Made by a program: the position numbers and the translations under genes. Of a stretch of DNA of 39,223 nt, positions 1 to 39,223 are shown in pieces. Numbering within the stretch: position 1 is the first letter of the stretch; every line of letters begins with the position of its first letter. The DNA lies in NCBI GenBank assembly GCA_017552435.1, contig JAFZPZ010000026.1, positions 1 through 39,223 of the forward strand. Direction: 5' to 3'. Source of the DNA: Bacteroidaceae bacterium (GTDB taxonomy: Bacteria > Bacteroidota > Bacteroidia > Bacteroidales > Bacteroidaceae). Under the pieces are notes generated by a model. The model searched no databases, was not told the origin of the DNA, and worked only from the letters and a program-made list of their open reading frames with translations.

Positions 1-1
1 T

Positions 2-694
2 GATAAAGCCGATAATACATCGATAATTACGAACTACAACGGACGGGTAGGCGATGTGACGCTCTCAGGTCGCACGCTCTACAAGGACGGCGCATGGAAC
101 ACGCTGTGCCTGCCGTTTGACGTCAGCACCAGCGGACCACTCAGCGGCGACGGTGTGACAGCAATGGTGCTCGATGCCGCCAACAGTGGAGTGAGCGGCT
201 CGACGCTGACGCTGAACTTCACCAAAGCCATTGATATCCCCGCCGGCACGCCGTTCATCATAAAGTGGAACAACACGGGCGGCACCATTACCAACCCTGT
301 ATTTACCGGCGTCACCATCAGTAATTCCACAGCCAACAACGAGCAGGCTTTCTTGGGCGGTAGCTTCAAGGGCTCCTACAGCCCCGTCGGCTTCACCGCC
401 AACGACAAGAGCATTCTGTTCCTGGGCACCGAGAACAAGCTGTACTATCCCAGCGCCAAGATGACGCTCGGCTCCTGCCGTGCGTACTTCCAGTTGGACA
501 ACGGAAGCGGCGTGAAGGAGTTCAAGCTGAACTTTGGAGAAGAGGGAAACGAAGTGGACGGAGTTAACGAAGTTAACGGAGTTAAAGAAGTTAACGACGA
601 TAGCTGGTACGACCTGAGTGGCAGGAAGCTCGGCGGCAATCCCACGCAGAAGGGAATCTATATTCATAACGGAAATAAAATAAAAATAAACTGA
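2..694 (+). CDS. C-terminal part of a secreted protein (5' end outside window)
   Basis: The frame is open from the first bases of the window, so the true start lies upstream; the GTG at position 56 is internal. About 230 residues are visible. They are rich in Thr, Ser, Gly and Asn, typical of a beta-sandwich cell-surface protein, and include the phrase 'LYKDGAWNTLCLPFDV'. The end reads 'WYDLSGRKLGG' then 'KGIYIHNGNKIKI', a C-terminal tail found on many secreted Prevotella and Bacteroides proteins and resembling a sorting or anchoring tail. Just before this tail five 9-base units (about 549-596) encode a Glu-Val/Gly-Val linker. The protein's enzymatic or binding role cannot be told from this part. 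TGA stop at 692-694. Confidence 0.8.
   Translation, partial: DKADNTSIITNYNGRVGDVTLSGRTLYKDGAWNTLCLPFDVSTSGPLSGDGVTAMVLDAANSGVSGSTLTLNFTKAIDIPAGTPFIIKWNNTGGTITNPVFTGVTISNSTANNEQAFLGGSFKGSYSPVGFTANDKSILFLGTENKLYYPSAKMTLGSCRAYFQLDNGSGVKEFKLNFGEEGNEVDGVNEVNGVKEVNDDSWYDLSGRKLGGNPTQKGIYIHNGNKIKIN
549..596 (+). repeat. Nonamer tandem repeat inside the coding sequence
   Basis: Five imperfect 9-base units of the type GAAGTTAAC/GGAGTTAAC encode a linker of three-residue steps (EVD, GVN, EVN, GVK, EVN) just before the C-terminal tail. The unit length keeps the frame. The same unit occurs again outside any gene near 29309-29330. Confidence 0.75.
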
Positions 695-697
695 AGT

Positions 698-763
698 AAT
701 AAAAAGAAAAACAAGCTTTTCTTTTGTATTTCTCTCACTTATTCGTACCTTTGCGGGCGAAAA
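698..763 (+). repeat. Promoter-carrying hairpin repeat, copy A
   Basis: An AAAAGAAAA / TTTTCTTTT inverted repeat is followed by the stretch GTATTTCTCTCACTTATTCG and a TACCTTTG box. Nearly the same sequence is found at 10504-10575 and, shortened, at 10429-10478. The unit joins a stem-loop to a complete Bacteroidetes promoter. Confidence 0.75.
723..753 (+). promoter_or_regulatory. Promoter of the amidase-MCE pair
   Basis: TTTG at 723-726, 19 bases, then TACCTTTG at 746-753. This matches the Bacteroidetes sigma-ABfr consensus. Transcription would start near 758-760, about 20 bases before the ATG at 779. Confidence 0.75.
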
Positions 764-778
764 AGTGCATTTAAATAC

Positions 779-1519
779 ATGATGAAACGATATATTGTCT
801 CTTTCTTGTTGCTGTGTTCCTGCCTTTTGGCCTCGCCTTACACACTCGTCATCGATGCCGGGCACGGGGGAAAAGACCCGGGGGCACAGAGCCGGACAGC
901 TAAGGAAAAGAACATCAACCTGGCTGTCGCACTGGCCCTTGGCAAGTTGGTGGAGCAGAACTGCCCCGATGTCAAAGTGGTCTATACACGCAAGACGGAT
1001 GTGTTCGTGGAACTGGACGAGCGCGCCAATATCGCTAACCGCGCCAAGGCCGACCTGTTTATCAGTATCCACACGAACGCTACGCCTGCCAAAATCGGCC
1101 CCCAAGGCACAGAGACCTACACCCTGGGTATGCACCGCGCCGCAGATAATCTGGCTGTCGCCAAGCGCGAGAACTCCGTCATCACCCTGGAGAGCAACTA
1201 CGAAGAGAAGTACGAGGGCTTCGACCCGAACTCGACCGAGAGCTACATCATCTTCGAACTGATGCAAGACAGGAATATGGAGAGCAGCGTCAAGCTGGCA
1301 GGCCTCATTCAGAAGCAGTTCCGCAACACTGCCAAGCGCATCGATAAGGGTGTGCATCAGGCCGGATTCCTTGTGCTCCGCGCCACCAGTATGCCCAGCG
1401 TACTGGTTGAACTTGGCTTCATCAATAACCCCAACGAAGCGGCTTACCTCACCTCCACCGCGGGTGTGAATGCCCTCGCCAAAAGTATCTACAACGCCTT
1501 TGTCGCGTATAAGAAATAG
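779..1519 (+). CDS. N-acetylmuramoyl-L-alanine amidase, Amidase_3 family
   Basis: A zinc enzyme that cuts the bond between MurNAc and L-Ala in peptidoglycan, acting in the periplasm during cell separation or wall turnover. Residues 1-19 form a signal peptide (MMKRY, hydrophobic core, ends LASP). The Amidase_3 zinc site is complete: His29 in 'VIDAGHGGKDPG', Glu43 in 'AKEKN' and His98 in 'FISIHTNA'; the catalytic Glu211 lies in 'VLVELGFINN'. At 246 residues it is a bare catalytic domain with no LysM or SPOR domain. ATG-ATG at 779; the second ATG is equally possible. It has its own promoter and is followed after 12 bases by an MCE gene, so the two are probably one transcript linking wall remodelling and envelope lipid transport. 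Which AmiA/B/C paralogue it replaces cannot be said. Confidence 0.93.
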   Translation: MMKRYIVSFLLLCSCLLASPYTLVIDAGHGGKDPGAQSRTAKEKNINLAVALALGKLVEQNCPDVKVVYTRKTDVFVELDERANIANRAKADLFISIHTNATPAKIGPQGTETYTLGMHRAADNLAVAKRENSVITLESNYEEKYEGFDPNSTESYIIFELMQDRNMESSVKLAGLIQKQFRNTAKRIDKGVHQAGFLVLRATSMPSVLVELGFINNPNEAAYLTSTAGVNALAKSIYNAFVAYKK

Positions 1520-1531
1520 CAGACCAAAAGT

Positions 1532-2419
1532 ATGAAAACAGAAGTCAAGATAGGACTGATGGGAATTGTTGCCCTCGTGGCATTGTATTTCGGTATCAAC
1601 TTTTTGAAGGGTATTAACATGTTCAGTTCCAACGAGGTATATTATATATCCTTCAGCAATACTAAAGGACTGGCGAAGAATAGCCCTGTTTTTGCAGACG
1701 GTTTCAAGGTTGGTACTGTCAGCGACATTCTTTATGACTACAATCATCCTGGCCAGGTGGTGGTGGAGATAAGTACGGACGATGACCTTCGTATCCCGAA
1801 GGGCAGTTCGGCACAACTGGACGAGGCTGTTCTGGGCGGCTGTACCCTGAACATGCTGCTGGCCACAAATCTGCGCGAGGCATATCAGCCGGGCGATACC
1901 ATTCAGGGAAGTGATGTAAGTGGCCTGATGGCAAAGGTGGGCGGTATGGTTCCGCAGTTGGAACAGGTCGTGTCGAAGGTCGATACCCTTGTTACCACCC
2001 TCAACACTCTGCTCTCCAATCCCAATCTGCCCCTAATCCTCCAGAATGCAGAACTCATCACCGAGAGCCTGAACAGCAGTAGCGCACAACTTAACAGCCT
2101 GCTGGGTAACGATATACCGAAGATGGCTGGCACATTTACGCAGGCCGGAGAGAATGTCGTTACGTTGACTGACAAGATGAACCAACTGGACCTGAAGGCC
2201 ACACTAGACAACGTCAACCAGACCCTGAGCAGCGTGCATAACATGATGGAGCAGATACAGAGTCCCGACGGCACACTGGGCAAGATGATGTCCGACCCAG
2301 AACTCTACGATAACCTGAACCATACCGTGCAGAGCGCCGACAGCCTTGTGACAGACCTCAAGGCACACCCCAAACGCTACGTCCACTTCTCCGTTTTCGG
2401 CAAGAAGGAAGGGAAATAG
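1532..2419 (+). CDS. MlaD/MCE-family lipid transport protein
   Basis: Membrane-anchored periplasmic protein of the MCE family, the substrate-binding part of Mla-type phospholipid transporters between inner and outer membrane. Residues 1-25 carry a short cytoplasmic start (MKTEVKIG) and one transmembrane helix. The MCE domain follows at about 38-115, with 'YYISFSNTKGLAKNSPVFADGFKVGTV'-like features: the strand start, the 'GL...SPV...G..VG.V' core and 'GGCTLNM' near the end. Residues 135-280 are helical, with heptad-like Leu and Asn/Thr patterns ('LVTTLNTLLSN', 'LNSLLG'), fitting the helical needle or barrel of MCE proteins. One MCE domain and 295 residues is the usual Bacteroidetes form. No mlaE or mlaF lies in the window, so the ATPase and permease must be elsewhere. 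Confidence 0.9.
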   Translation: MKTEVKIGLMGIVALVALYFGINFLKGINMFSSNEVYYISFSNTKGLAKNSPVFADGFKVGTVSDILYDYNHPGQVVVEISTDDDLRIPKGSSAQLDEAVLGGCTLNMLLATNLREAYQPGDTIQGSDVSGLMAKVGGMVPQLEQVVSKVDTLVTTLNTLLSNPNLPLILQNAELITESLNSSSAQLNSLLGNDIPKMAGTFTQAGENVVTLTDKMNQLDLKATLDNVNQTLSSVHNMMEQIQSPDGTLGKMMSDPELYDNLNHTVQSADSLVTDLKAHPKRYVHFSVFGKKEGK

Positions 2420-2421
2420 AA

Positions 2422-2446
2422 AAGGCCCCCGTATTTTCGGAGGCCT
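2422..2446. terminator. Bidirectional hairpin between convergent genes
   Basis: Stem AAGGCC-CCCG / CGG-AGGCCTT with a short loop. On the minus strand it is followed by TTTTC, so it fits best as terminator of the beta-glucosidase operon, but it also closes the amidase-MCE unit. Confidence 0.65.
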
Positions 2447-2483
2447 TGGAGTCGTTATCACCAGGCGCTACGAGGCCTGGAGG

Positions 2484-4733
2484 TTATTTCAGCGTGAATT
2501 TTACTTTGCAAGTGAGGCGGTCGCTGGCGTCGCCGGCCCAGGCTATGAAGTCGCCGGGTTCGGCTTTCCAGTCGCCTGTCGTCTCGTCCCAGAAGGAGAG
2601 GGCCCGTTTGTCTGTATTCAACGTGAGGGTCTGAGTCTCGCCTGGCTTTAGAATGACTTTCTGGAAAGCTTTCAGTTCCTTGACAGGACGGTCCACACTG
2701 CACTTGACGTCGGTGATGTAGAGCTGCACGACATCAGCTCCAGGCCTATCACCTGTATTCGTGACATCGACCTTGAAGGTCATGTTCCCGTCGGTTGTCT
2801 CATTGAATGCACATCTGAGGTTGCTCACCTTGAAGGTGGTGTAACTCAATCCGTGACCAAAGGCGAAGGCGGGTTTCAGCTTCTGCTTGTCGGTCCAACG
2901 GTAGCCGACATAGATACCCTCCTTGTACTCCTCGTCGATAATCTTCTTGCCTTCGCGCCAGATGCCTGGGAAGGCTGCTTCGCCGAAGCTATGAGCTCCG
3001 CACTGGTCCAGGCTCTCGTACCAGGTGAAAGGCAGGTGCCCGCTGGGGCTGACGTCGCCCAACAGGATGGCTGCCAGAGCTATGCCAGCCTCGCTGCCGA
3101 GGAACCATCCTTGCACGATAGCGGGAACTTGCTTGCGCCAAGGCATGCTGACGGCGTTGCCGCTGATGTTGACGTAGATGGTGTTTTTGTTGACGTCGGC
3201 AATGGCGGTGATGAGCTTTTCCTGGTTGTAGGGCAAGTCCATCGTCTTGCGGTCGTGACCCTCGCAGTCCTGATAGTCGCTCTTGTTCAATCCTCCGAAG
3301 ATAACCACATAGTCGGCAGTCTTAGCCTTCTCTACAGCCTCAGCGATGAGTTCTTCGGGTGTGCGGTCGTCTTTGAGGTTCTGCCCTGTGGTGACACCAT
3401 TGTAGTTGCCGCTTGTATCGCCCACATAGCCGCGAGCATATTCTATCTGGCAGTCAGACCCCTTCAGATGTTCCTGAAGACCTTGCAGTGGACTGATTTC
3501 GTGCTGGGCTTTCAGTGAGCTGGAACCGCCGCCTACGGTCATCATCTTGATAGCATTCTCGCCTACGACAAGAATCTTCTTGCCCTCGGCCTGGATTGGC
3601 AGCACGTTGCGCTCGTTCTGTAAGAGGACGATGCCTTCCCGCGCCACGAGTTGGGCTGTTAAGTAATGCTCCTCGCTGCAAAGGAAACCGTAAGGCTTCT
3701 TCTTGTTCATCGTGGTGCGGAAGAAGAGGCGCAGGACGCGGCGTACCTTCTCGTCCAGTTCCTTTGTGGTGTATTTACCATCGAGGATTGCCTTCTGGTA
3801 CTGCTTGGAGAGGTAATACATATCGTAGGCGTTCGTAGCACCCATAGTGAGGCCGTCCGTCCAGGTTCCAAACTCCATATCGAGTCCGTTCTTGACAGCC
3901 TGGTCGAGGTCGTGCGCTCCGCCCCAGTCGCTAACAACAACACCGTCGAAGCCCCAGTCCTGCTTCAATATCTTGCCCAGCGTGTATTGGTTGTGACAGT
4001 TGTGCTCATCCTTGTAGAGATTGTATGCGCCCATCACGCCCCAGGCTTTACCCTCCTTGACGGCAGCCTCGAAGCCTGGCAGATATATTTCATGCAAGGC
4101 TCGGTCGCCTACGATGACGTTCACCTGATGGCGGTATTCCTCATCGTTGTTCAGGCAGTAATGCTTCACGCAACTGGCCACGCCGACGCTCTGTAATCCC
4201 TGAACGTAGCGTACAACCATACGAGAAGTGAGGTAGGGGTCTTCGCCCATGTATTCGAAGTTACGGCCTCCGAGAGGGGTGCGGTAGATGTTTATGCCCG
4301 GCCCCAGAATCATCGCTTTGCCACGATAAAGTGCTTCCTCGCCCAAAGCTGCACCATACATGGCGGAGAGTGAGGGGTGCCATGTGGCTGCGAGACAGGT
4401 CAGAGCCGGGAAGGCCACACAGGAATCATTTGTCTGTCCGGCCTGTTCCCACTCGTCCCAAAGCACATCGGGACGAACGCCGTGAGGTCCGTCGTCTGTC
4501 CAGAAATCGGGCATACCGAGGCGTTTGACACCTGGGCTCGAGAACTTGCTCTGGGCATGAATCACACTAATCTTCTCTGCCAGCGTCATGCGGGAGAGAG
4601 CATCTTCCACGCGGGTCTCGATGTCCTTCGAGGGGTCGAGATAAGGAGGAAGCTGTGTTTGAGAGTGAAGAGTGAAGAATGAAGAGTGAAGAATGAATAG
4701 GAGGAAAGCAAAAAGGCGTAACATATACTTCAT
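2484..4733 (-). CDS. bglX: Secreted glycoside hydrolase family 3 (beta-glucosidase type)
   Basis: Periplasmic or secreted GH3 enzyme removing terminal beta-linked sugars (glucose or xylose) from oligosaccharides. The layout is complete: signal peptide 1-25, GH3 N-terminal barrel about 35-360 with the substrate motif 'KHYCLNNDEEYRH' (190-202) and the nucleophile Asp269 in 'GVVVSDWGG', GH3 C-terminal domain about 395-600, and a fibronectin-III-like domain from about 650 with 'KELKAFQKV'. At 749 residues it is full length. The signal peptide core 'FILHSSFFTLHS' is encoded by an exact copy of a dispersed heptamer repeat (4664-4694). It starts 6 bases after fmt and is last in a minus-strand operon. 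The precise substrate cannot be read from sequence; the symbol marks the family only. Confidence 0.9.
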   Translation of the reverse strand: MKYMLRLFAFLLFILHSSFFTLHSQTQLPPYLDPSKDIETRVEDALSRMTLAEKISVIHAQSKFSSPGVKRLGMPDFWTDDGPHGVRPDVLWDEWEQAGQTNDSCVAFPALTCLAATWHPSLSAMYGAALGEEALYRGKAMILGPGINIYRTPLGGRNFEYMGEDPYLTSRMVVRYVQGLQSVGVASCVKHYCLNNDEEYRHQVNVIVGDRALHEIYLPGFEAAVKEGKAWGVMGAYNLYKDEHNCHNQYTLGKILKQDWGFDGVVVSDWGGAHDLDQAVKNGLDMEFGTWTDGLTMGATNAYDMYYLSKQYQKAILDGKYTTKELDEKVRRVLRLFFRTTMNKKKPYGFLCSEEHYLTAQLVAREGIVLLQNERNVLPIQAEGKKILVVGENAIKMMTVGGGSSSLKAQHEISPLQGLQEHLKGSDCQIEYARGYVGDTSGNYNGVTTGQNLKDDRTPEELIAEAVEKAKTADYVVIFGGLNKSDYQDCEGHDRKTMDLPYNQEKLITAIADVNKNTIYVNISGNAVSMPWRKQVPAIVQGWFLGSEAGIALAAILLGDVSPSGHLPFTWYESLDQCGAHSFGEAAFPGIWREGKKIIDEEYKEGIYVGYRWTDKQKLKPAFAFGHGLSYTTFKVSNLRCAFNETTDGNMTFKVDVTNTGDRPGADVVQLYITDVKCSVDRPVKELKAFQKVILKPGETQTLTLNTDKRALSFWDETTGDWKAEPGDFIAWAGDASDRLTCKVKFTLK
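4664..4698. repeat. Heptamer array inside the bglX signal peptide
   Basis: Five 7-base units (AGTGAAG/AATGAAG on the plus strand). Bases 4664-4694 are identical over 31 bases to 13552-13582 between leuC and leuD. Seven is not a multiple of three, so gain or loss of one unit would break the reading frame. Confidence 0.85.
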
Positions 4734-4739
4734 TTTTAA

Positions 4740-5702
4740 TTATTTACTATTAATTTCTATTTTTGTGCCGCGAAGGAGGTCTGCTATAGGCATTCGTTTC
4801 TTGCCGGCGAGCTGAACCTCATCGAGGGAAAGGAATCCTCCTGGTAAAGAGATGCGCAAGAAGTCGGACCCTCTCTCAACCTCTCCTTTGTATGGAGAGG
4901 CGTTTTTTGCTTCGGGAAGCATGGTGGCACGGAAAATTTTCATCTCTGTCTCCTTGCTGTTAGCAATGACGGGTGTCCAGGCGGCAGGGTAGGGGCTAAG
5001 GCCCCGGATGAAGTTGTAGGCACTCTGGAGCGTATGCTCTTGCCATTTAATCTGACATGTTTCCTTGAATATCTTCGGGGCGGGTCGCAGGGGTTCGTCC
5101 GTCATGAACTGGCTTTGGTCTGTGGCTGTTGCCTGTCCGTTTTCGATGAGGCGGACCGTCTTGATAACCAGTTCAGCACCCTGCATCATGAGCTTGTCGT
5201 GCACATCTTCGGCACAATCGTCGGGAGCAATAGGTATGCGTTCCTGGAGGATGATGCGGCCTGTATCTATCTGTTCGTCGAGGAAGAAGGTCGTGATGCC
5301 TGTCTCGGCGTCGCCATTGATGATGGCCCAGTTGATGGGTGCAGCACCGCGATACTGCGGCAGCAGGGCAGCGTGCAGATTGAAGGTGCCGAGTGGCGGC
5401 AAAGCCCACACGACCTGCGGCAGCATGCGGAAAGCAACGACTATCTGCAGGTCTGGCTGCAGAGCTCTGAGTTCGGCGATGAAAGCTTCGTCGCGCAACT
5501 TTTCCGGTTGCAGGACGGGGATGCCTTTCTCCAGAGCGAACTTCTTGACCGGGCTGCTCTGCAGGACATCATGGTGCCGGCCAATGGCCTTGTCGGGCAT
5601 CGTGACGACACCAACTACGTTACACTCCTCTTCTATGAGACGGCTCAGTGTCTGGACTGCGAAGTCCGGAGTGCCCATGAAGACGATACGAGGCCTGTTC
5701 AT
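4740..5702 (-). CDS. fmt: Methionyl-tRNA formyltransferase
   Basis: Cytosolic enzyme that formylates initiator Met-tRNA using 10-formyl-tetrahydrofolate. The catalytic triad is present: Asn108 and His110 in 'NLHAALLPQYRGAAP' and Asp146 in 'DEQIDTGRI'. The N-terminal formyltransferase domain covers about 4-185 and the C-terminal OB-type domain about 205-315; 320 residues is normal length. Residues about 267-280 ('NASPYKGEVERGSD') do not look like Fmt and are encoded by a CCTCTCC/GGAGAGG palindromic repeat (4880-4900). The ATG overlaps the TGA of the DUF1080 gene (ATGA), so translation is coupled. A housekeeping gene between a lipoprotein and a glycosidase is an unusual setting. Confidence 0.95.
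   Translation of the reverse strand: MNRPRIVFMGTPDFAVQTLSRLIEEECNVVGVVTMPDKAIGRHHDVLQSSPVKKFALEKGIPVLQPEKLRDEAFIAELRALQPDLQIVVAFRMLPQVVWALPPLGTFNLHAALLPQYRGAAPINWAIINGDAETGITTFFLDEQIDTGRIILQERIPIAPDDCAEDVHDKLMMQGAELVIKTVRLIENGQATATDQSQFMTDEPLRPAPKIFKETCQIKWQEHTLQSAYNFIRGLSPYPAAWTPVIANSKETEMKIFRATMLPEAKNASPYKGEVERGSDFLRISLPGGFLSLDEVQLAGKKRMPIADLLRGTKIEINSK
4880..4900. repeat. Palindromic repeat inserted in fmt
   Basis: CCTCTCC, a 7-base loop, GGAGAGG. It encodes an extra hydrophilic stretch in a loop of the C-terminal domain. It is related to the terminator-like hairpin at 6759-6780: both have a CTCTCC stem and, on opposite strands, a TTGAG...GAGG tail. Confidence 0.7.
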
Positions 5703-6730
5703 AACTCCTTCACATATATGTTTCTGAAGAAGCAGCGGCAGCCGTGGGCCTGCATCTCGATCTGGTCGCTGGGGAAGATAGGCAGTTTGCGGTCCCAGTA
5801 GTTTTCCAGGACAACATTATCTACCACCATTACGCCATTCAGCCAAACCGTAACCTTCTCGCCGCGCATGATAATGCGGAAGGTATTCCATTCGCCCAAC
5901 TTGTTGTCCTCCACGCTGGTCGGGACGGAGGGATTCACTTTGTTGTTATAGAGGCCGCCGGAACCCACCTGTGCACCGACATTGGTGCGGCGGATGTCCC
6001 AGATCTGGACCTGTGGAGCGCCGCGCAGATAGACACCAGCATCAGGCTCCTTGCCGTTCGGGTCGAGTCGCCAGTCCACAAGCAGTTCGAAGTCGGCATA
6101 CTTGTTTACGGTGCATATATTGTCCCAACCGTTTCCGATGTACACCAGATTGCCGTCCTCCACGATCCAGTCGCGTCGCATCAGTTCGTCGGCCTTCTGC
6201 TGAGCTTCGTTCAGGTCCTTGGAGCTCATCTTGGCACGGGCGATGGGGTTTTCCACGAGGCCTTTCCATCCGCTCAGGTCCTTACCGTTGAAAAGACAGA
6301 CGAAGCCCTCAGCATCTTTGTTTACGGCAGTCAGCCAGGCCTGTGCTTTTTTCCTCTGCTTTTTATTTATGAGGGGCAAGGCACGAGCCAGTATGTCGCG
6401 GGATTCCTTGCCATTATATTCGGGGTGATTCGACATGATGCTCCAAACAGCCGTAGCTGCAGCATTTGCCGTGGATTGCTGCTTGTCACTCAACAATGTG
6501 GCAGCATACGTCAGCGCCTGGTAGGTACCGGCCTGAGCCATCAGCGTAAGCGCAGCTTCTCGCTGAGCCGCGTCGTTCGTCTGCTCGATGATGTGGCGCA
6601 GATAGATGACTTGGTTTTCGGGCGTCAGCGTCTGGGCTTTTACAATTGAATATTCTTGCGCTCCGTTGGTGCTCAGGCGGCAAGCCGGAAGACAAATGAC
6701 AAGTAAAAAAAGAAGAAAGATTTTTTTCAT
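5699..6730 (-). CDS. DUF1080 (3-keto-disaccharide hydrolase fold) lipoprotein
   Basis: Lipoprotein with signal 'MKKIFLLFLLVICLPAC', the Cys being the lipidation site. I chose the ATG at 6730 over 6739 because it gives a compact signal peptide; the upstream start adds only three residues. The middle part (about 25-140) has helical repeats resembling HEAT repeats ('REAALTLMAQAGTYQALTYA'). The C-terminal 200 residues are a DUF1080 lectin-like jelly roll, beginning 'FVCLFNGKDLSGWKG' and including 'EDGNLVYIG' and 'PDAGVYLRG'. Some DUF1080 members hydrolyse 3-keto-glycosides; whether this one does is unknown. It is coupled to fmt by a 4-base overlap and lies in the same operon as the GH3 enzyme, which suggests carbohydrate use. 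Confidence 0.85.
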   Translation of the reverse strand: MKKIFLLFLLVICLPACRLSTNGAQEYSIVKAQTLTPENQVIYLRHIIEQTNDAAQREAALTLMAQAGTYQALTYAATLLSDKQQSTANAAATAVWSIMSNHPEYNGKESRDILARALPLINKKQRKKAQAWLTAVNKDAEGFVCLFNGKDLSGWKGLVENPIARAKMSSKDLNEAQQKADELMRRDWIVEDGNLVYIGNGWDNICTVNKYADFELLVDWRLDPNGKEPDAGVYLRGAPQVQIWDIRRTNVGAQVGSGGLYNNKVNPSVPTSVEDNKLGEWNTFRIIMRGEKVTVWLNGVMVVDNVVLENYWDRKLPIFPSDQIEMQAHGCRCFFRNIYVKEL

Positions 6731-6758
6731 CGTAGTCAAGCGTTTAAAGTCAAAAAAG

Positions 6759-6780
6759 CCCCTCTCTGGCAGGAGAGGGG
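6759..6780 (-). terminator. Rho-independent terminator after methylmalonyl-CoA epimerase
   Basis: Perfect 8-bp stem CCCCTCTC / GAGAGGGG with a 6-base loop. On the minus strand it is followed by GC and TTTTTT. It belongs to the same palindromic repeat family as the insert in fmt. Confidence 0.8.
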
Positions 6781-6793
6781 TTTGAGTTGAGGC

Positions 6794-7198
6794 TTATTCT
6801 TCGCAAAGTTCGGTCAGGATGCCACAAGTGCTTTTCGGATGCAGGAATGCGATGTGCAGTCCGTCGGCACCGTTACGTGGAGCCTTGTCGATGAGGCGGA
6901 TGCCCTTGCTGTCGCACATAGCGAGAGCTTCGCTCACACCATCCTCAATCTTGAAGGCAACATGGTGCACACCCTTGCCACCGTTATCCAGGAATTTCTG
7001 TACGGTGCTCTCGGGGCATGTGGGCTCCAGCAGTTCCAGTTTTACTTCGCCAACCTTGAGGAAGGCGGTCTTAACCTTCTGGTCTTCTACAGTCTCTGTC
7101 TTGTAAACTTCCAGTCCCAGTACGTCGCGGAAGAAGGGCAGTACCTCGTCGATGCTCTGCACGGCGATGCCCAGGTGTTCAATGCGTGAAATCTTCAT
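6794..7198 (-). CDS. mce: Methylmalonyl-CoA epimerase
   Basis: Converts (2R)- and (2S)-methylmalonyl-CoA, a step of the succinate-propionate pathway used by Bacteroidales to make propionate. It is a VOC-fold protein of 134 residues with two beta-alpha-beta-beta-beta modules. Expected metal ligands are seen: His8 in 'IEHLGIAV', His79 in 'GVHHVAFKI' and Glu130 in 'GILTELCEE'. Length and the motif 'APRNGADGLHIAFLHPK' match the family closely. It is a single-gene unit with its own promoter (7251-7281) and terminator (6759-6780). The mutase and decarboxylase genes that often follow it in other Bacteroidales are not in this window. Confidence 0.95.
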   Translation of the reverse strand: MKISRIEHLGIAVQSIDEVLPFFRDVLGLEVYKTETVEDQKVKTAFLKVGEVKLELLEPTCPESTVQKFLDNGGKGVHHVAFKIEDGVSEALAMCDSKGIRLIDKAPRNGADGLHIAFLHPKSTCGILTELCEE

Positions 7199-7250
7199 AA
7201 TGATTGTTTTTTTGTTTATGAGTTCTTATGTTTTTTGGTAAAATCGTATG

Positions 7251-7281
7251 CAAAGGTACTTCTTTTTTCGTGAACAACAAA
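7251..7281 (-). promoter_or_regulatory. Promoter of the epimerase gene
   Basis: On the minus strand TTTG (7281-7278), 19 bases, TACCTTTG (7258-7251). Full match to the Bacteroidetes consensus; the leader is about 45 bases. Confidence 0.8.
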
Positions 7282-7299
7282 ACGAAGCGCTTCTTTTTT

Positions 7300-8178
7300 T
7301 TATTTCTTATGAAATTGTGTGTAAGCTCCCAATTTGTAGAAAGCAAAAAGCACTTGGGAAGGATGCTTTCCCAGTAGGTTGGTGCGGAGCAGCGGCTTTC
7401 CTATTATATATAGGATACGCACCAAGCCAAGCAGATGCCATCGCTCCAGGCTCAGAGCTAAGGTTGAGACACGGACATGCTTCTGCTGTTCTATGTCCAT
7501 CGAGGCCAGAGAACGCAATGCTGTTTCCGTTTTCTGGAGGTACACCTCGGCATCCTCCAGCCCCCGGTGCGTCAACTTGTTGTCGATATGCAGAACCTTG
7601 ATGCCTCGTCGCTTCAGCTCCAACCCGAAGCGTGTGTCCTCGTGCCCATATTCATGGAGTTGCTCATCGAAACAGATGGAGAGAAACAGCTCGCGTAGGA
7701 TAAGGAAATTGAAGGTGGTGAACTGGGCGTAAGGGGAATGGCGACGATACTCGAGTGTCAAACGTTTCTCTACAGCCACCTCATAATCGTAGCGCAGACG
7801 AGCTGCAGGACGCGGACACCTGGGCAGGTTGCCTGTGCCGCCACAAATGACCTGCGCTTCCTCTGTCATCGTCAAATAGTTGGCAATGAATGACTCGCTG
7901 CGCACCTCTGCATCGGCATCGATGAAAAGCAGCCATTCGCCCTTCGCCTCTCGGGCAAGGGCATTGCGGATAGCGGCGCGACCCATATTGTGATTTGCCC
8001 AGAAAATGCGACAACCTGGCAGCTTCTCTATCTCTCTGTTCTTCGCGTTGATTGCGGAATCCGTGGAACAGTCATCGCCCACAATCAATTCGCCCTCTGG
8101 AGGAAGTTGCAACAGCAACTGTCGTACCAAACCAGTGCAATCGTAATTATATGTTGGGATAAGTACAGAGAGTTTCAT
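7300..8178 (-). CDS. Family 2 glycosyltransferase
   Basis: GT-A fold inverting glycosyltransferase, probably cytosolic or membrane-associated, adding a sugar to a glycan or lipid acceptor. Start chosen at 8178 ('MKLSVLIPTYNYD'); the in-frame ATG at 8196 lies upstream of the promoter box and cannot be used from it. Motifs seen: the nucleotide-binding start 'SVLIPTYNYDC', 'IVGDDCSTD', the metal-binding DxD in 'LLFIDADAE', and 'EYGHEDTRFGLELKRRG', the usual GT2 acceptor/catalytic ED region. The C-terminal part (about 250-292) is hydrophobic and basic and may touch the membrane. 292 residues. It is a lone gene, not in a capsule or LPS cluster, so donor and acceptor are unknown. Confidence 0.88.
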   Translation of the reverse strand: MKLSVLIPTYNYDCTGLVRQLLLQLPPEGELIVGDDCSTDSAINAKNREIEKLPGCRIFWANHNMGRAAIRNALAREAKGEWLLFIDADAEVRSESFIANYLTMTEEAQVICGGTGNLPRCPRPAARLRYDYEVAVEKRLTLEYRRHSPYAQFTTFNFLILRELFLSICFDEQLHEYGHEDTRFGLELKRRGIKVLHIDNKLTHRGLEDAEVYLQKTETALRSLASMDIEQQKHVRVSTLALSLERWHLLGLVRILYIIGKPLLRTNLLGKHPSQVLFAFYKLGAYTQFHKK

Positions 8179-8182
8179 GGCA

Positions 8183-8213
8183 CAAAGGTACAACATTTCG
8201 GTGAAAAGTGAAA
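8183..8213 (-). promoter_or_regulatory. Promoter of the GT2 gene, almost touching the ATG
   Basis: Minus-strand TTTC (8213-8210), 19 bases, TACCTTTG (8190-8183). Only four bases separate the box from the ATG at 8178, so the mRNA should be leaderless or nearly so. Confidence 0.65.
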
Positions 8214-8227
8214 ATGAAAAGTGAAAA
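8201..8227. repeat. Heptamer array GTGAAAA
   Basis: GTGAAAA units with spacing 7, 7 and 6 in the divergent GT2/GH127 interval. It overlaps the -33 region of the GT2 promoter. Confidence 0.7.
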
Positions 8228-8273
8228 ATTGCAGTAAAGAGAAATAACTTTCAACTTAGAAGTCTCAACTATC

Positions 8274-8308
8274 ATTTTTAATTTTTGATTTTTGATTTTT
8301 AATTTTAT
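8274..8308. repeat. Heptamer array ATTTTTR upstream of GH127
   Basis: Five 7-base units (ATTTTTA or ATTTTTG, the last ATTTTAT). The array includes the TTTG serving as the likely -33 element of the GH127 promoter. Confidence 0.75.
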
Positions 8309-8324
8309 TTTATTTGTATATTTG
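8291..8324 (+). promoter_or_regulatory. Promoter of the GH127 gene
   Basis: TTTG at 8291-8294, a 22-base spacer, TATATTTG at 8317-8324. The spacer is slightly long. Start near 8330; leader about 25 bases to the ATG at 8356. Confidence 0.6.
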
Positions 8325-8355
8325 CACCAGAAAAACAACAAAAACGAGCAATCAA

Positions 8356-10407
8356 ATGAAGAGATTTATCCTCCTTGCCCTCCTTGCAACGCTTTATGCA
8401 AGTGGCACGAAAGCCCAAAAGGACCAGTCGGGCTATCCCATCACTCCTGTCCCCTTCACAGCTGTAAAAGTCGCCCCCAGCTCTTTCTGGGGACAACGGC
8501 TTCAGGCCAGCCGAGATGTCACAATCCCTTTGGCATTTAGTAAGTGCGAGTCTGAGCACCGTTACGACAATTTCTTGCAGGCTGCCGAGCATATCAAGGA
8601 TTCGTCCAAGACCTTCCAGGTGACAACAGGGTTCCCTTTCGACGATACTGACCCTTATAAGACGCTGGAAGGTGCCGCCTATCTGATGCAGACGCATCCC
8701 AACGCTATTATTAACGGCGAACCAATTGACAAATACTGCGACCGCGTAATAGGCATCATCGCCTCAGCACAAGAGCCGGACGGCTATCTCTATACTGTCA
8801 GGACAATGAACCCGGAAAAGCCCCACAGTTGGTCGGGAGCCAAGCGTTGGGTGGCTGTTGAGGACGGTTCGCACGAGCTGTATAACCTGGGACATCTGTG
8901 CGAGGCAGCTGTGGCACACTACAACGCTACGGGTAAGCGGAACCTGTTGGACATTGCCATCCGTTTTGCGGATTGTGTATGTCGTGAGATAGGTCCCAAA
9001 CCGGGGCAAGCCAATGTGGTGCCCGGACACCAAATAGCCGAGATGGGACTGGCAAAATTGTACATTGCCACAGGCGACCGCAAATATCTGGAACAGGCTA
9101 AATATTTTCTGGATCAGCGAGGAACTGTGAATCCTGCCTGGCAGAACATTGGAGGTGGAGGCTACCGAGATGCTGAGGGCTACGTACACCGCACGAACCA
9201 GTACTCTCAGAGCTACAAGCCTGTGACAGAGCAGGCTGAAGCCGTGGGACATGCCGTCCGGGCCGGATATATGTACGCCGGTATGGCTGATGTGGCTGCT
9301 CTGACTGGTGACACCGCATATTTCAATGCTATAGACCGTATCTGGGGAAATATCGTCGGCAAGAAATACTATCTCACCGGCGGTGTGGGAGCCTGCGGCG
9401 ACGGAGAACGTTTCGGCGACGACTACGAATTGCCCAACCTCACTGCCTATTGCGAAACATGTGCTGCTATTGCACAGGTCTATCTCTTTTACCGCCTCTT
9501 CCTGCTGCACGGTGAGAGCAAATATTATGATGTGCTGGAGCGTACGCTTTACAACGGTGTGATTTCCGGCATCTCCATCGACGGAGGTCGATTCTTCTAT
9601 CCCAATCCACTTGAATCGAATGGCGGATACGAGCGTCAACCTTGGTTCGGATGCGCCTGCTGCCCCTCCAACGCAGCACGCTTCATTCCCTCACTGCCCC
9701 AATACATCTATGCCGTCAAGGATAAATCCCTTTACATCAACCTTTTTGCCAGCAACGAGACTACTGTGTCGGTAAGCGGTAAAGCTGTCAGCCTCAAACA
9801 AGAGACTAACTATCCCTGGGACGGCGATGTGGCCATCACCATACAGAAAGCCCCGGTACCCTTCGCTCTGAAGATTCGCATTCCAGGATGGGTACGCGGC
9901 GAAGTGGTGCCCAGCGACCTATATCGTTTTGACGACGGCAAGCAACTCGGTTATTCCGTCAAGGTGAACGGAGAAAACGTAAATAGTGAGCTACAAAACG
10001 GGTATTTTGTTATTGACCGCAAGTGGAAGAAGGGCGACTGTGTGGAGTTGCACTTCGATATGGAACCGCGTCTGGTTCGTGCCAACGAGAAAGTGGAAGC
10101 CGATCGCGGCAGAGCAGCCATAGAACGCGGCCCGTTGGTCTATTGTGCCGAATGGCCCGATAATACTTGCGATGTACTGAATGTGTTACTCAATCAAAAA
10201 CCACGTATCACGCAGGGAAATAAGAAGATAGCACAGACAGACATTGTTACGCTCACTACCCAGGCCCAATCTTTTTCTTTCGGCGAAGACGGACGTCTGC
10301 AAACAAAAGATGAAACCCTTACCCTCATACCATATTACGCATGGGCACATCGCGGTAAAGGCCATATGGCAATATGGATACCTACTGCGCTAAGTGCGAT
10401 GAAATAA
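8356..10407 (+). CDS. GH127 beta-L-arabinofuranosidase (DUF1680)
   Basis: Secreted or periplasmic enzyme that releases beta-linked L-arabinofuranose from plant glycans such as extensins, pectin or arabinan side chains. Start at 8356 gives signal peptide 'MKRFILLALLATLYASGTKA'; an ATG at 8314 in the same frame would begin upstream of the promoter box. It is an (alpha/alpha)6 barrel protein of 683 residues. The zinc/thiolate centre is visible: Glu367 and Cys369 in 'YCETCAAIA', and Cys435-Cys436 in 'CACCPSNAAR', where by family knowledge the first Cys of the pair is the nucleophile. C-terminal beta domains follow from about 450. It is a single transcription unit, with no SusC/D pair beside it. 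Exact linkage specificity is not readable. Confidence 0.92.
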   Translation: MKRFILLALLATLYASGTKAQKDQSGYPITPVPFTAVKVAPSSFWGQRLQASRDVTIPLAFSKCESEHRYDNFLQAAEHIKDSSKTFQVTTGFPFDDTDPYKTLEGAAYLMQTHPNAIINGEPIDKYCDRVIGIIASAQEPDGYLYTVRTMNPEKPHSWSGAKRWVAVEDGSHELYNLGHLCEAAVAHYNATGKRNLLDIAIRFADCVCREIGPKPGQANVVPGHQIAEMGLAKLYIATGDRKYLEQAKYFLDQRGTVNPAWQNIGGGGYRDAEGYVHRTNQYSQSYKPVTEQAEAVGHAVRAGYMYAGMADVAALTGDTAYFNAIDRIWGNIVGKKYYLTGGVGACGDGERFGDDYELPNLTAYCETCAAIAQVYLFYRLFLLHGESKYYDVLERTLYNGVISGISIDGGRFFYPNPLESNGGYERQPWFGCACCPSNAARFIPSLPQYIYAVKDKSLYINLFASNETTVSVSGKAVSLKQETNYPWDGDVAITIQKAPVPFALKIRIPGWVRGEVVPSDLYRFDDGKQLGYSVKVNGENVNSELQNGYFVIDRKWKKGDCVELHFDMEPRLVRANEKVEADRGRAAIERGPLVYCAEWPDNTCDVLNVLLNQKPRITQGNKKIAQTDIVTLTTQAQSFSFGEDGRLQTKDETLTLIPYYAWAHRGKGHMAIWIPTALSAMK

Positions 10408-10428
10408 TAATGTAATAATCTAATGAGG

Positions 10429-10478
10429 CGGAAATACGCAAAGATATTTGGTATTTCGCTCGCTTATTCGTTTCTTTG
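10429..10478 (+). repeat. Promoter-carrying repeat, shortened copy B
   Basis: GGAAATAC ... GTATTTCGCTCGCTTATTCG followed by TTTCTTTG. It shares the spacer sequence with copies A and C but lacks the long A/T stem and has a mutated -7 box. It is tandem with copy C. Confidence 0.7.
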
Positions 10479-10503
10479 ACCTTGGTCGAAGATGCTCCCG
10501 CTC

Positions 10504-10575
10504 GGAAATAAAAAGAAAAACCTACGTTTTCTTTTTGTATTTCGCTCGCTTATTCGTATCTTTGCAGCGCGAAAT
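10504..10575 (+). repeat. Promoter-carrying hairpin repeat, copy C
   Basis: Long stem AAAAAGAAAA(A)C / GTTTTCTTTTT with a 4-base loop, flanked by GAAATA / TATTTC, then the conserved spacer and TATCTTTG. About 85% like copy A at 698-763 by eye. Confidence 0.8.
10534..10564 (+). promoter_or_regulatory. Promoter of the leu operon
   Basis: TTTG at 10534-10537, 19 bases, TATCTTTG at 10557-10564, carried inside repeat copy C. The leader to leuA is about 60 bases and holds no Leu-rich leader peptide or clear attenuator. Confidence 0.75.
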
Positions 10576-10632
10576 AAAACAAAGGTCTTTTTAGCCCTCA
10601 TTATGGGGGTATGATAACTAGTAATTGATAAT

Positions 10633-12135
10633 ATGAGTGACAAGCTATTTATTTTTGACACAACCCTTCGTGACGGCGAGCAGGTTCCTGGATGTCAGTT
10701 GAATACGGTGGAGAAAATTCAGGTAGCCAAACAGCTTGAGGCCCTTGGCGTAGATGTCATCGAGGCTGGCTTCCCCATTAGCAGCCCTGGTGACTTCAAC
10801 AGCGTGATAGAAATCAGTAAGGCTGTGACGTGGCCCACAATATGTGCGCTGACGCGTGCCGTTCAGAAGGATATTGATGTGGCTGCCGAAGCCTTGCAGT
10901 ATGCTAAGCACAAGCGTATCCATACGGGTATTGGTACCAGTGAGAGCCATATCCGCTACAAGTTCAACTCTACTCCCGAGGAGATTATCGAACGTGCTGT
11001 GGCTGCTGTTAAGTACGCCAAGAAGTACGTCGAGGATGTGGAGTTCTATGCTGAGGATGCCGGCCGTACCGACAATGAGTATCTGGCTCGTGTCATTGAT
11101 GCTGTAACCAAGGCCGGAGCTACGGTATGTAACATTCCAGATACAACAGGCTTCCGTGTCCCCAATGAATATCACGAGAAGATAAAGTACCTCTACGAAC
11201 ATGTCGATGCTTTTGCGGCAGGCAAAAGTATTCTTTCGACGCATTGCCACAACGACCTCGGTATGGCGACTGCCAATACCGTAGCTGGTGTGTTAGCTGG
11301 TGCCCGTCAGGCTGAGGTAACTGTCAATGGTATTGGTGAGCGTGCAGGTAATACCTCTCTGGAGGAGATTGCCATGATCTTCAAGACCCACCCCGACCTG
11401 GGCATAGAGACCAACATCAACACCACCAAGATCTATCCTACCAGTCGTATGGTAAGTTCTTTGATGAATATGCCCGTTCAGCCCAACAAGGCCATTGTGG
11501 GTAAGAACGCCTTTGCGCACAGCTCCGGCATCCATCAGGACGGTGTGCTGAAGAACGCCTCTACCTATGAGATTATGGACCCCAAGGATGTGGGTATCGA
11601 TGATAACGCTATTGTATTGACAGCTCGTAGCGGACGTGCAGCCCTGAAGCACCGTCTCAGTGTGAACGGTGTGGAGATTGACGGTGAGCGTCTGGATAAG
11701 GTTTATCAGGACTTCCTGGTTCTTGCCGACAAGAAGAAGGAGGTTACCGACGACGATATCCTGGTATTGGCAGGTGCCGACAGAAGCGCTTCGCATAATG
11801 TCAAGCTCGATTACCTCCAGGTAACAACAGGTAAGGGTGTTCGTAGCGTTGCCAGTATCGGCCTCATCATTGCCAACGAGAAGTTCGAGAGCGCAGCTTC
11901 CGGTAATGGTCCCGTTGATGCTGCCATCAAGGCGCTTAAGACTATCATCAAGCGCCAGATGACGCTGAAGGAGTTTACTATCCAAGCTATCAGCAAGGGA
12001 TCTGACGATGTGGGTAAGGTTCACATGCAGGTTGAGTATGATGGCCATCTCTATTATGGCTTCGGTGCCAACACCGACATTGTTACCGCCAGTGTAGAGG
12101 CATATATCGATTGTATAAATAAGTTTAAGTCTTAA
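10633..12135 (+). CDS. leuA: 2-isopropylmalate synthase
   Basis: First committed enzyme of leucine synthesis: condenses acetyl-CoA with 2-oxoisovalerate. The HMGL-like TIM barrel (about 5-270) starts with '[17 protein letters not shown]' and carries metal ligands in '[19 protein letters not shown]' and '[15 protein letters not shown]'. '[15 protein letters not shown]' marks the linker subdomain. The C-terminal leucine-binding regulatory domain is at about 385-500, so feedback inhibition by leucine is expected. 500 residues is normal. It is first in the leu operon, 28 bases before leuC. Codon choice (many GGT and CGT) points to high expression compared with neighbouring operons. Confidence 0.96.
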
Positions 12136-12163
12136 TTCAAAAATTATAAATTCAAAATATAGA

Positions 12164-13552
12164 ATGAGGACTCTCTTTGATAAGATTTGGGACGCTCACG
12201 TTGTGCAGAACGTTGAGGACGGCCCAACACAACTTTACATAGACCGCCTTTATGCGCATGAAGTAACCAGTCCACAGGCATTTGATACATTGAGGGACAA
12301 GAAAATTAAGGTTTTCCGTCCCGACCACGTATACGCTATGCCCGACCATAACACACCCAGCGACCAGCAGGACCATATTGACGACCCTGTAGGACGTAAT
12401 CAGGTGGAGACGTTGGCCAAGAACTGTGCAGAGTTTGGTATTACCCATTTTGCTATGGGAACCAAGGACAATGGTATCATCCATGTGGTTGGTCCTGAGA
12501 AGGCACTCTCTCTGCCTGGTATGACCATAGTCTGTGGCGACTCGCACACCAGTACACACGGTGCCGTTGGCGCCATTGCCATGGGTATCGGTACCAGCGA
12601 GGTAGCTCAGGTGCTGGCTTCGCAGTGTATCCTGCAGAGCAAGCCCAAGACCATGCGTATTAATATAGAAGGTACGCTGCAGCCTGGTGTTACCGCCAAG
12701 GATGTAGCCCTTTATATCATGGCTCAGATGACCACCAGTGGTGCTACCGGCTATGCTGTTGAGTATGCAGGCAGTACCATCCGTAATATGAGTATGGAGG
12801 GTCGTCTTACCCTGTCTAACCTTTCCATCGAGATGGGTTCACGTGCCGGTCTTATTGCTCCCGATGAGACGACCTTCGCTTACCTGAAGTGTCGTGAGTA
12901 TGCACCCAAGGGTGAGGCTTGGGACAAGGCTGTTGAGGAGTGGAAGAAGCTGAAGAGCGATGATGATGCAGTCTTCGATAAGGAAGTCACCTACCATGCC
13001 GAGGATATCAAACCCCGTATCACCTACGGAACAAACCCCGGTGCAGGTATTGCCATAGACGAGTGTATTCCTACATTGGAGAGCATCCCCGAGGCTGAGC
13101 GTCCTCAGTTCCAGGCTATGCTGGATTATATGCAGTTCCAGCCCGGTCAGAAGTTGGAGGGTACTCCCGTTGACTATTGTTTCCTGGGTGCTTGCACCAA
13201 TGGCCGTATCGAGGATTTCCGTGCTTTTGCCTCTGTGGTAAAGGGTAAGAAGAAAGCTGATAGTGTAGTAGCTTGGTTGGTTCCCGGTAGTTGGTTGGTT
13301 CGTCAGCAGATTATTGACGAGGGCATTGATAAGATATTGGAAGAGGCAGGCTTCGAGTTGCGTCTCCCCAGTTGCTCCAGTTGCTTGGCTATGAACCCCG
13401 ATAAGGTTCCTGCCGGTAAGCTTAGCATTAGTACCAGCAACCGTAACTTCGTAGGTCGTCAGGGTCCTGGTGCCCGGACTGTTTTGGCCAGCCCCCTTGT
13501 AGTGGCTGCAAGTGCTATTACTGGTGTGATAACGGATCCCCGCTCTCTTTAA
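12164..13552 (+). CDS. leuC: 3-isopropylmalate dehydratase, large subunit
   Basis: Aconitase-family large subunit; with LeuD it isomerises 2- to 3-isopropylmalate and can act on citramalate in isoleucine synthesis. The three [4Fe-4S] ligands are in place: Cys344 in '[11 protein letters not shown]', and Cys404 and Cys407 in '[14 protein letters not shown]'. '[16 protein letters not shown]' and '[12 protein letters not shown]' are family signatures. 462 residues is typical of the two-subunit bacterial type. ATG at 12164 is shortly after leuA. The gap to leuD is filled with two heptamer arrays. Confidence 0.96.
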
Positions 13553-13582
13553 GTGAAGAGTGAAGAATGAAGAGTGAAGAAT
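13552..13582. repeat. Heptamer array between leuC and leuD
   Basis: Four full 7-base units (AGTGAAG/AATGAAG) plus a partial one, identical over 31 bases to 4664-4694 in bglX. It begins right at the leuC stop. Confidence 0.85.
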
Positions 13583-13591
13583 CAAATAATG

Positions 13592-13619
13592 TTCAATGCT
13601 CAATGTTCAATGTTCAATG
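13592..13619 (+). repeat. Heptamer array supplying four ATGs at the leuD start
   Basis: Four units TTCAATG/CTCAATG. ATGs fall at 13596, 13603, 13610 and 13617, cycling through all three frames. Only the first and last are in frame with leuD. Confidence 0.85.
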
Positions 13620-14231
13620 AAAGAAAAATTCGACGTTATACAGTCAACTTGTATTCCCATCGAGATTGACAACAACAATACAGATAATATTATTCCTGCA
13701 CGTTATCTGGCTTTCACCACCCGTGATCCTAAGTTCTATGGTGATGCCTTTATGCACGACCTCCGCTATGACTCTAACAACCAGCCCGTAGCAGACTTTG
13801 TAATGAACAGGCCCGAGTTCTCAGAGGCCCCCCACAAGGGAGTGCACGAGATTATCGTTGGCGGTCAGAACTGGGGCTCAGGTTCCAGTCGCGAGCATGC
13901 TGCCTGGGCTATTGCCGGCTATGGTGTCCGTGTTGTTATCAGCAATAGCTTTGCCGATATCCATCGCAACAACCTGTTGAACTGTTTTGTACTGCCTGTT
14001 ATTGTCAGCCGTGAGTTCCAACTGGAACTATTCCGTAGTATTGCCGAGGATAGCAATACCCTAGTTACGGTGGATCTTCCCAACCAAACGGTTAAGAACG
14101 AGAAGACCGGCAGTGTGGAGCACTTCGAGATTAATGCTTACAAGAAGTATTGTCTCCTAAACGCATATGATGATATTGACTTCCTCTTGGCCAATAAGGA
14201 TAAGATAGAAGCATGGGAACATCATACATAG
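13617..14231 (+). CDS. leuD: 3-isopropylmalate dehydratase, small subunit
   Basis: Swivelling-domain partner of LeuC. Signature 'GGQNWGSGSSREHAAWAI' and 'VISNSFADIHRNNLLN' are present. I take the start as 13617 ('MKEKFDVIQSTCIPI'), giving 204 residues; the in-frame ATG at 13596 would add seven residues encoded only by the heptamer repeat. Its 3' end overlaps the next gene by 19 bases, so those two are probably translationally coupled. The family assignment is firm; the start is the only uncertain point because repeated ATGs compete. Confidence 0.94.
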   Translation: MKEKFDVIQSTCIPIEIDNNNTDNIIPARYLAFTTRDPKFYGDAFMHDLRYDSNNQPVADFVMNRPEFSEAPHKGVHEIIVGGQNWGSGSSREHAAWAIAGYGVRVVISNSFADIHRNNLLNCFVLPVIVSREFQLELFRSIAEDSNTLVTVDLPNQTVKNEKTGSVEHFEINAYKKYCLLNAYDDIDFLLANKDKIEAWEHHT

Positions 14232-15748
14232 AGATAATGGACACCACGCTACGCGATGGTGAGCAGACCAGTGGAGTGAGTTTTGTTCCCCACGAGAAGC
14301 TGCTCATTGTGCGTATGCTGCTACAGGAACTCTGCGTTGACAGGGTTGAGGTGGCAAGCGCCCGTGTGAGCGAGGGTGAGAAGGATGCAGTAACCATGAT
14401 ATGCCGATGGGCCCGTCAGGCTGGTCGGTTAGAGCAGATAGAGGTGTTGGGCTTCATAGACGGCCATACCTCTGTTGATTGGGTAAAGAATGTTGGATGT
14501 AAGAACATCAACCTTCTTTGCAAAGGTTCAGAGCGCCATTGCAAGTATCAGTTGCAGAAGACCCTTGCAGAGCATGTGGAAGATATCCGCCAAAGCATCC
14601 AGTATGCCCATGAGCAGGGAATCAATGTGAATCTGTATCTTGAGGACTGGTCCAATGGTATGAAGGACAATCCCCAGTACGTTTTTGATTTTGTGGATGC
14701 ACTCCGTACGGCAGGCGTGAAGCGTTTTATGCTGCCTGATACGTTAGGAATCCTGAATCCCTTCCTTACAGCTCAGTACGTCTCGCAGATGGTGGAACGT
14801 TACCCCGAACTGCACTTCGACTTCCATGCGCATAATGACTACGATATGGCTGCCGGCAATGTCCTGGCTTCTGTAAAGAGCGGTTGTAGGGGTATCCATA
14901 CATCAGTCAATGGACTGGGTGAGCGTGCCGGTAATGCACCGCTCTCCAGTGTGCAGGCAATCCTGAAGGATCATTTCCATGGCAGCACTGGCTTGGTAGA
15001 GGAGAACCTGAACAAGGCCAGCCGAATGGTGGAGAGTATCTCTGGTATTGCCGTTCCTCCCAACAAGCCTATCATTGGCGAGAGTGTGTTTACGCAGGTG
15101 GCCGGAGTGCATGCCGATGGCGACAAGAAACACAGCCTTTATTGCAACGATTTGATTCCCGAGCGTTTCGGCCGTAAGCGCGAATATGCCTTGGGTAAGA
15201 ATTCCGGCAAGGCCAATATCCTGAAAAACCTTGAGGAGCTCGGCCTTGAGCTCACACCCGAACAGACACGCCGTGTTACTGACCGTATCATAGAGTTGGG
15301 CGATAAGAAACAGCTTGTTACCCAGGAAGACCTTCCTTATATAGTCAGCGATGTGCTGAAGCATACGGCTCCGGATGACAAGGTGAAGCTGAAGAGCTAT
15401 ATGGTATCAACAGCATACGGCTTGAAACCTATGGCTAGTGTGAAACTGGAGGTCTGCGGCGAGGTCTACGAGGAATCCGCTATGGGAGATGGTATGTACG
15501 ATGCCTTTGTACGTGCCTGCCGTCATATTTATCGCGATAGACTGAACCGCGAGTTCCCCTGGCTCGACAACTATCAGGTAAGTATTCCCCCTGGCGGACG
15601 TACAGACGCTTTGGTGCAGACCACCATCACATGGGTTTGGAACGACAAGACCTTCCGTACACGTGCACTTGATCCCGACCAGACAGAGGCCGCCATCAAG
15701 GCAACTATCAAGATGTTAAATATAATAGAACAAGAATATGAAGCTTAA
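14213..15748 (+). CDS. Second 2-isopropylmalate synthase-like enzyme, possibly citramalate synthase
   Basis: A DRE-TIM acyltransferase of the IPMS/citramalate/homocitrate synthase family, 511 residues. N-terminal '[19 protein letters not shown]', metal region '[19 protein letters not shown]' and '[14 protein letters not shown]', linker '[13 protein letters not shown]', and a C-terminal regulatory domain (about 395-511) with '[18 protein letters not shown]' and '[12 protein letters not shown]'. It is clearly different from LeuA in the same operon. Sitting between leuD and leuB it could make citramalate from pyruvate and acetyl-CoA, which LeuCD and LeuB would turn into 2-oxobutyrate for isoleucine. 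This is inference; a second IPMS is the main alternative. Overlaps leuD by 19 bases and leuB by 11. Confidence 0.85.
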
Positions 15749-16805
15749 GATTGCAGTTTTGGCCGGTGATGGTATCGGACCAGAGATTATGGAACAGGGT
15801 GTGGCCGTAACAAGTGCGATAGCCCAGAAGTTTGGACACGAGGTTTCTTACAAGGAGGCCCTTTGTGGTGCTCATGCTATTGACGAGGTTGGCGACCCCT
15901 TCCCCGAAGAGACTTTCCAGACCTGTATGGATGCTGATGCTGTGCTCTTTGCCAGCGTTGGCGACCCCAAGTTCGATAATAACCCAACTGCCAAGGTGCG
16001 CCCCGAGCAGGGTCTTTTGGCTATGCGTAAGAAACTGGGTCTGTTTGCCAATATCCGTCCCGTTGAGACCTTCGACTGCCTGGTGCACAAGTCTCCCCTG
16101 AAGGACGAACTGGTACGTGGTGCCGACTTCATCTGCATCCGTGAGTTGACCGGTGGTATGTACTTTGGTGAGAAGAAGGAGGGTACAGAAGAGGCTTACG
16201 ACACCAACTTCTATAGCCGTCCCGAGGTAGAGCGCATCCTGCGTGTTGCTTACCAGTATGCCCGTCAGCGTCGCAAGCACTTGACCGTTGTTGACAAGGC
16301 TAATGTTCTGGCCAGCAGCCGTCTGTGGCGTAAGGTGGCTCAGGAGATGATGGGTGAATACCCTGATGTTGAGACCGACTTCATGTACGTTGACAATGCT
16401 GCCATGCGTATGATTCAGGACCCCAAGTTCTTCGACGTTATGGTAACCGAGAATACCTTCGGTGACATCCTTACCGACGAGGGTTCTTGCATCACCGGTT
16501 CTATGGGCTTGCTGCCCAGCGCCTCTACAGGCGAGCATACTCCTGTCTTCGAGCCTATTCATGGTTCATGGCCTCAGGGTAAGGGCTTGAATATTGCCAA
16601 CCCCTTGGCTCAGATTCTGAGTGTTGCTATGCTGTATGAGTATTTCAATCTGAAGGCTGAAGGCGCTCTTATCCGCGAGGCTGTTAACGCTTCTCTGGAT
16701 CAGAACGTCCGTACACCCGAGATTCAGGTCGAGGGCGGTGCCAAGTATGGAACGAAGGAAGTAGGAGCGTGGATAGTGAACTACATTCAGACTAAGAAAA
16801 TGTGA
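15738..16805 (+). CDS. leuB: 3-isopropylmalate dehydrogenase
   Basis: NAD-dependent oxidative decarboxylase giving 2-oxoisocaproate, third step of leucine synthesis. It begins '[18 protein letters not shown]', has the substrate/metal motif '[15 protein letters not shown]' and the catalytic region '[16 protein letters not shown]', and ends with a normal C-terminus at 355 residues. '[13 protein letters not shown]' is the family loop carrying the catalytic Tyr. It overlaps the upstream synthase by 11 bases. Only 10 bases separate its stop from the porin gene. Confidence 0.96.
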
Positions 16806-16815
16806 TAATAGGGAA

Positions 16816-17952
16816 ATGAAGAAAAGCATTTATTCTTTTATTCTCTTAATTTCCGCATTTCTGGCTGCTATGCCAATCAAGGCAATTGAGGACGAATATC
16901 AGGAGGGATTCCTGACCTCCTACTTGAATCGTGGCATAGAGAAAACTATGACGCGGGATAGCAGTAGCGATACCCTGCGATATGGCCGCCATGTCACGGG
17001 ATACGTAAGCCCACCCCGGTTCGGCGGATATATTGTGGGCAAGTACAGCTATTCCACTCAGGACGATGCAGACATGAATAGCTTCGAATGCCGCTTTGTC
17101 AGGGTTTATGTTTCGGGCACAGTGCTTCGTGACTTCAGATACCGCATTCAGCTGGAGTTGAAGAACACGCCTTCGATGCGCGACTATACTTTGGAATGGA
17201 TACGTTTCAAGGAGTTCCAGGTCAAGGTAGGACAATTCAAACGTTGTTTCTCCTATGAAAATCCAATGAATCCGTGGGATGTGGGTCTCGGCAATTATTC
17301 GCAATTGGCACAGAGAATGACTGCCCTGGGTGCTGAGGATTGTAGCGGAGAAACGGCCCAGAACGGTCGCGATCTGGGATTGCAGTTCCAGGGTGACCTC
17401 TTTCCGACAGGCAGGGACCGCCATCGGCTGATTCGTTATCAGGCTGCCGTCTACAATGGAAACGGACAAAACAAGAAGGACAACAACAAGCAAAAGGACT
17501 GGATGGGTAACATTCAGGTGCAACCCGTCAAGGACCTCTACATTGGGCTCTTCGGCTGGACAGGTACTTATACAGGTGCAAATGGCGTGAGTGCAAGGCG
17601 CAACAGGTGGGCCTTGGGCAGCATTTACGAGCATGATGACTGGAGCTTCCGTGCTGAGTATGCGCATCATACAGGCAGCAACGTGAACGACCCGGATCTT
17701 CCGAACAAGGCCGATGCCTGGTATGTTCTGGCTGGCGTGCCTGTTACGTCTTGGCTGAAGATTTATGGGCGCTATGATGTTTATCGCGAAGATGCCACCT
17801 GGGGAACGATGAAGAGCATTTATAGCATCTGCCCGGATTTCCAATTGCATCGCAATTTAATGTTCCAGTTACAATATAACTATGTCAACGACCGTACAGC
17901 CGTCGACAGAAACTATCATGAGCTATGGGCACAAGCGTGGGTAAGATTCTGA
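16816..17952 (+). CDS. Outer-membrane porin, phosphate-selective O/P type
   Basis: Beta-barrel outer-membrane protein of 378 residues with signal peptide 1-23 ('MKKSIYSFILLISAFLAAMPIKA'). Amphipathic strands ending in aromatic residues run through the whole protein ('GGYIVGKYSYST', 'FRYRIQLELKN', 'WSFRAEYAHHTG'), and the last residue is Phe ('ELWAQAWVRF'), the usual barrel-assembly signal. The passage 'QVKVGQFKRCFSYENPMNP' is typical of OprO/OprP-like Bacteroidetes porins, for which the substrate is generally unknown. It starts 10 bases after leuB with no visible promoter, and its end overlaps the next gene by 28 bases, so it is probably read from the leu transcript. Confidence 0.85.
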   Translation: MKKSIYSFILLISAFLAAMPIKAIEDEYQEGFLTSYLNRGIEKTMTRDSSSDTLRYGRHVTGYVSPPRFGGYIVGKYSYSTQDDADMNSFECRFVRVYVSGTVLRDFRYRIQLELKNTPSMRDYTLEWIRFKEFQVKVGQFKRCFSYENPMNPWDVGLGNYSQLAQRMTALGAEDCSGETAQNGRDLGLQFQGDLFPTGRDRHRLIRYQAAVYNGNGQNKKDNNKQKDWMGNIQVQPVKDLYIGLFGWTGTYTGANGVSARRNRWALGSIYEHDDWSFRAEYAHHTGSNVNDPDLPNKADAWYVLAGVPVTSWLKIYGRYDVYREDATWGTMKSIYSICPDFQLHRNLMFQLQYNYVNDRTAVDRNYHELWAQAWVRF

Positions 17953-19811
17953 AATATGCCTATTGCCTTGCTTTCATCGTCTTGGCTTGGTTTTTCCTTT
18001 ATGTAAGGAATGCCGATACTATGTTCTTCCTGCAGGATAGAGGCTGGTGGAACAGTACTAGTCTGTTTTGGAACGATTGTATGACGGTTCCTGGAGGTTT
18101 GCTCGCCTGGACAGGAGCCTATCTGACGCAGTTTTTCTATTATCCGGCTCTCGGTTCCTCATTGCTGATAGGCCTATGGATTCTCACTTTCTGGCTGGCA
18201 AAATGGTCTTTCCGAATTGTTGATGAATGGAGCTTCCTGCTCTTCGTTCCTATGGCTGCCTTGCTTTGCAGCGATATTCAACTGGGTTACTGGGTCTATA
18301 TTTTGAAGGATGTTGACTATGTTTTTTATCATCCTCTGGGACTCTTTGCTGCTCTGCTGCTTTCCGTTCCTTTCTGGACATATCTTCCTGTCGGTGAGAA
18401 GATTCAACAGAGGATAGCCCTTGCCTGGATTCCCATAGTCGCAGCTCTGTTCTACTATCCCCTAGGCGTTTATGCTTTGCTCGCAGCAGTTATTGTAGCT
18501 GTACAGACCCTCTCTAACTCCCCCGTAAAGGGGAGGAATTCAGGACAGAAAGCCTCCCTTTTAAGGGGAGGTTTGGTCGGGTCTGTCCTCCTCCTCACCC
18601 TTTGGCTCGTGCCGCTTCTGGAGACTGCAGGTACCACATTGATGCGCCCGGACCAGCCTTGGATGTATGGATTCCGTAGGTTCGAACTGGATGCTCTGCA
18701 CGACATCTCCCTCGAGATACCATTTTATCTGGTACTCATTGTTCCTGTCATTTTCCCTCTTCTGGGGAGGCTGAAAGCTCAGAGGCTGTTGCTTAGTCAA
18801 AGCATCATGGTTATCACTGCCGTAGCAATGTATTATTGCCTTTCTGCTCGTGACTTTACCGATTATAACTTCCATGCCGAGATGCGGATGCAACGTGGAG
18901 TGGAGGAGTGCCGATGGAACGATGTGCTTCGAGAGGCAGCAAAGGTGAAAGGGCCTGTTACACGGGAAATGGTTATGCTGCGCGACATTGCCCTCATCAA
19001 CAGAGGTGAATTATGCTCCAAACGCTATGCATACAATAACGAAAGTGTTCAACCGACAACAGTCAGCGATTCCATACACCTTCGTATTTGTGACCAGGCA
19101 GCCGACCTCATCTATTTCAATTTCGGAGAAACAGTCTTTGCCATCCGACGTGCCATCGAGCGATGCATGCACTATGGCTATTCCTATTATACCATGCGAA
19201 TGCTGACCCAGTGTGCCCTTGTAAACGGCGAAATGGACAATGCCCGCAAGTACCTGCGCATTTTGGGCCGGACGACTTTTCAAAAGAAGTGGGCAGAGAA
19301 GATTCAGTGTTTCGTCGATGATGAGAGACTTATGGCAGAGAGTGAACTTTTCCGTATGCCGCTGAAGCTTTACAACGAAGGCTCCGAACTTGTCGGAACA
19401 GACGACAAGTATGTTGAGCTGACCATCCTGAAAAAGTGGATGTACACCATCACCAACGATTCCGAGGCACAGGAGGTCGCCCTCGGGTGCGCTATGATGA
19501 TGCGCGACCAGAAGTGCTTCTGGTCACAGGTGCAGCAGTACTATAACATCAACCAGGGTAAACCATTCCCGACCCATGTTCAGGAAGCCATGCTCTTCTT
19601 TGTCTATGAACTGAAGTTCCCAGGGGTGAATCTTTCCTATGTCAAGTTCGATGACCGTGTCGTGGAACGATACAAAGCATTCTTTAATCGCCTAAATCAA
19701 TATTCCGGCAAAGGCATGAACGAAAAGCAGATAGGCAGCGCCCTTCGCCCCGAGTTCGGCGACACCTATATGTGGGACTATTGTGTATTGAGAGAGGTAC
19801 AAACGAATTAG
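17925..19811 (+). CDS. DUF6057-family polytopic membrane protein
   Basis: A 628-residue inner-membrane protein of a Bacteroidetes family of unknown function. About eight to ten hydrophobic segments fill residues 10-310 (for example 'YAYCLAFIVLAWFFLYV', 'GSVLLLTLWLVPLLETAG', 'SIMVITAVAMYYCLSA'). The remaining 310 residues are soluble and helical, with TPR-like features ('RGVEECRWNDVLREAAKVKG', 'NGEMDNARKYLRILGR'). Residues about 194-221 are encoded by a double palindromic repeat (18504-18585) that adds a Gly/Lys/Arg-rich loop between membrane segments. The start overlaps the porin by 28 bases. With porin and lipoprotein neighbours it may belong to an envelope system, but no function can be assigned. 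Confidence 0.8.
   Translation: MGTSVGKILKYAYCLAFIVLAWFFLYVRNADTMFFLQDRGWWNSTSLFWNDCMTVPGGLLAWTGAYLTQFFYYPALGSSLLIGLWILTFWLAKWSFRIVDEWSFLLFVPMAALLCSDIQLGYWVYILKDVDYVFYHPLGLFAALLLSVPFWTYLPVGEKIQQRIALAWIPIVAALFYYPLGVYALLAAVIVAVQTLSNSPVKGRNSGQKASLLRGGLVGSVLLLTLWLVPLLETAGTTLMRPDQPWMYGFRRFELDALHDISLEIPFYLVLIVPVIFPLLGRLKAQRLLLSQSIMVITAVAMYYCLSARDFTDYNFHAEMRMQRGVEECRWNDVLREAAKVKGPVTREMVMLRDIALINRGELCSKRYAYNNESVQPTTVSDSIHLRICDQAADLIYFNFGETVFAIRRAIERCMHYGYSYYTMRMLTQCALVNGEMDNARKYLRILGRTTFQKKWAEKIQCFVDDERLMAESELFRMPLKLYNEGSELVGTDDKYVELTILKKWMYTITNDSEAQEVALGCAMMMRDQKCFWSQVQQYYNINQGKPFPTHVQEAMLFFVYELKFPGVNLSYVKFDDRVVERYKAFFNRLNQYSGKGMNEKQIGSALRPEFGDTYMWDYCVLREVQTN
18504..18585. repeat. Composite palindromic repeat inside the DUF6057 gene
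   Basis: Outer arms CAGACCC (18504-18510) and GGGTCTG (18579-18585) enclose two hairpins, CTCCCC/GGGGAG (18518-18535) and CCTCCC/GGGAGG (18553-18571). The whole 82-base block is translated without a stop. Confidence 0.75.
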
Positions 19812-19835
19812 ACCCCCTAACCCCCTTTAGGGGGA
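19811..19835. repeat. Left arm of a 25-bp inverted repeat
   Basis: C-rich palindromic repeat (CCCCCTTTAGGGGG core) starting at the DUF6057 stop. Its reverse complement recurs, with three or so mismatches, at 19897-19921. Confidence 0.8.
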
Positions 19836-19841
19836 ATTTGG

Positions 19842-19876
19842 ATTAGAGATTAGAGAATAGAGATTAGAGAATAGAA
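19842..19876. repeat. Heptamer array abutting the lipoprotein start
   Basis: Five 7-base units (ATTAGAG/AATAGAG) in the order X X Y X Y, the same order as the array at 4664 and 13552. The ATG at 19877 follows directly. Confidence 0.8.
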
Positions 19877-21409
19877 ATGAATGTCATAAAAACAACTCCC
19901 CCTAAAGGTGGATGGGGGGTCTTTTTCCTCCTGATTCTCCTTGCTGCTTGTTCGGGGCATCCATCCCTGCCGTCAAGCTATACGCAGATGAATACCGAAC
20001 CCAGCATCTGGCCCGACTATGTCGGCGTCACCATTCCGCCGAATATCGCTCCGCTCAACTTCCTTGTGGACAGCGTGGACGATGTGGTGGCAGAAATATC
20101 AATGGTCAATGGTCAATGGTCAATGACTTACGGAGGCAAGGGCGGCAGGGTTCAGATAGATGAGTCCGAGTGGCACGAAATGCTTGCTTCTGCCCGGGGG
20201 AAGAGCCTCTCTGTCACTGTCTATACCAAGAAGGATGGCAAGTGGCGGGCTTACAAGCCTTTCAATATCAATATAGCAGCCGAAGAAATCGACCCCTTTG
20301 TTTCCTATCGTGTTCTGCCTCCAACCTTTGTGGGCTTCGATGAACTCTCCATCCGTCAGCGCAACCTCACGAACTACGATGAGACAATCATCTACAACAA
20401 CAATCAAATCACGGAAGGCATCGAGGGACAGTGTATCAATTGTCATTCCTACCAGAACTACAGCACAGACAACATGATGTTCCACATGCGTCTGCAACAC
20501 CCGGGCACCATGATAGTCTCCGACGGAGAACTTATCTTCGTCAACCTGAAGACCGACGAAATGATATCCCCTGCCGCCTATAATTCATGGCATCCGTCGC
20601 TTCCCATCATTGCTTTCAGCACAGACCATACCATGCAGAGCTTCCATACTCGCGAAATAACAAAGGTAGAGGTGATGGAGTCGGCAAGTGACCTCATTAT
20701 CTATGATGTCAAGAATAATCGCGTTCAGACAGTCCTCAGTGACTCCGCAGAGTTTGAACTCTTCCCGTCGTGGAGTCCCGATGGCAAGTGGCTCTACTAT
20801 TGTTCGGCACATTACGAATACCGGGACAAGTACGAGGATACAGAAGAGTTGCTCGCGAAGTACAAGACCTTGCAGTACAACCTCTACCGCATCTCCTTCG
20901 ACTCTGGGACAATGACTTTCGGCGAGCCGGAACTTATCTATGATGCAGTCGGCAAGAACCGTAGTGCTGTGCAGCCCCGTGTCTCGCGGGATGGTCGCTA
21001 TGTGGTCTTTGCAGAAGGCCCTTGGGGACTCTTCCACATCTGGCATATCTCGGCTGATATCCAAATTCTGGACTTGCAGACGGGAGAACTTCTCGACGCT
21101 TCTGCGATAAACAGTTCACTTCCAGAGAGCTATCCCTCCTTCTCGTCGAACGAACGTTGGATACTCTTCGAGAGTCGTCGCGATGACGGAAATTACACCC
21201 GGACATATTTCGCTTATTTCGATCGGGAAGGCCGCCTTCATAAGCCTTTCCAGGTACCTGCGGAAGACCCGGAATTTTTCCGCCTTTACCTGCGCAGTTG
21301 GAGCCGTCCCGAGCTGATGAAGGAACCTGTCCACATTACTCCCAGACAGTTCTACGAGAAGGCGCTTACAGAGCCAGTCAAAGTGGCCGGGGTAAGCCTG
21401 TCGGAGTGA
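19877..21409 (+). CDS. PD40/TolB-like lipoprotein with one CXXCH motif
   Basis: 510-residue lipoprotein with lipobox 'LLAAC' (Cys25). The signal peptide's front part 'TTPPKGGWG' is encoded by a palindromic repeat (19897-19921). 'GQCINCHSY' (Cys186, Cys189, His190) is a c-type heme motif, followed by 'NMMFHMRLQHPGT'. The second half is a beta-propeller with PD40 repeats ('FPSWSPDGKWLYY', 'QPRVSRDGRYVVFAEG', 'YPSFSSNERWILFES'). A 7-base tandem repeat at 20101-20128 encodes 'MVNGQWSMT' near residue 76-84. It probably works with the upstream porin and DUF6057 protein at the envelope. The heme binding is inferred from the motif only; no partner cytochrome gene is in the window. Confidence 0.82.
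   Translation: MNVIKTTPPKGGWGVFFLLILLAACSGHPSLPSSYTQMNTEPSIWPDYVGVTIPPNIAPLNFLVDSVDDVVAEISMVNGQWSMTYGGKGGRVQIDESEWHEMLASARGKSLSVTVYTKKDGKWRAYKPFNINIAAEEIDPFVSYRVLPPTFVGFDELSIRQRNLTNYDETIIYNNNQITEGIEGQCINCHSYQNYSTDNMMFHMRLQHPGTMIVSDGELIFVNLKTDEMISPAAYNSWHPSLPIIAFSTDHTMQSFHTREITKVEVMESASDLIIYDVKNNRVQTVLSDSAEFELFPSWSPDGKWLYYCSAHYEYRDKYEDTEELLAKYKTLQYNLYRISFDSGTMTFGEPELIYDAVGKNRSAVQPRVSRDGRYVVFAEGPWGLFHIWHISADIQILDLQTGELLDASAINSSLPESYPSFSSNERWILFESRRDDGNYTRTYFAYFDREGRLHKPFQVPAEDPEFFRLYLRSWSRPELMKEPVHITPRQFYEKALTEPVKVAGVSLSE
19897..19921. repeat. Right arm of the inverted repeat, inside the signal peptide
   Basis: Reverse-complement match of 19811-19835. In the plus direction it is followed by CTTTTT, so the pair can form a terminator-like hairpin whose loop holds the lipoprotein start codon. 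Confidence 0.75.
20101..20128 (+). repeat. AATGGTC heptamer repeat within the lipoprotein coding sequence
   Basis: Three exact AATGGTC units and a fourth partial one (AATGACT). One unit more or less would shift the frame. Confidence 0.85.
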
Positions 21410-21426
21410 AATAAACAGACAAAACC

Positions 21427-21461
21427 CATAATAATCAGGTTCAGGTAAACAGATTATTGTG
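21427..21461 (+). terminator. Probable terminator of the leu-porin-lipoprotein unit
   Basis: A 10-bp stem CATAATAATC / GATTATTGTG (one G-U) with a 15-base loop, followed by CTTTTCTTT. The stem is A/T-rich, so strength is uncertain. Confidence 0.45.
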
Positions 21462-21467
21462 CTTTTC

Positions 21468-21499
21468 TTTGGTAGTTAGACATCTTTTTGTTATCTTTG
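21468..21499 (+). promoter_or_regulatory. Promoter of the NusG-like gene
   Basis: TTTG at 21468-21471, 20 bases, TATCTTTG at 21492-21499. The leader is about 33 bases. Confidence 0.75.
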
Positions 21500-21538
21500 C
21501 AGTCAGAATAGCTGATAAAGTCAACAGATGATGTTTTA

Positions 21539-22402
21539 ATGTCCAATGAAAGTTGCATAATTGAACCTCTGCCTTGGCTTGTGATGTATAGCAACAGTGG
21601 CGACATCGGCATACAGGATATTCTGGATGCAAAAAAGGCGGAAAGCGATACGACAGGAATTATCGATTATTTCATACCTTTCGACGTGACGCGTCAGGTA
21701 GTGGACGGTAATACTGTCGAACACAAACGTCTAATCGCCGGCAATTACATCTTCCTTCGGGCAACTAAAGAAGATATCCTTCGCTTGAGGCAGGAGCCTC
21801 CTTTCGATCTGGCTCTCAGGTTTCTTCATCCCCTTTCTTCTCCGACGGGCTGTATCTATATTCCTGATTCCGAGATGCAGATGTTGCGTCTTACAGTCCA
21901 GAAAATGGATGGCGACGCCGAGTATTTTGTGCCGAGCAGTAAGCAGCTTATTGCCGGTGATTATGTCTGTGTCTTCGAGGGCCCTTTTGCCGGCGTAAAG
22001 GGAGTCTTGGAAAGCGTAAAGGGACACGAGGGAGGTAGGGTCATCGTGCCCATAGGCGATGTTCTGGCTGTGCGGACTTCCAGGATTCCTGCCCGGGAGA
22101 TCCAGCTTCTGGACCTGGCAAAAGTTACAGACAGTCAGGCCGGCTCCTATACTTCCCGAGCATATAAGAAGGTGCGTGTGCTTATCGCAGATAGCGAGAA
22201 ACTGCTTTCGGAGAAAGAAAAGACGGGTACCTTGTGCGAGTCTTCCCGCTGTGAAGCCTGTCGTCTGATAATGCGCTTCTCCCAATTACGGTTGTCTGGA
22301 AAGATACGTCTCATGCACGCCCAGGCAATCTATAATCTTCTTCTGGCTTTGGGCGAGACGGATAGCGAGCGTTTCTTCCATTTCCGCAATATGTTGCCCT
22401 AA
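21539..22402 (+). CDS. NusG-like (UpxY-type) transcription antiterminator
   Basis: 287-residue specialised NusG paralogue. The NGN domain is at about 11-105 ('PLPWLVMYSNSGD', 'HKRLIAGNYIFLRA', 'DLALRFLHPLSSPTG'), and the KOW domain at about 137-165 ('IAGDYVCVFEGPFAGVKGV'). A C-terminal helical extension of about 100 residues holds three close cysteines ('LCESSRCEACRL') and is not part of ordinary NusG. Proteins of this kind bind RNA polymerase and keep one long operon, often capsule genes, from terminating. Here no capsule operon follows; the gene has its own promoter and faces a convergent pair. It probably acts elsewhere on the chromosome or is an orphan. Confidence 0.85.
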   Translation: MSNESCIIEPLPWLVMYSNSGDIGIQDILDAKKAESDTTGIIDYFIPFDVTRQVVDGNTVEHKRLIAGNYIFLRATKEDILRLRQEPPFDLALRFLHPLSSPTGCIYIPDSEMQMLRLTVQKMDGDAEYFVPSSKQLIAGDYVCVFEGPFAGVKGVLESVKGHEGGRVIVPIGDVLAVRTSRIPAREIQLLDLAKVTDSQAGSYTSRAYKKVRVLIADSEKLLSEKEKTGTLCESSRCEACRLIMRFSQLRLSGKIRLMHAQAIYNLLLALGETDSERFFHFRNMLP

Positions 22403-22405
22403 TCC

Positions 22406-22774
22406 CTATTTGTTTTTTTCCAGTTCTTGCGGAATCCGAAAGCTTGTGTAAAGTTCCAGAACGCAACCGATGGTCAGTGCAACCACCCATTCCTGTCGGC
22501 GAAAAGGTCCCCAGCTATGCAGCTGCATGCTCATCATTACCAGTGCCAAAACAAAACAACAGCATGCCAGCAGTTGCTGTCGGCGCAGGCGAATCATGGT
22601 TATGGCGCGACCGAGATATTCAGTTCGAATTTGCATTAGTATGAACATGAGTGCCCCTACACCATAGACGTACATTCCGGCTGTTGGATACATAAAAAAA
22701 ATGGCTGCACCGACGAGCATAAGCAACGCTCCGATGCGGAAACAGGCATTTTCCAGCGGACTCAGTTCTTTCAT
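22406..22774 (-). CDS. Small membrane protein, function unknown
   Basis: 122 residues with four hydrophobic segments: about 12-30 ('IGALLMLVGAAIFFMYP'), 32-48 ('MYVYGVGALMFILMQI'), 66-82 ('QLLACCCFVLALVMM') and 92-108 ('EWVVALTIGCVLELYTS'). A basic loop lies between helices 2 and 3 ('RLRRQQ'). It overlaps the DivIC-like gene by 4 bases (ATGA), so the two are coupled. I do not recognise a named family. The pairing suggests a role at the cell envelope, but nothing more can be claimed. Confidence 0.75.
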   Translation of the reverse strand: MKELSPLENACFRIGALLMLVGAAIFFMYPTAGMYVYGVGALMFILMQIRTEYLGRAITMIRLRRQQLLACCCFVLALVMMSMQLHSWGPFRRQEWVVALTIGCVLELYTSFRIPQELEKNK

Positions 22775-23112
22775 TCTGCGTCAGCTTCCGACAATTCCTG
22801 GGTTACTTCCTCCTCTTCACCTACAAAGACGAATACATCTTCGTTAGCGCGTTTCATGTGGTAACGTTCGCGGGCGATTTTTTCTACAGCCTTTGGATTG
22901 TTTTCCAACTCACGGATTTTGCTGTCAGCCTCATCATACTGATGTTTGTAGTTCGCAATCTCCTGACGCAGCATATCGATGCGTACACGCCGAGGATGGC
23001 GGTTCAGGAAACTGTCCTCATCTACTACACCGACAATAAGTACAATAATCAGGATTGTGAGGAGGTATTTGTGTCTGCGCATAAACAGCCAGACGGAATG
23101 TATTTTGCTCAT
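22771..23112 (-). CDS. DivIC/FtsB-like septum formation initiator
   Basis: 113-residue bitopic membrane protein of the FtsB/DivIC family, a divisome component bridging FtsL and FtsQ. Short cytoplasmic start, one transmembrane helix ('LLTILIIVLIVGVV', about 18-32), then a periplasmic coiled coil ('IDMLRQEIANYKHQYDEADS') and the family end 'NPKAVEKIARERYHMKRANE'. An acidic tail ('GEEEEVTQELSEADAE') finishes it. I chose 23112 as start because the in-frame ATG at 23148 lies upstream of the promoter box at 23138-23145. The gene is divergent from dnaX. Confidence 0.88.
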   Translation of the reverse strand: MSKIHSVWLFMRRHKYLLTILIIVLIVGVVDEDSFLNRHPRRVRIDMLRQEIANYKHQYDEADSKIRELENNPKAVEKIARERYHMKRANEDVFVFVGEEEEVTQELSEADAE

Positions 23113-23137
23113 TTGATGTCTGCGTTGTATTTTTCCG

Positions 23138-23145
23138 CAAAGATA
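23138..23145 (-). promoter_or_regulatory. -7 box for the DivIC-like gene
   Basis: Minus-strand TATCTTTG (23145-23138). No good TTTG is found at the expected -33 position. The leader is about 20 bases to the ATG at 23112. Confidence 0.55.
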
Positions 23146-23153
23146 CAAAAAAA

Positions 23154-23181
23154 GTTGATAGTTGATTGTTCATAGTTCATA
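23154..23181. repeat. Heptamer array GTTSATA in the divIC/dnaX interval
   Basis: Four 7-base units (GTTGATA, GTTGATT, GTTCATA, GTTCATA) between the two divergent promoters. Confidence 0.75.
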
Positions 23182-23190
23182 AATTTTTCT

Positions 23191-23198
23191 TATTTTTG
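23191..23198 (+). promoter_or_regulatory. Possible -7 box for dnaX
   Basis: TATTTTTG matches TAnnTTTG, 18 bases before the ATG. No clear -33 TTTG is seen. Confidence 0.4.
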
Positions 23199-23216
23199 CA
23201 AAAATATATTAGTTAA

Positions 23217-24950
23217 ATGGAAAAATACGTTGTTTCCGCATTGAAATACCGTCCGCTGAACTTCGACTCTGTTGTGGGTCAGCGGTCTTTGACAACTACG
23301 CTCAAGAATGCCATCGGCAGTGGCAAGTTGGCGCATGCCTATCTTTTCTGTGGCCCTCGTGGCGTGGGCAAGACGACTTGTGCCCGTATCTTTGCAAAAG
23401 CCATCAACTGTTTTAATCCGCTGGAGGGTGGCGAGCCTTGTGGTGTGTGCGAGAGCTGTCAAGCTTTCGACCAGCAGCGCTCCATGAATATCCACGAACT
23501 GGATGCTGCCAGCAACAACTCTGTGGAGGATATTCGCGAGCTTTGCAAACAGGTGCTTATTCCACCTCAGACGGGGCGATACAAAGTGTTCATCATCGAC
23601 GAAGTGCACATGCTCTCAAGTGCTGCTTTCAATGCATTTCTAAAGACTTTAGAAGAGCCGCCTTCCTACGTCATCTTTATTCTTGCCACTACGGAGAAAC
23701 ATAAAATCCTGCCCACAATTTTGAGTCGGTGTCAGGTCTATGACTTTCAGCGTATGACGACGCAGAACACCATCGACCATCTGATGTATGTGGCAGAGAA
23801 GGAAGGCTATACTGTCGAACCGGAAGCACTGGGTCTCATCGCCGAGAAGGCTGATGGCGGTATGCGTGATGCCTTGTCTATCTTCGACCAGATGGTCAGC
23901 TTTTCGGGCGGGAACATTACTTACGAGAGTGTATGCCAGAACCTAAACGTCCTGAGTCAGGAGTATTACTTCCAACTGGTGGACCATTTTCTGGATTCTC
24001 GTGTGCCGGAGTGCCTTATGCTTTTCAACGAGGTGTTGCAGAAGGGCTTCGATGGCGGTAACTTTGTGGCGGGGCTGGCAACACACTTGCGCAACCTGCT
24101 TGTCAGCCGAGATGCAGTGACACTGCCGCTTCTGGAAATGAGTGATAAGATGCGTGCCCGCTATCAGGAACAGGCTCAGCGTTGTCTTGTACGTTTTATA
24201 TATAAAGCGCTCCGGCTCGCCAACGAATGCGATCTGGCCTATCGCAACTGCCGTAACAAGCGTCTGCAGGTGGAAATTTGCCTCATCCAGTGTGCAGCGC
24301 CTTCCGACACTCCGAAAGAGGGTGTGGAAGAAAAAAAAAATGAGCCGTTAGCAAAAAGTTCGGAAAAACCACAGCCGACTCCCCCCGTGGCTCCGAAAAC
24401 ACAGATTCCTCCAGAAACTCGGAATAATCAGGTTTCTCCGACTGCTTCTACTCCTCCTGAAGCATCGGCCGAACCTTCTCCGCGTAAACTCCCCAAAGTC
24501 TCCTTCAAGCATTTTGGTGCTGCGAAAAAGGAGGGAGAAGAGGCAACGTTGGGGGAGACACCCCCCACCGAAGAGGTCCCGCTGATTGAGCCTATTAATA
24601 GCGATAAACTGACGGCTGCCTGGTATGCTTTTATCGGCGCTCTGCCACGCGAGAATGTTGCCCTTGCCGAACGGTTCAAGGGGCTGCAACCTGTTGTCAA
24701 GGACGACAACACCGCCGTACTCACCGTCAGCAATCCGCAGGTCCAGCAGACCGTAGAGAACCAGATGCCGCAGATTCTGGATACAATGCGCCGCGAACTA
24801 CGGAATGCAGAGTTTCGTATCGAAACGAAACTCGAGGAGTTGCAGGAGGTCGCCAAGTCCTACAACTCGACCGAGATGCTCAAGATGATGCAGAAGCAGA
24901 ATGCCGGTGTCGGCGAATTGGTTAGCAAGTTGGAACTGACATTCGATTGA
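23217..24950 (+). CDS. dnaX: DNA polymerase III subunits gamma and tau
   Basis: Clamp-loader ATPase of the replisome. AAA+ motifs are complete: P-loop 'GPRGVGKTT' (46-54), zinc module Cys64, Cys75, Cys78, Cys81, Walker B 'VFIIDEVHML', sensor 1 'FILATTEKHKILPTILSRCQ' and lid/domain III to about residue 368. Then comes a Pro/Glu-rich linker (about 372-450) and a tau-specific C-terminal domain (about 460-577). At codons 372-375 a run of ten A (24331-24340) is followed immediately by TGA in the -1 frame, so slippage would give a 375-residue gamma form ending at the domain III/IV boundary. The linker also contains a GGGGG/CCCCC palindrome (24551-24566). Confidence 0.96.
   Translation: MEKYVVSALKYRPLNFDSVVGQRSLTTTLKNAIGSGKLAHAYLFCGPRGVGKTTCARIFAKAINCFNPLEGGEPCGVCESCQAFDQQRSMNIHELDAASNNSVEDIRELCKQVLIPPQTGRYKVFIIDEVHMLSSAAFNAFLKTLEEPPSYVIFILATTEKHKILPTILSRCQVYDFQRMTTQNTIDHLMYVAEKEGYTVEPEALGLIAEKADGGMRDALSIFDQMVSFSGGNITYESVCQNLNVLSQEYYFQLVDHFLDSRVPECLMLFNEVLQKGFDGGNFVAGLATHLRNLLVSRDAVTLPLLEMSDKMRARYQEQAQRCLVRFIYKALRLANECDLAYRNCRNKRLQVEICLIQCAAPSDTPKEGVEEKKNEPLAKSSEKPQPTPPVAPKTQIPPETRNNQVSPTASTPPEASAEPSPRKLPKVSFKHFGAAKKEGEEATLGETPPTEEVPLIEPINSDKLTAAWYAFIGALPRENVALAERFKGLQPVVKDDNTAVLTVSNPQVQQTVENQMPQILDTMRRELRNAEFRIETKLEELQEVAKSYNSTEMLKMMQKQNAGVGELVSKLELTFD
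24330..24343 (+). promoter_or_regulatory. dnaX: Putative slippage site in dnaX
   Basis: G followed by A10 and TGA. In the normal frame it reads GAA AAA AAA AAT GAG. A -1 shift on the A tract reads AAA then TGA. Programmed or transcriptional slippage at poly-A is established for dnaX in E. coli (A AAA AAG) and Thermus thermophilus (A9). Confidence 0.6.
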
Positions 24951-25028
24951 CTTACCGGAACGGCAGGATTTTTCAGAAGGTGAGACCATACGGCTTTTTG
25001 CGAATAGCAGAAGGTTTTCATGGCTTTA

Positions 25029-25060
25029 TTTGCACAAATGGGAAAATTGTCGTACCTTTG
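25029..25060 (+). promoter_or_regulatory. Promoter of the MORN-glgB unit
   Basis: TTTG at 25029-25032, 20 bases, TACCTTTG at 25053-25060. Leader about 42-50 bases. Confidence 0.75.
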
Positions 25061-25108
25061 CGCGCAAACGTTGTGAGCCCGCTCTGCGGACTTGCGGCGT
25101 AGTAAGAA

Positions 25109-26260
25109 ATGACTGTAATGAAGCATCATTCACTTCTCCTCATACTCATGCTCTTTGCCCCTTGTTCCTTATCCCTTCTCCGGGCACAGCAGATAAAGAT
25201 AGGCAACTATACCTTTTCTGGGGGCGGTGAATATCAGGGTGAAATGATCAAAGGGAAACCTTACGGTACGGGCAAAACGGTTTATCCCAACGGCGATTAT
25301 CACGAAGGAGAATACGTCAAAGGCAAACGACAGGGTAGGGGAACCTACCAGTTCGCAGACGGCGAGAAGTACGAGGGCGAATGGTACCAGGACCAACAGC
25401 ATGGCAAGGGGACATATTACTTCGCCAACAACAACCGCTATGAAGGCCTTTGGTTCCGCGATTATCAGCAGGGACTTGGTACAATGTACTATTACAACGG
25501 CGATACCTACGTTGGTGCTTGGGTGCAAGACAAACGCGAGGGTACCGGTCGATATACCTTTGCTCAGGGCGGAGCATACTATGAAGGCGGATGGAAGAAC
25601 GACATGAAAGACGGGCACGGTGTGTTCGACTGGAATGATGGCAACCGCTACGAGGGCTCCTGGCACGAGAACCAAAAGCACGGCAAGGGCACATTTACCT
25701 ATTCTACAGGTGACTCTTATACGGGCGACTGGAGCAATGATCAGCAACACGGCAAGGGCATCTTCATCTTTGCCGACGGCAACCGCTACGAGGGTCAGTA
25801 TGTGCACGGTCAGCGCACAGGCGAGGGAATTTATACCTTTGCCAACGGTGACAAATACGTCGGCCATTTCAATGCTGGCGAACAGGACGGTATGGGTACT
25901 TTCACCTGGCATACCGGAGCCTCATACGTTGGGCAATGGAGCCACAACAAGCAAAATGGTACCGGCAAATACCGCTGGGCGAACGGTGATGAATACGACG
26001 GCGAGTGGGTGGACGGACTCCTCGATGGCGAAGGCATTCTGCGTCAGGCAGACGGTGTCCGCTTCAAGGGTACGTTCCGCAAAGGACTCAAGGAAGGAAA
26101 GGGCATCCTCGAGGATGCTGACGGAATACGCTATGAAGGAAACTTCAGCCAAGATAAGAAAAATGGAGAATTCATCGAGAAGGACAAAAGCGGACTCCTC
26201 ATCCGCAAAGTCGTCTATCAGAACGGAGTTCCCGTTACCGCTGGTAGTGATAATAACTAA
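25109..26260 (+). CDS. MORN-repeat protein
   Basis: 383 residues with signal peptide ('MKHHSLLLILMLFAPCSLSLLRAQ', beginning at the fourth codon; both ATGs 25109 and 25118 are usable). From about residue 32 to 355 it is made of about 14 MORN repeats of 23 residues with the pattern YxGxW...G.G.y.f.dG, for example 'RYEGSWHENQKHGKGTFTY' and 'SYVGQWSHNKQNGTGKYRW'. Such repeats form an extended beta-hairpin solenoid that binds lipids or proteins. The predicted site is periplasm or cell surface. It shares a transcript with glgB, 12 bases downstream; a functional tie to glycogen is not evident. The exact role is unknown. Confidence 0.88.
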   Translation: MTVMKHHSLLLILMLFAPCSLSLLRAQQIKIGNYTFSGGGEYQGEMIKGKPYGTGKTVYPNGDYHEGEYVKGKRQGRGTYQFADGEKYEGEWYQDQQHGKGTYYFANNNRYEGLWFRDYQQGLGTMYYYNGDTYVGAWVQDKREGTGRYTFAQGGAYYEGGWKNDMKDGHGVFDWNDGNRYEGSWHENQKHGKGTFTYSTGDSYTGDWSNDQQHGKGIFIFADGNRYEGQYVHGQRTGEGIYTFANGDKYVGHFNAGEQDGMGTFTWHTGASYVGQWSHNKQNGTGKYRWANGDEYDGEWVDGLLDGEGILRQADGVRFKGTFRKGLKEGKGILEDADGIRYEGNFSQDKKNGEFIEKDKSGLLIRKVVYQNGVPVTAGSDNN

Positions 26261-26272
26261 TTCACACACTAT

Positions 26273-28381
26273 ATGGCTCGTACAAAAGTAATGGTTTCGC
26301 AGAACACTAAGAAACCCACTAGGAAGAAGAAAGATGTCGTAGTCGAGAATAAAAAAGAACCTGTATCTAACGTCCTCAGGCTCATCAAGAACGACCCCGA
26401 CTTGGCTCCTTATGCCGAAGCTATCAATGGTCGTCACGACGAGGCAGTCCGCAAGATGGCGGAAATAACCGGCGGCACGAACAACCTCAGTGAATTTGCA
26501 AGCGGATACCTCTATTTCGGACTTCATAAGACCGAAGAGGGCTGGGTGCTGCGCGAATGGGCTCCCAATGCTATCGACATCTTCGTTGTTGGCGATTTCA
26601 ATGGCTGGAAAGAGAGTGCTCGCTATGCAATGAAGCGCGTCAGGGGTACTGTCGGTAACTGGGAAATCAAGATTAAGAACAAGTCTTTCCGTCATGGCGC
26701 ACTTTTCAAACTGATTGTGCATTGGGAAGGCGGACAGGGTGAGCGAATCCCTGCGTGGGCAAATCGTGTTGTGCAAGACCCTGAGACGCACATCTTCTCT
26801 GCCCAGGTGTGGGACCCTGCTGAGCCCTATCAGTGGAATGTTGAGAAGTTCCGTCCTGCTACCAATCCTCTGCTCATCTACGAATGCCATATCGGAATGG
26901 CTCAGGACAAAGAGGGTGTTGGTACATACGCCGAGTTCCGCGACAACGTTCTGCCCCGCATCGCTGCAGATGGCTACAACTGCATCCAGATTATGGCCAT
27001 ACAAGAGCATCCATACTACGGTAGCTTCGGCTATCACGTCAGCAGTTTTTTCGCTCCCAGCAGCCGCTTCGGTACGCCTGACGACCTGAAGTCACTCGTG
27101 GATAAGGCGCATAGCATGGGCCTTTCCGTCATTATGGACATCGTGCACAGCCATGCTGTGAAGAACGAGGTGGAAGGCCTTGCCAACTTCGCAGGCGATC
27201 CCTGTCAGTACTTCAATAAGGGCGATCGTCGTGAGCATCCGGCTTGGGACAGTCTCTGCTTCGACTACGGCAAGAACGAGGTTCTGCATTTCCTGCTCTC
27301 CAATTGCAAATATTGGCTCGAGGAGTTCCATTTCGACGGTTTCCGCTTCGATGGCGTCACCTCGATGCTTTATTATAGTCATGGTCTGGGTGAGAGTTTC
27401 ATGTCCTATGGCGACTACTACAACGGCCATCAGGATGGCGATGCCATCACCTATCTCACCCTTGCGAACGAACTGATTCATGCGGTCAACAAAAACGCTA
27501 TCACCATTGCCGAAGAAGTGAGCGGTATGCCGGGTCTTGCTTTGCCCATGAAGGAAGGCGGCTACGGCTTCAACTACCGCTTGGCCATGAATATCCCCGA
27601 CTATTGGATCAAGATCATCAAGGAATTGCGCGATGAGGACTGGAAACCCAGCAGCATCCTGTGGGAGCTCACCAATCGCCGTCGCGACGAGAAGACCATC
27701 TCCTATGCCGAGAGCCACGACCAGGCCCTTGTCGGCGACAAGACCATCATCTTCCGTCTCATCGACAGCGATATGTACTGGCACTTCAAGAAGGGCGATG
27801 AGAACTCGAACGTAAATCGTGGCATAGCCCTCCACAAGATGATACGTCTCGCCACAATTGGCACCATCAACGGCGGTTATCTCAATTTCATGGGCAACGA
27901 GTTCGGTCATCCGGAATGGGTGGATTTCCCGCGCGAGGGTAACGGCTGGAGCTACAAGTATGCACGTCGTCAATGGCATCTCGTCGATGATAAGCAACTC
28001 TGCTTCCACTACCTCGGTGACTTCGATATTGCCATGCTCAAGGTACTCAAGAAGCATAAAAGTTTCGAGAAACAGGTCTTCCAGGAAATATGGCACAACG
28101 ATGGCGACCAGGTATTCGCTTTCCGTCGTGGCGACCTGCTCTTCTTCTTCAACTTCAGTCCCTGCAACTCTTATACCGGCTACGGCTTCATGGTCGAGCA
28201 GGGAGCCTACGAATATCTCCTCAATACAGACGATACCGCTTTCGGAGGCAACGGCTTCAACGACGACAAGATGATTCACTACACCGTCTATGACCAGCGT
28301 CTGGCTCGCGAGAACAAAGGTTGGCTCAAGCTCTACCTCCCCACACGAACAGCCTGTATCCTCCGCAAGTTGAAGGATTAG
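26273..28381 (+). CDS. glgB: 1,4-alpha-glucan branching enzyme, eukaryotic type (GH13_8)
   Basis: Introduces alpha-1,6 branches in glycogen. 702 residues: a lysine-rich start (1-30), CBM48 about 65-165 ('EWAPNAIDIFVVGDFNGWK'), GH13 barrel about 200-560 and a C-terminal beta domain. Catalytic residues: nucleophile Asp360 in 'GFRFDGVTSM', acid/base Glu414 in 'ITIAEEVSGMPG', and Asp483 in 'YAESHDQALVGDK'. The wording of these motifs and 'GGYGFNYRLAMNIPDYWIK' match the branching enzymes of animals, fungi and plants rather than the E. coli type. It has no glycogen synthase or debranching enzyme beside it. Glycogen is a known store in rumen and gut Prevotella. Confidence 0.93.
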   Translation: MARTKVMVSQNTKKPTRKKKDVVVENKKEPVSNVLRLIKNDPDLAPYAEAINGRHDEAVRKMAEITGGTNNLSEFASGYLYFGLHKTEEGWVLREWAPNAIDIFVVGDFNGWKESARYAMKRVRGTVGNWEIKIKNKSFRHGALFKLIVHWEGGQGERIPAWANRVVQDPETHIFSAQVWDPAEPYQWNVEKFRPATNPLLIYECHIGMAQDKEGVGTYAEFRDNVLPRIAADGYNCIQIMAIQEHPYYGSFGYHVSSFFAPSSRFGTPDDLKSLVDKAHSMGLSVIMDIVHSHAVKNEVEGLANFAGDPCQYFNKGDRREHPAWDSLCFDYGKNEVLHFLLSNCKYWLEEFHFDGFRFDGVTSMLYYSHGLGESFMSYGDYYNGHQDGDAITYLTLANELIHAVNKNAITIAEEVSGMPGLALPMKEGGYGFNYRLAMNIPDYWIKIIKELRDEDWKPSSILWELTNRRRDEKTISYAESHDQALVGDKTIIFRLIDSDMYWHFKKGDENSNVNRGIALHKMIRLATIGTINGGYLNFMGNEFGHPEWVDFPREGNGWSYKYARRQWHLVDDKQLCFHYLGDFDIAMLKVLKKHKSFEKQVFQEIWHNDGDQVFAFRRGDLLFFFNFSPCNSYTGYGFMVEQGAYEYLLNTDDTAFGGNGFNDDKMIHYTVYDQRLARENKGWLKLYLPTRTACILRKLKD

Positions 28382-28408
28382 AAACACTCCCTTTTATACT
28401 CCTTATAT

Positions 28409-28439
28409 AAAAGCGCTGTCCCCAAAGGATGGCGCTTTT
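28409..28439 (+). terminator. Rho-independent terminator after glgB
   Basis: Stem AAAAGCGC-TCC / GGA-GCGCTTTT with loop CCAAA and a TTTT run in the 3' arm. Confidence 0.8.
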
Positions 28440-28470
28440 GTGTTAAAATTATGTTAAAATCCAGAAAATA

Positions 28471-28503
28471 TTTGGCGTATTTCCCTAAATTGTCATACAT
28501 TTG
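28471..28503 (+). promoter_or_regulatory. Promoter of the ABC transporter cluster
   Basis: TTTG at 28471-28474, 21 bases, TACATTTG at 28496-28503. The leader to 28592 is about 82 bases and could carry the operator of the downstream GntR regulator; I see no clear palindrome there. Confidence 0.7.
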
Positions 28504-28573
28504 CAGTGTCCTATTGAACTATTACACTATTAGGATATAAAAAATGAAAGAAAATTTATAACTCTAATATATC

Positions 28574-28594
28574 AACTTTTAACTTTTAATTATG
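28574..28594 (+). repeat. Heptamer array carrying the ABC ATPase start codon
   Basis: AACTTTT, AACTTTT, AATTATG: the ATG of the gene at 28592 ends the third unit. Confidence 0.65.
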
Positions 28595-29284
28595 ATTAGC
28601 ATAGAAAAAATCAAGTTTGGCTACAGAAGTCATCAGACTGTACTGGACGATTTCTCGCTCGAATTTGCTTCGGGCGGCATCTACGGACTCTTGGGTAAGA
28701 ACGGTACTGGCAAGAGTACATTATTATATTTAATGATGGGTCTGTTGCGTCCGCAAGGGGGTGACGTCACCATCGACGGCATCTCTGCTACCCTTCGCAG
28801 GCCGGAGGTGTTGAGGGAAATGTTTCTCGTCCCGGAGGAGTATGATCTGCCGCGCATTTCGCTGCGCAAGTACGTGAAGTCCATCAAACCTTTCTATCCC
28901 CGCTTCAGTGACGAGCTGTTGGAGCGTTGCCTGGCAAACTTCGAGATGACTTCGGATGTTGATCTTGGCTCGCTCTCGATGGGACAGAAGAAGAAGGTGT
29001 ATATGTGCATTGCACTTGCCACGAACACACGCTATCTCCTCATGGACGAACCCACCAACGGACTGGACATCCTCTCGAAGAGCCAGTTCCGCAAAGCTGT
29101 CATCGAAAGCATGTCGGACGACAAGACCGTCATCGTCTCCACCCATCAGGTGCATGATGTTGAGCTTCTGCTCGACCACGTCTGCATCATCGAGCAAAAC
29201 AGAGTGCTCCTCAGCGAACCTCTCGTAGAGAAAGACGAACCTATAAACCTGGAAGAATTATTCATAAAAACATTAAGTAACTGA
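28592..29284 (+). CDS. ABC transporter ATP-binding protein
   Basis: 230-residue nucleotide-binding domain. Walker A 'GLLGKNGTGKST', signature 'LGSLSMGQKKKVYMCIALA' (a slightly changed LSGGQ), Walker B 'YLLMDEPTNGLD' and H-loop 'VIVSTHQVHD' are all present. This resembles the YtrB/CcmA-like ATPases that pair with a separate polytopic permease under control of a YtrA-type GntR repressor. The permease follows 187 bases later and the GntR gene three genes later. The substrate is unknown; family members often relate to envelope stress from cell-wall-active compounds. Confidence 0.9.
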   Translation: MISIEKIKFGYRSHQTVLDDFSLEFASGGIYGLLGKNGTGKSTLLYLMMGLLRPQGGDVTIDGISATLRRPEVLREMFLVPEEYDLPRISLRKYVKSIKPFYPRFSDELLERCLANFEMTSDVDLGSLSMGQKKKVYMCIALATNTRYLLMDEPTNGLDILSKSQFRKAVIESMSDDKTVIVSTHQVHDVELLLDHVCIIEQNRVLLSEPLVEKDEPINLEELFIKTLSN

Positions 29285-29308
29285 AGTTTCGGAAGTAGTA
29301 TGTTTATG

Positions 29309-29471
29309 AAGTTAACGAAGTTAGCGAAGCGATAACTCCCGAAAGTTAAATTAAGTAACAAGTAGTCAGTAGTCATGTAGCCAGTAGTTATGCCAATTGT
29401 CTGGGATGCTAAATGTATCGGCTTAACTACTTAACTACTTTCACTTCTTAACTACAAAACTATAAATTAAC
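29309..29471. repeat. Repeat-filled gap between ATPase and permease
   Basis: It contains GAAGTTAAC-type nonamers (29309-29326), an AGTAGTC heptamer array (29361-29389) and a TTAACTAC octamer array (29423-29471) that runs to the permease ATG. AGTAGTTA at about 29383-29390 is the reverse complement of TAACTACT at 29424-29431, so the two arrays can pair. Confidence 0.65.
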
Positions 29472-30314
29472 ATGAAACAGTTTGATTTCCACCGATTCCT
29501 CAACGTTGCTCGTTGGGACCTCAGCATCAACAGCAAGTTCTATACCCGTTCAGCTATCCTCATGATAGCACTTATCAGTTCGCCTGTCCTGTTATACTAC
29601 CTGTATATGATGGCATCAGGCTCCTTCCTCGACGCAGAAAGCATGCACGATAGTATTGTCGGACTTGGCGCCGCCACCGCTTGGGTAGGCAGTTTAATTT
29701 GTACAATCTCATCGGGCTATATGTTCCACAACCTGCTCACAAAACAGGGACGCATCAACGAACTCACCTTGCCCGCAACGAATCTGGAGCGTTTCCTCTG
29801 GCACTTCGCAGTCATCGTTATAGGCGTCCAGCTTGTGTATTTCGTCGGAGTCGCGTTTGCCGACCTGCTGCATGCTTTGTTCCGCCTGTCGCTTCCTCAT
29901 GCAGAAATCAGGTCCATTTTCAATTCTCTGATAATTGAATGTTTTTCCGACTGGAGAGAACTGGGGAAATATGGCGTGGGCATTATGTTGCTTGTTCTGA
30001 TTCTGATCTCTTGTTTCAACAGAAGCTTCTGCCTCTTCAATGCATGGAAGTATCGTTACAACATCCCCTGGACGTTCCTTTTCTACTTCATTTTGTGGAA
30101 TGTTCTGGGCGTGCTTTCCGTCGTCATTCTTTTCAACTACTTCGATTCGCCGCGTGAAGTGGAGAGAATCTGGAACTGGCTGAATGACGGGGGACACATC
30201 AATACCGTCCTCGTTTGCCTGGATATCATTGCAACGCTGGTCTATATTGGCATCTGGGTTCTCACATACCGCCTCTACACCAGAGCACAACTGACTACAA
30301 AACGCAATCCGTAA
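29472..30314 (+). CDS. ABC transporter permease-like membrane protein
   Basis: 280 residues with about six transmembrane helices: 30-48 ('AILMIALISSPVLLYYLYM'), 66-86, 110-130 ('FAVIVIGVQLVYFVGVAF'), 168-185 ('YGVGIMLLVLILISCF'), 199-222 and 250-270. Cytoplasmic N-terminus with 'FDFHRFLNVARWDLSINSKFY'. It matches the general form of permeases partnered by YtrB-like ATPases in Bacteroidetes. The family is named by context; no conserved motif gives a substrate. It probably dimerises with the ATPase at 28592. Confidence 0.75.
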   Translation: MKQFDFHRFLNVARWDLSINSKFYTRSAILMIALISSPVLLYYLYMMASGSFLDAESMHDSIVGLGAATAWVGSLICTISSGYMFHNLLTKQGRINELTLPATNLERFLWHFAVIVIGVQLVYFVGVAFADLLHALFRLSLPHAEIRSIFNSLIIECFSDWRELGKYGVGIMLLVLILISCFNRSFCLFNAWKYRYNIPWTFLFYFILWNVLGVLSVVILFNYFDSPREVERIWNWLNDGGHINTVLVCLDIIATLVYIGIWVLTYRLYTRAQLTTKRNP

Positions 30315-30332
30315 CCCCCGGGGGAGGTAAGA

Positions 30333-30356
30333 ACCTTATTAATATATATATAAGGT
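30333..30356 (+). other. Hairpin in the permease/thioredoxin gap
   Basis: ACCTTAT / ATAAGGT stem (7 bp) with an A/T loop, 9 bases before the next ATG. It may modulate translation; there is no U-run to make it a terminator. Confidence 0.4.
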
Positions 30357-30365
30357 ATAAAGAAG

Positions 30366-32072
30366 ATGGAAAAGAAAATCACAATCTTTCTGATTGCCCT
30401 TGTGATAGCAATCGTTGTATTAGTTGGCGCGCATGCCATCTACAACAAAGTGCAAATAGCGAATGCCCCGACAATTCAGGAACTCGCCGAAGCATATCCG
30501 TGGACGGTTCCCGATGACTGGTTCAAGACAGACACCATCACACTGAAAGGCCGCATCGAAGGATATGATGCAGAAGAGTTCGGCTTCACCTCGATGAAAT
30601 GTTCCTACGAAGATGTCTTCGAGAACGACCGAAGCACAGTGCTGGTGATGGGCATCGCCGCCGACGGCACATTCTGCAAGAAGTTCCTTGCCAGCTACCC
30701 GATGCAGCAGGTATTCTATACCACAGACTCTAACGTTTCCTTCCATTCAATTTCGTTCTTCGCCCGTCCCGGTGAGACCATCGACGTCACCGTGCGGAAA
30801 GGCTCGCTCGGGCAGTACGAATGCATCTACAACAACGGCAGCAGCAAGGATGTGGAGCGATGGCTCCGCACGTCGGAAGAACTTGCGAAGCAATTCAGTC
30901 CGCTATGGCACTTCGAGGGCACATTCGACGAAGCAAACGAGGTGGCCGACATAGTATGGAAAATGGTAATGTCGAAACTGCAAAAGATAATCCGCAGCGA
31001 GGGCTATACGCCGATGGAAGTGCAACTGGCACTGGCCGACGTTCAGGCACGTTTCGGACAAGACTACATTGGCTGCATCGTAAAACAGGCAGATGCCTTG
31101 GTTAATTCCAAAAAATGTGACAGCCTCGGTTGTGCCGAGATTCTCGACAGCGCGGAATGGAAGAAGTATAATGACGCGAAAACCTACGCACCCCTGCGGC
31201 GCATCGACTTCGACAACCCGTTGCTCTTCGCCAGCCAACATTTCTATTTCCTGCAAAACCGCATCCAGTACGCCAGGCCTGTTGCCACAGGCAGCACAGT
31301 ACTCTCCTATGAGGGCTATTCTAAGCAGCTCACAGACTACCTCGCTGCCCTGCGCGACCTTATGGGCGACGACCACGACAATCTGATGGCACAGCTATGC
31401 GCTTACAAGGAATTCACTTTCCATTTCGACACTTTTCGCGAGGATGGAGATTCCTACCAATACATGCTCTCCGCCGATAATCTGACCGAGGAACAGAAGA
31501 AAAGAAACATCGAGGGTTGGCCCACGCTCGCCAAGATGTTCCCGCTCTATCTTGATGCCTTCAAGAACCCATACATCCGTCAGAAGGCAGAGCAGTTCCG
31601 CGACCGCAAGCTGTCACAGAAAGACCTTACCACGCCACTGCCCTTTACGCCTGCTGCTGAAATGATAGGAGAGTTCGTCGCCAAGTATCCCGGCAAGTTC
31701 CTCGTCATCGACTTCTGGGGCATGAGTTGCGGCCCTTGCCGTGCTGCCATTCAGGAGAGCAAGGAACTACGTGCCGAAATTGCCAAACGCGACGACGTGA
31801 AGCTCATCTTCATTGCAGAAGAGGACACTCCCGATGGTAGCGACGCTTACAAGAAGTATGTGGCGGAGTGGCTGGCTGGCGAAGAGGCCGTCTGTGTCAC
31901 CAATGCCGACTTCAGTCGCCTGCAAGAACTCTTTGAGTTCAATGGCATTCCGCACTACGAGACCATAACGCCCGACGGCAACCGTGTCAGCGACGACCTC
32001 CGCTTGCAAGGCTATGAAAACTTTGTCGGGCAGTTTGAGAAGCTGAAAGAGAAACTTCTTAATTATAACTAA
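30366..32072 (+). CDS. Membrane-anchored thioredoxin-fold (TlpA-like) protein
   Basis: 568 residues. N-terminal membrane anchor (6-26, 'TIFLIALVIAIVVLVGAHAI'), a DUF4369-like beta domain (about 55-165), a helical middle (about 170-410) and a C-terminal thioredoxin domain (about 430-565). The active site 'FWGMSCGPCRAA' has Cys455 and Cys458, and the cis-Pro lies in 'FEFNGIPHYETI'. This is the usual layout of Bacteroidetes periplasmic TlpA/ResA-like reductases, of which substrates are mostly unknown. Being between an ABC permease and its GntR regulator suggests it supports redox folding in the same envelope response. Confidence 0.85.
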   Translation: MEKKITIFLIALVIAIVVLVGAHAIYNKVQIANAPTIQELAEAYPWTVPDDWFKTDTITLKGRIEGYDAEEFGFTSMKCSYEDVFENDRSTVLVMGIAADGTFCKKFLASYPMQQVFYTTDSNVSFHSISFFARPGETIDVTVRKGSLGQYECIYNNGSSKDVERWLRTSEELAKQFSPLWHFEGTFDEANEVADIVWKMVMSKLQKIIRSEGYTPMEVQLALADVQARFGQDYIGCIVKQADALVNSKKCDSLGCAEILDSAEWKKYNDAKTYAPLRRIDFDNPLLFASQHFYFLQNRIQYARPVATGSTVLSYEGYSKQLTDYLAALRDLMGDDHDNLMAQLCAYKEFTFHFDTFREDGDSYQYMLSADNLTEEQKKRNIEGWPTLAKMFPLYLDAFKNPYIRQKAEQFRDRKLSQKDLTTPLPFTPAAEMIGEFVAKYPGKFLVIDFWGMSCGPCRAAIQESKELRAEIAKRDDVKLIFIAEEDTPDGSDAYKKYVAEWLAGEEAVCVTNADFSRLQELFEFNGIPHYETITPDGNRVSDDLRLQGYENFVGQFEKLKEKLLNYN

Positions 32073-32086
32073 TAATAAAAGGAACT

Positions 32087-32443
32087 ATGGAATTCAAAAA
32101 TAATAAACCTATCTTCCAACAGATAGCCGAGCATCTCTGCGACGAGATATTGCAGGGACGCTATCCCGAAGGCGAACGACTACCCAGTGTGCGCGAGTAT
32201 GCTGCTGAGGTCGAGGTCAACGTCAACACCCTGGTCCGCTCCTACGAATGGCTCAGCCAGAAGGAGATTATCTTCAATCGTCGCGGCATGGGGTACTTCG
32301 TCAGCGAAGGAGCACGGGAAGCTGTCCTGGAACTGCGCAGAAATGAGTTCTTCGAAGAACAGCTGCCCGAGTTCCTCAGAAATATTAAGGCCCTGGGTAT
32401 CACCCTGGAAGAATTAAGAGTGAAGAATGATTCGTCTGACTAA
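32087..32443 (+). CDS. GntR-family regulator, YtrA subfamily
   Basis: 118 residues: a winged-helix DNA-binding domain (about 8-75) with 'IFQQIAEHLCDEILQGRYPE', 'ERLPSVREYAAEVEVNVNTL' and wing 'NRRGMGYFV', then a short helical dimerisation tail. The small size and lack of an effector domain mark the YtrA subfamily, typically repressors of ABC transporter operons including their own. Here it sits in the middle of the operon it probably controls. Its last codons come from a heptamer array (32412-32432) that also holds the next gene's start; the genes overlap by 17 bases. Confidence 0.9.
   Translation: MEFKNNKPIFQQIAEHLCDEILQGRYPEGERLPSVREYAAEVEVNVNTLVRSYEWLSQKEIIFNRRGMGYFVSEGAREAVLELRRNEFFEEQLPEFLRNIKALGITLEELRVKNDSSD
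32412..32432 (+). repeat. Short heptamer array at the gntR/ABC overlap
   Basis: AATTAAG, AGTGAAG, AATGATT: the middle unit equals that of the arrays at 4664 and 13552, and the third supplies the ATG at 32427. Confidence 0.6.
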
Positions 32444-33143
32444 TATACATAAAACGTATCAGGGTGCCCAGCCCCTGCATGTCCTGAAGGGTATAAACCT
32501 GCATATCAAGAAGGGCGAGTTCGTGGCTGTCATGGGTGCCTCGGGTTCGGGGAAGAGTACCTTGCTGAACATCTTGGGCATCCTGGACAGTTACGACGAG
32601 GGTGAGTACATGCTGGCAGGTACTCCCATCCGTAACCTGAGCGAAACGCGAGCCGCTGATTACCGCAATCGCATGATTGGCTTCATCTTCCAGTCCTTCA
32701 ACCTCATAAGCTTCAAGAATGCTGTCGAGAATGTGGCGTTGCCGCTCTTCTATCAGGGTGTGGGCCGACGGAAACGGAACCAGTTGGCGCTGGAATATCT
32801 GGACCGTTTGGGCCTGAAGGACTGGGCTCATCACTATCCGGGCGAGCTTTCTGGCGGCCAGAAGCAGCGTGTAGCCATTGCCAGGGCTCTCATCACTCAG
32901 CCTCAGATTATCCTGGCAGACGAACCTACGGGTGCTTTGGACAGTCAGACTTCACTGGAGGTGATGGAGATCCTGAAGGATTTGCACAGGCAGGGCCTCA
33001 CCATCGTTGTGGTGACGCACGAGAGCGGTGTGGCCTATCAGACCGAGAAAATTGTGCATATCAAGGACGGTGTGATCGAGCGGATAGAAGAGAACCTGAA
33101 TCCCGACGCGAACCCTTTCGGTATAAAGACACAGATGAAATAA
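32427..33143 (+). CDS. MacB/LolD-type ABC transporter ATPase
   Basis: 238 residues. Walker A 'GASGSGKSTLLN', Q-loop 'FIFQSFNLI', signature 'LSGGQKQRVAIARAL', Walker B 'IILADEPTGALD' and 'VVVTHE'. This is the ATPase type that powers mechanotransmission permeases (MacB, LolCDE) which move substrates from periplasm through a TolC channel. Unlike E. coli MacB the ATPase is separate from the permease. It overlaps gntR by 17 bases and is followed after 4 bases by the first permease. Confidence 0.93.
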   Translation: MIRLTNIHKTYQGAQPLHVLKGINLHIKKGEFVAVMGASGSGKSTLLNILGILDSYDEGEYMLAGTPIRNLSETRAADYRNRMIGFIFQSFNLISFKNAVENVALPLFYQGVGRRKRNQLALEYLDRLGLKDWAHHYPGELSGGQKQRVAIARALITQPQIILADEPTGALDSQTSLEVMEILKDLHRQGLTIVVVTHESGVAYQTEKIVHIKDGVIERIEENLNPDANPFGIKTQMK

Positions 33144-33147
33144 CCCT

Positions 33148-34401
33148 ATGCTGGACACATTGCAAGAGATATACGGCGCTATCATGCGGAGTAAGATGCG
33201 CACCATCGCTACGGGATTTGCCGTAGCCAGCGGGCTGTTCCTCATCATCGTGTTGCAAGGCGCGGGAAATGGTGTCATCAACTCTTTCGAGGTGAACATG
33301 GGTAACTTTGCATTCGATGCCATACACATCTTCGGAGGCCGGACCACGAAACCCCACGAGGGTATCAAGGAGGGGCGTTTCATCCAGTTGGACACACGCG
33401 ATGTGGAGATGACACAGCGCACGTTCTCCCACTACGTGAAGGATGTGATGCCTTCGCTGAACCAGAGCGGGCTGACTGTGAGTCACGGAGCCCAGCATCA
33501 GAGTGCAACGCTGATGGGTGTCAATCCGGCTTGGGCACAGGCTAACGCAGTGAAGATGGTCAGCGGACGTTTTATCAACGAGATTGACTTGCGGCAGAAA
33601 CGTAAGTCGGTGGTCATCAGCGATGTGAATGCCCGTGACCTCTTTCCCCACGGAGGAAATGCGGTTGGGGAGATGTTGGACTTCAACGGAATTCCCTATA
33701 CGGTGGTTGGAATCTACAAGGATAATCAGATGTCCAACGAACGTACTTTCTATGCGCCTTTCACCACCGTCAGTGTTATCTATAATCGCGGGGAGTTCAT
33801 CAATCGTCTGTCTATGTTGACCCGTCATATAGAAAGCGACTCGGCCATGAATCGGTTCATGGATGAATACACGCGGGCCAGCAGCCAGATTCATTCCTTT
33901 GCGCCCGATGACAGGCAGGCGCTGTGGATATGGAACCAGGCGGAGAGCAACATGCAGATGAAGAAGACACAGCGGATACTGCATACGGCTTTTTGGATTC
34001 TGGGCTTGCTGACGCTGGTGAGCGGTGTGGTAGGGGTGAGCAATATCATGCTGATTTCCGTTAAGGAACGCACACGCGAATTCGGTATCCGCCGGGCCAT
34101 CGGGGCACGTCCCTGGAGTATTGTCCGCATGGTGATGGCAGAGAGCGTTGTCATTACGGCACTCTTCGGCTATCTCGGGATGCTGTTGGGTATCTTCTTC
34201 TGCGAGTACATGGACAGCACGGTGGGCAACCAGACGATGGATATCGGTGTATTCCAGGCCCAGTACTTCGTGAACCCGACGGTGGACCTTTCCACATGTC
34301 TTACAGCCACAGTGATTATTGTCATTGCCGGCGCTCTGGCGGGCTTGTTCCCCGCTCTGGATGCCGTGAAGGTTAAACCTATAGATGCATTACGAGGATG
34401 A
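33148..34401 (+). CDS. MacB-like ABC permease, first copy
   Basis: 417 residues in the MacB/FtsX layout: transmembrane helix 1 (about 22-42, 'TGFAVASGLFLIIVLQGAG'), a large periplasmic domain (about 45-280), then three helices (about 285-305, 335-360, 385-405). The cytoplasmic coupling motif 'SVKERTREFGIRRAIGARP' and the end 'DAVKVKPIDALRG' are family hallmarks. The second permease starts inside its last codon (ATGA overlap), so they are made together and probably form a heterodimer. Confidence 0.92.
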   Translation: MLDTLQEIYGAIMRSKMRTIATGFAVASGLFLIIVLQGAGNGVINSFEVNMGNFAFDAIHIFGGRTTKPHEGIKEGRFIQLDTRDVEMTQRTFSHYVKDVMPSLNQSGLTVSHGAQHQSATLMGVNPAWAQANAVKMVSGRFINEIDLRQKRKSVVISDVNARDLFPHGGNAVGEMLDFNGIPYTVVGIYKDNQMSNERTFYAPFTTVSVIYNRGEFINRLSMLTRHIESDSAMNRFMDEYTRASSQIHSFAPDDRQALWIWNQAESNMQMKKTQRILHTAFWILGLLTLVSGVVGVSNIMLISVKERTREFGIRRAIGARPWSIVRMVMAESVVITALFGYLGMLLGIFFCEYMDSTVGNQTMDIGVFQAQYFVNPTVDLSTCLTATVIIVIAGALAGLFPALDAVKVKPIDALRG

Positions 34402-35651
34402 GACTGTTTGATATAGACCGATGGGAGGAGATTTTCGACTCGTTGAGCAAGAATCGCACCCGTAGCATCCTCACTGCCTTTGGCATTTTCTGGGGCGTTT
34501 TCATGCTTATCCTGCTGATGGGTGGAGGACGCGGCCTGGAAACCATGTTGGGCAGTAATCTCGCAGGCTTTGCTTCGAATTCGGGCTTTATCTTTGCCGA
34601 GAATACCGGGAAACCATACAAGGGATTCCGGCGGGGCAGGTATTGGTGCATCGAATTGAACGATGTGAAGCGTGTGAAGAACTGTGTGGAGGGCGTCGAT
34701 GTCGCTACGCCCATCATTCAGAACTGGGGCGGTACGGCGATGGCTGGTAATCATAGTTGCAGCGTGACGGTATCGGGAGAGCGTTCTGACTATGCACAGG
34801 TGGATGATCCGAAGATCAGGTTTGGCCGTCCGTTGAACGATGTGGATGATATGCAGCATCGCAAGGTCTGTGTGGTTGGGACACGCATTGTCGAGGAACT
34901 CTTCCCCGAGTTGGGTAAAGAAGATCCCTGTGGCCGGTTCATTCAACTGGATGGGGTATATTATTGCATCGTTGGCGTAAGCGGAAAAAGTGCGAATGGC
35001 ATCTCCCTGGGCGGAAATGCCCAGACGATGGTGCATCTGCCATACGGTACGATGCAGCAGACCTACAACCGCGGAAATCGCGTGGATATGCTGGCGCTGA
35101 CAGCTCTTCCGGGCTATAAGATGTCGGATGTTCAGGCGCGGACCGAGCAGTTGCTGAAGCGTGCTCATGTGATTCATCCCGAGGATACAGAGGCCGTGAT
35201 GAAACTGAATACCGAAGCCGTTTTTGCCATGATAGACAATTTGTTCCGCGGCGTGAGCATCCTGGTCTGGATGATAGGATTGGGGACTCTGCTGGCCGGA
35301 GCTATTGGCGTGAGCAATATCATGATTGTCACCGTGAAGGAACGCACCACCGAGATAGGCATCAGGCGTGCCATCGGAGCAACGCCCCTCGATATCCTGT
35401 CGATGGTAATGTCCGAGAGTGTAGTGCTGACGTTGTTGTCGGGTATGAGTGGCATCACGTTGGCAGTCCTCATCCTGCAGGGAATGGAGGTCGGCTTGCG
35501 GGAGACGGCTCCCGATGCGCAGTTCCAGATATCTTTCGGGGTGGCAGTCGGTGCAGCCTCCCTCCTGGCGGTGCTGGGCCTTGTCGCAGGGCTGGCTCCA
35601 GCCATCAGGGCAATGAAGATAAAACCCGTGGATGCCATGAGGGAAGAGTAG
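34398..35651 (+). CDS. MacB-like ABC permease, second copy
   Basis: 417 residues, same length and layout as its upstream neighbour but clearly diverged. N-terminus 'WEEIFDSLSKNRTRSILTAF' leads into helix 1; periplasmic domain about 50-270; coupling motif 'TVKERTTEIGIRRAIGATP'; end 'RAMKIKPVDAMREE'. The two probably arose by duplication and act as a pair with the single ATPase at 32427. The gap to the adaptor gene (35652-35705) contains a heptamer array. Confidence 0.92.
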   Translation: MRLFDIDRWEEIFDSLSKNRTRSILTAFGIFWGVFMLILLMGGGRGLETMLGSNLAGFASNSGFIFAENTGKPYKGFRRGRYWCIELNDVKRVKNCVEGVDVATPIIQNWGGTAMAGNHSCSVTVSGERSDYAQVDDPKIRFGRPLNDVDDMQHRKVCVVGTRIVEELFPELGKEDPCGRFIQLDGVYYCIVGVSGKSANGISLGGNAQTMVHLPYGTMQQTYNRGNRVDMLALTALPGYKMSDVQARTEQLLKRAHVIHPEDTEAVMKLNTEAVFAMIDNLFRGVSILVWMIGLGTLLAGAIGVSNIMIVTVKERTTEIGIRRAIGATPLDILSMVMSESVVLTLLSGMSGITLAVLILQGMEVGLRETAPDAQFQISFGVAVGAASLLAVLGLVAGLAPAIRAMKIKPVDAMREE

Positions 35652-35663
35652 GGGAGTAATTCT

Positions 35664-35691
35664 TAATTGATAATTGACAATTGATAATTTA
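35664..35691. repeat. Heptamer array TAATTGA between permease and adaptor
   Basis: Four 7-base units (TAATTGA, TAATTGA, CAATTGA, TAATTTA), 15 bases before the ATG of the adaptor gene. Confidence 0.75.
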
Positions 35692-35705
35692 TATTCGATA
35701 TTGAG

Positions 35706-36803
35706 ATGAGAAAGTTTTTCAAGTGGGCAGCTATCCTGCTGATTGTTGCAGTTATTGCCGGAACATTTGTGTTCCTCTATCAGAAGTCTCGCCCCAAGGA
35801 GATGGTCTATCAGATTTCAACGGTGCAGTTGAAGGACTTGCAGAAATCCACCATCGTAACGGGAAAGATTGAGCCGCGCGACGAGGTGAACATCAAGCCT
35901 CAGATATCAGGCATCATCGCTGAGCTGTACAAGGAGCCCGGGCAGATGGTCAGGAAAGATGAGGTGATTGCCAAAGTGAAGGTCATTCCAGACATGAGCA
36001 GCCTGAGCAGCGCGGAAAACCGTGTGCGGCTGGCAGAAATCAACCTGGCACAGGCAGAAACCGACTTTAAACGCATGCAGAAGCTCTACGAGGAGAAGGT
36101 AATCAGTGCCGAGGATTACGAGAAGTCCGAAGTGGCTCTGAAACAGGCAAAAAGTGAGAGCACCAATAGCCGCGATGCATTGAACATAGTTCGCGAAGGT
36201 ATCTCGCTCTCAAATGCCAAGATGAGTACTACGCTGGTTCGCTCTACAGTTGACGGACTGGTGCTGGATATCCCCGTCAAGGTGGGAAACTCCGTCATCC
36301 TGAGCAACTCGTTCAACGACGGTACCACCATCGCCACAGTGGCCGATATGCAGAACCTCATCTTCCGTGGAAACATCGACGAGACGGAGGTGGGCCGCAT
36401 CGTCGAGGGTATGCCGGTAACCATCACCGTTGGTGCTGTGCCGGGACTGAAGATTGCGGCTCGGTTGGAGTACATCTCCCCGAAGGGACGGGAGTCGAAC
36501 GGCGCCAACCAGTTCGAGATAAAGGCCGCCCTCTCGGTACCAGACTCGGTGACGTTGCGCTCGGGCTATGGCGCCAATGCCGAGATAGTGCTCGAACGGA
36601 TGGAGAAGGCGGTTTGTGTGCCCGAGGCGGCTCTGGAATTCCAGGGTGACAGCACCTTCGTCTATGTGCTGACCGACTCTGTCCCCAGGCAGAAGTTCGA
36701 GCGCCGCGCCGTGCAGACAGGCCTGAGCAACGGCATCGACATATACGTGAGCAGAGGTGTGAAAGTGGGCGAGAAGGTTCGTGGCATTCTTTTGGAGGAT
36801 TAG
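35706..36803 (+). CDS. HlyD/MacA-type periplasmic adaptor protein
   Basis: 365-residue membrane fusion protein joining the MacB-like pump to TolC. N-terminal membrane anchor (7-25, 'WAAILLIVAVIAGTFVFLY'), lipoyl half 'KIEPRDEVNIKPQISGIIAE' (about 53-75), alpha-hairpin (about 95-165, 'RLAEINLAQAETDFKRMQKL'), second lipoyl half 'STVDGLVLDIPVKVGNSVI', then beta-barrel and membrane-proximal domains. Normal length. It is separated from the TolC-type gene by only 2 bases. Confidence 0.93.
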   Translation: MRKFFKWAAILLIVAVIAGTFVFLYQKSRPKEMVYQISTVQLKDLQKSTIVTGKIEPRDEVNIKPQISGIIAELYKEPGQMVRKDEVIAKVKVIPDMSSLSSAENRVRLAEINLAQAETDFKRMQKLYEEKVISAEDYEKSEVALKQAKSESTNSRDALNIVREGISLSNAKMSTTLVRSTVDGLVLDIPVKVGNSVILSNSFNDGTTIATVADMQNLIFRGNIDETEVGRIVEGMPVTITVGAVPGLKIAARLEYISPKGRESNGANQFEIKAALSVPDSVTLRSGYGANAEIVLERMEKAVCVPEAALEFQGDSTFVYVLTDSVPRQKFERRAVQTGLSNGIDIYVSRGVKVGEKVRGILLED

Positions 36804-36805
36804 CA

Positions 36806-38122
36806 ATGGGACGCAGTCAGATTCTAGCAATAGCCCTCTGCATTGCCATGCAGGGTGGGGCACAGGAGGTCAGGGAGTGGTCGCTGACAGATTGCATTCA
36901 GCATGCCCTCGCACACAACCTCAACATCAAGCAGCAGCAGGATAATGTTCAGCAGCAGCAGTTACAGCTCAGTACTTCCAAGAACAGCCGTCTGCCAGAC
37001 CTCAATGGCAGTCTAAGCGAGAATTTCAGCTTCGGTCGTGCCCTGACATCGAACAATACATACATGAACCGCAACACGCAGAACACAGGCCTGAGTCTCG
37101 GCACCAGCGTGCCTGTCTTCACCGCCGGGCGCATCCCTGCCGACATCAAGATGCGGCGCCTGAATCTTCAGGCAGCCCTGCAGGACTACGAGTATGCCCG
37201 CGAGAATGTGATGCTGGGCGTAACCACCTCTTATCTGGAGGCTGTCTATCAGAAGGATCTGGTCGCTGTGTCCGAGCGGCAGGTGGATTTGAGCCGCGAG
37301 CAGGTACGCAGGATGGAACTCCTCTATCAGAACGACAAAGCCTCCGAGGCCGACCTCTCGCAGATACGCTCCACGCTGGCCAATGATGAACTCTCACTCA
37401 CTCAGCAACGCAACAGCTACATGCTGGCGCTGCTGGAACTGTCGCAGCTGTTGGAGCTGGAAACACCCGATGGCTTCGATGTGGCCCGTCCCATCGTCGA
37501 TTCGGTTGGGGCGGCAGACCTGCCTTCGCCCGATCTGGTTTATGGCGAGGCCTTGGGCGTCAAGCCTCAGATACAGGCCGAACAGTTACGTCTGCACAGT
37601 GCCGAGAAGAGCGTGCTCATAGCAAAGAGCGCGTGGTATCCCTCGCTCTACTTCAATGCTGGGTTGGGAAGCAGTTACTACAAGACATCGGGCTTCGAGA
37701 CAACGGCGTTCGGACGTCAGCTGCGCGACAATTTCAACCAGTATTTCGGCGCAACCCTCTCGGTTCCCATCTTCAACCGCTTTGCCACGCGTAATAACGT
37801 GCGCTCAGCCCGCCTTCAGGTACATGCCCAGCAGATAAAGCTGGAGCAGACCAAGAAGTCGCTCTACAAAGAGATTCAGCAGGCCTACTACAATGCTGTG
37901 GCTGCCAGTCGCCAGTGCGAGAGCAGCGATGCGGCATTCTCCAGCGCCAGTGTTGCTTTCGAGCTCATGCAGCGCAAGTACGAGAACGGCAAGGCCACGC
38001 TGGCCGATTATCAGGATGCCAAGACAAAGTACATGCGGGCAGAATCGCAACAGATACAGTCGCGCTACACCTATCTGTTCCGTCGCAAAATCCTCGATTT
38101 CTACAGGGGAAAGGAGTTGTAG
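36806..38122 (+). CDS. TolC-family outer-membrane efflux channel
   Basis: 438 residues with signal peptide 'MGRSQILAIALCIAMQGGAQ'. Two OEP repeats: about 25-205 ('WSLTDCIQHALAHNLNIKQQ', 'YLEAVYQKDLVAVSERQVDL') and 235-430 ('YGEALGVKPQIQAEQLRLHS', 'QAYYNAVAASRQCESSDAAF'). The strand-rich 'SLYFNAGLGSSYYKTSGF' is the second barrel half. It completes the tripartite export system and is last in the operon. After it the DNA changes to a long non-coding stretch. Confidence 0.93.
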   Translation: MGRSQILAIALCIAMQGGAQEVREWSLTDCIQHALAHNLNIKQQQDNVQQQQLQLSTSKNSRLPDLNGSLSENFSFGRALTSNNTYMNRNTQNTGLSLGTSVPVFTAGRIPADIKMRRLNLQAALQDYEYARENVMLGVTTSYLEAVYQKDLVAVSERQVDLSREQVRRMELLYQNDKASEADLSQIRSTLANDELSLTQQRNSYMLALLELSQLLELETPDGFDVARPIVDSVGAADLPSPDLVYGEALGVKPQIQAEQLRLHSAEKSVLIAKSAWYPSLYFNAGLGSSYYKTSGFETTAFGRQLRDNFNQYFGATLSVPIFNRFATRNNVRSARLQVHAQQIKLEQTKKSLYKEIQQAYYNAVAASRQCESSDAAFSSASVAFELMQRKYENGKATLADYQDAKTKYMRAESQQIQSRYTYLFRRKILDFYRGKEL

Positions 38123-38215
38123 GGACTCTACCCATAAGCTATTAAGCTGTTAAGCAAAGATGTTTTTCTTGGTTTTTTTTGTTCTCTCTGATTTTGTAAA
38201 GATTTTTCTGTTTCT

Positions 38216-38238
38216 CTCCCAAAGGGGGTTGGGGGGCG
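38216..38238. repeat. Palindromic-family element near the TolC end
   Basis: TCCC-AAAGGGGGTTGGGGGG resembles the arms at 19811-19835 and 19897-19921 (CCCCCTAAAGGGGG core). Confidence 0.55.
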
Positions 38239-38366
38239 CATTTGTTCCCTGCCCAAGGAAAATTTTCCCCTCGGCCAAGCAGAAAATGACGCATCACCTA
38301 TCATTTTTTGTGACCCGCATAGTGTGTAAAAGAAATTTCACGACACATCACTATTCATTCTTCTGC

Positions 38367-38516
38367 GGTCATTTTGGTCATTTGGTCATTTGGTCAAAAT
38401 CGTTTTTCACTTGTCAAAATCCGCCACTATAATAATATATTTTATATATTATTATAGTGAGCAAATGACCCAATCCGAAAATGAAAATGACCATTTTGAC
38501 CTTGACCATCTTGACC
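38367..38516. repeat. Symmetric GGTCA / TGACC array around a palindrome
   Basis: Left: four GGTCA boxes (38367-38396). Right: four GACC boxes (38489-38516) plus one at 38467-38470. The centre is a perfect 16-bp inverted repeat, CACTATAATAATATAT and its complement, with a TTT loop (38425-38459). The outer ends are equidistant from the palindrome centre to within one base. Confidence 0.8.
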
Positions 38517-38600
38517 AGATGGCAACAAGAGCGCCCGTGCACACACAGAATCCACAGGCACCCTGAATTCCCCCTCTAGAACGCCACAGAATCGCTTCAA

Positions 38601-38653
38601 GCCCTCTCGGGGTATATTGCATCACCCCAGACCGAGAAACGCGCTCTGAGGGC
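38601..38653. other. Nested hairpin
   Basis: GCCCTC (38601-38606) pairs with GAGGGC (38648-38653); within it GGGG (38609-38612) can pair with CCCC (38625-38628), or TCTCGG with CCGAGA (38632-38637). Confidence 0.45.
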
Positions 38654-38668
38654 CCTTAAAATGCGAAA

Positions 38669-38689
38669 TTAAAATTCATAGAATTTTAA
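38669..38689. other. Perfect A/T-rich hairpin
   Basis: TTAAAATTC, loop ATA, GAATTTTAA. Nine base pairs, between the nested hairpin and the RNA promoter. Confidence 0.5.
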
Positions 38690-38814
38690 ATCGTGGTCAG
38701 CATCTTGGCAAAAGGCTTTGCATGCCCATGTTGATGAGGAGGCCAAAGGGGCTGCCTGTTTTCCCATTCTAAATGCCAAAGGTTCTGAATCTCCAAAATT
38801 TTTTTATAGATTTC

Positions 38815-38845
38815 TTTGTTCGTATTGGATAATTTGCTAACTTTG
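38815..38845 (+). promoter_or_regulatory. Promoter of the structured RNA / leader
   Basis: TTTG at 38815-38818, 19 bases, TAACTTTG at 38838-38845. Full consensus. The next start codon is more than 310 bases downstream. Confidence 0.75.
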
Positions 38846-38851
38846 CAAAGC

Positions 38852-39103
38852 AAACTGCCCATAACCTTTAAACATTAACCCTTAACCAGATTTTGCCTAT
38901 GGCATAAACAAAAGGATTTAGACATAACATAAAGAAGCGTTAGCTTAGATTCTTGCTTATCGAAATTCGCCAAAATTTAAATAAGCCACAAGAGTAAAAG
39001 ACTAATGCTCACGCCAGATGGCGTGGGCTTTTACTCGTTGATGTGGCAATGGTGTTTGGCGATACCTCGATAAGCGTAGACGATGAAGTCCACGTTTTTT
39101 TTT
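38852..39103 (+). ncRNA. Predicted structured RNA (stand-alone or long leader)
   Basis: From the promoter's expected start to a U9 run is about 250 bases. Bases 38955-39075 fold into one long hairpin of five helices: 38955-38962 with 39068-39075 (8 bp), 38968-38974 with 39055-39061 (7 bp), 38985-38990 with 39042-39047 (6 bp), 38992-39000 with 39028-39036 (9 bp), 39007-39015 with 39020-39028 (9 bp, one G-U, loop AGAT; the last base is shared with helix four). The largest internal loop is 10 and 7 bases. The layout recalls 6S RNA or a leader, but I cannot match it to a known family. Confidence 0.6.
39075..39103 (+). terminator. Terminator of the structured RNA
   Basis: CGTAGAC / GTCCACG stem (one A-C mismatch) with a 6-base loop, followed by nine T. 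The 3' arm AAGTCCACG (39086-39094) can instead pair with CGTGGGCTT (39022-39030) in the apical helix, giving a second, mutually exclusive fold. Confidence 0.6.
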
Positions 39104-39165
39104 GTATATAAATGACACATTATATTATTAACTTAAATTTATTATTAACTTAAACAAACTTAATT

Positions 39166-39223
39166 ATGAAAAAAAATTACCAAAAACAATTAAGGCGACT
39201 GGCGGCAATGCTGCTGGTGGCAA
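39166..39223 (+). CDS. Start of a secreted protein (3' end outside window)
   Basis: ATG at 39166 followed by 'KKNYQKQLRRLAAMLLVA', a positively charged start and the beginning of a hydrophobic core, so a signal peptide. No promoter is visible between the U9 terminator and this ATG, so expression may depend on read-through of the structured RNA. The mature protein is not in the window and its function cannot be judged. Confidence 0.65.
   Translation, partial: MKKNYQKQLRRLAAMLLVA

Follow-up and report, generated by a model that had tools for sequence, protein, structure and literature searches.

The window, a stretch of 39,223 nucleotides from a Bacteroidaceae bacterium (assembly GCA_017552435.1, contig JAFZPZ010000026.1), carries short direct repeats that differ in unit sequence and share a period of seven bases. 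The initial annotation listed eleven such arrays, placed them at gene starts, and proposed either a common process that makes them or a shared role at translation starts. Here we ask how these repeats arose and what relation they have to the genes beside them.

The seven-base period in the window and in the genome

The repeats of the window are as follows.

4662..4697, + strand: AGTGAAG/AATGAAG array, 5.1 units (TRF, lag-7 score)
8201..8227, + strand: weak GTGAAAA-type repeat (TRF: perfect 13-bp period, or 7 bp plus an indel; best lag-7 score 8)
8274..8306, + strand: ATTTTTG/ATTTTTA array, 4.7 units (TRF)
13552..13580, + strand: AGTGAAG/AATGAAG array in the leuC-leuD gap, its first bases within the leuC stop codon
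13588..13619, + strand: AATGTTC array, 4.6 units, in the leuC-leuD gap
19812..19836, + strand: CCCCCTAACCCCCTTTAGGGGGA, a palindromic dispersed repeat adjoining the GATTAGA array
19841..19875, + strand: GATTAGA/GAATAGA array, 5 units (TRF), its end adjoining the ATG of the PD40 gene (19877)
20099..20125, + strand: TCAATGG array, 3.9 units, within the PD40 ORF, encoding SMVNGQWSM
23153..23181, + strand: AGTTGAT/AGTTCAT array in the spacer 5' of dnaX
28574..28589, + strand: weak AACTTTT repeat, 2.3 units (TRF; lag-7 score 9), adjoining the start at 28592
32408..32430, + strand: weak, degenerate AGTGAAG-type array, 3.3 units (lag-7 score 6), in the overlap of two ORFs
35657..35693, + strand: TAATTGA/CAATTGA array (TRF), between an ORF end at 35651 and the next ORF start at 35706

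When we set the threshold for an array at a lag-7 score of at least 12, eight of the eleven listed arrays passed it, while those at 8201, 28574 and 32408 fell below. Each of the other lags from 2 to 30, multiples of 7 excluded, gave 0 or 1 array in the window, and 200 order-2 Markov shuffles gave a mean of 0.02 lag-7 arrays with a maximum of 1. A base-by-base scan covering 815 kb, or 23% of this 3.5 Mb Bacteroidales genome (the assembly is incomplete), revealed 157 lag-7 arrays; shuffled sequence gave 0.2, and lag 8, the best rival lag when multiples of 7 are excluded, gave 26. The excess over shuffled sequence expected from autocorrelation at lag 7 is thus borne out in the window and in 815 kb of the genome. 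The arrays are tandem in structure, 123 of the 157 are 25-36 bp long, and their density is 0.56 per kb in intergenic DNA and 0.084 per kb in coding DNA. Scanning the window with Rfam (gathering threshold) and for tRNA gave no match.

The array at 4662..4697 falls within the 5' part of the GH3 coding sequence (2484-4733, minus strand), 36 bp past the gene start, and encodes on the gene strand FILHSSFFTLHS of a putative signal peptide. The 8274..8306 array sits just 5' of TTTGTATATTTGC, which we take to be a promoter-like element, ahead of the GH127 gene. The final ATG of the AATGTTC array (13617) is likely the leuD start codon, and a 25-mer of this array is found again at L148:9826. The commonest 13-mer of the CCCCCTAACCCCCTTTAGGGGGA repeat has 54 copies in 815 kb. 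The SMVNGQWSM stretch of the PD40 protein varies in length among homologs, and the 32408..32430 array lies near the end of ORF 32087-32443, where it encodes EELRVKN, and contributes the ATG at 32427. The placement of the arrays at gene starts therefore stands in part: the starts at 13617, 19877, 28592, 32427 and 35706 have an array at or adjoining them, whereas the arrays at 20101 (222 bp inside the ORF) and 4664 lie within coding sequence, and those at 8274 and 23153 precede what are presumably promoter-like elements.

Shared units, tailed blocks and orthologous sites

The 157 arrays contain 44 distinct units, grouped in a few shared families. The chance of two arrays having the same unit was 0.037, compared with 0.003 (maximum 0.0047) in 300 draws of AT-matched intergenic 7-mers, and 49 of the 157 arrays have a 25-mer in common with another locus. 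When we compared longer stretches, an imperfect 28-mer was common to nine array pairs, compared with a mean of 0.68 (maximum 6) after units were permuted within families; the excess was modest when order was shuffled within arrays only (mean 2.65, maximum 11). With imperfect 21-mers, variant-order sharing was not significant (31 pairs, 17.6 expected, maximum 38). The initial annotation had also regarded the order X X Y X Y as shared between arrays. In the window, the arrays at 4664 and 13552 are one sequence (31 identical bases in a row) and were therefore counted once for unit order, and the array at 19842 repeats this order in different units. Across the genome, units at a distance of two were no more alike than adjacent ones (0.836 of 2000 order-shuffles equalled or exceeded the observed advantage), so that the shared order did not hold; among two-variant arrays of four units, XXYX (28/65) and XYXX (12/65) were most frequent. 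The other proposal, one common generating process for different units with one rhythm, is the best reading, since both the period excess and the sharing of units are far beyond chance.

A recurrent block composed of an AGTGAAG-type array and the tail ATTTGCTRCCGC is present in different genes. Four of its copies encode the identical peptide SEELRVKSEEFA, which is partly explained by selection, because an open frame selects a stop-free unit order. The 11-mer TTTGCTRCCGC has eight copies in 815 kb, six of them preceded by AGTGAAG-type units (by eye). The sequence GAAGAATTTGCTRCCGC, whose first bases are the end of an AGTGAAG-type unit, occurs 34 times in the own genome with up to two mismatches (reversed control, 0); among the 23 copies with at most one mismatch, 19 follow further AGTGAAG-type units, three follow another short module, and one is doubtful (by eye). 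Across the genus, the tail was found in 30 of 61 genomes, the own genome included (control 0 in all), the tailed block being common in some congeners and absent from others, and the tail count tracks the array-pattern count (Spearman 0.69, kinship ignored). Four congeners (G395, G408, G432 and G440) have 33 to 69 pattern matches and no tail, indicating that the tailed block is not the sole vehicle.

In the ortholog comparison, 11 of 15 selected arrays were set against 40 congener regions chosen among the matches listed, with one genome per species. Most congener assemblies are incomplete, and in alignable parts congener coding DNA matches the window at about 67-83% identity, which makes gaps between genes hard to align. 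The other four arrays were left out, two with no congener among the matches listed (L016:7586 and L025:14388) and two with weaker congeners (L016:4586 and L022:4774). Between leuC and leuD, the gap between aligned edges is 73-83 bp in the own genome and 5-14 bp in G405, G400, G444 and G427 (5-6 bp in G405 and G400), and the gap of G397 and G419 contains other heptamer arrays. At the 19841..19875 site, congener homologs have different heptamer arrays or none, and the dnaX spacer is 68-70 bp long in the own genome, G400, G397 and G444, with differing heptamer units.

Arrays inside genes showed several kinds of difference. First, the RND pump array adds 36 bp and the Gmd array 30 bp relative to four of four orthologs each. 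Second, the QueA C-loop array adds 27 bp relative to three of five orthologs, the remaining two carrying other repeats. Third, the QueA N-loop has other units in the same place in five aligned species including the own one, with a net length change of 0. Finally, the RuvA array (+1 to +2 aa) and the L137 array (+1 aa) show little net change, and the pfkB, L025:2287 and L149 arrays are shorter than some orthologs. Arrays in ORFs with little or negative length change look like in-place replacements, or the loop may be variable anyway. The AGTGAAG-type pattern was rejected as an order-wide trait, as it matched 56 of 393 genomes, mostly with few matches and in several no better than the reversed control. 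In viral contigs, at least 120 stretches matched the array pattern.

Based on these observations, we suggest with moderate confidence that the arrays are a dispersed repeat of very small size that originates as 7-bp tandems and spreads in blocks of 25-45 bp. The computed features are the 7-bp period, the few unit families, the tailed block in different genes, some in-frame inserts in ORFs, the species-specific presence at orthologous sites and the large differences between congeners. A seed of a few tandem units would arise by slippage with a strong 7-bp preference, and stretches of about 25-45 bp, comprising the array and sometimes a non-repeated tail, would then be copied to other places in the genome, most likely through template switching during replication or through ectopic conversion, between AT-rich micro-homologies. 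Copies would be retained at places that can accommodate about 30 additional bases, such as the short gaps within operons, the spacers of promoters, the ends of genes, and signal peptides or variable protein loops, and an array ending at a gene may by chance supply a start or stop codon. Most copies would have no function.

It is conceivable, if rather unlikely, that slippage acted only locally, each array having grown in place from a chance 7-mer, with 7 bp as the preference of the replication machinery. The exact 7-bp period agrees with this, and transitions make up 62 of the 102 differences between minority and majority units, as in ordinary point mutation; according to PMC4679880, heptanucleotides are also the most frequent type in the majority of genomes with many 5-11 nt repeats. 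However, unit sharing between loci is about 12-fold over AT-matched chance, and the fixed tail is non-repeated, so that slippage cannot produce it. Moreover, conserved genes show net gains of 27, 30 and 36 bp in frame; none of these lengths is divisible by 7 or 21, and growth one unit at a time would therefore pass through frameshifts.

Matches of one array family range from 0 up to 159 among species of the genus. A dedicated activity in the genus, active in some species and silent in others, might place newly made or copied heptamer blocks, about 30-45 bp in size, at new sites, with a constant period of 7 and no constraint on the unit; we regard this as unlikely. If it were true, the arrays would be a mobile sequence class well below MITEs in size, which remodels promoter spacers and adds preformed peptides of about 9-13 residues to housekeeping proteins.

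Position relative to genes and candidate enzymes

Genes were called with simple scripts, and starts were defined in three ways, as agreed between two callers, codon-scored, or longest-ORF. With agreed starts, 10 arrays out of 47 have an end no more than 5 bp away, compared with 6.3 in random same-gap placements (reached by 0.043 of them), and 13 of 47 lie within 10 bp compared with 8.5 expected (0.02). No excess was found at codon-scored starts (20 of 89 arrays within 15 bp, 20.9 expected). The larger excess at longest-ORF starts (40/77 vs 31.8 and 43/93 vs 21.9) is discounted because arrays contain ATG and stop codons and so attract this caller. At stop codons, 19 of 83 arrays lie within 5 bp compared with 11.4 expected (0.001 of placements). 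The arrays thus lie near gene edges generally, more clearly at stops than at starts, and their pull toward gene starts is weak at most. Called ORFs contain 53 of the 157 arrays and divergent gaps 23, and no consistent strand preference was seen in the six families looked at (small numbers).

These positions bear on whether the arrays are post-transcriptional control sites at translation starts, as proposed for the TAACTGA repeats of Beggiatoaceae, which we consider improbable. Several window arrays do touch start codons, and the mild excess at agreed starts, larger with longest-ORF starts, points the same way. However, the stop-codon excess is at least as clear, codon-scored starts show none, the arrays in ORFs and the lack of strand preference do not fit, and the same operon junctions in congeners carry no array or another one. 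The shared role at translation starts was consequently not upheld.

More units than expected include a stop codon on some strand (152 of 157, compared with about 115 predicted from AT-matched intergenic 7-mers): units without a stop on either strand number 5 compared with 42 expected, and TGA/TCA occurs in 111 units compared with 46 expected. The dispersed-repeat model does not predict this excess. Repetition of a 7-bp unit that includes a stop codon closes every reading frame within 21 bp, which would end stray translation between genes, and the arrays lean toward stop codons. That they serve as three-frame stop insulators is nevertheless very improbable, since the stop shows no strand bias in co-directional gaps (20 arrays with it on the sense strand alone, 19 on the antisense strand alone, 27 on both), and the arrays in called ORFs and divergent gaps also stand against it.

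Movement of the arrays as non-autonomous elements by a Y1/RAYT-type transposase is highly doubtful. Palindromic dispersed repeats adjoin some arrays, and Y1_Tnp (PF01797) was found in the array-bearing congeners G419 and G427, but the profile had no match in the own genome and six array-bearing congeners (G397, G400, G412, G428, G437 and G439), and the Y1 transposase was rejected as driver. The palindrome CCCCTTTAGGGG was likewise rejected as a fixed array partner, as it lies near 5 of 104 intergenic arrays compared with 3.2 expected, which is not above chance. Least credible is a telomerase-like reverse transcriptase writing the arrays as DRT10 does, which according to the part of PMC12632851 considered here makes tandem-repeat DNA off an RNA template: RVT_1 (PF00078) has one match each in the own genome and G100 (30 pattern matches), but also one in the array-poor G404 and none in the array-bearing G397, G400, G144 and G367 (some genomes incomplete), for which it was rejected as driver, and the many different units would require many templates. 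Lost mismatch repair was rejected as the cause of slippage, because mutS1 is present in several array-rich genomes; it was over the cut-off in 54 of 61 genomes, including the own genome, G412, G397, G419 and G428, and not over it in the array-rich, incomplete G437 and G439. Neither an enzyme nor a donor-recipient event for the dispersed-repeat model was caught in the data examined.

Consequences and comparison with known repeats

The arrays are best read as dispersed heptamer repeats related in kind to known ones, and not as a special start-codon signal. In the portions of the literature considered here, bacterial heptamer repeats are viewed as slippage tracts or possible control sites. The comparison of orthologous congener sites argues that blocks of heptamers are gained as units, sometimes in-frame in QueA-like and Gmd-like enzymes and in an RND pump, and within the genus the number of matches to one family runs from 0 in some species to over 150 in others. 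Two questions become testable, namely the reason for the 7-bp period and the way in which such short repeats spread. Annotation calls for caution, as an array can provide a start codon, genuine or spurious, a signal peptide or a C-terminal tail.

Cyanobacterial STRRs (Mazel 1990) are reportedly degenerate tandem arrays of heptamers that occur across the genome, mostly between genes. The arrays here are likewise degenerate, genome-dispersed and mainly intergenic 7-bp tandems, in another phylum and probably with other units; we know of no description of a tailed block or of protein inserts for STRRs. Rickettsia palindromic elements (RPEs) are short dispersed repeats tolerated in-frame inside protein genes; they are palindromic and about 100-150 bp long, whereas the arrays here are tandem and about 30 bp. 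An in-frame insertion absent from orthologs was found for the RND pump and Gmd arrays, the others being less clear or without length gain. Phase-variation arrays are usually longer and purer than the about 4-5 imperfect units here.

Long SSRs (Mrazek 2007, via PMC4679880) and phase-variation SSRs, among them those of Haemophilus (PMC2651432), are also slippage-prone tandems with heptamers common, and a slippage preference of the replication machinery for 7 bp is credited in PMC4679880 to Mrazek 2007. DRT10 likewise yields short tandem repeats in bacteria, there enzymatically; in the described part of that work (PMC12632851) the product is a 9-nt repeat, compared with 7 bp here, with no mention of arrays in the chromosome, and RVT_1 was not matched in several array-bearing genomes. 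Among the publications listed, no title or abstract start described such repeats in Bacteroidales, and a published description may have been missed.

The TAACTGA heptamer direct repeats (MacGregor 2015, PMC4679880) resemble the arrays most directly in the passages drawn on here. Both are 7-bp direct repeats of few units, mostly intergenic and often touching start or stop codons; in both, some lie inside ORFs, presence is patchy between relatives, and some relatives have shorter, repeat-free gaps. Mobility was also considered for the TAACTGA repeats in that work. In contrast, the TAACTGA system has one unit, related heptamers being rarely repeated according to these passages, while here 44 consensus units, TAACTGA not among them, form several families and variants of each unit are common. 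The TAACTGA repeats' position, mostly a few nt 5' of the start codon in one orientation, was not seen here, to which the longest-ORF excess runs contrary. Unlike the TAACTGA system as described in these passages, the arrays of this genome include in-frame inserts in housekeeping-type enzymes and a block with a fixed tail, and they show no start-codon specificity.

Period, units and placement of the arrays

The assembly (3.5 Mb in 129 contigs, 88% complete) contains the window as its contig C41. The Pfam matches in the window (GH3, GH127, LeuA-type HMGL, aconitase-type LeuC and LeuD, DUF6057, and clamp loader) and the closest named LeuC relatives, which are MAGs labelled Bacteroidaceae, Prevotellaceae, Prevotella or Bacteroidales, many of them ruminant-derived, place the window in Bacteroidales. 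The exact 7-bp period described in the initial annotation was borne out by TRF and by a lag scan (match +1, mismatch -2, minimum score 12), which found 8 lag-7 arrays in the window, while 200 order-2 Markov shuffles contained 0.02 on average. Eight of the 11 sites listed earlier pass this score, and those at 8201, 28574 and 32408 fall below it. The excess over shuffled DNA also extends beyond the window: when 40 further stretches of the same genome were added (815,109 bases in total), 157 arrays were obtained, compared with a mean of 0.2 in five shuffles. Lag 8 gave 26 arrays, and the remaining lags, leaving aside multiples of 7, gave at most 18 each. Most arrays (123 of 157) are 25-36 bp long.

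The 157 arrays fall on 44 consensus units, the commonest being AACATTG, AAGAGTG, AACTATG, AAAATTC and AATTGAC. The probability that two arrays have the same unit is 0.037, compared with 0.003 for AT-matched intergenic 7-mers, and the units are a few families. Only 5 of the 157 units lack a stop codon on both strands, while 42 were expected, and the stop excess comes mostly from TGA/TCA (111 units vs 46 expected). One idea is that the arrays provide three-frame stop insulation; in co-directional gaps, however, the stop is sense-only in 20 arrays and antisense-only in 19. Among six families tested in such gaps, no consistent strand preference was found, in small numbers, and CTAATCC was the most uneven of the larger families (7 of 9 antisense).

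In total, 104 arrays are intergenic and 53 lie in called ORFs; intergenic sequence carries 0.56 arrays per kb and coding sequence 0.084. The density was 3.2 per kb in gaps shorter than 60 bp and 0.34 per kb in gaps longer than 500 bp. A shared role at translation starts had been proposed as one of the possible readings. When arrays were randomly re-placed inside the same gaps, codon-scored starts showed no excess (20 of 89 arrays within 15 bp, 20.9 expected), and starts agreed by two callers showed a weak one: of 47 arrays, 10 lay within 5 bp, where 6.3 were expected (0.043), and 13 lay within 10 bp, where 8.5 were expected (0.02). Longest-ORF starts gave a clear excess (40 of 77 vs 31.8 expected, 43 of 93 vs 21.9 expected), which is in our view biased, because ATG and stops occur within the arrays. 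Stop codons lay within 5 bp of 19 of 83 arrays (11.4 expected, 0.001). These results at starts and stops indicate that the arrays are a feature of gene edges in general, densest in short gaps, rather than a start-codon-linked system. At one ORF overlap in the window (32087-32443 and 32427-33143), a common AGTGAAG-type stretch encodes EELRVKN at the end of the first protein and contains the ATG of the second.

Arrays between and inside genes of congeners

We then compared congener genomes (G-numbers) and fetched stretches (L-numbers). In G405, G400, G444 and G427, leuC and leuD are 5-14 bp apart. G419 and G397 carry AATTAAG or AATTATG arrays in this gap, our genome carries two arrays there, and a Prevotella-titled record (L069, LeuC 71% identical) has an AGTGAAR array at this junction. 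At the DUF6057-PD40 junction, the scan detected other heptamer arrays in L121, L123 and L124, a degenerate array was seen by eye beside a 43%-identical homolog (L131), and several congener loci had none. The spacer upstream of dnaX has a constant length of 68-70 bp in our genome, G400, G397 and G444, with different heptamer units or orientation; heptamers also occur in G428, and none were seen by eye in G405, G404 and G416.

Stretches taken mostly from around this syntenic region contained from 0 lag-7 arrays in 40 kb (G405, G416, G404) to 9 in 40 kb (G397). Among 61 genomes of the genus, the AGTGAAG-type pattern was absent from 18 and reached 159 matches in G412 (62% complete). Matches to the reversed control were mostly 0 but reached 19 in G443, where the 18 real matches are no better, and 15 in G437 (98 real matches). 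The two scales disagree in G427, with 0 arrays in 20 kb regionally and 54 whole-genome matches. Across the order the pattern turned up in 56 of 393 genomes, a sporadic distribution, and some genomes were no better than control.

Peptides encoded by in-gene arrays span about 5-13 residues, mostly 8-13, and occur, among others, in QueA-, RuvA-, Gmd-, AroB-, pfkB- and RND-like genes, whose names were read from sequence alone. Congener regions were compared for 11 of the 15 arrays sent.

In-gene arrays compared with their orthologs (own, this genome)
RND pump: +36 bp, missing from all 4 orthologs
Gmd: +30 bp, missing from all 4 orthologs
AroB: +12 bp relative to all 4 orthologs
QueA C-loop: own CTTCACT-type; L185 AATGAAG and AAATTGT types; L184 GC-rich palindromic repeats; short loop in three other species, own +27 bp
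GH31-like: common to own and G400; +3 to +11 residues vs four others
L025:2287: -2, +10, +6 residues
L149: 0, -1, +4, +4 residues
pfkB: +4, -3, -12 residues
RuvA: +1 to +2 residues
L137: +1 residue
QueA N-loop: 0 length change

The QueA N-loop could be aligned in five species as heptamer repeats of equal length with differing units (own AATTGAC; L183 AACATTG, partly degenerate; L184 and L185 AAAATTC type; L186 AAAATTC type, degenerate). Over the listed comparisons, some in-gene arrays are clear inserts, and others lie in loops that vary in length anyway. None of the gains of 27, 30 and 36 bp is divisible by 7 or 21, so an array adding one unit at a time would have passed through frameshifts.

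Other repeat classes

Arrays with a fixed 22-bp period were observed in congeners (L246:10938-11003, L263:6267-6393, L259:4445-4537, L257:10755-10854) and in our genome (L136:17855-17933, L144:7214-7280). Their units differ between loci, many with a palindromic core (e.g. AACACGTT, CATCGCGATG), and 375 kb of congener sequence holds 36 of them and 23 lag-7 arrays. They are a second class of repeat in which the period is fixed and the unit free. A family with an 8-bp period (TTTGGTCG, TTTAGTCG) occurs at window 38373-38396, L028:9064-9122 and L026:737-785; the 26 lag-8 arrays in 815 kb include all kinds, not just this family. A dispersed sequence, about 57 bp long and matched many times in the genome (window 698-757 and 10507-10574), ends in TATTCGTAYCTTTGC, which we take to be a promoter-like element. 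The palindrome CCCCCTAACCCCCTTTAGGGGGA lies at window 19812-19836 and 19892-19918 and near 8300 in L014, and its commonest 13-mer has 54 copies in 815 kb. Similar sequence is apparently translated as TPPKGGWG near the PD40 protein start and as PPLKGEES and PFKGDLEG in the QueA-like protein.

Blocks shared between loci, mechanism and known systems

A 25-mer is shared with another locus in 49 of the 157 arrays. Imperfect 28-mer pairs numbered 9, compared with 0.68 (maximum 6) under permutation of units within families and 2.65 (maximum 11) under shuffling of unit order alone inside arrays; the 31 imperfect 21-mer pairs lie inside the shuffle spread (17.6, maximum 38).

The strongest single result for blocks shared between loci is the tail, the non-repeated sequence that comes after AGTGAAG-type units. 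TTTGCTRCCGC has 8 copies in 815 kb, 6 of them no more than 45 bp away from a called array; by eye, 6 of the 8 follow AGTGAAG-type units, while the L026 copy follows another module and the L019 copy neither. The longer query GAAGAATTTGCTRCCGC, whose sequence takes in a unit's end, has 34 copies with at most 2 mismatches in the whole genome (reversed control, 0). Inspection by eye of the 23 with at most 1 mismatch placed 19 after additional AGTGAAG-type units and 3 after another module, with 1 doubtful case. Four of the 23 encode SEELRVKSEEFA in four ORFs (L388, L390, L393, L398) with differing neighbouring residues; selection contributes to these four, because the unit order keeps the frame stop-free. 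Within the genus, the tail is present in 30 of 61 genomes, ours included (229 matches, control 0), and its count tracks that of the array pattern (Spearman 0.69, a statistic that ignores kinship); four genomes with 33-69 pattern matches are without it. TTCCGCGACTACAATCGCGCCTTGGTGCTAAAGCATCCAAGAA, a module whose two halves look hairpin-like by eye, lies between or beside heptamer stretches (L017:19409, L399:1538, L400, L407, L414).

The data fit a process in which slippage would make the seeds of the arrays and short blocks would then spread by copying, probably through template switching or ectopic conversion, with rapid replacement. As candidate agents, RVT_1 and Y1_Tnp were rejected, since in family searches their presence does not track the arrays. 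Loss of mutS1 was likewise rejected; mutS1 is over the cut-off in 54 of 61 genomes and not over it in array-rich G437 and G439.

Further known kinds of repeat are the cyanobacterial STRRs and the Rickettsia palindromic elements. DRT10 (PMC12632851) produces 9-nt repeats via reverse transcription, whereas here RVT_1 does not track the arrays. The closest known kind is the heptamer repeat of MacGregor 2015 (PMC4679880), which has one unit, lies near starts with a patchy distribution and some copies in ORFs, and was considered for mobility.
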